From Agaricus subrufescens (lineage: Eukaryota; Basidiomycota; Agaricomycetes; Agaricales; Agaricaceae), in the NCBI GenBank assembly GCA_029945375.1, contig CM057058.1:1116001-1180000 (forward strand): a stretch of 64,000 bases of DNA, written 5' to 3'. The notes under the pieces are model-generated. The model searched no databases and was not told where the DNA came from. It saw only the letters and a program-made list of their open reading frames with translations. The position numbers and the translations under genes are program-made. Positions 1-64,000 of this stretch are shown one piece after another; positions within the stretch are counted from its first letter, which is position 1, and each line of letters begins with the position of its first letter.

Positions 1-1194
1 TGAATTTGTCAAACTGAACGGGAATCGACGACTCCAGGAGGGATGGTTCACGCCTGATCTTGTCCTCTATGAGCCGACAGTAAACTTCAGATTTCGCGGC
101 AAGCTGGTAGGAAAATGTCATAATGGCTTTGGTTCCATCATCACGTCCGTTGATAGAAAAGAAGACCGACGCGCTTGGGGCCACTTTAAGTTGGGGAGAG
201 TCGGCTACGCTTTGCATGATGGCTGACTTGCCTACACCAGCTGAGCCGACTACCCAGCGCATCTTTTGTTTGTCACTACAGTGGGCGATGAAATGGAGGC
301 ATCGGTCGAGGATTTCCAAACGTGTGCCTGGATGACATCGAGGGGGCGGATAACGAGCAGAGGAATCAGATGCCGCTCCACGGATCGTCCTCTCTAGAAG
401 TTTTTCCATGACTGCTCGAGTGACGATCAGTAGTGAAAATGAGATAGGAAGGCCGCTTACAGTTCATCGACACGTTGAAATTATTCGTCAATGTGACTAT
501 CAAGGATAGCGTTCAATTCCTTACGCGTGTTGATAAATTGTGTCTCTCTTACCATTGCCTTCATTGTGCTCAACGAAGTTTGCTCCCGATATTGCAAAAC
601 CATGCGCGCCTCTGAAACTTCCTTGGGTCGGGTACCGCATCGGGGGCGTGCCCCTCCCTGGGTTTGCCTTAGAACGCCTCAGCATCCCGGCTCACCGGTA
701 AGATCACGACGAACACTCACACGCTGGTTTTCCAAGCCAAATCGTTGCTGCGGCACCGCCAGGTGCGAATACGAGGGATCCATAGATTGAGTTAAGTCTG
801 GAAAATTGGGAAGATGTGACAGATGAGCCGGCCGACGCGCTATCAAGTCCTGAGGAGTAGGCTGGGGCAGCGCACCAATGTACATTGGTGTGTTTGCCTG
901 TCGAACCTGCGAGGATTGACTACTGCGATTTCCTGTCCGCCGGTCATGACGACCGCGGCCTACAGAAATAGGAGGATTCGTAAGGTCGCCTGGAGTTAGT
1001 GGACGAGAGGTACCAGTGGCAGTATGCGCGGCCTGCCCCAGGATACCGCGTGTAGAAGAAGGACGAGAGGACGAAGCAGGAGGAGGCCTAGGATGCGGGA
1101 AATAGGATGAGGCTCGGTCATCACTAGGGCCAGCTGTAGATGGATTTGGTAAGCGAGAGTGTCGTGAGTGGTAATAGGGCGAGGATGGAGGCAT
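1..1194 (-). CDS. NACHT NTPase A, 5' part (runs off left edge)
   Basis: This is the N-terminal part of an NLR-like NACHT protein. Exons on the minus strand are 721-1194, 553-667, 461-496 and 411 to beyond position 1. Exon 1 is Ser/Pro-rich with no recognised domain. Exon 2 holds the FRGAHDF-type segment shared by the paralogues. The third exon is a 36 nt microexon reading VTLTNNF. The NACHT exon opens with MEKLLERT, then CHPGTR and a Walker A P-loop GSAGVGKS. I chose the ATG at 1194 because all paralogues share a Met-Pro start there and the frame upstream has no ATG. NACHT domains are STAND-class ATPases used in fungal self/non-self recognition; the ligand is unknown. No frameshift or stop is seen in the visible part. 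Confidence 0.85.
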
Positions 1195-1300
1195 GGAGAA
1201 TGTGGGGGGCCAAGGCAAGGTGCATCTGCCACTTAACACGCTAATTTAAACATACGATTTATTGCACTGCCCCCCATGGGCAGTGCCGGGAGAAGCCAGG

Positions 1301-1309
1301 TTATATATA
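1301..1309 (-). promoter_or_regulatory. TATA box of NACHT gene A
   Basis: On the minus strand this reads TATATATAA, about 110 bp upstream of the chosen ATG. A TATA element stands at a similar distance upstream of genes C, D and F, which supports it as the core promoter. Confidence 0.55.
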
Positions 1310-1454
1310 GACATATCTTCTCTGGTCATTGTGTATAATACCATCATTCATGATCACAGGCGAAGTTTACCGGAGACTCACACTTGCATGTCGGCATGTC
1401 CTATGATCCAGATCGCTGTGAACGACTAACGGGTGGATGATGTGAAGTGGAATA

Positions 1455-2440
1455 TGGGACACATGTGAAGATAAGTCCACTCCGGCAAATCATTCTCCAG
1501 ATCAACAAACCGAAGTTCTACACACCACTCTTCCGTCGAAGCGAACATGATTGAGGCAAGTTCATCTGGATGCCGAACAACCCAGCTTTCCAATTGCCGT
1601 CTCAGCAGGAAGTACAATTGCCAGGAACGACTGTTGTCCAGTTCTGCTCCTTTCCTTGGTCTCATCGGCCGACCCGCTCGTGCTGTACCACAGAAAAGTC
1701 AGAAATAGTCCGCTTACCTTGCAGGAAGAATCCCACGGATCAGGAAGAGCCGTCGTTATGACTGAACGATGGAAGAGCAACCTACAATCAAGATACGTGC
1801 TGACCTGGACATCGCGAATTGACTTAGCGGATATTTCCTTCAATATGCCCTGCAGCATGAATTTTTGACATCGAGATTTATTCTTATATATATATGTTTA
1901 GTTACATAAAACGGGAAGAGAAAAATTATGCGGTACTCAAACACGAAATCAGATAACTCACAACATGGAAAGTTACTCCAATAATTGTCAAACTGCGTGG
2001 TCAAGAGCTTAATGCAAAAGTCGTTTTGGAACACAGAAACTCCACGTTTCATCCCTGTCACAACGTCTCCAATAGCCACCTTATACATACTCAATCGCGT
2101 ACAATCGTCATTCTAGTCAACTCCTTCATCACGACGCCACGTAATCGAAACCTCGTCACCAATACCACTATTGCGAGCCAGCTTCCCATAATCGAAAGTA
2201 GAATCCACCTCACCATAATCCGTGCCGCTAAGAGCTTCATTCAGTACCCTGGATACACAGTACGTCTTGATCCCCTGTGCTTCAAGTTCAATATCCGTAG
2301 GAAACCCGGATCGGAATAGGTAGTCGACGAGTGACTCATTGGTTGGTACAAGTGGTTTCGCATGGGCTTCATGGCGTTGGGGAAATTTCAAAATGGACCG
2401 GAGGTAGTTGAGAACAGCATACGCTTTGTCAACGGTGATA
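1455..2440 (-). pseudogene. Decayed C-terminal fragment of a NACHT gene (D-like)
   Basis: Only the region after the NACHT core survives. It starts near the DEAYAALNRL-equivalent segment at about 2440 and covers exons equivalent to the end of exon 4, exon 5 and exon 6 of gene D, its closest relative by sequence. A TGG to TAG change at 2113-2115 stops the frame at the RDEGVDW position. The GTGAGT donor after FVF has lost its GT by a 2 bp deletion near 1940. The CxxC part of the last exon carries a deletion that shifts the frame. The 5' portion with the P-loop is missing. It cannot encode an ATPase. Confidence 0.85.
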
Positions 2441-2939
2441 TACAATACAGGGGTGGGGCCGCTTCGGCTACCTCGATGTTGATCGTTATAACGCATATGT
2501 GCTTTACTATGTCAAGATCCTGACGTAGAGATCTACTTTTGCCACTAGTTAGCTCTCGAATGAACAAGGACAATGGATGAGGAACTTACAAACATAGAAT
2601 CACACGACGTAACGTGTGGAAAAACATCATCTACATTTCTCCAGATGAAGAAAGTGTATGCTTTAGTCGGTAGCATTGCCGTGCGTCATCTCTCATACAA
2701 CTTCACTAATGGGTTCTACACATCCAGCCATGTTATACTACCGCTCTAGCCAGCTCATTTATCCAGCGGTCGGGTGCCTTTGATCATAATATGCGCGTAT
2801 AAAAATAATCTGCCTGCGCCATTGGCGAACACCCACAAATTCTGTCCCTTCAATCCAAATTAGTCGACCACAGACAGAGAGAATCAGAGGTCCTTACAGT
2901 CTCTACAGCGACAAGAGCACAGCTGGAATTCTCCACAAT
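2441..2939. other. No intact gene
   Basis: No credible ORF is seen. A segment near 2570-2620 (AATCACACGACGT) resembles 7790-7830, so it belongs to the duplicated spacer between NACHT units. A TATA-like stretch (GTATAAAAAT) lies near 2800. Confidence 0.5.
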
Positions 2940-3560
2940 CGCATTCTTCTTGTAGAGTGGCGTAACGCATGACACGACGCGTGAATCAGAGGTAAGATGG
3001 GGAACCCGGAATTATCGTAGTGGTTGCTGGACTCATCAAAGCCGTTGATAGCGGTCGTGAATGCACGGGGCCGTGAAATTTGAATTGTGGTTGTGGAAGA
3101 AGGGCCAGATCACTGTTGACAGCTGGAGGATGAACGAGTCGCATTTGGTCTTGCCCTGGCGGAAGGGAAATGATGGCTTTAGTTCTATTGTTGCAGTTGA
3201 AATGAAAAGAAGACTGACACTGGCGAGGTATCGGGGAACTTGGAAGACTCCAATGACAACATCCGACACGATAGCTAATGCTACAACTGCAGTCCCATCC
3301 AGCGCGTCACTGTCCCCCCATCGCTATTGCTTGTAAAGGAAATGCGTCCTGTTGAAGAAGCTAGATGTGTTTTGGAAGGATATTGTGTAGGTAAATCACA
3401 GGCTGAACAGTGAAATATTCTTCTACGTAGTCTTTGTCGACCTCGTGGCTAGAATGGCCATGAACTTGTGCAACAAGCACAACTAGTAGAAATATAGTCA
3501 GGGTAGGCCTGTAATGCGAAGGAGGTACTCCTCACCATTGTACATGCTTGCATCAAGGAG
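2940..3560 (-). pseudogene. NACHT relic R1
   Basis: The minus strand still aligns by eye with two parts of the NACHT exon. Near 3170-3215 it matches the ASVFFSxNGRDDGTK segment. Near 3010-3060 it matches the Walker B region (IIIDGLDE). The stretch between them is deleted and the frame is destroyed. Further upstream (3440-3560) is a hydrophobic-coding stretch (TIFLLVVLVAQ) that recurs in relic R2. The same flanks and the same internal scar occur at 9690-10300 and 23090-23380. Confidence 0.6.
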
Positions 3561-4305
3561 TTCTTGAGACTGCCACTGCAGTAAATAACTGTCTAAGCGT
3601 CGTACCAATGGAATTGAGAAGGGACAAGAGTTACTCACACTTTGTTGCTCTGGAACCGAAGAACGTGGTGAATGCAACCCCAGTGGATGTGGGCGCTGTA
3701 GTATCAGGGACCGCTAAAGTTGAATAGAGTTGGTAACGACGGAAGACATAGGAAGGGTTCACAGTCGCCGGACTGTTCACGGGTCAATAGGATTTGGTGG
3801 AGGTTGTTGGCTTCGCGTCAAGTTGGTGGCTGTGAAACGGATCAACGACAGACAAATTCATCGATCTTCGGGCCGGATAGCGGTGCCATTAGATCTTGAT
3901 CTTGCCTCCTGAGCATCGTCACTCCTGCACGTTGCACGTCAACCCCCTCGAGTTGCAATACATCCAATATACAAGATGCCATTCAATTGACAATATCTGA
4001 ATCACTTCGTTAGCCGACGCAGTCATGTCTCCATATTACCATGCATCGATTGACTCGCCCGCCAAACAGCATCTATCAGAGCATCTGTAGAAGGAAACTA
4101 CGTCGATCAAGCAGGGAACCAAAACCAGCCTATAGACAGAAACAAAATAATGCAATAAAAGAAATGTAGTGGTACCATTAAATCAGATTGCGAATGCATA
4201 ACGCCAAAGCCCGTACAGATATCGTGAAATACATCCACAAACTCCAATATCAAGAAAACAGTGCCACGGTTTGCAACGAGACCCACTCGATAGAATGATA
4301 GTATG
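3561..4305. repeat. Duplicated 3' flank of a NACHT unit
   Basis: There is no gene here. About 4050-4290 resembles 9440-9690 and 10920-11180 (shared AAATGTAGTGGT and CAGATTGNGAATGCATAACG blocks). In B and C this block lies directly downstream of the last exon, so it marks the 3' end of each duplicated unit. Confidence 0.6.
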
Positions 4306-7254
4306 CTATATAGTGCTCCCAAGCTTCTTGCGCTCGTTCTCCGGAAGCCAAAGCCAGAACCAATAAGTCCACTCCGACTCACCATCCTCCGAATCAACAA
4401 ACCGAATTTCTACACAATTGCTTCCCGCAGCAGAGAACATGATCGAGACAGCATGATCCGCGTACCAGCTAACCCAATTCTCGAATTGACGTTGAAACCG
4501 TTTGAAGCAAAAAACGCATTTCTTCGGATCAAAATCCGTCGTCCAACTGTGCGCCATTCCTTGCCCCCATTCGCCCATTCGTTCATGCTGCATAGTACAA
4601 ATTCAGCAGGCGCGCATAGACGCTAAAATTTACTTACCTTGCAAGATGACTGCCATTGGTCGGGCAGGGTCGTAGTTGACCTGGGACGATAGAAATGCAG
4701 CTTAAATTCGAAATCGTCATCGATCGCACGGATCCGAATGGCGCTGAAGGGTATTTGCTTCAGTATGCCATACGTCATAAAGTCATGACACCGAGATTTA
4801 TCCTTATGCGTAATTTTAGTCACAAATACGAGAAAAACAGATTCTGTGAGACTCACGAAGACAAAGTCACGCAACTCACGATATGGAAATTTGCCGGCAT
4901 GATAACTGGAAAACCTAGTGGTCAAGACCCTAATACAGGGCTCACTCTGGAACACAGGGTCTCCCCGTTCCATCCCGCCCGCAACTTCTCCTATAGCCAG
5001 CATATACATGCCCAACAGTGTACGGTCAACATGGCTGATAATTTTCTGATCGACCTGCCAGGTGATCGTAATCTGGTCACCAGTACCACCGTTGCGAGCC
5101 AACTTGCCATAAAGAAACAAATAATCCACACCAAGTGGATCAACACCGCCAGGGGCTTCGTTTAGTACTCTGAATGCGCATTTGGTCTTGATGGTTTGTG
5201 CTTCAACTCTGATATTGGTAGAAAAGCTAGACCGGGATAGGTAGTCAATGAGTGATTTATGGAATGGTTCGAGCGGTTGAAGATGGGCTTCATGGCGTGC
5301 GGGCAACTTCAAAACAGATCGGAGACGGTTGAGAGCAGCGTATGCTTCATCGACAGTCATGCCTAACCAATTGCACAAGACAACAAAGTTCCTTTCAGAT
5401 GTGTACCCGAGAGCAAGATCCCACTTCGACGCTAGCAACAATAGTAATTTTCGAGCATTTATCATGACTTTGGGAGGAATTTTGGACAGAATTCGGGTAT
5501 ACAACGCGTCGAGTAGAGCCATTGGATGCTGATCGAGCGGTACGTTGTGCAGTGGAAGCTCATCAATGACATTTAGAACGTCAGAGAGCTGTGTTACAGG
5601 GTCTCCAATGTCTGGGTCTCCGATATATCTGACGGCAGTTTGTGCATATGCGAATAGCCCGCCCGCAGCACTGGCCAACTTCCACAGATGCTGTTCGTCA
5701 GGCCATTCAAGACCGAGAAAGTCAGACGCTTTCCTGATCTCTGTCAACTCATCACGAAGATACGTTTCAACGTCTGCCCGAGCCTGGTCAGAATCCACGG
5801 CGATTTCCTCCTTCTCATATGCAGCGGCTACCTCGAGTCTAGAAAAGAAAGAAGTGATGTGGGGCTCGGGGCGGCTGGCGATAAGCCATACGATGGGCGA
5901 GGAAGGATACGAGATGCAGAAAGTGGAGATAAGGCGGAGGAGCTCGACCTGGGTGTTCGTGAGTTTGCACTCATCAAGTCCATCGATAATGATCAACACA
6001 CGTCCAGCGGACTTCAGATTGTGGTCGCGGATGAAGGGATCAATGATGAGTTTTTCGAATTGTACAGGCATTGACGAGTCTAGGAGGGATGGCTCATGTA
6101 TAATCTTGTCCTCGATAAATCGACGATACACTCTAGATTTGGTAGCGAGCTGGTAGGAAATTGTGATAATGGTCTTGGTTCCATCATCACGTCCGTTGAT
6201 AGAAAAGAAGACCGACACTTTGAAAGCCACCTGAAGTTGGGGAGAGTCGGCGACGCTTTGCATGATGGCCGACTTGCCTACACCAGCAGCACCAACCACC
6301 CAGCGCATCTTTTGCTGGCTGCTGCAGTGAGCGATGAAATAGAGACATCGTGCGAGGATGTCCAAGCGTGTGCCTGGATGACATCGTGGAGGCGGATAAC
6401 GATCGGAGGAATCAGATGCAGCTCCGCGGATCGTCCTTTCCAAAAGTTTCTCCATGACTGCCGAGTCGTGGTCAGTAGTGGCAGCAAAATAGGCAGGCCG
6501 CTTACAGTTGATCGACATGTGGAAATTGTTTGTCAATGTGACTGGCAAAAACATTGTTCAACTCCTGGCATACATTTGGGAACTGTATGTCTCTTACCAT
6601 TGCCTTTATTGTTGTCAATGAAATTTGCTCCCAGCATGGTAAAGTCATGCGCATCTTTGAAATTTTCTTGTGTTGAGTGCTGCGGTAGCGGTCCTGGCAT
6701 TGCCTTTGAACGCTTTAACGTCGAGATTCACAGGTAGAATTATAAGCAACACTTACATCCTGGTGTTCTGAGCCAATGGATTGTTGCGACACCGCCACGA
6801 GCGAACGTGATGGAAGTACTGATTGAGTCGAGGAATTGGGAAGATGTGAGAGATGAGCAGGCGACTTGGCAACCAAGTCCTGTGTGGTTGGCTCGGGTGC
6901 GGAGATCGGCTCAATAACATTGACTGGCATGATTGTCTGTGAAACTTGTGAGGGTGCGCGGCTGGTGTTTCCTGTCAACCGATCTTCACCTCCAACGTCT
7001 GCGTAAATTTGAGGACTTGTTAGGTCGCTTGGAGTTAGTGGACGAGAGTTACCAGTGGCAACATGGCTGGCCTGCTCCAGGATACGACGTGTAGAGGAAG
7101 CGCGAGGGGACGGCACAGGGGAAGGGCTAGGATGCGGAGAATGGGATGAAGCTATGTCATCACTAGGGCCAGTTAGAGGCGCATCTAGCGAACGAGATCG
7201 CCGTAAGCGACAAAAATGCAAGAATCGAGGGAGGGGGAAACAGAATGCAGGCAT
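4306..7254 (-). CDS. NACHT NTPase B, complete
   Basis: Six exons on the minus strand: 6757-7254, 6598-6703, 6506-6541, 4857-6457, 4638-4802 and 4306-4587. All junctions are GT-AG and in phase, giving 895 aa. Exon 1 encodes a Ser/Pro-rich disordered head. Exon 4 starts at about residue 214 and holds Walker A GAAGVGKS (about 269-276), Walker B VLIIIDGLDEC, the sensor-like WLIASRPEPHITSFFSR, and a winged-helix-like tail with HKSLIDYL. The last exon has a CxxC pair and the SEWTY motif. No WD40, ANK or TPR repeats follow, unlike many fungal NLRs. The ATG at 7254 gives the Met-Pro start shared by the family. The likely role is STAND-ATPase recognition; the specificity is unknown. Confidence 0.88.
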
Positions 7255-9440
7255 GGAGACAGTGGGAGGGTGAAGCAAGGGGCCTTAGACGCGAGTGCAA
7301 CGTGCCTCTGTCGAAGGACTGGTGCCCATATCTTTCCCACATGGTCCGGTGGGCAATCAGGAACGCCAATTCTGGCCCGAGTTCGATCGGCACACTTTCC
7401 AGACCGAGCATGCCTTGCCCACGGCATCAAACTCCCAACATCGCATCTGCAAAACATGAGAACGCGTGGACAGCCTTCCAGCATTGGACTTGACATTACC
7501 AGCCAATCGGCCTCTCCCCCTTCTGACGCTCTCTCCTCATAATTGTCCTCCGTTACACCAAACGCTCCTCCCTCTTGGCGCTAAACCACCCACCATCCCT
7601 ACTTCCCTGATCCACCCTATTTCCCTCGCCAATCGCCGGTACCACTATTCTTATCTCAACCCCAAAAGCATCGTATAACTTGAATGAGCAAGGCCAGGAA
7701 CCTCTGTGACCGTTCTTCCAGCATCCCGTAATCTTTGGAAGTTTTGTGGGTTACGAGTAAAGTCAGCCTTGCAAATGTATTATGAAATGGAGCATGAGGC
7801 ATCTGCGAATACGGAATCACACAACATACCACACAACATATTAGGGAAAGCACCATCAAGCTTCTCTGATTCTCCAACTTGGTAATCAAGGGACATATAC
7901 AGAACACGTCCTGAAAGGTAGGATATGCGTCCAACGGTGCATCTTAGATTGGACAGCAAGCTGATAGGGAAAACAAGATGGATTGGGCTGTATCATTGCG
8001 TCAGTGAACAGAAAGTAGATTGACAAAGTACACTTGCGAGGATATGACTAGGGCAACCGCCAATCCTCAGACTCTAGCAGTACCAAATATCCCTCTCCAA
8101 TAATAGTTGTTAAGGCAATCATGGTGGCGGAGGATTTCGAGCTGAGGAATTAGGCGGTGATTCTCTCACCATGATCATGAGCGGAGGCACTGAACAGTCG
8201 TATGAAGTTGCATGGCTCTGATGGAAGTATGTAAGCATATAACGCAAATAGCATACTGCGCCTCACCATTATCCATGCTTCAATTACCGTACTAGATCTT
8301 GCAGACACTGGGCCTGGGGTCATGTCATTTGAAGCTGGGAGTGGTGCCGCAGTAACCCGTTGGTTGAGCGCTGCATCAGCATGGCCGTGACATTCCGCTA
8401 TTAAACACCGTTATGAACATGTCGCGAGTAGATCAAATAGATGCGGTAGTGCTAGGTTTAAGCTGTGGATGGAAAAGACACAGGAGTGCTGCAGGTGCTT
8501 GGGTTGAGCGTTGGTGTAGAGGTCCGACGGTGGAAGACGGAAAGCATCCAACTATGACGGCATGCTCGCGACCTCACAATCTATTTATAGACATAGCATT
8601 TGTGTGCCAGCATTTTCGAAAATTCACTTCCCTTCAGCGCAATGAATCTAGATCTTGACGCACTGACATATAAACTATGCCACCCATAATAGATCTAGGG
8701 GACATCCCCAACCCATCTCAACTACTTGAAAACCTCACTTGCCACTGCCATGATCTATCATGATATAATCGGCATTTACTCTATATCTATCTCCCCATCT
8801 CCGTTACTAACTAAATTTCCGCTGACGATCCAATCGACAAAACAAAATCCGAACCTTTTTGACATGCCAACAGCGTGTCTCAGCAGCAAATGCCTCCGCA
8901 AATGTGGCAGCAACCGTTCACTTCTGAAACAAGAATGGACTAGAGAAGCCAACGTTTGGTTAGTTCAGGAAGTTCCATGATCCAGTCGCGAGTAGATCAG
9001 ACGCATGCTAGAGTATTAGGGACCACTAGCACTGGATTGAGTTGGTAAAAAAGAAAGCCATGGGAGACAACGTGCTGCTGAATGACGAAGGTCGAGCATT
9101 AGTGCAAGGGTCAAGTTGACATGGTCAGCCATTGGGGGCACAAAAAACGATAGCATGCACGCGGTTGGGCGCTCGCAGACGGTCACATCCGCTTCCGCGT
9201 TATTCGAGGGTCATACTTGCCACATATTGGTAGTATGTGATAACCTACATCGTTCACGCGGCACTCTAATGCAACAAGTCTACACACCAAAGCAGCAGCC
9301 TCTGATATTCACAACCATATGCAGAACCTAAAGCTTTTTGTCCCAATATCCTATACTTGTACGATTTGCTTGTGTCTTCTCGAGGGGCATTACACAATAG
9401 ATTATCCTTAGACTGGTCTCTGGAACCGGTATCAATGCAC
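7255..9440. other. Spacer with NACHT relic R3
   Basis: No intact gene is seen. About 7940-8040 still resembles the NACHT exon on the minus strand (the SYQLASKS to ASVFFS region). About 8210-8290 resembles the hydrophobic relic near 3500. GCACGTTGCA, an element also upstream of D, E and F, lies at 7295-7307 just upstream of gene B. A TATA-like CTATTTATAG stands near 8580 with no gene attached. This is probably one or more decayed duplication units. Confidence 0.5.
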
Positions 9441-9690
9441 TCCATGATATATCATGCAGCGTTGATTCACGCCGAAGAGCTCAAGATATATTAGAGTACT
9501 TATAGCAAGAAACTACCTCGAACAAGTGCTACTTGTACATGGCATCAGAACTCAGCCCGGGGACAGAAACAAAAACAATCTGATAAAACAAATGTAGTGG
9601 TGTCGGTAAACCAGCTTGGGAATGCGTGACGTCAAAAGATGTACAGACATCAAGGAAAACATTGATAAATTCGGAACTCAGAGATACTAA
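9441..9690. repeat. Orphan 3' flank of a lost NACHT copy
   Basis: This block matches the sequence directly downstream of B (4050-4290) and C (10920-11180), but no last exon follows it. Relic R2 begins right where the gene should be, so a NACHT copy was probably deleted here. Confidence 0.55.
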
Positions 9691-10300
9691 TGCCGAAAAT
9701 TGCAACATGCCATGACGCGGGAATCAGAGGTAAGGCAAGAGAGCTTGGAATGGTCGCAGTTGGTGTTGAATCTGTCAAGGCTGTTAATAACGGTCAGGGA
9801 CAAATGTCATTTGATCTTGTCCTGGTGGAAGGTAATTATTTTAGTTCTATCATTGCGCCGGTTAGGACAAGACTGACTCTGGCGAGGTACCAGGGAACTT
9901 GAGAGACTCCAATGGCGACCCTCAGCACCATAGCCGATCCTGTAGCTCCAGTCCCACCTGGCGCGTCACTTTACCGCAGTCGCTGTTGCATTTAAACCCA
10001 ATGCGTCCTGTTGAGGAGCTAAGCGTGTTCTGAAAGGGCATTGTGTGGGTAGATCACGAGCTGAAAAGTCGGATGTCCTTCCACGTAACATTTCTCCACC
10101 TCGTAGCTAGCAGTGACGTGAGCTCATGTATACGCTTGTACAGGTCTGAGAGAGGTGCAACGAGCACGACTAGTAGAGTCATAATAAGGATAGGCCTGTA
10201 ATGCGAAAGAGGCACTCTCACTATTGTATATGCTTGCGTGTTGAGGTTCCTGTCACTGGAGAATCTGGGGCAGTCAAGTGAGGCTACCACTGCAGTAGTT
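9690..10300 (-). pseudogene. NACHT relic R2
   Basis: This is homologous to R1 (2940-3560). On the minus strand it keeps traces of the IIIDGLDE and ASVFFS regions, separated by the same deletion. The upstream end (10054-10290) reads as a short hydrophobic ORF (PILIMTLLVVLVAPL) ending in TWKDIRLFSS. The counterpart in R1 is also hydrophobic. No function can be assigned and the NACHT frame is lost. Confidence 0.55.
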
Positions 10301-11197
10301 GCCTGTCTCAGTAGTAGCCTGACTTTGCCGCAAATGTGTCATAAGTCGATAGGACTTGGTGGAGGTTATTGAATGATTCGCGTCGAGTTGGTGGCTGTGA
10401 AACGGATCAACGACAGGCAAACAATGGCATGCTATTTATAGGCACCAATCATAAGCCATCAGCCTCCAAAGCGTCGTTACTCAACCCCCTTGAGTTGCTT
10501 TACATCCAGCGCCCAATATGTCATTCAATTGACCTAATTTGAATCGCTTCGTTTGCCAATTTCGAGCCCGTGGTTGACGCCTCCTTGCACCGCCAAAGCG
10601 GTCACCGGTCCACGACCACATAGTTCACCTGATTCGCTCTCTCCTACCCTCGTCCCAGCTCCATTTGAACAGCCCGTCCAGAAAAACTGTTATATCCAGT
10701 ATGTCACGTCATGGAGATGACTTTTACCCGATCACAGCAACAGGCCACTATGACAAAGTCATTGAATCGAACAATATTAATGACAATTAAACATGTACGG
10801 TATATTACTGTCATGTAGCGCTACTACGGTTTTCTTATCCACGCATTCAACAGAGTCATCGTATCCAATCCCTCATAGCGGGTGGCTGCAACTATTTCAA
10901 GTCATTACAATACCTTGATTGACTCGCCTGCTGAACAGCCGCTCAGGATATATCAGAGAATCTGTAGCAGGATACTACATCGCACAAGTGCTGCTTGTAC
11001 ATCGAATCAGAACTAAGCCTGGTGGTGACCGAAACAAGAACAGTTTGATAGAAAATTGTGTAATGGTGTCATCAAATCAGATTGTGAATGCATAACGTTA
11101 AAAGTTGTACAGAGATCGCGGAAAATATTCATAAGTTTAAAACTCAGTGGCACTAATACCGGAATTTGCGACTCGACCTAATCAGCAGAAAAAAAAG
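10301..11197. other. Spacer without gene
   Basis: No supported gene. 10300-10560 continues the similarity to 3740-4000 (shared GGTGGAGGTTNTTG and CGCGTCNAGTTGGTGGC blocks). An orphan TATA-like TATTTATAGG lies near 10433. 10920-11180 is the 3' flank repeat of gene C. 10561-10900 shows nothing recognisable. Confidence 0.5.
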
Positions 11198-14167
11198 TTA
11201 TATAATGCTTTCAAGCTCCTTACGCTCCTGCTCATAAAGGAAGAGCCAGAACTGATAAGTCCACTCTGATACGCCATCCTCCGGATCAATAAACCGAATT
11301 TCAAGACAGCTGTAGTATGTTGAAGTGAACATAATTGGGACAGTATGATCCGGGTGTTGGCTAATCCAACTCTCGAATTGGCGTGTGAGCCTCTCAAGGC
11401 AGAAACAACAGTGTTGTTTCTTGAAGACAGTTGTCCAACTGTGGTCCTGTCCTTGGTTCCATTGTCCGCCTCGTCCATGCTGTACAGCATAAATTCAACG
11501 GGTACACATAGACACAAATATTTTACTCACCTTGCAAGATGAATTCCATGGGTCAGGTAGAGTTGTGGTTGTTACGGCGCGATAGAACTGCAGCTTAAGT
11601 AGGATATCACTATCGATTCGGTGGATAGGTATTGCCCTGGCAGGTATTTGCTTGAGTATGCCGCGCAACATAAATTCATGACACCGAGATTTATCCTGAT
11701 GCATAATTTTAGTCACACAGACATGAAAGAAACAGATTATGTGGCACTCACAAACACAAATTCACACAGCTCGTGATATGGAAAACTGTCGTAGTTATAA
11801 TTTGCAAAATGAGTGGTCAAGAGCCGAATGCAGAACTCGGTCTGATACACCGGATCTCCGCGTTTCATGCCGGACACAACCTCTCCTACAGCCAGCTTAT
11901 ACAGGACCAACCGTGTTCTATCATCATCCCAGTAAACTCCCTCATTAGTCCGCCAAGTAATCAAAATCTGGTCACCAGTACCGCCAGTACGAGCCAGGAC
12001 GCCATATTTAAAGTCATAACCTCTATAACCAAAACCAACAGTACCAGAACCTTCTTTTAGTAACCTCAATGCACATTGGGTCTTGATTTTTTGCGCTTCC
12101 AGTACGATATCAAGCGAAAGCCCGGACCGGTACAGGTAGTCGATGAATGATTTATGGAATGGTTCGAGCGCTTTGAGATGGGCTTCGTGGCGTTGGGGCA
12201 AATTCAAAACAGACCGGAGGCGATTGAGAGCAGCGTATGCTTCATCGGCAGTCAGGCCTAACCAATTGCACAGGACAACGAAGTTCTTTTCATCTGAAAA
12301 GTTTGAAGACGTAAGAGCAGAATGCCAACCCGATGCCAGTAACAATAGGAGCTTTCGAATATTTATGAACGCTCTGGGAGGAATATTGGACAGGATTCGG
12401 GTATACAAGGCATCAAGCAGAGCCATCGGATGCTGATCTTGTGGTACACCGTGTAGAGGAACTGCATCAATGACATTAAGGACGTCAGAGAGCTGTGTTA
12501 CCGGGTCTCCAACATTTGGATCTCCGATGTACCTGATGGCAGTACGCGCATATGCAAATAAGCCGCCTGCAGCACTGGCAAGTTTCCACAGGTGTTGTTC
12601 GTCAGGCCATGGTGGACCGAGAAAGTCGGACGCTTTTGCGATCTCTGTCAATTCGTGACGAAGATAAGTTTCAACGTCTGCCCGAGCCTGGTTAGAATCC
12701 ACAGCAATTTCCTCCTTCTCATATGCTGGTGCAACCTCGGGTCTAGAGAAGAAGGAGGTGATATGAGGCTCGGGGCGGCTAGCGATAAGCCATGCAATGG
12801 GCGAGGAAGGGTGCAAGATGCAGAAAGTAGAGATAAGCCGAAGGAGCTCGACCTGAATATGTGTTTGTTTGCACTCATCAAGCCCATCAATGATGATCAA
12901 CACACGCCCAGCAGTGTTCAGGTCTTGATTATGGATGAAGGGGTCAACGATGAATTTGTCAAACTGAACGGGAATTGACGACTCCAGGAGGGATGGTTCA
13001 CGCCTGATCTTGTCCTCAATGATCCGACAGTAAACTTCAGATTTGGAGGCAAGCTGATAGGAAAATGTGATCATGGTCTTGGTTCCATCATCGCGTCCAT
13101 TGGTAGAAAAAAAGACTGATGCGCTCGAGGTCACTTCAAGTTGGGGAGAGTCCGTGACGCTTTGCATGATGGCCGATTTGCCTACACCAGCCGAGCCGAC
13201 TACCCAGCGCATCTTTTGTTCGTCACTGCAGTCGGCGATGAAATGGAGGCATCGTTCGAGGATATCCAAACGTGTGCCAGGATGACACCGTGGGGGTGGA
13301 TAACGATCGGAGGAATCAGAAGCTGCTCCACGGATTGTCCTCTCCAGAAGTTTCTCCATGACTGCCAGAATGGTGATCAGTAGTGACAATGAAATTGGCA
13401 GGCTACTTACAGTTCATCGGCATGTTGAAACTGTTTAACGTCGCTAGCAAAAACCTCATTCAATTCCTGACATATATTGACAAACGTATCTCTCCTACCA
13501 TTGCCTTCATTGTGCTCAACGAAGTTTGCTCCCGATATCGCAAAATCATGCGCGCCTCTGAAACTTTCTTGGGCCGAGTACCGTGTCAGGGGCGTGCCCC
13601 TCCCTGGGTTTGTCTTGGAACGTCTCAGCATCCCGGCTCACAGGTAAAATCAGAACCAACACTCACACGCTGGTACTCCAAGCTAAAAGATTGTTGCGGC
13701 ACCGCCAGGCGCGAATACGAGGGACGCATAAATTGAGTTGCATCTGGAAAATTGGGAAGATGTGGGAGATTAGCGGGCCGATGCGCAATAAAGACCTGGG
13801 GAGTAGACTGGGACGCAAACCCCGGCGCACCAACGTTGATTGGTATAATTGCCTGTAGAACCTGCGAGTGTGGGCCGCTGCGATTTTCCGTTGACCTGTC
13901 ATCACGATGGCAGCCTACAAAAGGGGGAGGGTTCGTAAGGTCGCTCTGAACTAGTGCACAAGAGGTGCCAGTGGCAGCATGCACAGCCTGCCCCGGGATA
14001 CCGTGCATACAGGAAGGACGAGTGGACGAAGCAGGAGGAGTCCTAGAATGCAGAGCATAGGATGAGGTTCGGCCATCAGTAGGGCCAGCTGGAGTTGAAC
14101 CTCGTGAACGATAGTGCCGTGAATGGTGATAGGGTGAGCATCGAGCGGGGACAGAAGACGCAGGCAT
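11198..14167 (-). CDS. NACHT NTPase C, complete
   Basis: Six exons on the minus strand: 13667-14167, 13499-13613, 13411-13443, 11752-13361, 11531-11695 and 11198-11479. They join in phase to 901 aa. The third exon is only 33 nt and reads ATLNSF. Exon 4 carries CHPGTR, Walker A GSAGVGKS (about residues 272-279), Walker B VLIIIDGLDECK, and the WLIASRPEPHITSFFSR sensor segment. The 165 nt exon encodes a DKSRC..EFM start. The last exon has CCFC and SEWTY. It is most like A and B. A copia LTR lies 198 bp upstream of the ATG. It is an NLR-like ATPase without a recognised effector or repeat domain. Confidence 0.88.
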
Positions 14168-14281
14168 GGAGGATGTAGGGGGCTGAAGCAGGGAGCCTCT
14201 GCTGCTTAACACAGCGAATTTACATACGCGATTGCACTGCCCCCACGGTCACCATGCAGAGAAGCCCATAACCAAAGCTGC

Positions 14282-14291
14282 TTTATTTATA
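14282..14291 (-). promoter_or_regulatory. TATA box of NACHT gene C
   Basis: The minus strand reads TATAAATAAA, about 115 bp upstream of the start codon. The left copia LTR begins about 75 bp further upstream. Confidence 0.6.
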
Positions 14292-14359
14292 TGCATATCC
14301 TCTCTGGCCATTTTATCATTCACAGGCAAAGTGTATAGTAGACAAACGCACTTTCTTAT

Positions 14360-14364
14360 CCTAC
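14360..14364. repeat. Target-site duplication, left (CCTAC)
   Basis: CCTAC directly precedes the left LTR and is repeated at 19647-19651 after the right LTR. A 5 bp duplication is usual for Ty1/copia integrase. The two following bases (TA) also match, so the exact LTR edge is uncertain by 1-3 bp. Confidence 0.75.
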
Positions 14365-14737
14365 TATTGAAATGGCTTCGGTAACGTCTTAACTTCATTT
14401 CTATTTTTATGACCTATTCTATTTTTACTTATTCTACATTTCTCTCGCCGTCCAACTTTTATCTTCATTCCGATTTCTGCCCCTCTCTTATAACTATACA
14501 GTTTCACCTTTTCTACTATATAGTTTTACTTGTGCCGTCCCATGCCGAGAACTTATATCTACAGCCACCATGTACACACCTCAGCGGTCAGCTACAACTT
14601 CGTTGACGCTGAGGTGAGTTTGTCCTGTCTCACAGTTGTCCATACCCAGTTCTCACTTGTACCTAGATTGTATTTCTTTAGGTGAATATGCTAGCGGTCA
14701 GCTACAACTTCGTTGACGCTGAGATTGTATTTCTTTA
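14365..14737 (+). repeat. Left LTR of copia element
   Basis: It is 373 bp. It holds two copies of an AGCGGTCAGCTACAACTTCG unit, at 14584-14613 and 14694-14723. The first is enclosed in a near-perfect inverted repeat (14579-14614, CCTCAGCG / CGCTGAGG) that would fold as a hairpin. An ATTGTATTTCTTTA block is also repeated. Confidence 0.9.
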
Positions 14738-14820
14738 GGTTATGGGCCCCGGTCTGTGAACCTATATCAACGAAGAAAATTTTTTTGAAACAGCAAAACC
14801 GCCTACTCTAACTTTACATC

Positions 14821-17800
14821 ATGTCTAGCACTGGTGGGAGCGCCCCCCCGATTTTCGCTGACAGCACCAAGTTCAATGGGATGAACTGGGTCACTTGGAG
14901 AGGATTGATACAGATAGCCGCCGACTTGCGAGGCGTGTCTGGATACCTGGATGGTACCATACCGAATCCTTCCCCACAACCACCTACGCCAGCCGTACCT
15001 ACTGCCCCCGCGGCTCCTATTGCCCCTGCGGCCACTACTACCACACCGGCTATTACTTCTACACAAACCCCTGAGACACCATGGGAATCCACGTCACCCA
15101 CTCCAGCTGAGTGGAAGGTTCGCAACGCCTGGGCAATGGGTTTACTTATTTATAACACAACCGACCCCCTTGGCCTCAGTATCAACATTCAAGGTACCGC
15201 CGCCGACGCTTGGAAATCCTACACGGACGGTTACCAAGTAGCCTCAGAGGTAGCTTTGGCCAATGCAGAACAAGACCTCAGAAACATGTCTTACAGTGAT
15301 GGTCAGGACTTCGTTGAATTCATATCTAAACTCCGGACCAGATGGTCGAGTGCTACCGCCCTCGGGGCGAAGATCGATGACTCTGCGTTCAGGATGATCA
15401 TCCTGAACGCCCTCCCTCGATCTTGGGATTCGATCGTTGCAACTTTATACACCACGCACACCTCTCGCGACGCGATCAACCAACTTATGACGCACTGGGC
15501 TAGGATCAGCCGTGACCGAGTAATAAATCCCCAGACGGCGACTGCAGCTCTTCGTGCAGAAGGCAATACTGGCAATGCTAACAACCAAGTGCGTGTGTGC
15601 AATAATCCGAACTGTAACAGGCGTGGCCATACAATCGAGAATTGTTATTGGCCAGGGGGAGGCAAAGCGGGACAATTCCCTCCAGGTTTTGGCAAACGTA
15701 ACAACAAGAGGCAATCGAACAACGGTTCCTCAAGCGCCCAACAAACATCTGCGAACACAGTCAACAAAAGTACGGAACAAGTTTTCGCTCTGGTTACTCA
15801 CATTCCCATCGACAATTACTCTTCCGAGGTACCTTCCCAAACAAAACTCCAGCCGTTATCCCAATCTGACTCTATCACGCCCACTACCAGGTCGCTCAAA
15901 TCTGACCTAGTCTTTGGGACGGCTGATATGAGAGATGTGTGGGGGGGATATTCGGGAGATATTACCGCACCTATACCACATTGCTTAAATGTCCATACTG
16001 CCGATAACAAAGCCTCAACTCTTCTTGATTCCGGTGCTAGTGACCACTGCTTCGTGTCCAAAGGATCCTTTTCAGGATACGTGGCCATATCGCCACCCCG
16101 TATCGGAAACTCCGCAGGAAAGGGAGCCACGTTCTCCATTGAGGGGACGGGTACTGCCGAGTTCACTACTGTCATAGATGGCACAGTATCGAAAATTTTG
16201 ATGACAGACGCGCTCCACACTCCTCAACTGAGGTCGAATCTGATATCGGTCTCGAAACTGGTGAACAAGGGCTTGAGCGTGAGCTTTGAGGGGGACCTAG
16301 CGAGAGTAAAGCAGCCGGGTGGAAGGACTGTCCTTACAGCTGTAAGGGAGAATGGTCTGTATGTTGTACCGATGAACAATGATGAACGTACGCAAGCCAA
16401 CACCTTCCAATCAAAACGCAAGGCTGTACCATTCAACGTGTGGCATAGACGGTTGGGGCATGCTGGCGCTGACTCTATGAAGGGGATGGTGAATGGAGGC
16501 TTAGTTGATGGTTTGGAAGTCAGCGGACCCACGGAGATGAGAGCTCTCTGCGAAGACTGTATCTTCGGTACACACACCAGCCACCCGTTCACGGAATCTA
16601 CTGCTGGTGAAAAAGACATCTTGGAGCGGGTATACATCGATATTTGGGGGCCAGCTTCGACGCAATCGGCCGGAGGGGCCAGTTACTTCATGCTCATCGT
16701 GGACGGCGCCACGTCATACCGCACCGTTTACTTCCTAGCTTCTAAGTCGGCAGATTCCACATTGCGCGTCTTCAAAGAATTCCATACGATGGCAGAGAGG
16801 CAGACGGGTAGGAAACTTAAACGTGTGCGGGCGGACATGGGTAGGGAGTGGTGTAACGCCGCGTGGGATGAATACGTAAAACGCTACGGCATTGCGTTGG
16901 ACTTCACAACGCCCTACGCCCACCAGCAAAATGGCAAGGCCGAGCGCTCCATGCGCACGCTGCTGGACACCGCCCGAACTATGCTCGCTGACTCCGGCCT
17001 ACCCCAGAAGTTCTGGGCTGACATGGTTCAGACGGCAGTCTACACGCGAAATTTCATCCCAACCACTCGCAACCCCTCCGCTGTGCCAGCTGGCATGTGG
17101 TTCAATTCCCGCCAAGACGTTTCACATCTGCGGCCATTTGGATCGACCGCGTATGCGCACATTCCCCACGAAGTGAGCCCTTCAAAACTTGCGCCACGGT
17201 CGGCCAAGCTGACGCTGTTGGGATACTTTGATCGGTCAGGATATAAATTGGTGGACCGTACCACTGGATCTGTCTACAAGTCAAGAGACGTGATATTCGA
17301 GGAGTCTCCACCACATTTCAGCACCGATCCCATCATCCGCTTCAGCTCTGACGACCTCACCCCGCAAAACGCAGCTATTGCACCACGGCCGAAGCTCACC
17401 ACAAACCTACATCCCCCACCTAATCCTCCTTCCAACACCCCACCACCTTCCCCTGCTGTAGCGTTGAAACAACCAACCGCAACCGCAGGTCCTGTTTTAC
17501 CTCCGTCGACAAGCGGCGTTGAGCCTAGTCGGGACAGCGAGGACGAGGTGTCCGACGCTGTTATGCCTGGGGGAGACCTTCCCATCGCCACTCGGAAGCC
17601 GAAGAGGGAGACTAGGGCGTCCGCGAGATTGAAGGAGAGCCTTGAGTATTTGAGCCGCCCCACAGCTAGCATGGCGACCACCGATCTTGACGATTTCTCG
17701 GTCCCCTCCACATTTCACCAGGCGATGCATCGTCCTGAGCTATGGCTTCAGCCGATGATGAAAGAACTCGCGGTCATGGAAGCTAAGGGCGTCTTCAGGC

Positions 17801-19245
17801 TTGTACCACGTCCACTGGGGAAGAACGTTGTTAAGTCCAAGTGGGTTTTCGCCAACAAATATAATGACGAAGGGCATATTGTCGACAGGAAGGCTAGGCT
17901 TGTAGCGAAGGGCTTTACTCAAATACTCGGGGAGGATTACGATGAGACGTACGCCTCGGTGGCGCGTCTTGAATCGGTACGAATGGTCTGCGCTATTGCC
18001 GCATCACGAGGGCTTCGCTTGTGGCAGGTAGACTTCGTGTCTGCTTTCCTGAACAGCGATAACACGTTTGAAATATACATGGAGCAACCCCCGGGTTTTG
18101 ATGAGGGGGGAGATTATGTGTGGCTACTCCTCAAAACCCTCTATGGGACGATGCAGGGTGCCCACGATTGGGCGGTTACTCTCGAACGTGCATACAATGA
18201 ACACGGCTACCATACCTCGAAGGCAGACCCCCAAGTCAGGTCTAAACTAGTCGACAACGAATTTACGATAACCTCGACTTGGACGGATGATATATTGGGG
18301 GCATCATCGACCGAAGCGGGGGAGATTAAGGCAAAGGAGGAGTTGAAGAGCAGCTACGAGATCAAGGATCTGGGGATGGCGCGGTACATTCTAGGGATGA
18401 AAATTGAGCGTAGAAATGACGGGAGCATCAAGTTATCCCAACGGGCATACTCGGAATGTGTTTTGGGTCGCTTTAACATGGATGAGGCGAAACCCCGATC
18501 CACTCCCCTTCCAGCGGGACTAACTCTATCGACCAAAGACTCGCCAATAACAGAGGAAGAGATACTAGATATGAAGGAGGTACCATACCGTGAAGCTCTC
18601 GGTTCTTTAATGTGGTTGCAGGTGGCAACTAGGCCAGACTTATCATATGCGGTTAACCTCCTTTCCCGTTTCGCTCACAATCCAGGACGAGCGCACTGGA
18701 ACGCGCTGAAACATGCCCTTGCTTATCTCAAGAATACCCTCGACTACGGCATCGTATACTATCACAATTCCAATTTACGACCTTTTGGCTACGTCGATGC
18801 CGACTATGCAGGCGACATTGACGCGCGGCGATCAACGGAGGGCCACGTATTCTTTATGGCAGGGGGTCCTGTGTCCTGGGCTAGTAAACGACAGGAGACT
18901 GTGGCGCTATCGACGGTAGAGGCTGAGTATATGGCCTTCACTCGGGCTATCCAACAAGCAATATGGATGGACAAATTCTTAGACGAAGTTGGACTGGCCC
19001 AGGAGAAACCTACTAACATCTTCGGGGATAACACGGGGGCTATCTCGAATACTCAAAATGACAAGAATCATCGGCGAACAAAACATATCGATGTGAAGCA
19101 TCATTTCATCAAAGAAAAGGTCAACTCTGGCGCTGTTACCTTTAGCTATGTTCCAACTTCGGAGAATCTAGCTGACATATTAACGAAGCCATTGGCGAAG
19201 GATGCCATTCTGAGATGCTGCACGGAAATGGGGATACGGGGATGA
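14821..19245 (+). CDS. Copia gag-pol polyprotein, 1474 aa
   Basis: This is a single ORF without frameshift or stop. In order: a UBN2/gag-like domain (about 1-230); a zinc knuckle near 260-275 with the unusual CX4CX4HX4C spacing; an aspartic protease with LLDSGASDHCF near 405; a GAG-pre-integrase HRRLGHAG near 545; an integrase core with acidic residues at YIDIWGP, RADMGREW and QNGKAERS near 605-710; a copia reverse transcriptase from about 990 with WTDDILGA as active site in place of the usual YVDD; and RNase H from about 1320 with YVDADYAGD, TVEAEYMA and FGDNTGA, ending in HIDVKHHFIKEKV and DILTKPL. It appears coding-competent. It makes the enzymes for cytoplasmic reverse transcription and chromosomal integration. 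Confidence 0.95.
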   Translation: MSSTGGSAPPIFADSTKFNGMNWVTWRGLIQIAADLRGVSGYLDGTIPNPSPQPPTPAVPTAPAAPIAPAATTTTPAITSTQTPETPWESTSPTPAEWKVRNAWAMGLLIYNTTDPLGLSINIQGTAADAWKSYTDGYQVASEVALANAEQDLRNMSYSDGQDFVEFISKLRTRWSSATALGAKIDDSAFRMIILNALPRSWDSIVATLYTTHTSRDAINQLMTHWARISRDRVINPQTATAALRAEGNTGNANNQVRVCNNPNCNRRGHTIENCYWPGGGKAGQFPPGFGKRNNKRQSNNGSSSAQQTSANTVNKSTEQVFALVTHIPIDNYSSEVPSQTKLQPLSQSDSITPTTRSLKSDLVFGTADMRDVWGGYSGDITAPIPHCLNVHTADNKASTLLDSGASDHCFVSKGSFSGYVAISPPRIGNSAGKGATFSIEGTGTAEFTTVIDGTVSKILMTDALHTPQLRSNLISVSKLVNKGLSVSFEGDLARVKQPGGRTVLTAVRENGLYVVPMNNDERTQANTFQSKRKAVPFNVWHRRLGHAGADSMKGMVNGGLVDGLEVSGPTEMRALCEDCIFGTHTSHPFTESTAGEKDILERVYIDIWGPASTQSAGGASYFMLIVDGATSYRTVYFLASKSADSTLRVFKEFHTMAERQTGRKLKRVRADMGREWCNAAWDEYVKRYGIALDFTTPYAHQQNGKAERSMRTLLDTARTMLADSGLPQKFWADMVQTAVYTRNFIPTTRNPSAVPAGMWFNSRQDVSHLRPFGSTAYAHIPHEVSPSKLAPRSAKLTLLGYFDRSGYKLVDRTTGSVYKSRDVIFEESPPHFSTDPIIRFSSDDLTPQNAAIAPRPKLTTNLHPPPNPPSNTPPPSPAVALKQPTATAGPVLPPSTSGVEPSRDSEDEVSDAVMPGGDLPIATRKPKRETRASARLKESLEYLSRPTASMATTDLDDFSVPSTFHQAMHRPELWLQPMMKELAVMEAKGVFRLVPRPLGKNVVKSKWVFANKYNDEGHIVDRKARLVAKGFTQILGEDYDETYASVARLESVRMVCAIAASRGLRLWQVDFVSAFLNSDNTFEIYMEQPPGFDEGGDYVWLLLKTLYGTMQGAHDWAVTLERAYNEHGYHTSKADPQVRSKLVDNEFTITSTWTDDILGASSTEAGEIKAKEELKSSYEIKDLGMARYILGMKIERRNDGSIKLSQRAYSECVLGRFNMDEAKPRSTPLPAGLTLSTKDSPITEEEILDMKEVPYREALGSLMWLQVATRPDLSYAVNLLSRFAHNPGRAHWNALKHALAYLKNTLDYGIVYYHNSNLRPFGYVDADYAGDIDARRSTEGHVFFMAGGPVSWASKRQETVALSTVEAEYMAFTRAIQQAIWMDKFLDEVGLAQEKPTNIFGDNTGAISNTQNDKNHRRTKHIDVKHHFIKEKVNSGAVTFSYVPTSENLADILTKPLAKDAILRCCTEMGIRG

Positions 19246-19273
19246 TAGACTGCTATAACCGAAGCAGGGGGAG

Positions 19274-19646
19274 TATTGAAATGGCTTCGGTAACGTCTTA
19301 ACTTCATTTCTATTTTTATGACCTATTCTATTTTTACTTATTCTACATTTCTTTCGCCATCCAACTTTTATCTTCATTCCGACTTCTGCCCCTCTCTTAT
19401 AACTATACAGTTTAACCTTTTCTACTATATAGTTTTACTTGTGCCGTTCCATGCCGAGAACTTATATCTACAGCCACCATGTACACACCTCAGCGGTCAG
19501 CTACAACTTCGTTGACGCTGAGGTGAGTTTGTCCTGTCTCACAGTTGTCCATACCCAGTTCTCACTTGTACCTAGATTGTATTTCTTTAGGTGAATATGC
19601 TAGCGGTCAGCTACAACTTCGTTGACGCTGAGATTGTATTTCTTTA
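19274..19646 (+). repeat. Right LTR of copia element
   Basis: It is 373 bp. It differs from the left LTR at about five bases (for example CTTTCGCCA against CTCTCGCCG, and GTTCCAT against GTCCCAT). It is followed by the CCTAC target-site duplication. Confidence 0.9.
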
Positions 19647-19651
19647 CCTAC

Positions 19652-20299
19652 TAGTATGACCGAGATTGCTGCGAACGTGTCGCAAGTGAATAAGTTGAAT
19701 GTTACAATACCAAAGACGGCAGAGATTGAGTGGAATACGAAAAACATGGGAATCAGGTGTGATGTTGAACTGTGGAAGTCGGGCATCGAGGCAAAGGCTG
19801 ATAAATTCCATGGAGAACGTCTTTGCAAATGTATCACCTGCGCCACGTCCCAATTGCAGGGAATTATTCGACACAGCATAGGCATGCACACAATTGTAAT
19901 GTGCCCACCGTCACGCGTCAACGCTCGCAGAAGCCTGAAGCACGTCTGAGGCTTCTGCCTCCGTTCAGATTATTTTTAGCCATGCTCATCGCAGATGTTT
20001 CCCATACCATCTTGGACCCTTTCCGAACCATCAGACGCTTATGTCTCGAGTAAGGGTAAAGTTCAATGGATCAGTCACTCTCAATCTCCCCCAGCTCCCC
20101 GCTATGTCCACATACCAGGGAGCGCAAACGTATCTGCTCCCTGAAGCTTATTGACCTGAGCGAGTCTTCTATCCCCATTTGAAACGAACAGATCAGGTAC
20201 AGCGGTATCATCACCGCACAGCCTCAGATTTATTTTCAGTAACAGGCATATCAAGTTCATACGCCAACCTGATCTTCATCCATGCACTCGCCAGGTACA
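19652..20299. other. Spacer downstream of NACHT D, with promoter-block relic
   Basis: No intact gene. 19780-19960 resembles 27090-27260, upstream of gene E (shared GCAANTGTAT, ATGTGCCCACCGTCA and GGCTTCTGCCTCC blocks). It is therefore a displaced copy of a NACHT 5' flank. The minus-strand ORFs here have no recognisable domain. Confidence 0.5.
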
Positions 20300-22987
20300 T
20301 TACATAGTGCCTCGTAACTCCGTGAGCTCTGGCGAATTCCAAACCCACACTCGATAAGTCCACTCCGACATATCATCCTCCAGGTCAACAAACCGAAGTT
20401 CTATACACGACTCTTCCATCGAAGCGAACATGATTGAGGCAAGTTGATCTGGATGCCGAACAACCCAGCTCTCCAATTGCCGTCTCAGCCGTTGATAGCA
20501 GGAAGTACAACTGCCAGCGACGACTGTTGTCCAGTTCTGCTCCTTTCCTTGCTCCCATCGGCCGACACGTTCGTGCTGTACAACCGAAATACAAACAGGC
20601 ACACGTAGGCAGAAAAAAACCGCTTACCTTGCAGGAAGAGTCCCATGGATCAGGAAGTGCCGCCGTTGTGACCGAACGATGGAAAAGCAACCTATAATCA
20701 AGATACGTGCTGATCTGAACATTGCGAAGTGACTTGGCAGATATTTCCTTCACTATGCCCTGCCGCATGAATTCTTGGCATTGAGAATTATTCTTATGCA
20801 TAAGTTTAGTTACATAAAGCGAGAAGAGAAAAATTATGAGGTACTCACAAACACAAAATCAGATAACTCACAACATGGAAAGTTACTCCAATAATCCTCA
20901 AACTGCGTGGTCAAGAGCTTAATGCAAAAGTCGCTTTGGAACACAGGATCTCCGCGTTTCATCCCCGTGGCAACCTCTCCAACAGCTAGCTTATACATAC
21001 TCAATCGTGTACGATCGTCATTCCAGTCAACTCCTTGATCACCACGCCACGTAATCGAAATCTTATCACCAGTACCACCATTGCGAGCCAGCTTACCGTA
21101 ATCGAAAGTATAATCCATTTCACTATAATCGATGCCACCAGGAGCTTCATTCAGTACCATGAATGCACACTGCGTCTTGATTTCCTGTGCTTCAAGTTCG
21201 ATATCAGTAGAAAACCCGAATCGGAATAGGTAGTCGATAAGCGATTTGTGGAATGGTTGAAGCAGTTTTTGATGGCCTTCGTGGCGTTGAGGTATCTCCA
21301 GAACAGAGCGGAGGCGGTTGAGAGCAGCATAGGCTTCATCAATAGTCATGCCTAACCAGTTACACATGACGATGAAGTTGCTGTCAGACGACGACACGAC
21401 CGAATTCCAATTTGATGCTAATAAAAGTAAAAATTTTCGAGTATTGATCATGATCTTGGGGGGAACTTTGGATAGGATTCGGGTATACAGCGCATCCAGT
21501 AGAGCCATCGGGTGTTGTTCTTGTGGTATGTCGGCCATCGGAAGCCGGTCAATGACATTCAGTACATCCGACAGCTGCGACACCGGGTCGCCAACGTTTG
21601 GGTCTCCAATGTATCGGACAATAGTCTGGGCATACGCAAATAGCCCGCCTGCAGCACTGGCCAATTTCCATAAGTGTTGTTCGTCAGGCCATTGTGGGCC
21701 AAGAAAGTCCGACGCTTTCCCGATCTCCATCAACTCGTGCCGAAGATACCGTTCAACATCTGCACGACCCTCGTCAGAATCTACAGCAATCTCCTCCTTC
21801 TCGTACGCCGGTATTACTTCTGGTCTAGAAAAGAAGGAAGTGATGTGCGACTCGGGGCGGCTGGCAATGAGCCATACGATAGGCGAGGAAGAATGCGAGA
21901 CACAGAAATTAGAGATAAGGCGGAGGAGCTCGACCTGAGTGCGTGTGTCATTGCATTCGTCAAGTCCATCGATAATGACCAACACACGCCCGGCTGTATT
22001 GAGTTCCGGGTCGTTGATGAAAGGCTGAACAATGAACTTTTCAAATTGGATAGACATTGACGAGTGAAGGAGGGAGGGGTCGCGGCTGACCTGGACCTCG
22101 ATGATTCGACGGTATAGGTCAGACTTGGCAGCGAACTGGTAGGAAAGGGTCATGATGGCTTTCGTTCCGTCATTGCGTCCATTGATAGACAAGAAGACGG
22201 ATGCATTAGAGGCCACCTCGGGCAAGGGTGACTCAGCGACATTCTGCATGACAGCAGACTTTCCTACCCCTGCTGCACCGACTACCCAACGCATCTTTTT
22301 CACCCCGTTGCAGTGAGCAATAAAATTGACGCATCGTTCAAGGATGGCCAATCGCGTTCCGGGGTGACATCGTGGAGGTGGATCGCGAGCAGAGGAATCA
22401 GCTGATGCTCCAGGGATTGTTTCCTTCAGAAGGTCTTTCATGACTACCAGAGCGATGATTAATAGTGACAACAAAGTAGACCTAGCGCTTACAGTTGTTC
22501 AAATTGTTGAAGTTGTTCGTCAACATGACTGGCAGAGATGCGGTTCAATGTTGGGAAAACCCAATCGCAAGAAGTGAATGTTCTCACCGCTGCCGACATT
22601 TCCATCGATGAAGTTCCCTGTTGCGGACATATTATGGGCTTGATGAAACATGCCCTGATGCGGATGATGTGGTGACGGCAGACCCTTGCCTGGAGGTGGC
22701 TTTGAACGTTTCAACGTCAGCAATAACAAGTAAACGCTCACAGATAGACTCACCCTCTGTTGCTCCAGAACTGGAGTACCAGTGGCGGTGGGCGTGGCGT
22801 GTTCCAGAGCACTATGGGTAGAGGGAGGACGAGAGGAGACAACGGGAGATGGGCTAAGATATGGAGAATGGGAGGCGGCCGGCCCCGCATCAGCATGTGT
22901 ACCAGCCGGGGTTGGTTCTGGCAAATGCGAGGGGCGTGAGCGATGAGAACGTAGGAATCGAGGCACGCGGAAGGAAAAATCTGGCAT
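20300..22987 (-). CDS. NACHT NTPase D, complete
   Basis: Six exons on the minus strand: 22754-22987, 22588-22699, 22493-22528, 20849-22443, 20628-20792 and 20300-20575. All are in phase, giving 805 aa (815 if the upstream in-frame ATG at 23017 is used). Exon 1 is about 85 codons shorter than in F, by an internal deletion of the Ser/Pro-rich part. Exon 2 reads MFHQAHNMSATGNFIDGN, identical to F. Exon 4 has CHPGTR, Walker A GAAGVGKS (about 183-190), Walker B VLVIIDGLDECND, and WLIASRPESHITSFFSR. The last exon carries CTSC and SEWTY. It belongs to the D/E/F subfamily (TIPGASADSS). The likely role is STAND-ATPase recognition. Confidence 0.88.
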
Positions 22988-23089
22988 TGCGATAGTCGAG
23001 GGCAGAAGCAAGGGCATCCGCTGCCTGACACCTGGAATGATGACTGCAACGTGCCCACACTAATTAGCGCCCAAGATCAGCAACCATGT

Positions 23090-23380
23090 TATTTATAGTG
23101 TCCCTGCGGGAATTGCCGGTAAGATGGGGAGCTTGGGATGATCGCAAAGATTGCTGGCTCGCCCAGGTCATTGAATGTTTGACGGGCGCTGTGATCCGGG
23201 CTGTGGAAGCGCTGAATTGGTGTTCACAGCTGAAGGACGCGCCACGGTGAATCTCGTGCTCGATGAGCCAAAAATGCATGGCAGTCTAGACGGCATAGTG
23301 GTAGGAAGGAGATTAACAGCTTTAGTTCTATCAGTGCGTTCTTTGATAAAAAAAGAAGACCAATTATGGGGAGTGTAAGC
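23090..23380 (-). pseudogene. NACHT relic R4
   Basis: It resembles R1 and R2: the same GTAAGATGGGG flank, then traces of the IIIDGLDE region, then near 23300-23370 a minus-strand match to the ASVFFSINGRNDGTK region. It is heavily decayed with no usable frame. Confidence 0.5.
23091..23098 (-). promoter_or_regulatory. TATA box of NACHT gene D
   Basis: CTATAAAT on the minus strand, about 105 bp upstream of the ATG. The surrounding CTATAAATAACATGG is the same as upstream of F. A GCACGTTGCAGT element lies between it and the start codon. Confidence 0.6.
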
Positions 23381-23792
23381 CTCAGCTTACAGCATATATA
23401 CTAGTCGGTTGCAGAATATCCAAGATATTCTGTTATGTCCCTTTTGGTGTAACGGTTATTTGATCGACTAGGGTAGCCAGGTTACAGCATTCTTTGATAA
23501 TAATAAAAAAGAAGACCAGTTCTGGACAGGTATCCTTTCCTGCCATCACTTTTACATTCTCTAACCGGAGCCTGTGGACGTTCAGTGCAGGCTTCTTGGA
23601 TGCTCCACCAACAATTGATCTGGATTCGGAGGACCTCAATAAGCCTCCTCACGTTGCTGAGGCAGGACGCACGTACGCCTTAGAGAGGGACTAGACAGAA
23701 TTAGATGTACACGCTAAGTCATGTCGGATACTTTGAGCCTCTAGTAAACGACAGCAGTTTGATCAAGTTATAAAAACTATATAGATTCAAAA
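23381..23792. other. Spacer without gene
   Basis: Nothing recognisable apart from a short repeat of AAAAGAAGACCA seen near 23350 and 23506. Confidence 0.5.
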
Positions 23793-26700
23793 CTACGACT
23801 CCAGACTCGTCGACAGTCGGAACGACTCAGTCTGAGACGTCATATCTATGATGCGATCAAGCACCTTACGCTCCTCCGGCCAAATCACAATCCATAACCA
23901 ATAAGTCCACTCCGACACACCATCCTCCGGATTCACAAACCGAATTTCTACACAATTCTGTATCGTTGACGTCAACATTATCGTGACAACATGGTCCGGA
24001 TGGCTGCTGATCCAATGCTCTAATTGTTGTAGGACCCTTTCAGAGCAGGAGCTGCAATCATCCAGCGCAAAGACTGCTGACCAATATTGCTCTTCGCCCT
24101 CCTCCCATTGGCCCACTCGTTCATGCTGTAAAGCACAAATATAGATGGGCACCCATAAGAGTAAATATGCTACTCACTGTACAAGATGAATCCCAAGGGT
24201 CAGATAGCGGGGTTGTTGTCACGGGACGACGGAACTGCACTTTAAGATCGTAAAAGTGGTCTACCATGGAGATGTCAAGAGCCTTGGCAAGAATTTGCTT
24301 CAGCATGCCGAGTTTCATAAATTCAAGACACCGAGATTTGTCCTTATGTAAGACTTCAGTCACGTAAATAGGGAAGAAATAAATCATTTTGCACTCACAA
24401 ACACGTAGTCACACAACTCACGACATGGAAAATCATCCATATCATACTTCTCAAACCGAGTGATCAAGAGCCTAATGCAGGACTCGGTCTGGAAAACCGG
24501 ATCTCCCCGCTTCATCCCGGCCGCGAGCTCTCCGATAGCTAGCTTATACATACTCAACCGCGTTTCATCATCATCCCAGCCATTTCCTTCGTTAGCCGAC
24601 CAGGTAATCGAAATCGGTTGAGCGGTAGCACCCTTGTAGCTCACATCGCCATAATGAAAGCTCGCATCACCAGACTTAAAGCAACCAGGAGCTTCCTTCA
24701 GTACCCTAAATGCACATCGTGTCTTGATTTCCTGTGCTTCGGCTTTGATATCGGTAGAAAAACCAGATCAGGATAGGTAGTCAATGAGTGATTTATGGAA
24801 AGGTTGGAGCGCTTTCACATGGGCTTCATGACGTTGAGGGGAATTCAAAACAGACTGGAGGCGATTGAGAGCAGCATAAGCTTCATTAGCTGTCATGCCT
24901 AACCAATTGCACAAGATGACGAAGGTCGGCTTCGTTAAGCTGTTTTGCAAGGCGAAAAACCATTGTGAGGCTAATAGCAATAAGAACTTTCGAGCATTAA
25001 TCATGATTTTGGGGGGAACATTAGAAAGGATTCGGGAGTATAATGCATCGAGTAGAGCCATCGGATGCTGATCTTGTGGTACGTCGTGCAGTGGAAGCTC
25101 ATCAATGACATTCAGTACATCAAACAGCTGCGTCGCAGGGTCTCCAACGTTCGAGTCTCCGATATATCTGATGGCAGTATGCGCATATGCAAACAGCCTG
25201 CCCGCAGCACTGGCCAATTTCCACAAATGTTGCTCGTCAGGCCATTGTGGGCCGAGAAAGTCAGATGCTTTCCCGATCTCCATCAGCTCGTGCCGAAGAT
25301 ACCGTTCAACGTCAGCGCGAGCCTCGTCAGAATTTACGGCAATCTCCTCCTTCTCGTACGCTGGTATAACCTCTGGTCTAGAAAAGAAGGATGTGATATG
25401 CAGTTCTGGGCGGCTGGCGATTAGCCATACGATGGGTGAAGAAGAATGCGACATGCAGAAATTGGAGATGAGGCGGAGGAGTTCGACCTGAGTGCGTGTG
25501 TCGCTGCATTCGTCAAGTCCATCAATGATGATCAATACGCGGCCAGCAGTGTTTAGAACTGTGTTGTGGATGAATGGGAAAACAATGAACTTTTCGAATT
25601 GGACAGACATCGACGATTGAAGGAGAGAAGGGTCACGGTTGACCTGGACCTCAATGATCTGGCGGTATAAGTCCGATTTTGCGGCAAACTGGTAGGAAAG
25701 GGTTATGATAGCTTTCGTTCCATCATTACGTCCATTGACGGAAAAGAATACCGACGCGTTGGAGGCCACCTCGAGTAGGTGAGACTCAGCGACACTCTGC
25801 ATGACAGCAGACTTTCCTACCCCTGCCGCACCAATTACCCAACGCATCTTTTTCATCCCGTTACGGTTGGCAACAAAATTGAGGCATCGTTCAAGGCATC
25901 GTTCAAGAATGGCCAACCGCGTTCCGGGATGACATTGTGGGGGAGGATCACGAGCGGAGGAATCCGCTGATGCTCCAGGAATTGTCTTCTCTAATAGCTT
26001 CTCCATGACTGCTGAGGAGGTGGTCAATAGTGGTAACGACACAGTGAGGCTACTTACAATTTGTCGAGATGTTGAAGTTGTTCGTCAATATGACTAGCGA
26101 AGGTATCCCTCAATATCTGAAATCGAACATGCTAGCAAACCGTCTTACTATTGCCTGTATTGTTGTCGACAAAGCTTGCTCCTAGCACGGTCAAGTCGTG
26201 CGCATTCTTGAAAATTTCTTGCTTCGAGTATCCCTTGACAGGCGTCGACTTTGAAGTTTAACGTCATAATTTGTAGGCAAAACTGTCAGACTCACACTCT
26301 GTTGTTCCAGACCGAGAGATGGTTGCGCCGCCTCCACGAGCGAACGTGGCGAATGCATGGATTGGGTTGAGCTCAGTGGATCGGGACAATGTGAGGGACC
26401 AGCAGGCAGCTGAACATTTGAATCCTGAGACGTAGGCCGCGGTACAGAGTTCAAATCAACACCGTCGATTGGTGTGAGCTTGGTTGAAACCAGCAAGTAT
26501 GAGCCACCGTCGTCTCCTAACGGCCTATCATCACGACCACCTCCCTTGGAATCTTGAGCATTTGTCACAGCTTTTGGAGCTGGTGCATAAGTTGTATGCG
26601 CGGCTTGCTCTGGGGCAATATGTGTAGAGGGAGGACGAGAGGACAAGGCAGGAGTCAGGCTGGGATCTCCAGCACGAGGGGCAGCTCTATCATCGCTGAG

Positions 26701-27012
26701 ACCCGCAGGGGGTGGATTTGGTGACCGCGAGCGCCGTGAACGGAGCAAAGACAAGAATCGCGGCAAGGGAAGGCAGTGGGGGGACAGAAGCAAGAACCGT
26801 CCGAGCTGCCTAGCCGTTTCTCGACACGACGAAGCAAGGCACGCGACTGCAACATGCCCGGAGCCAATAGTCTGAAAGAGAATTAAATCTCTGCGTCTTT
26901 GGCAGTTATCCCAGACGTGCTCACCAGTGAACTTCTTTTGCCCGCGTCTAGGCAAATGCCGGGACTTGAACTCAATCTTGAGATTGCCTTGCGTGCGTTC
27001 CTGTTGATCCAT
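23793..27012 (-). pseudogene. NACHT NTPase E, broken by one nonsense codon
   Basis: The six-exon layout is kept: 26296-27012, 26149-26248, 26058-26093, 24399-26008, 24178-24342 and 23793-24125. The NACHT exon has Walker A GAAGVGKS and Walker B VLIIIDGLDECSD. A TGA at 24768-24770 replaces the Arg codon after HKSLIDYLS, while D and F have CGA there. Translation resumes in frame to the end, so this is the only visible lesion in the body. Exon 1 lacks the Met-Pro start shared by the other copies. The next in-frame ATG (27012) adds about 85 residues absent elsewhere. The last exon is also longer (111 codons) and ends in a Ser/Thr-rich tail. A truncated product ending before the tail modules remains possible. 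Confidence 0.85.
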
Positions 27013-27281
27013 ATCCAATAGACTGTGCCATCTCTTCTGACGCGTGTTTCCTGTGCCTTCTAATAGCCTCAACACATTAAGAACCGCACACCGCTGTGAC
27101 TATGAACTCACGTTAAATTTCATACACAATATCCTCGCAAACGTATCTTCACGGTCACACTCGAGTTTCCCAGTGTTGTTTGACCCAATAAATCCATGTG
27201 CGCAACTGCAACGTGCCCACCGTCAACGCTCACAGTTGGGGTTCACGAGAAAATGGCTGAGGCAGCTTCTGCCTCCTCTCC

Positions 27282-27293
27282 ATTTATTTATAG
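27282..27293 (-). promoter_or_regulatory. TATA-like element upstream of NACHT E
   Basis: CTATAAATAAAT on the minus strand, about 270 bp upstream of the first usable ATG. The GCACGTTGCAGT block at 27204-27220 lies between them. Confidence 0.45.
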
Positions 27294-27366
27294 ACTGATC
27301 GTACCTTTCACACGCTGTCACGGACCCTGCTTCTAGGCCATCAGACCCTAGCGGCTTATCGTCGAT

Positions 27367-27370
27367 TACT
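27367..27370. repeat. Putative target-site duplication, left (TACT)
   Basis: TACT directly precedes the CACTGGG terminus at 27371 and follows the opposite terminus at 55488-55491. A 4 bp match alone is weak. It gains weight from lying exactly at both ends of the inverted repeats. Confidence 0.6.
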
Positions 27371-28356
27371 CACTGGGCCGGGGAAATAATAAGACACGTG
27401 TGTTATTGAAGTAGGATTAAATTATTATCAAACGCCAGATCCAAATAAACCAGCTGGATGATTGTGACAGTATTGTGACAGACGTCACAAATAGTACACT
27501 TGTATTATTAAGAACGTTTTCAAAGTTTATTGAGTGGTTGTGTAAACAAATAATTTCAAGAAATATTATTAATAATACATGTGGCTTATCCAAGCCTTAT
27601 ATTAACTATTTGCCCAAAACTATTTTGATAAGTCAGTGGACTTATTGAATCGAAATGCGAAGTTCATTTGGTTATTTTCTTACCTCTTATTCCATTAGTG
27701 CTTCAATAAGACGGTCGTTTAATTGAATATGACATGTGACCAAAGGTCACGTTAAGCAAAAGATTGACCAAGTCGCGAGTCCAACAATCGAGCGCGAGTC
27801 CAGCTGAGGCAGAATCGCGTCGACTGCTGAAATCGCGAGTCGGTTGAGCCACTCCCGACACGATTTTCGGAAAAAAAGATTCGAAGCAAATAAAATGACG
27901 GACCTTAGAATCGTCCTGATGAGCCATCTGTTAAGCGACTTTTGCACCTGTGTAAATCAGTTCAGCTCGACAGAAACATGAGTTAGATTGTCAAGAATCG
28001 TTAACGAACCTTAGTGAGGCTAAACTACTACGATTAATAGTACTAACGCTCCAGCCAAACAGTGGCAAAGCGAGCCTGCTCAGAGCGTCCGCTACTTCTA
28101 AGTCCACATCCACTCCTTCTCTTTCAAACGGTAAGCCCTACAGTGTAAACCATGACGGATGCGGCCAAGACCTGTGTCAGAAGTATGCATTCTACGCATG
28201 CCGAGCTATTTAGTGTTGACAGAGAAGCTTTTACAGGCCAAAACATAGAAGATTTGAGCGAAAAAAATGGAGCGCGGGGTGGAATACGGACCAAAGCGTG
28301 GCTAGATGCACTGTACAAAACAACAAACGCTGATCAGCCTTTTGTGAGCGAAGAGG
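27371..28356 (+). repeat. Left terminal inverted repeat, outer part
   Basis: It pairs with the reverse complement of about 54631-55487. It contains several imperfect palindromes built on AATAAG..CTTATT (27388-27407, 27571-27591, 27627-27650), probably transposase-binding subterminal repeats. It also has a cluster of TCGCGAGTC motifs near 27770-27845. Similarity to the right end stops at about 28356, and the rest of the repeat resumes at 30990. Confidence 0.8.
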
Positions 28357-28574
28357 AGATGAGCCCAAACTGTCCAGATGTCAACTCTGAAGTTTGGGAT
28401 GGGGATACATCGAATGTGGAGGACGACGAAGGCGGGAGTGATACATACGAGGAGCAAGGAGAGATTGTCGTTGGAGATGCAGATGAGAGCAGCCCATGCG
28501 AAGCACGAGAGAGGATCGAGGATACAGGTGGCGCCACCGACGAGGGCTACGAGGCCGATGAGGAGACTGAATGA
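28152..28574 (+). CDS. Acidic-tailed hypothetical protein, 140 aa
   Basis: The ORF begins inside the left inverted repeat and runs out of it. The first half (HSTHAELFSVDREAFTGQN) has a decayed counterpart on the minus strand at 54686-54904 in the right repeat. The second half is rich in Asp and Glu and ends YEADEETE. I do not recognise a domain. The start at 28152 is the first ATG. It may be the last exon of a larger gene. Confidence 0.4.
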   Translation: MTDAAKTCVRSMHSTHAELFSVDREAFTGQNIEDLSEKNGARGGIRTKAWLDALYKTTNADQPFVSEEEMSPNCPDVNSEVWDGDTSNVEDDEGGSDTYEEQGEIVVGDADESSPCEARERIEDTGGATDEGYEADEETE

Positions 28575-28974
28575 ACAGGTAAGTTGTGCCAGATTCACAG
28601 CGTCGGCGTACCTTACAACTTGCATACCGCCTATAGAGTTTTGAGGAATATATCGGCGCCACCCTTGTCTATGTGCCTTATCTCGGCTACTACTACCACG
28701 GCTTGTGAGAATCGCCAGCACATACGACGTTTTCTATCTAAAACACCAGACGCAGGCCGCTACATAGACGATCCATGATAAAAAATCGGACACGATTCGT
28801 GCTGCTTGATTTTGTCTCTGTAAGCTGAATGGGATAGGGCCCATAAGTTAAAAAAATTCCGGTCGATATCCTTGTCCTCTTCATTGACGTTATCCCACTA
28901 TCATATTTGCCGCATTGTCCACCCTGATTTACTGTAAGTCTAAATCAATGAATTGGGGGGATAGGAACATGGCT

Positions 28975-29860
28975 TCACCAACGCTGATATCTTGGACGCC
29001 GGCGAGATGGAAGCGACGATTGGCTCAACAGACCACCTCTAGAGCTTGCAAACCATGAGGTTGTTTGTCCACCTGACGGAGTTCGGGTCCTCCATATGGA
29101 TGTTGACGTCGCTGGCGTTGTAACCTGGGTTGAAAAGGCGAAGGCTGATGACATGATCAGTTCCTTCTTCACCAGCCATTGGCCTGTTAGCTCTGTGGAA
29201 ATCTTTGGGCATGCGCGTGTCCTAGAAAAGTTTGATCGCATCGTTAAGGTCTAATTGACCATCAGTGAAGCGGCTGTCCAAAAATAGATTGGTTGTGAGG
29301 AAAGTCTCGGTGTACTCAGCAAGGTAACAGTTGTTCCTTTATTTGAATTGTGGGTTGTTGGCAATGGAATATTGGAGACACTTGTATCTGAGCTCTCCTG
29401 CGACGGTGTAGTTGTTTCACAGCTTTGAGAGAAGATTTACCTCGTCCCAGAGAGTCTGGTTGGAATTAAAGTTGTCACCGAAGAATGTGTTATCTGAAAT
29501 TCGGCGCACGTTAGCTATATATCGAGATATCTAATTCCCAAACATACTTCAGGTCATACTGGCATCGCCCTCGAATAGTCCGTGGTGAACCAGGCCACCA
29601 AGGGTCACCAGTTGTTTCGGGTCGGGACTGGTCTTGGGCGACTTTTGACTGATGCTCAACAGGTTTGTAACGAGATTTCCATCAGCAAGTATGGCAGAGT
29701 ACGCGAGTTGCCTTGCGAGGATGGGCTCAGTATTGTATGCTGTGAGAGGGTTTCGGAGATGAAATGAGTAATTGTTATACAGAAGACAACACTCTCTCAC
29801 CTTCCATGACATCGTGAAGGAGTTGATCATTTACTCAAGTTGTATGATGGCTCCCTCTCT
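28975..29860 (-). pseudogene. Unspecific (aromatic) peroxygenase relic
   Basis: Read on the minus strand, conserved blocks of the heme-thiolate peroxidase family (Peroxidase_2) appear in order. These are LADGNLVTNLLSI, then GGLVHHGLFEGDASMT (the EGD motif near the heme), then a GDN..NQTLWDEVN block, and finally RMPKDFHRA and GYNASDV near the C-terminus. In-frame stops interrupt it, including a TAG just before DTRMPKDFHRA. The N-terminal part with the Cys ligand (PCP motif) is absent. Functional members are secreted oxidases of fungi; this copy is dead. Confidence 0.75.
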
Positions 29861-30989
29861 CCTTCACGATCTCTCTCCTTCTCTTTTCCCTTATCTCCAG
29901 CCGAATCAGGTGTAGAGGGTAGCGAGGAAAGTAGGGGAGGAGGATACTGAGACCCAGAATCGACATCGATAGACACTGTATCTCTTCCTGGAAAAGTGGA
30001 GGGTGTTTGAGTATAAATCTAGGTGGGGATGAGGTATTAATGGTCGTGATTGGAGAGGTAACGGACCCCTACTTTGGTCTCTATCTATATAACGGTTTCT
30101 ATCTCTATCACGATTGCGCTCTCGGTAGCCCCGATTTTTGGGATATTCTTGTCAATAGATAATCGGAGCATGGGATGGAGATCGTGGAGGCCTGTCTCTA
30201 AAGACATTTTTTCCTCTGTATGAAGAAGTAGCAGTAGACGGCAATGAACATTCACCAGTGTTATCACTTGCTTGGCCCAGCTCCTCCTGATACTGTGGGG
30301 GAATACCTGAATGACTGGTACCACATCGAGGAGCACCGTGATCATCTATAAAATATGTATCAGAAGCCGAGTCAGAATTCATGATGAATAGAGAAAGAAG
30401 AGAGCCAAGAGGATTTGTATGACCTTCAGTAATACTATTCCCAGGTGACCTAGGCCTAGAATATGTAGGGTTGATCCCAGCATTGGTGGGCCACAAGTAA
30501 TCAAGCGACTGCAATCACAGTTGCGATCACGAACCCCATTACGACCACCGAGAGGTATATGACAGTGAGGCACTTCACTAGGCGCTCACGTTGACCTGTC
30601 TGAAGTAGTTCTTGGAGTGGACATAACAGTAGGATGCTTTCCACTTTCTGCAGAGGAAAATCCGGAATAGTCATCAGTCATTGATATAGTTCGAGATGGA
30701 GATACCGACTTACGCCGAGCTAATAGCCATGTCCATCTTAGACCACGATATGAAGAGCCTGAGTAGTATGAGAAAAGATTATTGGATTAACCGAGGCAGG
30801 CCTTGAGAGTCATATTTGAGGTGCACGATTAGCCGAGGCAGGCCTTGAGAGTCAGATTTGAGGCACACTATAGATCAAGCTAGGGAAGCATGATCATAGA
30901 CAGGCATATTGACGGCTAGCAACCCACTTTTGCGGGGGCCTGTAAAGTTGGTATGTAGAGGCACGATTGGCCCGTCTACAGTACGATGG
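29861..30989. other. No recognisable gene; insertion between TIR halves
   Basis: Minus-strand ORFs at 30085-30573 are low-complexity and unrecognised. A 42 bp tandem duplication (GAGGCAGGCCTTGAGAGT unit) lies at 30790-30872. Confidence 0.5.
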
Positions 30990-31455
30990 AACACGGTAAG
31001 AGCTATTCCATACAAACTCAACAGATTGAACGCCAAGAAGGCCGCTCCTGTCCAGTGTAAAACGTAGCAAAGACAGTGGGTGTATCGTGGACATACGGAT
31101 TCTTAACAAGGAGGAAGGGAAAGTATTTACTCTTCCATAATCTCCCAGATTCGTCACGACTTCTGCTCATATCGGGTTACGATTGTGATCCTGGTCCCTA
31201 AGATTGGAATGTGTGGTCACGGTAACGTATTAGTAGACCTCAATATTTGGAAAGCAAAGCACAGACCTCAATATTTGAAAAGCAAAGCACAGACAGCTGA
31301 GATATGAACAAAAAGTGAAGGAGTGTTCAGCTTTAGAGCCGGAAACACATTAGGAATGATACCAAAGCAGTCTCCTTGCCCGGATTTTCACTGCGATCGG
31401 GTGAGTAGTCGAAAAACAGGCTACAGCGCCAGGACGCTCACCTTGATGAGCTGAC
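30990..31455 (+). repeat. Left terminal inverted repeat, inner part
   Basis: It is the reverse complement of about 54200-54630. It includes an antisense copy of the 3' end of the transposase gene (31400-31455). A 28 bp tandem duplication (AGACCTCAATATTTGGAAAG) at 31235-31290 is present only on this side. Confidence 0.8.
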
Positions 31456-32853
31456 TCCTGAGCCGTCTGCATAATCCGTCTTTGTTGATGCAAAATGACC
31501 AAGCACGTGATTTAAGTGAAGAACTACAGATGGAAGAAATCGTGAGCGGTACAAATGACCAGGAACACAAGAAGAATGCTGAGTGCGTTACAAATAACCA
31601 GAAAGAGAGAGGCCGCGTCTTTAAGGACAGTAAGGCCGATTGAGTGACAACGAAGCGTCTCCGTTAGGCGAATCGGTCTAGAGCATCCACCTCTGATCTC
31701 CCACATGGCCTAAGGGCTCCATGCCACGCAGCAAGTTGGTTCGGGGACTAAGGGTAAGGGCAAAGCTGAGCGACGCGTTTTGTCCACGATTTAGCAAAGA
31801 GGAAGGGTAAGGGCAAAGCTGAGCGACGCGTTTTGTCCACGATTCAGCAAAGAGGAACAGACAAGGGATTATATACTCGCCAAGACAACATATTGGGAGA
31901 GCGATATCCGCCGTGGGTGCACTAGGTGTGGCTGATGACTGCCCGGTATGTGTAAGAGACAACGGCTCAACTTAGCTAGTGTAGACGTTACTTTAGACAT
32001 TACTTAAAATCAGCACAAAGTCGGGTAAAGGCCACTGTCAATGACGCACCGTTTACGACTCTCGCAAGTCCCTCGATAGATGTAACTACTTCTTGAAACC
32101 CGCTGTCGAGCAATACTCCGGAAAAGCGGTGATACGGTATATGTGTGGGAGGACAGATAGACGACTCTTGTGTGGGAAGAACGATGATAGGAATGGCCGT
32201 CACAGACCGACGAGGGAAGGCCAGAGTGGCTATTCCAGATTGTTGGCTGGGGACTATTGTCGGTTTACCGGAGGAGCGGAGACTGGCTAACGTCTAACGT
32301 TTCGTATATCACTAGGGGTTCATCAGCGAGGAATACGCGTGAATGACGCACCTTGAGCAGATTGACTTAGGTCCGGAGTGAGATGCACGATTGTGAAAGT
32401 AGAGGCACGAGTGGCTCGTCTACAGCGCAATGGAAGGCCGGAAGGACCATTCCGCATTGGTTGACCGGGTGGAAGGCCAAGAAGGCCAATTCCCATCATG
32501 GTTGAGATAAAGGAGGAGTGAAGTAGAACGAAGCCCCGTTGAAGTTCGAATGGGTCAGTGGAGGATGCAGCATAGGTGACCGCTGTGGACTACAAGAGAG
32601 TGGAGCAGGAGCCGAGGAAATTACGGGTCATGTGCTCAAATTGGGAGGGATTCCCACCAGTCTCTATATACATTCAATCTGCGGGATGACCCGAATCTCA
32701 CAATTTCCGCCTCGGAGTCAACCAGGAGTGGGAATGAGGATTAATGTCCAATTTGAAAATGTTACAATTGCTACGATAGCAACAGCACTAGATTTAGCAA
32801 GGAAAGCAATGTGGAAATGATCTCATATGACAAGAATAAAATGCTCTCCGCAC
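31456..32853. other. No gene; tandem and palindromic repeats
   Basis: A 53 bp direct tandem duplication lies at 31751-31856 (unit starts AGGGTAAGGGCAAAGCTGAG). GGCC-N5-GGCC type palindromes lie at 32431-32453 and 32471-32494. The GTAGAGGCACGA block at 30954-30965 recurs at 32399-32410. No coding signal is seen. Confidence 0.55.
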
Positions 32854-33747
32854 TCAACAGGCATTGAACCTTGCAAAAAGCCTCGGAAAAAAGTAGAGGA
32901 TGGAGTACACCAACCACATGAACCAATTATTGGGTAACTGCCAATTCCCCTGTTGCAAGATCACATCACCCCTGAGAGCCTGGACTACACTTCTGAATAT
33001 CAGTTCTACATTTTGATCGGTTTTGGCAGACGTCTCTGCGAAAGGGCAGCCGAATAACTTTGCTAATCTGACTCCATCTTCTATTGACACTTCACGCTCA
33101 GATCCCATGTCAGACTTGTTGCCAACAAGGAAGAGAATTGGAGGACTTTGTACAGTATGCTTCACCATTTGATGGAACATTTCCAACCGTTGAAATGATT
33201 CTTGTGATGTAATCGAGTATACGAGGATGAAGGCCTGACCCTGCCTGGGGACCTACAGTCAGAGAAAATATAATGAATGAGAGGCGGCATGCATACCGGA
33301 TCCACTGGCTCCTCAGAGTGGCATAATCCTCTATGAGAAAAGAAAGATGTTTTTAAAATGAAATAAACTTCCTGCAGGCCACATACCTTGTCTGGCTGTA
33401 TCAATTACCTCCACCATACACGTACACTTGTCGACCATGAATTGTTTTCGGGAAGCGTCCTCAATTGTAGGATCATAGGTCTACCAGAGGAGTCAGCCAG
33501 ATGACATCTCATGCAAGTAAAAACTACTCAACCTCTAAAATTATGGTGAACAAATAAGAGTTAGCCTAAGTTCAACAGAACATTCAAAGGATACCATACC
33601 GAGGAATTGGTCGAAAACAAACTATGGTAGGGAGAAATAAATGAGATGGATGAAGAGAGAGGAGTGTCATTAACAACTCACTTGTGTAACCAAGGCAGAC
33701 TTTCCTACACTTCCATCACCGAGGACGACGATCCTCCAATGTTCCAT
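32854..33747 (-). CDS. Ras-like small GTPase with membrane tail
   Basis: The exons on the minus strand are 33682-33747, about 33595-33621, 33387-33480, 33297-33330 and 32854-33244, giving about 203 aa. G1 is GDGSVGKSAL at Ras positions 10-19. The effector loop is TYDPTIED. G3 reads DTARQEDYATLR, so Arg replaces the invariant Gly60 of DTAGQ. G4 is NKSD and G5 is ETSAK. The C-terminus has no CAAX box; it ends in a hydrophobic stretch (WFMWLVYSILYFF) and then FNAC, suggesting tail-anchoring instead of prenylation. The second-exon boundary is uncertain; a 2 nt exon at 33533-33534 would restore exact Ras spacing. The closest family is fungal Ras1. It is cargo of the transposon. Confidence 0.82.
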
Positions 33748-33870
33748 GTCACCCACAGTAGTGTTTGAAGCGAGCAGAAAATGGGGTGAGAAAAATGCAA
33801 TTTAAAGGGTTAGAATTATTCCTTATGCCAAACCAAACAACCCTGCAGCGGCGCAACCCGATTGTCAACC

Positions 33871-34055
33871 AAAGGCCTAACAGGCCATTTGTAACAGGGG
33901 TGACTGTACAGTCAGCCTTTCCGTCAATCAGAGGCCTAACAGGCCGTTCGCTGATTAAGGTATGCATGGGTGGTCATACAGTCTGCTTCTCGATCACACA
34001 CAAAGGTCCAACAGACCGTTTGTGAATCATGATAGGAAGGCCAAGATGGCCGTTC
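33871..34055. repeat. Cluster of four GGCC-N5-GGCC palindromes
   Basis: Copies lie at 33871-33891, 33930-33951, 34000-34024 and 34031-34055. Each has the form AGGYC, five bases, RGRCC, then RTT. The copy at 34000 shows compensating changes (GGTC paired with GACC), which preserves the stem. A 14 bp perfect palindrome TGACTGTACAGTCA sits at 33901-33914. The cluster lies between the Ras-like gene and the next gene. Confidence 0.8.
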
Positions 34056-34175
34056 AAGTACAGATAACAAACACTCTGAGTTATGTCCTGTAATAAGTTC
34101 CCACGATTGAAATGGGTCACATTCATATTATATATTGACGATTATCACTGATGCTAATCAAGAAATAGAAAACCG

Positions 34176-34888
34176 TTATTTTCTTGTTGCCAGAAGCTGA
34201 CCGCCTCTTTGATACGCTTGACAAACTGATACTGTTGCAGGCGCAACACCTAAACAATCATCCTTCAGATCCTTCAAACGAGAAAAGAGGAAACCGACCT
34301 CTATTTCCTCCATCAACAATTGACAGTTACGGTTGAGAGCTTCTAAACTTGTCAACATGCTTTTGAAGTGTATATCATGCTGAAAGCCCTTGTTATGAAA
34401 TCCAGTACAGAATATTAGCCAAGAAACACACATACATCCGCAAATCGGTTGACATTGGCAAGGAAACCTATAGAAGCATCACTTTTCATCCTCACACTCT
34501 CAATTCCAACTATCATGCAACATAATGCGATGATGGTCCGTTGTTTGTGACCACCTTTCTGTTCACTGATTCAGAGCGACACATGTTATGAAAGGGGTGA
34601 TACATACTTTGATGTCTAAGATATCCCGAAAAACAGCCAACGCCACACTTCTGCTGGTAAAGTAATTCATCAATAATTTGTCGTTTATCTGGGAAGTGGA
34701 TGAGTGTCAATCGCTAGCCAAATTGGTGTACCAACATCCAAACATCCCCCAATGTCACTCAGGACTTCTGAGAGTGGCAAACCATCAGAATTCAATTGTA
34801 TAAACTCCGCAGGAACATCAACTCCGCGGGTTTCGTTCCCGAGAAGAGAAGGATGGGAAGATTCGAGATAGTCAATTGCATTGTCCAT
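34176..34888 (-). CDS. Hypothetical cargo protein, paralogue 1
   Basis: The start at 34888 opens with MDNAIDYLESSHPSLLGN, nearly the same as the gene at 35918. A second exon (about 34600-34685) reads DKRQIIDELLYQQ. A later exon ends at 34176 with LLMEEIEVGF and YQRGGQLLATRK. The exon borders between 34430 and 34600 are not resolved. The protein looks helical; no domain is recognised. It shares the strand with the Ras-like gene and the other paralogue. Confidence 0.5.
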
Positions 34889-35289
34889 AGTTAAAATATA
34901 TGAATATCTATAGATTTAAACCCACTTATATATAAGCAGCACATCGAATCGCGAACAGATGAAAAAAACGGAGTGGTGTGATTCATCCCGGTGACTGAAC
35001 TAGTCTACAGTCGGCCCGTAGTCATGAGGTGAATACGTTACAACGGTAACATAGACTCTCCCCTGAAATAAAATTTTTTTTCTAAACGCAACAGACCGAA
35101 GCAGGGTCAGAGATGTGAACACACCCTCAGGGTGAATGGTTAGCCACTTCCACTTCTGCATTCTCTGGAGGGCCGAGTTCCATAAGAAGACTAAGGTTCG
35201 TTTGTTTAACACAGTGGAATATCAAGTTCCTCCGTTGACACAGCATCTAGGAATTACAACTTGTCAGACCGCATGTCATTCAGCAGGAA

Positions 35290-35918
35290 AACAGTGTCTT
35301 CACATCTAACTGTTGCAGTTCGGAGTGAAGATAATTAAGGTCTTCTTCCCAGGAATGAAGGAGGTGACGAATGCGATATTCGCACTAAGAAAAAAGGGTA
35401 AAAATAAAACACACATTGGCCAAGTAAAGACTCACTCTCGTAAATTCTGCTGCTCCGGCTAGAATAGCGTCGATCTCAGCTCCAAGCTCAGTGCTGATAT
35501 TTTCTCAGTTGAGAAATTTGAGAGTGTTAAGACTTTCATCGATCAAGAAATTCTGTTCATTAAGTCCCTCCTAGCTCAAAGAAATGAAGGGAGCGCTACA
35601 AATGTCAAGTCCAGTACTTACTTCTGTCCTGTGTACCAAACACGCTATATCCCAAACTGTACTCAAAGCAGCCTCACGACGGGTCACCATTGAGCCATCA
35701 CACTAAGAATTCAACAGATCAACATTTAGCTATCAAGTTGGTTGAAGGATGATACGTACCTTTCCATAGCTTATCAAACCTCCTATGACGGCCCGGAGTG
35801 GGTGACTGTTAAAATATTCATCCCTGAGTACGATTTCATCTATAGGCTCAGCATCAAGCATGTCGTTTCCCAGCAGAGAAGGATGAGAGGACTCAAGGTA
35901 ACTGAGAGCATCGTCCAT
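35290..35918 (-). CDS. Hypothetical cargo protein, paralogue 2
   Basis: It starts at 35918 with MDDALSYLESSHPSLLGN. The donor after ISYGK (GTACGT) joins to CDGSMVTRREAALSTVWDIA (exon about 35640-35703), then to an exon beginning NFLIDESLNTLKF (about 35440-35550). An in-frame TGA occurs in that last stretch unless another intron removes it, so the gene may be damaged. It is a tandem duplicate of the gene at 34888. The function is unknown. Confidence 0.45.
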
Positions 35919-35945
35919 TGATAAGAGTACATAACAAAGAAAATT

Positions 35946-37219
35946 TCACCTATTCATATAGATGTATTCGACCACACGTTCCCACATGCCTGACCCGGCA
36001 GTCACAAAATCTTGAGAACGGAACCCAATTGAATTCGGGCTGTTAATAAAGAATCCTAAAGTCGACGCACTAAAAATGTGACAACTGACCCCATCCAAAC
36101 AATCCTGTAGCCACAGGAGATAGATGATCAGATTTTCTCCCGAAAAATTCGGGGCAGGTTGTGTCGGGAGTAATATTCGGACGTATTTTGTTGCCGCTGT
36201 CAATGACAACAAGTAGCACCGGCCCTGCGACCCACAGAAGAAGGATTTGATTCACGTAACAATAAAAGTGATATGTTAAACGAAGAAGCCACCAAAGGAA
36301 GTACGTAAGATCTTACTCCTACCCAAAAGGATATCCGATTTGTAGTGATATTCTTCTAGAAATTTGCTGTAGCGCACTTTAATTGAAAGCGCGTGCGCTT
36401 GAACAGTGAGCAAGCCAGCCGTTGATAGTTGTTCCTCTGGCTGCTGCAGTGAAGTCTCGATCCTGACCAGGCGTTCTAAGATGCTGAGGTGCATCCCAAG
36501 CCGAATGATTTGCGGAAGACGGGCGTGAAAGTCGAGCTCGTGATGTAGCAACTCGACAACCACCTCACGTACCTCATCACGGAAAATGGGGGTCTGACGT
36601 GAAGCATATCCTGTCTTATGTCTGGCTCGAACCAGAATGTGGGTTACCCTGCAAACTGAAAGTGAGCGAATTTACATGTATATCAGGAGCCAACATACTG
36701 TTCTACAACACCCTCTATGTAGACACCCAATTCGATTATGTCGCTTATTCTTTTCTTCACATCCTCCATAAAATCCACCAGAAGAGCACAAACTTGGCTT
36801 TTGAATGGTGTGGAGACATCATTCATAGCAACAGCAATCTCGGAGGCGAAATATCCCATTTCCCTCAGTCCTGAGAGGAGGGTTGCAGTATCAAATCTCA
36901 TATATGGGATATCTTCAGGTAGATGGTCGGTAGCACTTATGGAAGATGCTTCGATAGGAGAATCAAAATCAGAGTCAGTGGGAAGAGAGAAACTTGCATG
37001 ATCCAGAAAAGAACTGCCGTCTGATGTAGAGTTACAATTGATAGGGCGAGGGAGCGAATCTTCACTGGAACCACGATGATGAGGAGCTCGAGTCAAGATG
37101 GGGGAAGAATTGGTTGACAATGGAACGCCCACTTGAAGACTTGTTAAAGTCTGAGGAGCTTCTGACACAGAATCTATTTCAATAGCGCCGCTGCTTCCGG
37201 TAATTTGTCTGGACGCCAT
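35946..37219 (-). CDS. Hypothetical cargo protein with helical core
   Basis: Likely start is ATG 37219 (MASRQITGSSGAIEIDS). Exon 1 is Ser-rich, then helical (GLREMGYFASEIAVAMNDV, DFMEDVKKRISDIIELG). A splice after VVEQ joins to THILVRARHK and runs through LHHELDFHARLPQIIRLGM and QQPEEQLSTAG. The last exon has a hydrophobic stretch (NLIIYLLWLQ) and ends WERVVEYIYMNR. Exon ends near 36310 and 36190 are inferred. Unknown family; possible membrane association. Confidence 0.5.
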
Positions 37220-38386
37220 TTCAGTAAATAAGGAGGATCTCGCTAGGTCAAGCCTCGACTGCGCAAAATTTGAGCATTTGTCAGATTGTGTGAGACATAC
37301 TTTGAGGTTACTTACCATGAGAGTCGCCTCCGAGTGAAAAGACGAAGGTATGATAGGAGTGTGTACCAAAGGCGATTGGGGACCGTTCTTTGCAATGTTT
37401 AGACGGTGAAATGTTTTCAAGACGACACTTATACCTCTGAAACAATTCCACTCTGAGTCCAGAGCGTAAATCCGCCGCCCGAAGTAAACTGGAAGCCTTC
37501 AGACTGAACTGATTTGTGGAAAAATAAGGAGAAATCGGGTCAGCGAAACCAAATAAACATACAAAAGGCGCTGGGTATTTCCAACGGTGTGGCCAAGATT
37601 TGCGAATGATGCTCCAGTGACATAGACGTATCGAAGCAGAGGTAAATAGAATCGATAGAAAGAAAGTGTCAGTCAGTCTTCTAGTAGTGTCACATATCTG
37701 AGCTCGGCCACTAACCGGCTGATTCATTCCTCTTTTCGCCCCTCCGGTTTTTGCAGTAAAGTCCTAGTGATACCGAGGCAGACATTTGAACGACCCTTAT
37801 CGGATGGGTGGGACTTAGTCAGTTGGAGGGTCGCCATAAAAATTTGCTATAGAAAATTTTGCACTGCACACACAGATTACAAACTAGACCAAGAGGGGAA
37901 ACACAGCACGTCCTCGTGGGTCTGGGGTCTGGAAATTGCAACAACCGACAGCTAAAAAGGCCGACGTCCTTAAGAAGAGAGGCATCGAATCTGTGAGAGT
38001 CGGCGGTTGAGTCAGCGCATCGATTGAAGGTCCAAGAGACCATTCAATGTAACGTTTTAGAAGGCCAAATGGCCATTCCTAAACTTTCAAAGAGTGGAGG
38101 CCAACGTGGCCATCCATGAGTCCATCCTCAGCTTTCAACATGGAGGTAGTGGTTGATCGCATGCATATTTGGTAAATCGCACTCATATGGTCACAAGTGA
38201 CGATGTGTCACTATCACATGATTCGAATCGGCAAAGGCTATCATCTAAGATCTTTTATTTTCTAATGTTGGCCCTGCAACCAGACCCTGCGCAGGGTGCA
38301 ACATAAATTTAGCATCGGTGAACCTGGTAGTATGTTATATATATATATATATATAGATTCATCCAAGATTTGTCCGTTATAGTAGT
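37220..38386. repeat. Gene-free stretch with palindromes and (TA)n
   Basis: GGCC/GGTC palindromes lie at 38022-38048, 38058-38083 and 38093-38115. They are of the same family as at 33.9 kb; the first keeps its stem with GGTC/GACC. A (TA)10 microsatellite is at 38336-38355. The ORF at 37308-37727 on the minus strand is not supported by any motif. Confidence 0.6.
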
Positions 38387-38725
38387 TTATCCACCACGAT
38401 GCGCCTTCCTTCCCCTGTAAGTGACATACGATGCCCGCTTCACCCAACGAGGACCTTTGTCACAAATGTAACATACGTATACTTCGTTATCAATAACTTG
38501 CTGAGCATCACTAGCCTCTTCAACCACCGACCAAGAAACTCCCCTCTCACCCTCATTGATCCAAATTTGACGTTTTGTGCATTGTGAATTATTCACGGTG
38601 TCACAAATGTAGAGTGCCTTCAATGGGACTGGAATGCCTCTAGGAATTTTCGGTGGCTCTGAAATTGAGCCCGTTTGTTGATCGTAGAACCAGGTTTGCG
38701 GTGGTTTACCACCATACAACGACAT
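38387..38725 (-). CDS. Hypothetical protein, 112 aa
   Basis: The ORF starts MSLYGGKPPQTWFYDQ. It holds two CDxxx/CDKG-type Cys clusters (ALYICDTVNNSQC and VCYICDKGPRW). No family is recognised. It overlaps the 3' end of the next upstream gene on the same strand, so it could be its terminal exon after an unseen splice. Confidence 0.35.
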   Translation of the reverse strand: MSLYGGKPPQTWFYDQQTGSISEPPKIPRGIPVPLKALYICDTVNNSQCTKRQIWINEGERGVSWSVVEEASDAQQVIDNEVYVCYICDKGPRWVKRASYVTYRGRKAHRGG

Positions 38726-39346
38726 TTGTCGGGGGCGACGATAAGGTGATTTGCCAGGTCTCTAAAAGTGATATTGTCACGATCAAATTGAGGCAACAGA
38801 GCGAAAAGATCACTGACAATCTTTACATCGAATGGAATCAGGCCTACGTCCGGCTTACCATGCATCAGACGATTCTGTCATCGGAGGTTACTTATTCTAC
38901 TCAAAGGGGGAGGGATCATGCATACCTGAATGGGTTCCTCTTCATTGTCAGTTTCCGTGATGGTACTCATGTCCGATAGAGATCTCTCAAGACTATTTTG
39001 TGAGAGGTATGTGCTCAAGGGTCTCTGCCCTTGGCCTGTTCCTAAATTTCGTGATGGCAAAGTGACGTCACGCACGTTGACAGAGAAGTGAACTTTCTCG
39101 CGCGGGGGATTACGCTAATAAAAGGTCAGTAAGTGGTAAAGGCAGCATATGGACACATACTGTTCTCGTGTGCCAGCGGACAGAGTTGTTGCTGCTGAGA
39201 TGTATGTCTGTTTCGAGGAGACGAAGAGAGGATGAGGATGGATGATGGATCTCAGTTGATTTGGGCTGATCTGGGTCTGAGGATCGTTCAGTGATTAGGA
39301 AGAAATACTCCCCTCCCCTCTCAAAGTCAGTGGGTGTTGACTCCAT
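38700..39346 (-). CDS. Hypothetical cargo protein, several exons
   Basis: It starts at ATG 39346 (MESTPTDFERGGEYFF). The exon ends RWHTRT before GTATGT. The second exon (about 38934-39116) reads RNPPREKVHFSVNVRD through ETDNEEEPIQ. A short exon NRLMHG follows. The 3' end is ambiguous: splicing at GTAAGCC gives a hydrophobic tail (LCCLNLIVTISLL), while reading through gives FDRDNITFRDLANHL. No domain recognised. Confidence 0.4.
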
Positions 39347-39684
39347 GCTATGGGACTGAGGTGGAAGACACGAAGAGCGAAGAGGCAACCTTAAATTCTG
39401 AGGACTAGCACGAAACAAATCAATCTAAGATGGAAACAAATCGCGCGGAAATCTATAAAAATGACACTCGTTGTTTGCCGTGAAAATTTAGGACGATATT
39501 CCCGGAATCTGTGTCAGTGGTGCAAGCGATGTCAACAGTGATCCTGACCTAAAAAATTGACAACCCACTGGAGGCCTTTCACGTAATAGAACGAGAGCAG
39601 TAGCTCCGGCCAGATCGTGATCGATTCAGACAATTTTGTGTTTGTGCACTGAAAATAATCGAGTTCAATCAAATTTTCAAATAA

Positions 39685-40790
39685 CTATTTGATGGGTTCA
39701 ACATGAAGGCCAAGGCCATACAGACATGTCGTGTTCGAGCCCCAATTACTTAAGACCTCTAAAACAACGACATCGACCGGTTGAAATAACATAGACAAGA
39801 GGGAAGACGATACGTTAAAATATTGACGAGTTTGGGACAAAGTCTGATCGTAGGTTCCATTTATGAGCAATATGAAACGGTTATTGTGTTTCATATCAGA
39901 TGGGGGACTGGAGGATTTGAGAAAATTGGAGGCAGGTTTCCATACAGTGCCCTGGGGAATTGAAGCAGCATTGGGGTACATGCCCCACAGGGTAAATGAT
40001 TTCGGTGCCTTGGAAGCTGCAAGCGAAGAGAGGGTGCGACGATGAGCATGGAAAATGCTCAAAGAAGTAATGTGGCTCTTCTCGGAGAGGCAAGCCGCGA
40101 ATTGCCCCCTCGACCCAAGAAATTCCCAACAGTATGAAGTAGGGGCACCATTGAGTACATGGGAGGGAGGAACGAAAGCTCCCTTTGGACGCCAAACATA
40201 TTGAAGCAACCCACTCTGTTTGGCTTCATAAGTCGGGGAGGTGAGTGCCTTTACGTGTCGGGCACCATCTGCCCACAGGGCTACATTTCTTGGATGTGCC
40301 CCTTCAACTAAGGTAGAGAGGCTTTGGACATGGGCTTCAGCAGCTTCAAGACGCGAAGAGAGTGTGTTGAGGTGAGATTTTGGAAGAGGCTCCAACGTGC
40401 GATCAACGAAGTCGAGTTGTGATTCTAAATTATGGAGGTGTTGGTCCAATTGTTCCAGAGAATGCGTTAACGATCCCACGGCGCAAAGTTGAGCACTCTG
40501 ATTCGTGAACACGTATTGATCAACAAAGGAGGGAGGTACAAGGCCGAGGTCAGTGATAATATGAAACATCACGGCAACGGTGGTGATGAACATAGCCAAG
40601 GACCAGAGGAGTAGGCTGAGGCGAGTGAGGTGGGAGACTCCACGCCAAACCTGCAAATGCGAGGTCAATCATGATCTGATTAAAATAACAGGCTTGTTCT
40701 ACCATACCAAAGAGTCGGGCTCTGGAGCAGGACGTGGTTCCCTGGTGGCCTCGTTCGAGGGAAAGAAAAGTTCAGTAGAGCGTGTTTGAC
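39685..40790 (-). CDS. SUN-domain protein (Sad1/UNC-84 type)
   Basis: The main exon 39685-40650 is open, with an in-phase splice to an upstream exon ending at 40708 (RPAPEPDSL). The 5' start is unresolved, because no in-frame ATG lies between the upstream stop and that exon. One membrane helix (SLLLWSLAMFITTVAVMF) is followed by a helical coiled segment (LEQLDQHLHNLESQLDFVD). A C-terminal SUN domain follows: NVALWADGARHV, CWEFLGSRGQ, APKSFTLWGMYP, and VVLEVLSNWGSNTTCLYGL. SUN proteins sit in the inner nuclear membrane and form LINC bridges. Here the gene is transposon cargo; host SUN genes are normally elsewhere. Confidence 0.8.
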
Positions 40791-41354
40791 GGGAGACATT
40801 AGGCAAGAATCAAGAGATCCTTGGGAACCATACCAAGTAGACTAGTTTTTAAAGACTCCGGTACCAACAACCCTTGAAGATATCAAAGATATTCCGGCCG
40901 ATTTGCGAAGTCAGAACATCAAGAAGGGCCGTCGGGTGATCTCCGTCGCTATGCATGCTACAGACCAGAAGTCTCAAAGCAAAGGATGTAGGACCTGAGG
41001 TCAAGTGAGGTCAGGTTGACGCTCATTTGAATAATAATTAAGAAGGACAGAGTGTGTCTCTTCCCATAAATCCTCAGGATGGGTCATCTGGAAGGGGAGG
41101 TAAGAGTTAGAAGGGGAAGGTATGCGTTGTGACATGTGTGACCTGTGGGTGTCCCTGTCGTCGGGCCTTGGAAAACAGAATTTAAATCATGACAGCCGAT
41201 ATGCATGTACCCTGGCAGACCCTGGCAAACCCTGGCAGACCCACTACAAGTGCGTGGACACGATCTGGTAACCTCCTTTTGGATAGATTTGAATTGATTG
41301 CACAAATTTGGATTGATTGCAGGAAGTCATTGGGATATTCAAATTACTCATCGC
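40791..41354. other. Intergenic, divergent promoters
   Basis: This lies between the minus-strand cargo block and the plus-strand block. Nothing recognisable is seen, except a CCCTGGCAGACCCTGGCAAA triplet-like repeat near 41210-41240. Confidence 0.4.
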
Positions 41355-42792
41355 ATGTCGACCTCCTACACTATGCTTCGCTACTCACTCGAGAAAGAGC
41401 TCACATTGGATGGCCGGGTACACGCACTTGCGTTTTCCCCCAGTGGTCAGTACTTAGCGGTTGCGTTAAATGATCGAGTCTGTGTTTGGGAGACCACGAC
41501 TTGGGCTCTTGACTTGCGTTTTTATCGAGACTCCGTCCGAATACTATCCGTGGCCTGGAACGTCAACAATCAGCTTTTCTTTGGCTGTGATAGAGGCTTT
41601 CTAACCATGGTCTCTTGGGAGCAAACGGTTTGTGGATGGACTATCATCCTACATGGTACTTATGGCCGTCCATTGCAGGAATATCATTCTCAAGGGTTTC
41701 GCGCCTCTGAAATGGAAATTCGTTTCATAGCAACAAGTACCGATACTCGCTATCTTGCATTAGGAGGTGGTGGTGAAGTAACAATCTGGGAAATGGGTAA
41801 GTGTATCATTCACAAACGCAGTCCGAAATTCAAAGCTGTCTCTCAGTTGGCGACGAAAACTCTAGACCAAAATGGGTGTTTGTCAGAAAGTTGGATGATC
41901 CTCAAGACCACTACGACAAAACAAACGTGAACGTCACTGGGATCGCTTGGGCCAACAAATCGTCACTTGCCTTGGTTGTCTCCTACGAAAGACAGGATGT
42001 TGTGTAAGTTGTTCCAACTTGATCTGATCTTTGGACCTCATGGCTTCCTGTAGAACATGGGATGTCAAAACGGGCCTTATTCTTTTTATGGCTGGACAAA
42101 TTCCGCAGCAGGGCTCAGTCGGTCCTCGTATCGACGCACCACAGATCATTATCGACAGTGGCCCATATTTCGCAATTCCGTCTGGGGGTGAAATACGCGT
42201 GTATGATCGGCAGAGTGGGAGAGTTTATAGGTGCCTCTATCCCCCTGCAGTTATCCCTCACCAGTCACCAATTATATGGGCACACGAGGGATCATGTATC
42301 ATCGCTGCGCTCGAGTCTGAAATAGTTCTCTTGCATATTGAGAAGCGACGAAAGACAGTGTTGAATATCGAAGGTGGGCACCTGAACTCTCTAGCAATTT
42401 CTTTTCTCATTATAATTTGCAGAGTGTTGCCATATCACCCAGAATGTTACCAATATAGCCGTGAGTTATATCTCATAACTGTTACTTCTGCAAAGCCTCA
42501 ACCCTTCCAACTCGGATCACTTCAGTGGAATAAAAGCTTAGGTGATCAGGATAATTTTTTTTATCGGATAGCCCTGGTTACGAATCGTAACAATCTCAAT
42601 ATTGTACGTGCTGACGGTGCGTACAAGCTTGCTGTTTCCTCTGAAGCATTGAAGTTTGACCTTACCCTCATAGCACCTTTACCCAGGGAGCGTAAACCAA
42701 AATACCACTTATGCCTTTCCTTCAAGCTTAATTGTGGGCTTGCTTTTCTTCTTGTCACGGCGCTGTATCTATACATTCGCATCTTTATATAG
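41355..42792 (+). CDS. WD40-repeat protein with C-terminal membrane helix
   Basis: It starts at ATG 41355 (MSTSYTMLRYS). Exon 1 is 41355-41796 and exon 2 is 41847-42003; exon 3 starts at 42054. Two further 45-50 bp introns probably lie near 42374-42421 and 42463-42498. WD-like blades are visible: VHALAFSPSGQYLAVALNDRV, CVWETTTW, YLALGGGGEVTIWEM, VTGIAWANKSSLALVVS, VTWDVKTG, GEIRVYDRQSG. The last about 20 residues (LAFLLVTALYLYIRIFI) form a membrane segment. The protein is probably a tail-anchored beta-propeller facing the cytosol. Partner unknown. Confidence 0.72.
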
Positions 42793-43103
42793 CTTATACT
42801 AGCTGTTCAATTAGCACGTACTCCGCGACATACCTATCCAATTCTCTCTCTTTTGTCGTAGAGCCAATGATATCGCACGTGCACACTTAGCTCCAGCTTA
42901 GCTCCCACTGGTGGAGGGCCAGCTTGGTTAATGATCGCATCTTAGTTTTCCATATGAGGTAGGCCGCTTACACCTACACAAGTCACGTAAGGTGTGACGA
43001 CTAGTCATCACTTTTTCTTCCTGGAAGTGCATCTCTGAAGGTAAGTGCATGCAAGCGCGTGTCGTAAATTAATCAACATGGTCAATGAAATTATGAATGA
43101 TAG
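42793..43103. other. Intergenic
   Basis: Nothing recognisable. Confidence 0.4.
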
Positions 43104-45338
43104 ATGACTATGGATGAACGACCACGCGATTGTCATGGAGGCACCGTGTATCAACCGTTTGCCCGCCCAGGAGATGGTGAGCCCTCTTCACCTGTTTTGT
43201 TCCATTCGAAAACATACTCACAGTAAATCTTAACGCTAGGGACTATACGAGTCTCTGACGCACTACTCATTAGTGAACTAGACTCCACATACCTGTCCGC
43301 TGACAACAAAAATCATCACTCGTGCAAGGGTGAAAGGCTCGTCATCAGTACTCCTAATGCTGACTACCTGCCATACGTTAACCTTGGAACACAAGTAATC
43401 TCTATGTGTGTCGACGGAAGATGGGGGGCGGAAGACTGGGCTCAATGGCCACAATGGTATTTCGATGGTCAAGAACATTTCCCCTATGTCCTCCGAAAAC
43501 CTGCTGGGAAGGACCTCAAATTGCATCCTCTTCGTTGTTTATGGTACAACATATCTGAATCCGATTTTCGCTTGGACCCAGGATCGAAGTCATTCGGCTT
43601 GCTAATACCCCAAATTGCGGAGGAGTTGCACGATATTCGCGTGAATCTGATGAAAGAGGTTGAAGCTTGCGTTTGCAGCAATGGTTCAGACTATCAGGAT
43701 CTCCACAACTGTGCCACGAAAATGCGTCATTGTATATCTACCCTTTGTTTTACGCCTCAACCCTTCACTGGTGTCCATCTCACGACCGTCGCTGCTCAGT
43801 GATACTGTCTGGAGTTACGAGCAATGTTGGATAGGATCGCGATCCGTAGGAAAAGCCTGTCTTCTTCCGACTCACAGTCCACCTCTTCGTCAGGCGGATC
43901 CCTTGCTGTTGATAATACTCGTCTCGGTTGCATAACCGACCGAGTCTCCGTTCTCTGCGAGCTGCATGAGAAAGGAATCCCGGTTTGGTATGTACGCCCG
44001 TCGTCGGAAGTACCCCTCAGCACGACTATCGTGATGCAGTCGCCTGTGATTCGACCTATTCATCGTGGAATTGAGACGAAACGTTGGCCTGGTGCGCTGA
44101 TATTCTATCAAGGGCCCCTCTCACGGCAGATCCATGCTGGTATTGAGCAATGGAAACCCGGTAACCTTCAACTCAATTTGCTTGGTCGAGGTTCCGAGAC
44201 AGAGTCAACAGCCTCGGAGGTTCAACGTCAGAACGCAAACAAAAGATCAGATTCCTCTAAGCCATGTGAGCAGTTCTCTACTTGTTTTCCAGGTCAGAAT
44301 CTGAGCGTTATCATAGATTCAAAAGAAAAAGCTATTGCGCGAATGCAGCTCAAAAAACCTAATATATCAGTGAATCTTGATCTATTCAAGGACCTCGACA
44401 CACCTAATCTCCCGAAGCTCATTGAATCTTGGAAAAAGGCACTCACAGAAGTCAAGGTCGACATCATGCGTGTGGTCGACCACCCTGACGTCAAGCTCTT
44501 TCGAGGATTTGCCTTCCCACCTCATAATATATTTTCTGGAGACGACAAACAGAGGAACTTGGAACACATGCTCGGTTGGTTAATTGTTCGGCCCTCTTGG
44601 ATGAGCAGCTTCGGTGACTCTTCGCATCCGGCACCCCTCCCTAATGCCCAGCAATGGCGTACCTATCTCCGTGGAGTAGCCTTAGATCTCGAACTTCTCC
44701 AGCTGGATAATCGTTACCAAGCTTCGGAAGCTCCTGCAGTGGACGCCACTCGTTCGACCTGTCGGGGTGGCAAGCTAAAGGCGGCAGCTAAAGCAATTTT
44801 TGTTCAAGTCCTGCCAAGAAAAGAGGACGTACAGGTGCTTATGTGGAATGATCAGATTGTCTGGCGCCGTGTGGGTGGACCCGATTTCTCTGCTGTAGGC
44901 CGTCGGCAACTTATCTGGGATACTGAAGAACACAGTTTTCGCGCCGAGCTGACGACCCTCGACCACCTTATAATGAGGTCGATGTGGGATACTGATGAAG
45001 GGAGCAAGATTCGATCTCAAAAAATAGGTGACATGTGGCCTGATGGCGGTGTTGCAAGTCTGTCACTACCGAGCGAGTCGACCGGGGTTGCTGCCGAAGA
45101 TTGGCTCAAAAGATGTGTGTACGTGGAAGCATTTCAAAGCATTGTTGCTGATTGGCCTGGGCATATACCCCGACTACTGGCTCAGCTGCCATTTTCCTCA
45201 ACTGTGAACGGGCAAAAACATTGGGACCAGCCAATGATGGAGAAAGTTGAAGGGCTTGCTGCTAGCCATTATTGTCAAGCATTCTTTGATCATTTCGGTA
45301 GAGCTCCTTCTCTTCTGCGTATATTCCCAGTCAGTTAG
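43104..45338 (+). CDS. Large hypothetical cargo protein
   Basis: Exon 1 is 43104-43176 (MTMDERPRDCHGG). Exon 2 opens at 43240 and stays in one frame to 45338, except for a TGA at 43800-43802. A 51 bp intron between CCCTTCACTG and CAATGTTGGA would remove the TGA without a frameshift, but its acceptor (GAG) is weak. The first part contains VISMCVDGRWGAEDWAQWP. After the TGA comes AIRRKSLSSSDSQSTSSSGG, IPVWYVRPSS, NLEHMLGWLIVRPSWM and EDVQVLMWNDQIVWRRVGG. Total about 725 aa. I do not recognise a named domain; such long unknown proteins are common in Agaricomycetes. Confidence 0.6.
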
Positions 45339-45420
45339 ATCATTTGTTTGTAGTTGTTGCTATCATGCTCCGTCTTGTTACTCATGTCACAGTAACCCAA
45401 TAAATCTCGTGTTCATCCTT

Positions 45421-45764
45421 CTACCATCAGCGATGCAAGCAAACCGATCCTCTTTAGATTGCTATGCCATCCAGGCGTATCAAAACACGAAACGTCGAAG
45501 CTTTCTTAGCCGACATTTCATTATGCATCTTGTTTTTTCAACAGTTGCGCTATCCTTCGACAGGGTCCCACCAGCAGCTCGCGTTTATCCTTCTACCATC
45601 AGCGATGCAAGTAAACAGATCCTCTTTAGATTGCTATGCCATCCAGGCGTATCAAAACACGAAACGTCGAAGCTTTCTTAGCCGACATCTCATTACGCAT
45701 CGTGTTTTTTCAACAGTTGCGCTATCCTTCGACAGGGTCCCACCGGCAGAAATTTTTTCAACAA
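45421..45764 (+). repeat. Tandem duplication, 172 bp period
   Basis: Two nearly identical 172 bp units (CTACCATCAGCGATGCAAG start at 45421 and at 45593) differ by a few bases. The ORFs over it just repeat the same peptide and are not thought to be genes. Confidence 0.85.
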
Positions 45765-45971
45765 TTGTTCAGGCATGCTTCTTCGACCCTTGACTGGACG
45801 CAGGAATTTGAACCCCCTATACTCGCGTTTAGTTCCGACGAATCTGCTGACTTTTCATCAACCCACTTCCACATTGTCGAAAACCTGGAGATTTTCTTCA
45901 ATTGACGTGGGTATAAGGATATCTCGACTCTATTATACGAACCTAACTCGCCGTACAGGTCAAATTCAGCC

Positions 45972-47052
45972 ATGGAATCTATAGAGCAGATTGAACAGCG
46001 GCTCATACAAGTGGAAGAAGAGGTCTCAGCGATTGGGGTTACACAAAGGTTGTAGAAGAATACAGTTGAGAAAATTTCGGTCTGTGTTCTCATCTGAAAT
46101 GTGAAATGTCACATTCATAGTCATTGCTTAGGCCGATCACAAGGATGATATCGAAAGTATCATAGAGTCTGTTCAAGGGGCAGTTGAGGCAATCGAGTTG
46201 AAACTACAGACTACCAGTCAACATTTTAATCGGCTCCAGATTGATCTACGTGATATGCGAGATGCATTGGAACGAATGTCGCGTGAACTGGAGGATGGCA
46301 TTACCAAGCACCTTGGTGATATCATTGGATCCCTTGGTCAACAACAATTACAGGCCCAGGCGATACATTATAGTAAAGCTGATGAATTGATCGAAATGGT
46401 TCAGGAATCACTGATGACTCGAGTTGAAGAGAGGGAAGAATTTACAGAGTTTAGGTCCCTCATCGACGCCCAACTGGCTACTATCACTGGCATCTGTAAT
46501 GGCTTGGAGCATATACTTCAGGGACTTTCGGACAACATTCTCTATCGCATCCCATCTGGTTTACAGCAGCTTGACATTAGTCCACTTGTGGAAACTATGG
46601 ATGCAAAAGCTTCCAGAACAAATGGTCAGTACTTGCCTATGATTGGAATCCGCTCTGTTTAAATTGCATCATTAGAGTCTTCTGTTCGCAGCGAGCAAGC
46701 CTTCCGCTGGCTCCATTCGAGGGACGTTTTCAATGTCATATATTCTGGTTTCCACAAACCCTGTGTGTCCTCTTTACTTCTAACAGATGTGTCGATTTAC
46801 TTGTTCGCAGGGCAGCTCATTGTGACATACACTGATGTTTTGCTAAACTGTATCTTGGAACATAATTTCTCATACGAGAAAATTGCTTACCTCTTTGATG
46901 TTTCTCGGGCAATTGCCATTAACTTATTCGACCGTGCTTGCTTGTGGTTTCCGTTTCTTTCTGCCATCATGATCTTTTTTATATTCAAGTCCATTCTTGC
47001 CGATGACAACGATCAGTCCCTGTTGTATCATCCAACTTTATCTTATATCTAG
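45972..47052 (+). CDS. Coiled-coil protein with possible membrane tail
   Basis: It starts MESIEQIEQRLIQVEEEV (45972). After an intron near 46040-46130 the main exon (about 46133-46623) is strongly helical with heptads: DDIESIIESVQGAVEAIEL, LRDMRDALERMSRELEDG, and LGQQQLQAQAI. A later exon has a hydrophobic stretch (FLSAIMIFFIFKSIL) near 46960-47010, but its frame connection is uncertain. Its layout, soluble domain plus tail helix, is like the Ras-like and WD40 cargo genes. Confidence 0.5.
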
Positions 47053-47299
47053 ATATATCTTTATCGGTGGTTCCGTAAACGTAGTATGGTGTGATACTAC
47101 CATATCTTGATGATGCAATTCTGACTATGGAACATTTTTTAGGCGACCGAGAACTGATTTTCACGCCTGAGGTCGGAGCTCCGACTGTATTACCGAGCCT
47201 ATTTTGGTTGTGCAAACCTGGCCAGGGAGCGGAAGCAATCATTCCCTCGTCACATAGGCCGAAATTTTTTCTTTCTTTTCCATCTTTACACCTTTCGCC

Positions 47300-50021
47300 A
47301 TGTCTAATGCTGGGCCAAGCGGGTGAGTGCTCAAACTAGCTGATGTTACTTTTTCTACATATTCTGCAGGCATGAGCCGACTGCCCCGGTAATAGAACCA
47401 TATCGGGAGGCGTATGTGAAGCACAATTTGAAGAAGAACGAAATTCCAATCATACTGAATTTCCGTAAATTCCGCACTGCAACGAAAGCTCATGGGTTAC
47501 AAGAAATGCCCAAAGGTGCCGATACTTTGAGTGGCAACACCACGACTGCCGTTGTCCGGATGCTGTCGTCCGAGAACATCAATACTATCGGGCACGAAAC
47601 ACCCCTCGGCATGCAAGACTCAGGCCTGGCAGATCAACTCAAGTCTTCTTTAGTGGTCGTTGAGTCCGATGAGTTCATGGAGAGCCATGTTGAGTCCGAT
47701 GAGGTTATGGGGAATCATTCCGAAATGATGGATGAAGAATTTATTTCCGCTGACGAGGGCTCTGATGAAACAATTAAGCCAACGCATATTGGCTCTCATC
47801 CTCCTATGTCTCCAGGTAGTTTCCTTCACCTTCTGCCGTCTTCTCATTGAAAACTTCTTTACTAGATAATGCTGTAGATATTGCGACTTCCTCTCGTATG
47901 CCAACTCACAGCCTGGATTTCAATCTTCCACGAGACCGACTCAGCGTTCCTGGTCCTGGAAAACTAGCAAATACCCCTGCAACAGCTCACAATCATACAC
48001 TTTTCGGAGCTGGTATGAGTTACTCTAACCTAATTGTCTGCGCATCCTGATTATGTCCTGATTGTTGTACTTTCAATCAGATCTCAGTGTTGAACCGACG
48101 ATGCCAATTCCCGTAGATGTAATCAAGACTCTAGACGATACAGCACTTGTTCCCTTGTTATCGCCTTCAATCGTGCAATCAGCAGGAGAACGATTACACT
48201 TACCAAGGTCAAATCTAGCAGAACCCGCTGACCCTTTGCAAGATCATGTACTACCCGACTCTTCCTTGGGTAAACATCATCAAAGAAATGAATTCGATAT
48301 GGGTAGCAACCGCGGCTTTGTTATGACAGGTCGGTCCTTCAAAACCAGACGATCTGGGCTTCATTCACTGTGGGCACTAAACTAGGAGATGTGACGTGCT
48401 CCGATGATGTAGCCTCACCTATGGAAGATGTCGACTGCACCCATAGTATCGTCCATTCCACTAATAGTATGACCTACCCTTGTACCTTGCTACTTATGGC
48501 TGATCACAGTTGTATTGCAGTAGCGAATGAAGGAGTGAGCGGTGACCCAACATATAGAAATGGTGATCAAGTTTACGAGATGCACATGACTGCTACCGAC
48601 GATCAAGGTCCAGAGTCTGTGCACGTCCACCGCACAAGACCCAATTGCGTAAGCATCTAAGTTCCCATAGTATATTTTGCTCAGATTGTGCAGTATTGTT
48701 CTAAGAGAAGAGATGACAAACACTGCGGACTTTTCCCTCCGGACGAGACGGATGAAGAAGTTGACTGGGAGGGTGATGATGAAAATGAAGTTGATCTAGA
48801 TCAAGATAGCATCGGGGGAGTTAATCACAGGCGGAAACATCTGATTCGACGAAAGATATTGCGTCAAGATGACCACTATCATAATCGTCATGGAACACAA
48901 GTCTCCAATAGGACTTTTACTCCAGCGCCTTTTACCAAAGCTGAAAACAACTTCAAGGTGTGATTTGGCCGATTTGAATATGAATTGAATTGACAAAGTG
49001 TTTAGTTATCTATACGCCTGTGGATCTCAGATAAATATGATCACTGAAAGCCTTTTCCGATCCAAACGCCAACCAAACACCAGTTAGATGTGTTTGAAAA
49101 GTCACAGAAGGAGGTCGACGGACCGGACCTTAAGACATTTCTTCTCGACTTCAATGGACCAACTGTCTTTACGCCTTGGAATAAAAGGCTGGCTCTACTC
49201 CTAGCCAATCAATTTTTGAGGGAGCCAAATCCGTTCACTAGTGACACAGTCGTAGTACAGCAAGCTTTCATGGTCTGTTTCCGCACCCTACATCGCAAAT
49301 ATCAGAGGGATCGTGTTATTTTGACTGAAGATGACAGCATCAAAGAGCAACAAGGCAAACGGTGTAGCAACCAATCTGCTCGGCAACGATATGTGAGTGA
49401 AGGTCCATTTCTACACAAAATCATGTTGATTGGAGGTCCTACCAGCTGCGCAACCGTCGGGAAGAAGCTGCCAAATGGTATGCGAATGAAGGTGGCCAGA
49501 TGGAAGCTTTTCGTAAACTCTGGGAACAGATGCCAAAGGATGTTTGTAGTGACGACGAGGAAGTCATCTACCCAAATGGAATGAAAATCCATGAGATCTT
49601 GATGCCGGCATGGTGTAATGTGGCCGTGAAAGGATGGTTCCGAGCCTGGGATCACCTGGCTATGTCACTGCGGTATAGACCTGATGGAAAACCAAATCCA
49701 GGGCGATTCCCTCATGTTCGGGTTGAAGCCCAACCGATGCGAAAAGACCCTTACGCAACAGCTCTGCCAAAGCTCCCTCGTAACTTCTATGACGACGATT
49801 GGTATAAAGCGTTAGATAGCATAGAACAACAAAAGTTAGGAGCCGGTCACGCGATAAGTCTCGCATTCCCTCCAAAAATCATACAGTGAGTATATCATGT
49901 CTATCGGCGGTCAAAGACTCAACTTTAATGAATTCTAAAGTACTGCTGAACGCTATGAACACATCAAAGTTCGCAAGGATAAACCCTTAAGCCCCGATGA
50001 TCCGACTTTAACCCCCATATA
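47300..50021 (+). CDS. Transposase companion gene (TNPA-like position)
   Basis: About ten short exons begin at ATG 47300 (MSNAGPSG) and end at TAA 50021. Visible exon starts include 47370 (HEPTAPVIEPYREAY), about 47868 (DNAVDIATSS), about 48083 (DLSVEPTMPIP), about 48686 (IVQYCSKRRDDKHCGLF) and 49085 (LDVFEKSQKEVDGPDL). The middle is acidic (DETDEEVDWEGDDENEVDLD). The C-terminal part has LRNRREEAAKW, AWCNVAVKGWFRAWDHLAM and ALPKLPRNFYDDDW. It ends 107 bp before the transposase start on the same strand. I recognise no catalytic domain; it may bind DNA as TNPA does in plant CACTA elements (inference). Confidence 0.6.
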
Positions 50022-50128
50022 ATTTGGCCACGTGTTGAATTTTGCAACGGCCTTTTTTCCCCGTGATATATGTTTACTTAGAAATACAACATCCGATTTT
50101 ATTCTTTGTTTTTGCTCATTAATGCTCA

Positions 50129-53100
50129 ATGCGGCCGCCAACCAGGCAAATTGCGGAAGAATCCAACCGACCTACTGTCCTCCAGTGGATTACCGACACG
50201 GAGCAGCGGTTATTGCGACGCAACGTTGCTACCCTCAATGACAAACTCCAGTCATCATCATTTCGCTTCGAAGTTCCTCCTGCAGCGTGCTCCTTGGTGG
50301 AGTCCCTTGTCCCAAATGACAGTCTCAAACTCATTGTAGGGGCACCGAGTAATACCTTGGCTCTTTCGCACGGGGATTGGCTACATTCTTGCATTGATTT
50401 AGTCAACCATTATATGGTCCAGTATGCAAATGATACCAAGATGGTCTCACTGCTCGACCATCTATTGTCTGCCCTCCAAGTAGACCTGGGTTGCCTCAAA
50501 GATATCAAGCGCAGAGAATGGGAAAGGCAAAGAATTGTGTCCCAGGAAGTAAACAGCATTGATCCTGGTAAGTTGGTCGTATGATTTTCCAGTTCTCACT
50601 CTCACCTTATTTACACGAAGGTGTTTATATGACTTCTCCACTCTTAAATATGGAGACCTGGGCTGCGGTGGCTTACGTCGCCACTTTATGCCTTTACCTG
50701 TCCACTGGTGTTTCTCAGGCACAATGCGGTTTCTATCTTCTGGCGTTCAGTCTGTTGGGTAATACTCGAGATACAATTACCAACCCCCTCACGCAACCCC
50801 TCCCCACCATACCAACCACCGTCGAAACACTCGTCATCCGATCCAACATTGAACCTAAGGCCAAATCTTATGTATGCTGCCCTCGGTGCTTCCGCTTATA
50901 TAAACACGAAACTTGTCCAGATACTTGCAACCATACGGAGTTTCCGGGTGGACCTGTATGTGAAGCGGCTCTACAACAGCCGAGTGGCAAGCCTATTCGC
51001 GAATATCTCATGCAAGAATTCAAGGATTGGTTAGCACGACTTTATGCCCGTCCCGGACTCGAAGCACTCCTAGATTGCGACGTCCTTGGCTCGTCTGCAC
51101 CAGAGAGGATGTCTGACATCTGGGACGCTCCTGTCTTAAGAGAGTTCGAACGCAATGGAAAGGTTTTCCTGCGAGACAAAGGAAGTGATGGCCGCCTAAT
51201 TTTCAGCATCAACATGGATGGATTTAATCCTTATGGAAACAAGCAGTCAGGAAAGCATGTCAGCACCAGCACAATATATATGACGTGTCTTAACCTTCCC
51301 CGCGCGCTTCGTAATCGCATGGAAAATGTTTTTCTGGTTGGCGTAATACCTGGTCCCTAGGAACCTTCTGTCCTGCAAATCAATAATCTCCTCGAACCCC
51401 TTGTTGACGAACTTTTGCAGCTTTGGGACATAGGGATGTATCTCCGTCGTACACCAGGGTATTCAGCTGGCAGAAGAGTATTTGTTGCCATGATTCCCGT
51501 AGTGGCGGATCTTGTCGCATCGAAGAAAATGGCGGGATTTGGAAGTGCAAGATCACGCCACTTCTGCTCACATTGCTTCACCACACTTGGTGATATTTCT
51601 AACTTCAATCTTCACTCATGGGAGAGGCGAATGAAGCAAGATCACGTCAAGCAAGCAGAGGAATGGAAGACTGCAAAGACCAAAGGAGAGCAAGATGATG
51701 TGTTCAATCGGTATGGTTTGAGGTGGTCGCAGCTGCTACGTCTTCCATATTGGGACCCGTGTTCCCATGTGGTTATTGATTCAATGCATTGTTTTTACCT
51801 TGGCCTGTTCCATCGTCACGCCGTCAAAATATGGGGAATGGATGCTACAATGGAGGACGGCAATGGCGCTACATACCGAAAGCTGATCAAAGTTCCTACC
51901 CAATCGGAATACGACCATGCCCTGAAGGTTTTCCTGGATGGCAATTTCAAGAAGCTTCGTCATGAGAAATGGCATATACTAGCTCATCTGTGTGATAGGC
52001 TTGGTCTTCACTTTGGCGGCACGAAAGAGACCTTGTTATCAACTCTACAACAGGTATGACTTGACTACTTATCATCTGATATATCACTGAAACGACACCG
52101 GTAGTATCGAAATCAGCAAAACTTAGGAGGCGCCGGTACACCTCAGGGAGTACCGCAGCTTATTTCCGAGTCGTGTACGAGTATAGTAAGCGTACCTGCT
52201 AAGAAATTTCGGTCTTTAGAACTGACATCATAGGACAGGACTTTCATTCCCCCCACGCTATGATTGTGGATGAAGCACCGAGCGCTACCGATGCCATGAT
52301 CGTAGATGAAGCACCGAGCGCAACTGACATCATGATTGTGGATGAAGCACCGAGTGTACTGGTAGATCAAACCTCTGCACAAGACGAAATTCGACATTTA
52401 TGGGCAACCGCTTCTAAGTCAAAATGGCTACAACTGAAAAAGGAGAAGTTAATTGAGACATTAAGGATTATGAAACCCGAAGAGATGTTGGCCAGTGGCA
52501 CGAAAGCCCAATTGATTACAATTATTCAGAAATGGGTAAGCGTCGAGCATCCAAATGTCGTTCTGTTACTAAGTTAATGAACAGCGCCGTGTAGATGGCA
52601 TTATTGATGAGAAAGAGAAAGTCGTCGGGGCGAGAACAGGGGAGCGAACGCAGAAAAGCACCTCCAGCACCGCTGCTAAAGCAGTTCATACTGTGGATCT
52701 AATCGATGAGCTTGAGTGCGAATTTCGAGTAATGAGGATGACGGAAGTAGATACATATGAACCAAGACAGGTAATTTTCCTACATGTAATCATTAATGGC
52801 TTACTTAAATATCAAAGGCAGGTGCACGGGGGCCAAAGGCCAAGGTCCAAAAGAGAGCAAAGCCGGCTGACGCAGAGCGAACCTATCTACCCGGCAATTT
52901 GGGAGCTGAGATGCCAACAGCGCCGAGGACTCGAAAGGGGACAAAGACATGTGTCCTAGGTAAGAAGACAATTGCAGAGATCCAAGAAGATATGCAATGT
53001 CTCTGCTTACCGTCCTGGGTTTCGAAAGGCCCAGCTCATCCAGGTCAAGCAAAGGGTGGTAAATTGCATGCAGACCAATGGCGTTCGTTTTTTACCATCA

Positions 53101-54260
53101 ATCTCCCTGTCACCCTCACTCGGCTGTGGGGCGCGGCCCCTATCGAAAGTCGTCAAGCCAAAATTCTGGAAAATTTTCTTTACTTGGTCAGCGCCGTCAA
53201 GGTCACTTCACAGCGTACCATATCCGAAGAAGACATTGTCTTGTATGAGAAATATATGCTCAATTACCTCACTACCTTATGGGATTTGTACCCGGGTATT
53301 GAACTTGTGCCGTACCAACATATTGCTTTACACTTTGGTGATTTCTTGCGCTGCTTTGGCCCTACCCATGGGTGGAGATGCTTTTCATTCGAACAATACA
53401 ACTATCTTCTCCAACAGATGCTCACGAATCAATTAATTGGTATGTTTATCTGTACTATAGCCAGCAAATCAACTCATTCGCTCACAGGACAGATGGAGAA
53501 GACTATGTTCCGAAAATTCAGTATGTTGCAGAATCTACGCATACTTATCAACACACATCATCTTCCGGAACAACTCCATCCCCTTATAGCAGCATACGAT
53601 CAGTCATTCAATGGTGATACGCGAGGAACTCTTCTAAGCGAAGATTTATACAGCGCCAGAATTGATGAAGGTGTGGGCATGGAAGAGAATGTCAGGCTAC
53701 AAAGTTTTGTTTACGCCTTGGTAAAGGAGTGGGTAAGGACGCACGATCATCGCGACATCGTCGAATTCGAGGACAAGGTACGCCAACTACAGGTTGTCTC
53801 GACGGACGTGACATACAAGACTGCAAATCGCTCTTCTGGGGACAGCCAGATAGTATTCCGTCCACTGGGACAAAATTCACCCTTCGACTGGACTACAGGT
53901 TTGCTTAGGCAGATATTTACTCATCAACGAAACATGAAGAACGCTGGTTGGATATCCGACACCTTCCTCCTTGTCTCACCCTATGAATATGCAAATTTGG
54001 AACCAGAGATGCAAGACAAATCAGTTCTGTGGCCTTTCATTCACACTCAACATTTTTCTTCTGTTCCTGGTCATTTGTACCGCTCACAATTTCTTCCCCC
54101 TGTAGTCCTTCACTTAAATCAAGTGCTTGGCCATTTTGCATCAACAAAGACGGATTATACGGATAGCTTGGGAGTCAAGATTTTTCAAGCTATTCCTCTC
54201 ATCAAGGTGAGCGTCCTGGCGCTGTGGCCTGTTTTTCGACTACTCACCCAATCACAGTGA
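50129..54260 (+). pseudogene. Tnp2-type (Transposase_21) transposase with one TAG
   Basis: Exon 1 starts at 50129 (MRPPTRQIAEESNRP). The second exon has the zinc-like cluster YVCCPRCFRLYKHETC, then NMDGFNPYGNKQSGKHVS and ENVFLVGVIPGP. A TAG at 51358-51360 interrupts the reading before EPSVLQINNLLEPLVDEL, and the frame then continues. Next come RRVFVAMIPVVADLVASKK, FCSHC, and LLRLPYWDPCSHVVIDSMH. Three 36 bp repeats (MIVDEAPSATD) start at 52260. The C-terminal part has LPSWVSKGP, GKLHADQWRSF, WRCFSFEQYNYLLQQ and GQMEKTMFRKF. The order matches fungal Tnp2 transposases of the CACTA superfamily. Its last exon enters the right inverted repeat. With the TAG the full enzyme is not made unless read through. 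Confidence 0.82.
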
Positions 54261-55487
54261 AAATCTGGGCAAGGAGACTGCTTCGGTATCATTCCTAATG
54301 TGTCTCTGGCTTTAAAGCTGAACACCCCTTCACTTTTTGTTCATATCTCAGTTGTCTGTGCTTTGCTTTTCAAATATTGAGGTCTAACAATACATTACCG
54401 TGGCCGCGCATTCCAATCTTAGGGACCAGGGTCACAATCGTAACCCAATATGAGCAGAAGTCGTGACGAATCTGGGAGATTGTGGAAGGGTAAATACTTT
54501 CCCTTCCTCCTTGTTAAGAATCCATATGCCCACGATGCGCCCACTGTCTTTGCTACGTTTTACACTGGACAGGAGCGGCCTTCTTGGCGTTCAATCTGTT
54601 GAGTTTGTATGGAATAGTTCTTACCGTGTTCAATCTCGCTTGCAAAAGGTTGGTCGTTGTTTTTTGTTTTGTGTCGTATCTCTAATCATGCTTTGGCCTG
54701 TATCCCACCCCACGCCCTGTCTTTTTCACTCAAATCCTTCCCTTTTTGGCCCGTAAAAGACTCTTTGTCAACGGTAAGTAGCTTAGCGTGTGTAGAATAC
54801 ATACCTCTGACATAGTTCCTGCATTGATTTGGCCTCACTAAGGTTTGTTGATGATTTTTGACGGTCTTGTTTCCATTTAACTGACCTGATTTACACAGGT
54901 GCACAAGTCGTTTTGATAGACAAATTATTGTCCCAGACCAGGGGGACGATTCTAAGGTCTGTCATTTTAATCACCTCCAATCTCTATTTCTGAGAATCAT
55001 GCTATTAGTGGCTCAATCAACTCGCAATTCCAACAATCGACACGATTCTGCTTCTGCAGACTCGTCCTCGATCGTTGGACTCACGATTTGCATAACGTGA
55101 TTTTTTGTCACATGTGATATTCAATTAAGTGACTGGCTTATTGAAGCGCTATTGGAATAAATAGGTAAGAAAACAACTAAATAAGCTTTGTATCTTTATT
55201 CAATAAGTCCACTCCTTTATCAAAATAGTTTTGAGGGAAAAGTTAATGCAAGGCTTGGATAAGCCAAGTGTACTATTAATAATATTTTTTGAATTTATTT
55301 GTTTACACAACTGCTTGATAAGACTTAAAAACATTTTCAATAATACAAGTGTACAATTGTTTATTATTTGTGATGCTCGTCACAATATGGTCACAATCAT
55401 CCAGCTGGCTTATTTGGATCTGATGTTCAATAATAATATAATACTATCTCAAAAAGGCAAGTGTCTTATTGTTTCTCCGGCCCAGTG
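54200..55487 (-). repeat. Right terminal inverted repeat
   Basis: It is continuous over about 1.29 kb, beginning at the 3' end of the transposase gene and ending CCGGCCCAGTG. It matches 27371-28356 and 30990-31455 in reverse. AATAAG-type palindromes recur at 55200-55222, 55255-55276, 55338-55360 and 55455-55473. Many CpG sites of the left copy are TpG or CpA here. Confidence 0.8.
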
Positions 55488-56284
55488 TACTTATTCTTGA
55501 TTTTCTCGTTACGTTTGTGAACCAGCAAAAATCTATATCCTTGCTCGCTGAAGACCATCAACCAGTCCAAGGACTCAGAAGCCTTTAACAAACTTTGTAT
55601 CTTACCTGGAGGTACACAGATCATACACAACTAGAATTCAATGATAGGTTTGCCACATCCATACGGCGACACGATTATTGGCGCTTCCTCCCAAACACTT
55701 CTATCTCACTCTATGAATGCAAAAAATTGGACAATCATTATTTGATATCTATTCTTCTGATTACTTTGTTAAAACAGTGGTTGAAGGAAAGGCAGATGAA
55801 GGCGGTGCGGGTCAACGATACGTTCAGCTATTTTGGTATTAGTATAATGGGTACCAACTAACACCAACTGATGATAGGACTCCTGTCTACCTGCCCTACT
55901 AACGGCATCCCCGAAGTCCAACTAGATGGTAGTGCGACCATTCTGGTATGAAATGGTGAGCGTACAGTATATCATCACGTCGTATTCCAAATCTTTATCC
56001 TCAGTAATATACTCTCGCCTACACATCTGCAGGCTGTGATTGAATGAAAGGCCATTTATCAGGCTCGCGAGATTCAGTGCCGAAGTCTGCGCAACAAGGA
56101 ACTCCTTTCCACTGTGTTTTGATTATATATAGCACTGTTCAGACAACGGAACAGCATTAATTCAATATAGGATAAGAGCGAGTCGATCTACATGAGGATT
56201 GTCAATTCAGCGAAACACAGGTAGACTCAATACTCTGACCTTAGATTTCGTAACAGGTAATACAACTCAGTGGTATATACTACA
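55488..56284. other. Spacer downstream of NACHT F
   Basis: TACT at 55488-55491 is the putative right target-site duplication. An 88-codon plus-strand ORF (55595-55861) shows no motif and I do not count it as a gene. Nothing else recognisable. Confidence 0.5.
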
Positions 56285-59219
56285 TTATACAGCTCTCCGA
56301 AGATCCTCGAGCGTCTGCGAATTCCAAAGCCACACCCGATAGGTCCACTCCGACAAGCCATCCTCCGCATCAACAAACTGAAATTCTACACAGGTGTCTT
56401 CCGCTGAAGCAAACATAATCCAGACAGGATGGTCCGGATGTAAGTTGATCCAACTTTCCACTTGGCGTTCAAGCCGCTGAAAACAGAATGTACAGCTGTC
56501 ATCAAATACCGTGGTCCAGTTCTGTTCCTTGCCTAGGTCCCAATGACCCACTCGTTCATGCTGTATGATATATCTTCAACAGGCACTCATGGGCGCAAAC
56601 CTTTCACTTACCTCGCAGGAGGAATTCAACGGGTCAGGTAGAGCCACCGCTGTCACCGGACGACGGAACTGAAGCTTACAATCGAGATATGTACTGAGAC
56701 GATCTTTTCCAATTGACTTCGCGGATATTTGCTTGAGTAAACCGTGCCGCGTGAATTCTTGACATCGAGATTTATCCTGATGTGAAACATCAGTTGTATA
56801 AACGGAGAAGATATAGATTATGTACCACTTACAAACACAAAATCAGATAACTCACAACATGGAAATCGCTTCCAGTAATCCTGAAACTGCGCGGTCAAGA
56901 GCTTAATACAGAAGTCGCTCTGGAACGCCGGATCTCCACGTTTCATTCCCGCCGCAACCTCTCCAATAGCCAGCTTATACATACTCAATCGCGTACAATC
57001 AACATCCCAATCAACTCCCTCATCAACCCGCCAAGTAGTTGAGATCGTGCCACCGGTACCATCCTTGCGAGCCAGCTTACCGTATAAAAATTTATAATCC
57101 ACTTCACCATAATCAATGCCATCAGGAGCCTCCTTTAGTACCCTGAATGCACACCGCGTCTTGAGATCCTGCGCTTCAAGTTCAAGATCGGTGGAAAACC
57201 CAGATCGGAATAGGTAATCGATAAGTGATTTGTGGAATGGTTCGAGCTCTTTCTTATGGGCTTCATGGCGCTGGGGGAAATTCAAAACAGAGCGGAGGCG
57301 ATTGAGAGCAACATAAGCTTCGTCAGGAGTCATCCCCAACCAATTGCACATGACGACGAAATTGCTCTCAGATGACGACAGGACCAAATGCCAATCCGAT
57401 GCTAATAGCAGTAGGAGTTTTCGAGCATTATTCATAATTTTGGGGGGAACCTTGGACAGGATTCGGGAATACAGCGCATCGAGTAGAGCCATCGGGTGCT
57501 GTTCCTGGGGTATATCGGTCATTGGAAGCTTGTCAATGACATTCAGCACATCAGAGAGCTGCGATACCGGGTCGCAAACATTCGTGTCGCCGATGTATCT
57601 AACGACAGTCTGTGCGTACGCAAACAGTCCGCCTGCAGCATTGGCCAATTTCCACAAATGTTGTTCGTCAGGCCATTGTGGACCAAGAAAGTCAGATGCT
57701 TTCCCGATCTCCATCAGCTCGTGCCGAAGATATCTTTCAACATCTGCCCGAGCCTCGTCAGAATCTACAGCGATCTCCTCCTTCTCATATGTCGGTATCA
57801 CTTCGGGTCTCGAAAAGAAGGATGTGATGTGCGACTCGGGGCGGCTGGCGATTAGCCATACGATTGGTGAGGAAGAATGTGAGATGCAAAAAGTAGAGAT
57901 GAGGCGGAGGAGTTCGACCTGAGTGCGTGTGTCGTTGCATTCGTCAAGTCCATCAATAATGATCAGCACACGCCCGCCCGTATTGAGGTCCGGATTTTTG
58001 ATGAAGGGTTGAACAATGAACTTTTCGAATTGGATAGACATTGACGACTGAAAGAGGGAAGGGTCACGGCTGACCTGGGCCTCAATGATCTGGCGGTATA
58101 AGTCTGATTTTGCAGCAAATTGGTAGGAAAGAGTCAAGATAGCTTTTGTTCCATCATTGCGTCCATTGATAGAAAAGAAGACGGACGCATTGGAGGCCAC
58201 CTCAAGGAGAGGAGACTCGGCGACATTCTGCATGACAGCAGACTTTCCTACCCCCGCCGCACCGACTACCCAGCGCATCTTTTGCATTCCGTCGCAGTGA
58301 GCGATAAAGTTGACACACCGTTCGAGGATGGCCAACCGTGTTCCGGGATGACATCGTGGGGGAGGATCACGAGCAGAGGAATCTGCTGATGCTCCCGGGA
58401 TTGTCCTCTCGAGAAATTTCTCCATGACTGTAAAAACGTGACGATTAATAGTGATATCGAAACAAACATGTTACTTACAGTTGTTCGAATTGTTGAAGCT
58501 GTTTAACGTGACTGGCGTACATTCAACGTTGGGAAATCAATCATGCAAACCAAATCTTTCTTACCACTGCCAACATTTCCATCGATGAAGTTCCCTGTTG
58601 CGGACATATTATGAGCTTGATGAAACATGCCCTGATGCGGATGCTGTGGTGACGGCACATCCGCGCTCGGAGGGGTCTTTGATCATTTCAACGTCAGCGA
58701 TAACAACTAACTGCTAACAGATACACTCACCCTCTGTTGTTCCAGAACCGAAGATGATTGTGATGGCGTTGGAAGTGAATATAGCTGATGCTGAGATTGG
58801 GTTGATGCCGGAAGATGTGGCAGATGAAGGAGCGGCTGGTGAATCGAATCCGGGGGGCTGAGCCTGGTTCCATAGTTCGCGTCGATTGGTGTGAGTATCT
58901 GAGGAACCTGGGAGGTCGGGACAGTGGAGCTTCCCGTTGGCCTGTCATCATTATTGCGTCCTGTAATGCTATGAGTTTGTGTTGGAATGCTCGGAGCTAG
59001 TGGACAAGTACCAGTAGCGGTTGGTGCGGCCTGTTCCGGAGCACTATGCATAGAGGACCGGCCGGAGGACACAGCGGGAGATGGGCTAAGATATGGAGAA
59101 TGGGAGGCGGCCGGCACCGCATCAGCATGCGTACCAGCTGGAGTTGGTTCTGGCAAATGCGAGGGGCGTGAGCGATGAGAACGTAGGAATCGAGGCACAC
59201 GGAAGGAAAAATCTGGCAT
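56285..59219 (-). CDS. NACHT NTPase F, complete
   Basis: Six in-phase exons on the minus strand: 58731-59219, 58565-58676, 58479-58511, 56833-58427, 56612-56776 and 56285-56560. They give 889 aa. Exon 1 encodes 163 Ser/Pro-rich residues starting MPDFSFRVPRFL. Exon 2 ends FIDGNVGSG. The 33 nt microexon gives VTLNSFNNSNN. Exon 4 has CHPGTR, Walker A GAAGVGKS (about 267-274), Walker B VLIIIDGLDECND (about 365-377), and WLIASRPESHITSFFSR. The 165 nt exon begins DKSRCQEF. The last exon has CTFC and SEWTY. It is closest to D. It is separated from the rest of the array by the giant transposon. Confidence 0.9.
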
Positions 59220-59340
59220 CGCGACGATCGAGGGCGGAGGCAAGGGGCATCCGCTGCCCGACACCGGAAATGATGACTGCAACGTGCCCACAGCTAGCGC
59301 CCAGCGAAGCTCATGATCAGCGAACAGTCGAAGCCATGTT

Positions 59341-59348
59341 ATTTATAG
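59341..59348 (-). promoter_or_regulatory. TATA box of NACHT gene F
   Basis: CTATAAAT on the minus strand, about 122 bp upstream of the ATG, in the same CTATAAATAACATGG context as gene D. GCACGTTGCAGT lies at 59275-59290. Confidence 0.65.
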
Positions 59349-61677
59349 ACATCCCCTCTAATGCCCCTACCTTTCGTATCCTCGCCCTTGTCCTTTCGCG
59401 TATCCGACCAAACGCAGCCGTTTCTAGCGTTATACCCTTACACCTCCCAAAACTTGGCTTTTTACTCTACCGAAGGTTACCAATCCACCCTGGTTAAAGT
59501 CAACCCAGTCTTTCCGCAGAGCGAGCTGTACATTATCATGATTAAAAAACTCAAGAGAACCCTTCACTGACTATAATGTTGTCACCAGATACCCGAATCT
59601 TGATTCCACAGATCACCTCATCTCTTCGCTCAACGATACAACTCCCTTTCGCAGCGGGGTTCTCTCTGAGTCTAGCTGCAGTGTTCTCGATCATAGCTGT
59701 GAACAAAAGGACATTAATATGTCGACGACATGATTTTGAACGCTGGGGAAACTTTTAAAAGTCAAACCCTCCTACCTAACTGATTCAATCAGGAAATGAA
59801 CTTGAAGCTCAACAGCACATCTTAGATTTGATGACTAATTCCCGACGTAGCCCAAAGACTGTTGACAGGGTACTTCATGCGCGAAAGTGTCAGCTTTTGC
59901 ACACCGACCAGTGAGATTCCCTCTGTTCCCCTTCCTGCTCCATGAAGTGCGAATGTCCATCTTGTCCAACGATAGAGAGAATCCCGCAGATCTTATCTAC
60001 GGTTGCAGTACAAGTGCAAAACAGCTCCGGGCACCGGTGTTGGCAGATCAACCGATTTTGACGACTGGTCAAGTCGGATGACCAATTAACAGTCACCAAA
60101 GTCGCGCGACCGTCACTCGACCACGACCTTCCCACCACCTAAAGTACTCCTGACATTGTTGTATGCAAAGATGTCGGACGACTGTCCCAGAGTGCAAAAA
60201 AGGAATATCGCATCAATTAATGATGTCTGAGACTTAAGTAATGAGAGCTGAGCAAGAGTCAATGCGCTTGAGATGCGGATTGACGACATCCCCAAATTTG
60301 ACTCTCCATATTAGGAGACCTTACATTCCAGATTTTCGAGCTTCACATTTCAAGACGAGCTTGAATCACTGATAAATATGGATGCTCCAGGCGGGGTGAT
60401 GGATGACGAGGGCACTAACTCATCTACAGGTAATTATCATTTTCTAATCGTGTATATATTCTACATATCTTGTATAATATTTAGATTCTATTCGAGGTCC
60501 GCACAATGACACCAATCCATGACCCACCACGCTGACATGACCGTCTCGGCTGAACCCGAGTGAGCCATCAGGCCATCATGATCGGTCGGCGGTCGCCAGT
60601 CGGATGACGGTCGAGTGACTATTGCCAACACTGCCGGACACTATACCAAGGAGTATCCAACGGAAAGCCACTCCCGAAAGCAAAAAATTGCCTTTGTAAT
60701 CATGGATAGAAATCGATTTTTTTTTTTTAATTTTTTTTTAAATTTTGTGTACGCCCATCTTTCGTGGCCAGGACGATCCACAAGAGGAGCGTGGCAACTT
60801 GATCAGATATAATCTGAATGCATTACGTCAAACGCTCTCCAAACAACACAGAAAGCTTCAATTGACTCAGAACTCTCAGACCCAGAACTTTGGGTGTTCA
60901 GTGTTTTCAGTGAATGTATTAAGATATCAATAATCACCCTGTGTTATCACTGAATTATTCTTTTCAGCCACCGATCGTTAAAATGTTATTCCGCATACCC
61001 TGCGCATACCAGACAAAATAAATTTTTAGGCCAACCTGCGGTCCGAGAAGGCGCCAAGATCTTTGTATTGAGATGTTCTCTAATAGCTGGCATCCTATAG
61101 GCCAGACCGTGTGACTCAACTCTTTTGTAAGTTTCCCAATTCCGGATCGAAAGAAAGTTGATTTAGCCAATCGTCCTATCCCGGTACCCCCCAGTCAGTT
61201 GATAGATCCTTGGTAACATGCAGTCGCACGCCTATAAAGGCGATACATACATAAATAGCAACATCATCTCCATTCGTGAGTGCCGACTTATTTCCAATCG
61301 TAACCCCAGACCGATCTAAATTTATGTAACCATTACCACGCAGCTGTCACTTCCTTTCTATTTGATTCCGCCAGCCCTTACACGAGAGAACGATCAGCCT
61401 CCACGTGTATAACTTTGAAAATCTGAGCGGAAACATGACGAATTTCATCAATATCTGATGATCAGAGCATATGTTTTTCTCGGGCGGAGTTCGTGAGAAT
61501 CCAACGTCAATGTCAGTGGAACTACGGAACCGGGCCGCACGGTTAAATTTCGCCAAATATTGAACGGATGCACCCAGGACATACCAGACGGGAATCACAG
61601 TGGGAGAGGTTCATTTATAAGAACAAGAGATTGACAACTTGGCTCTCCCGCAATTCTCCACATTTCACACACCCAGC
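59349..61677. other. Intergenic, no supported gene
   Basis: ORFs are short and without motifs. Two adjacent T-tracts lie at 60717-60745. The stretch between the NACHT array and the aldo-keto reductase gene otherwise shows nothing recognisable. Confidence 0.5.
61612..61623 (+). promoter_or_regulatory. Possible TATA element of the aldo-keto reductase gene
   Basis: CATTTATAAGAA about 60 bp before the ATG at 61678, followed by a pyrimidine-rich leader. Confidence 0.4.
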
Positions 61678-62868
61678 ATGGTTTCTGTTCCTCTCATCGC
61701 TCTCAAATCAGGCTTCAAGATGCCACAAGTAGGGTACGTAGAAATCTTATAGGACAATATTTGCCGCTGACATTGATTTTACCCTCAGCTTTGGCCTATG
61801 GAAGGTAAATGGAAGTGCTGATGCCGTCTACAACGCTATCAAGACTGGTTATCGTCTCTTCGATGGTGCCTTCGGTACGCCCTCATCTGCCTCTTCATTA
61901 GATCATATCTTATAATTCATATCTCTAGATTACGGCAACGAAGAGGAAGCCGGCAAGGGCATCAAGCGCGCCATTGACGAGGGCCTAGTAAAACGCGAGG
62001 ACCTCTTCATTACCTCAAAACTCTGGAACAGTTTCCACGAGAAAGACAAAGTGGAGCCCATCGTCCGCCAACAACTGAAGTGGTGGGGTATCGAGTACGC
62101 CTGTCCTACACTTATTCGTCTCACACAGAACACCTGATAAATCAATTCCCAGATACTTTGATCTCTTCCTGATCCACTTCCCCGTCGCTCTCAAATACGT
62201 AGACTACACAAAATTCTATCCCACAGGATGGACATACAAGGATGAACACGACCATGACCACGGCGTCAAACCCGCCAACGTCCCCATCCGTGAAACATGG
62301 GAAGCCATGGAAGAACTCGTCTCAAAAAAGCTCGCCCGCTCAATCGGCGTATCCAACTTCCAAGGCTCCCTCCTCATGGACGTTCTCCGCTACGCCAAAG
62401 TCCCCGTCTCAGTCCTCCAAATCGAACATCACCCCTACCTCGCCCAACCCAACCTCATCTCCCTCGCCAAACAAGAAGGCATCGCCGTCACCGCCTACTC
62501 ATCTTTTGGTCCTCAAAGCTTCATAGAACTAGGATGGGAAAAAGCCAAGAAACTCCAACCTCTCTTCCAACATCCCCTAATCGTTTCAATTGCCAAAGCT
62601 CACAACAGGTCTCCCGCCCAAGTCCTCCTTCGATGGTCAACTCAACGCGGCATCGCTATCATTCCCAAGAGTAATTCCACGGAACGCTTGCAAGAAAATC
62701 TTGACTCTCTCAATATTGAACTCACTCAAAAAGAGATTGATGATATTTCAGGTTTGGATGAGAATATTCGATTCAATGAACCTGTCGATGTGGGTATTAA
62801 ACACCTGTGTGTTATTATGATCTCACAATTTCCCTCAGTACCTTGGCACACTTCATATCTTTGCCTGA
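61678..62868 (+). CDS. Aldo-keto reductase, D-xylose reductase type
   Basis: Five exons: 61678-61733, 61789-61874, 61929-62094, 62153-62789 and 62839-62868. They are in phase and give 324 aa. The last intron is needed to obtain the normal ending YLGTLHIFA; reading through it gives an unrelated tail. The AKR tetrad is visible: Asp and Tyr in FDGAFDYGNEEE, Lys in ITSKLW, His in LIHFPV. The NADP-binding motif is [13 protein letters not shown]. Other family marks are FKMPQVGFGLWKV, IGVSNFQ and QIEHHPYL. The family reduces aldoses such as xylose to polyols with NAD(P)H in the cytosol. Length matches the family (about 320 aa). Confidence 0.93.
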
Positions 62869-63237
62869 GCTGGCTGGTAAATAAATGTTTATATATAAGA
62901 TATTACTGTCGAGCAATTGGATACCAAATGTATATGGTGCGACTATTACACTTTTCATATGATTCGCCCAGGACTGAGGACTCAACAAAATAACTGCAAG
63001 TCAAGGCCACAATTTAAAACCGACTCTCGAAACACATTGTCTGTTTATAGAGTAATGATTTCCATAGAACATTCTCATCAATTACTTTTATCCTGAGGTA
63101 ACACAAATCTAATACCAACACATTCCGTCCATAAGAAAAAGCGATAGTCCATGATCGATGCAGTACATGATTTTCTACGATTCAATGAAAGAAAAACGAA
63201 GTCCAAAACCAAGGGCCTGGGCACTTGTAAAAAAAGA
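62869..63237. other. Convergent 3' intergenic region
   Basis: This lies between the aldo-keto reductase (plus) and GFA1 (minus). It is AT-rich with no motif seen beyond possible 3' UTRs. Confidence 0.5.

Positions 63238-64000
<763 letters not shown>

Follow-up and report, generated by a model that had tools for sequence, protein, structure and literature searches.

A 28-kb block in Agaricus subrufescens as a probable copy of a giant CACTA-like transposon lineage with a four-gene core

EnSpm/CACTA transposons have termini of the 5'-CAC..GTG-3' type, and the CMCT clade (EnSpm, Mirage, Chapaev, Transib and their kin) has CA..TG ends and target duplications of 2-5 bp (PMC12730594). According to the same source, several superfamilies of fungal DNA transposons, among them EnSpm and Plavaka, retain TET/JBP genes. 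Enlarged En/Spm elements of Chondrus crispus reach 16-20 kb with 4-5 ORFs (PMC6431247). The giant gene carriers of fungi in the cited literature are the tyrosine-recombinase Starships, mostly from ascomycetes, with one basidiomycete report (PMC13066641), in which Tremella fuciformis has eight Starships of 41,942-605,797 bp. The tyrosine recombinase is the basis of Starship classification (PMC12134995; see also PMC12289983 and PMC11623301). The largest element in a Marasmius TE library is about 42 kb (PMC9674265), and large elements may therefore sit unremarked in libraries. Among the matches listed in the open-licence PMC literature, no giant CACTA-like element with SUN or WD40 genes was found.

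Here we describe a block of 28,117 bp within a window (the whole stretch of DNA analysed) of 64,000 nucleotides. The best explanation, to which we give a probability of roughly 0.88, is that the block belongs to a giant cut-and-paste lineage of CACTA/EnSpm type with a four-gene core, as an old copy that probably no longer moves. This explanation draws on the sequence: terminal inverted repeats (TIRs) that start with CACTGG, a tnp2-family transposase, duplications of 4 bp, paralogous sites that are uninterrupted, and sister copies of 55-62 kb, nearly identical, at unrelated sites.

The element in the window and its transposase

The element occupies 27371..55487 of the window (G000:C2:1143371-1171487; C numbers denote contigs). 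As a sequence-only reading of this DNA had described, CACTGGGCCGG stands at both edges, at 27371(+) and 55487(-), with no other such 11-mers in the window, and a TACT direct repeat lies immediately outside each. NACHT/NPHP3_N genes flank the element on both sides, so that, as also described, it splits a tandem NACHT array. The same reading reported more than 1.2 kb of inverted similarity. That similarity exists, but as two separate blocks rather than one: a true terminal inverted repeat (654/660 bp, about 655 bp, 76% identity) and a second block of about 600 bp (86%), located 3615-4215 from the left end and 853-1444 from the right end. The features are as follows.

27367..27370, no strand: left target-site duplication, TACT
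27371..55487, no strand: giant transposon (ends and target-site duplication, uninterrupted paralogous site, homologous copy on C9)
27371..28024, + strand: left terminal inverted repeat, 654 bp, 76% identical to the right one
30985..31585, + strand: subterminal inverted block, left copy, which repeats the 3' end of the transposase region; 86%
32968..33747, - strand: Ras-like GTPase gene with introns, accessory (PF00071, 82.3 bits on 32968-33240; motif positions; relatives in the C9 and C4 elements)
38345..39322, - strand: region conserved at protein level between copies; known domain absent from the scanned frame 38390-38761
39688..40668, - strand: core gene for a SUN-domain protein, intact 327-aa frame (PF07738, SUN1/SUN2 chains, dN/dS)
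41355..42800, + strand: core gene for a WD40-like protein, several exons (PF00400; beside SUN at 20/20 loci); limits set by conservation between copies
43227..45335, + strand: core gene P511, with a stop codon at 43800-43802 in the window copy
46132..46659, + strand: coiled-coil-like open frame
50129..54257, + strand: core gene for a tnp2-type transposase, in two stretches (about 50129-52574 and 52644-54257), with a stop codon at 51358-51360
54044..54635, - strand: subterminal inverted block, right copy
54828..55487, - strand: right terminal inverted repeat, 660 bp
55488..55491, no strand: right target-site duplication, TACT

The earlier labels for the Ras-like, SUN and WD40 genes hold, with PF00071 at 82.3 bits (cut-off 21.6), PF07738 at 45 bits (cut-off 22) and PF00400 at 32.8 bits (cut-off 27); the SUN protein also matches SUN1/SUN2 chains, with a best E of 2.5e-9. 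For the gene that had been called coiled-coil, the open frame is there but its Pfam matches are sub-threshold only. P511 has no Pfam family above cut-off and lacks relatives in the PDB up to an E of 1, and a structure model built without relatives (mean pLDDT 32) was too poor for structure search. Since in-frame stops interrupt both the transposase and P511, the window copy is probably immobile. The companion gene once placed beside the transposase, the stretch at 52644-54257, is probably the C-terminal half of the transposase itself.

The Tnp2-type assignment comes from a homologue of the window copy rather than from the window copy itself. Interrupted frames in the window give no PF02992 match in Pfam and only a Plavaka match (PF18759) of 17.6 bits, but the homologous copy on C1 matches PF02992 at 4.5e-13 and 49.3 bits (cut-off 28.6). 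Plavaka scores 20.5 bits in the C1 copy; both Plavaka scores are below the cut-off of 26.3. Candidate transposase motifs (NMDGFNP, VIDSMHC, H-x3-H and CF.FE) were located by eye in the window and C1 copies, while C(2)C was not found in its described place; the sole C-x2-C motif looked up, CSHC, precedes the second D candidate.

The window element has 5'-CAC..GTG-3' termini, with tnp2 recognized in the C1 copy, and its ends and duplications lie within the range of the CMCT clade. The duplication is not the 3 bp of EnSpm/CACTA, and the family is therefore called CACTA-like instead of a plain member of that group. Pfam was run on the 103 open frames of at least 75 aa in the window element (E 1e-4). 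Among these frames there is no Starship tyrosine-recombinase captain, no TET/JBP family member, and neither the protein-primed polymerase nor the retroviral-type integrase that together define Maverick/Polinton elements. A viral origin was considered and rejected: patterns for P511 and the transposase matched two viral-contig stretches each, and tblastn confirmed none.

A four-gene core

Genes for the transposase, SUN, WD40-like and P511 proteins occur together at 15 loci of about 10 distinct types, among 43 clusters overall. The counts derive from 34 transposase, 27 SUN, 50 P511 and 34 WD40-like match rows, merged by hand to 32, 25, 27 and 20 loci by dropping second pieces of one gene, and then chained into clusters at 35 kb. 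Scores coincide in several clusters, which do not count as independent; the 15 fall into 10 types by transposase score. The three subfamilies we speak of are bands of transposase identity to the C1 query (69-100%, 50-53% and 44-46%), not branches of a tree.

Core clusters hold every WD40-like locus (20/20) and 20 of the 25 for SUN; for P511 the figure is 22 of 27, including two stray fragments brought in by the 35-kb chaining. At 20/20 loci the SUN and WD40-like genes lie side by side in divergent orientation. Each of the 18 transposase loci with at least 44% identity lies within 35 kb of a core partner, a count that omits two second pieces and a 52-residue match; 14 transposase loci have no core partner. 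In the C8, C35 and C4 copies the N-terminal half of the transposase is unmatched.

Values of dS for SUN, P511 and the transposase increase in parallel, from 0.47-0.65 to C35 to 1.02-1.35 to C4, and reach 1.42-2.35 or saturation to C1. The dN/dS ratios of the same genes are 0.09-0.33 (SUN alone 0.17-0.26), which indicates that all three are under purifying selection. The four genes stay associated even where the transposases of the loci are as much as 56% different. Gene order suggests that members of the two more distant subfamilies, such as those at C2:4447-4462 kb and C9:2548-2558 kb, may be TIR-bounded units as well. The Ras-like gene is accessory, not core. Among elements it occurs only on C2, C9 and C4, with fragments on C8 and C35, and its best match outside any core cluster (59%) is at C1:4607190.

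These distributions bear on the view that an ordinary CACTA element has bracketed host genes by chance, with SUN, WD40 and P511 as recent passengers. The Ras-like gene, found in few elements and matched outside the clusters, would fit, as would the five SUN and five P511 loci outside the core clusters. Yet SUN, WD40 and P511 stand beside a transposase at 15 loci across three identity bands, the dS of SUN and P511 is similar in magnitude to that of the transposase, and all 34 WD40-like match rows fall in SUN-holding clusters, so that we consider chance bracketing very improbable. The sequence-only reading had spoken of cellular-gene cargo; most of that cargo is the conserved core. Cargo genes always found outside such ends at a syntenic host locus were to count against that reading; no WD40-like locus lies outside the core clusters here, but 5/25 SUN and 5/27 P511 loci do.

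Copies elsewhere in the genome

Genome-wide, 23 ends of the element type were found and none of the reversed pattern, which rules out chance ends. Nine are unpaired, two of these facing outwards on C30. Exact 4-bp duplications flank five of seven end pairs, one pair being inferred across two contigs; the non-matching pairs are a large one on C5 (TATA/TAAA) and a small one on C12 (TAAA/CATA). TATA accounts for 9 of 17 flanking 4-mers (a raw count), and TATA duplications also border an element of 1,557 bp whose ends are good.

Four large copies have both their ends and span 28-62 kb. The 54.7-kb copy at C5:2832624-2887366 and the 61.8-kb copy at C1:907423-969197 are 99.8-100% identical in the compared pieces. 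Among 15 blastn comparisons, 13 are between putative sister copies (99.66-100%), and two pair different subtypes (89% and 97%). All six compared pieces of the C1 and C5 copies match, although one has 552 unaligned bases. For C1 and C5, and for one end each of C10 (left) and C2:3516507 (right), homology breaks off no more than 4 bp from the element end. Because the two longest copies are near-identical and homology ends where the element ends, these alignments indicate that the giant unit has moved recently.

The block had been expected at other loci, and in this one genome it recurs on C9, where a copy of 28,315 bp with a CCTA duplication repeats the ends and carries the Ras, SUN, WD40-like, P511 and transposase genes in the order and relative orientation seen in the window. 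Identity to the window is 89% for SUN, 87% for WD40-like and 87-90% for P511; the C9 transposase is 70% identical to the C1 query. An interim view that the C9 element had different cargo was dropped when protein searches found the core there (the first scan had scored 38 of 75 candidates). An empty site with a single TACT had also been predicted. Joined flanks do match uninterrupted paralogous sites elsewhere in the genome, but the window's paralogue does not show the single TACT, and at base level neither of two paralogous empty sites has an exact single duplication: one aligns TACT with a gap, and the other agrees with AATA in three bases out of four.

The large copies might stem from segmental or haplotype duplication instead of transposition, given that large duplications are present (C1:1338-1488 kb mirrors C2:752-902 kb) and that NACHT-type loci on C10 and C2 are paired with equal scores. 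The target duplications speak against this, as does homology that ends at the TIR and not in the flanks for C1, C5, C10 and C2:3516507; by these boundaries duplication is refuted for copies with unrelated flanks (four ends or copies), and as a general account it is highly unlikely. That two unrelated ends or nested small transposons mimic one large unit would agree with the 9/23 unpaired ends, the 1,557-bp element with its TATA duplications and the 552 unaligned C1/C5 bases, but is scarcely credible when the C9 element reproduces the entire layout over 28.3 kb and has a duplication of its own, C1 and C5 match in six of six compared pieces and their homology stops at the ends, and paralogous sites are uninterrupted. 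The giant DNA transposon of the sequence-only reading is supported, none of its proposed tests run on this one genome having refuted it.

Proposed biology and comparison with known systems

In the giant cut-and-paste lineage that we favour, the transposase would bind the repeats, excise the whole element and insert it at another site. Tentatively, the SUN/WD40/P511 module may serve the element itself; a SUN protein seated in the inner nuclear membrane might, for example, work with the WD40 protein to anchor or position the element or its carrier nucleus. The Ras-like and similar genes could conceivably be passengers taken from the host. A broader proposal, which we think doubtful, is that this is an ancient class of giant fungal transposon with its own core genome, whose module would benefit the element from the nuclear envelope (by controlling where the element lies, or by giving its carrier nucleus an edge in a multinucleate mycelium), which would pick up host genes, and which would have reached a Starship-like life independently with tnp2.

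If the favoured reading is true, a TIR-bounded, transposase-driven family that moves 28-62 kb and retains a fixed complement of cell-like genes means that giant size is not exclusive to recombinase elements, and fungi have a second kind of large gene carrier. It also raises a testable question, why a transposon retains a SUN-domain gene under selection.

The family resembles EnSpm/CACTA in its CACTG-type ends, long TIRs and tnp2 transposase, and differs in its 4-bp rather than 3-bp duplication, its size of 28-62 kb in the four large two-ended copies and its constant SUN, WD40-like and P511 genes. The transposase is weakly similar to that of Plavaka (PF18759 at 20.5 bits, under the cut-off), whereas CACTGG ends with 4 bp contrast with the TGT..ACA or CATCA..TGATG ends and 2-3 bp duplications given for Plavaka (PMC12730594). 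Like the TET/JBP-carrying transposons, it retains a cell-type gene within a fungal DNA transposon, although the gene is a different one. With Starships it shares the form of giant fungal units of many genes. The formal likeness drawn by the sequence-only reading is one of style, but its claim of a different transposase stands: this family has a tnp2 transposase, TIRs and a constant core, with no tyrosine recombinase among the 103 frames.

Ends of the window element and its genome-wide family

The 28,117-bp block at window 27371-55487 (the window element) has the inverted ends and TACT direct repeat ascribed to it by the sequence-only reading: the window contains CACTGGGCCGG at 27371 and, in the opposite orientation, at 55487, with no further match, and TACT lies at both borders. 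The claimed inverted similarity of more than 1.2 kb is present, but as two separate blocks: terminal repeats aligning at 76% identity over 654/660 bp, and a non-coterminal block of about 600 bp at 86%, in which a copy of the 3' end of the transposase region sits near the left end. NACHT/NPHP3_N genes stand on either side, so the element does interrupt a NACHT array, as proposed. The array also holds a Copia-type gag-pol frame, open over 1,474 aa (window 14821-19242). Together with weak Plavaka similarity, the NACHT/NPHP3_N genes and the Copia polyprotein point to a probable mushroom-type basidiomycete.

Genome-wide searches covered the 44.65-Mb assembly (G000; 44 contigs, designated C1, C2 and so on), in which the window corresponds to G000:C2:1116001-1180000. 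A pattern built from the outermost 30 bases of the ends, allowing at most 2 mismatches, occurs at 23 genomic places; its backward-read control has 0 matches genome-wide. Six convergent pairs lie on a single contig.

Convergent end pairs on single contigs
C1: 61,775 bp
C5 (large): 54,743 bp, flanks TATA/TAAA
C9: 28,315 bp
Window element: 28,117 bp, TACT duplication
C12: 3,522 bp, flanks TAAA/CATA
G000:C5:32282-33838: 1,557 bp, same end type, exact TATA duplications

The expectation that such blocks recur at other loci is supported in the one genome examined; the 1,557-bp element is probably a non-autonomous relative. A seventh pair is inferred across contigs, from a left end at G000:C10:2166736 and a right end at G000:C2:3516507. 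Because AATA borders both ends and the two flanks, once joined, align to a single uninterrupted locus, they apparently represent one insertion split by rearrangement or misassembly. Nine ends are partnerless, including two on C30 that point outwards.

Exact 4-bp duplications border five of the seven pairs (TACT, TATA, CCTA, AATA, TATA), the flanks of the large C5 and C12 pairs being inexact. TATA makes up 9/17 flanking 4-mers, a raw count without a background rate. Insertion accompanied by a 4-bp duplication is shown for units that carry the transposase and reach 62 kb; a tnp2 transposase would move the element by cut-and-paste. NACHT genes surround the window insertion, and a NACHT-like frame identified by eye adjoins the C10/C2 insertion (G000:C2:3516508-3516911), whether through target preference or the mere abundance of NACHT genes.

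Recent activity and uninterrupted sites

Sister copies were compared as pieces rather than full lengths; interior identity among those on C1, C5, C29 and C10 is 99.81-100%, and end pieces, including that at C2:3516507, show 99.66-99.83%. The first 552 bases of one C1-versus-C5 piece pair are unaligned, and 4567/4902 bases of one C29 piece align. The C1 and C5 copies differ in length by 7,032 bp, consistent with an insertion or deletion. Homology runs out no more than 4 bases from the element end (C1, C5, C10 left end, C2:3516507 right end).

The two 400-base flanks of the window element, fused with one TACT, match without interruption at C9:842164-842978 and C6:1121094-1121908 (77%, query 1-799), and the C10 and C2 flanks fused with one AATA match C10:2414112-2414917 (87%, query 1-800). 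These sites are paralogous, not allelic. Base-level alignment of the C9 and C10 sites joins the two flanks a few bases or less from the junction; the exact single duplication is absent from both, TACT falling in a 4-base gap at C9 and AATA matching at 3/4 bases at C10. The anticipated empty site has uninterrupted paralogous counterparts, but without the single TACT at C9.

Core and accessory genes

The Ras-like, SUN and WD40 genes reported inside the block all exceed Pfam cut-offs, and among 103 stop-to-stop frames of at least 75 aa only Ras, SUN and WD40-type families appear at 1e-4. P511, a protein without known domain, matches no Pfam family above its cut-off, and a PDB search accepting hits at E up to 1 gave it no relative; a 172-base tandem duplication (window 45406-45749) lies 3' of it. 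The Tnp2-type transposase is split into two stretches, the N-terminal one giving a PF02992 hit (4.5e-13) in the C1 copy. Since the other carries candidate H-x3-H and E motifs and lies immediately downstream in the window, C1, C5, C29, C18 and C9, the supposed companion gene is read as the predicted remainder of the transposase itself. Stop codons interrupt the window transposase (51358-51360) and P511 (43800-43802); the N-terminal transposase match is stop-free in three near-identical sister copies (C1, C5, C29). A 36-base tandem repeat occupies window 52252-52359, inside the transposase region.

Whole-genome protein searches gave 34 transposase, 27 SUN, 50 P511 and 34 WD40-like match rows, hand-merged to 32, 25, 27 and 20 loci. 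Chaining at 35 kb groups these into 43 clusters, of which 15 contain the complete four-gene set, 7 contain two or three of the genes and 21 a single gene. The 15 are not independent cases, because they represent 10 types by transposase score and some lie in a duplicated C1/C2 segment. This segment spans about 150 kb and contains two four-gene clusters; its inverted copies, with identical match scores (G000:C1:1338-1488 kb and G000:C2:752-902 kb), reflect either a segmental duplication or two haplotypes assembled together. All 20 WD40-like loci adjoin a SUN locus, divergently oriented. A core partner accompanies 18/18 transposase loci of at least 44% identity to the C1 query; the 14 loci without one comprise 13 at 41% or less and one 52-residue match at 48%. 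P511 lies 3' of WD40 in the same direction in the window, the C9:2548-2558 kb cluster and, mirrored, the C2:886-902 kb cluster, and is inverted in the C1 and C5 copies. Five SUN loci, which may be host genes, and five P511 loci fall outside core clusters.

The core genes are retained in the element family. Window genes were compared with copies on C35, C8, C4, C1, C5, C29, C10, C18 and C9, where sequence was available and reached at least 40 codons, for SUN, P511 and transposase. The dN/dS values (SUN 0.17-0.26, P511 0.09-0.33, the two transposase stretches 0.09-0.24) average over decayed time, because C35, C8 and C4 bear stops in P511 or transposase frames; the first P511 stretch gives no ratio against C1, C5 and C29, dS being saturated. 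The protein search of the whole genome found no match to the N-terminal transposase half in C35, C8 and C4. Across the three genes dS climbs jointly, from 0.47-0.65 (C35) through 1.02-1.35 (C4) to 1.42-2.35 or saturation (C1), as expected if they travelled together. Very tentatively, the SUN module might serve the element through a nuclear-envelope role. The Ras-like gene has counterparts in the elements on C9 (88%) and C4 (57%), with fragments of 27-28 residues in C8 and C35; its top match outside core clusters is at C1:4607190 (59%), and it looks like a host acquisition.

Comparison with known systems

Weak Plavaka similarity was found in the window; Plavaka identity is ruled out, the profile being below threshold and the ends differing, as is Maverick identity, no protein-primed polymerase or retroviral-type integrase appearing among 103 frames of at least 75 aa at 1e-4. 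The proposal of a giant DNA transposon resembling Starships but using another transposase holds for size, up to 62 kb in the family, and for tnp2, but the element is not a Starship: no tyrosine recombinase was found among the 103 frames of at least 75 aa. Since Starships are reported from one basidiomycete, Tremella fuciformis, in the available text of PMC13066641, Basidiomycota were already known to contain giant elements. Mode of working, ends and transposase fit CACTA/EnSpm, whereas the duplication is 4 bp rather than the usual 3 bp; it falls within the 2-5 bp given for the wider CMCT clade in the portion consulted of PMC12730594. Among the matches listed from the open-licence PMC literature, as excerpted, there is no giant CACTA-like element with SUN/WD40 genes. 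The nearest size precedent found there for the tnp2 class is the enlarged En/Spm of Chondrus crispus, described in extracts of PMC6431247 as 16-20 kb with 4-5 ORFs.
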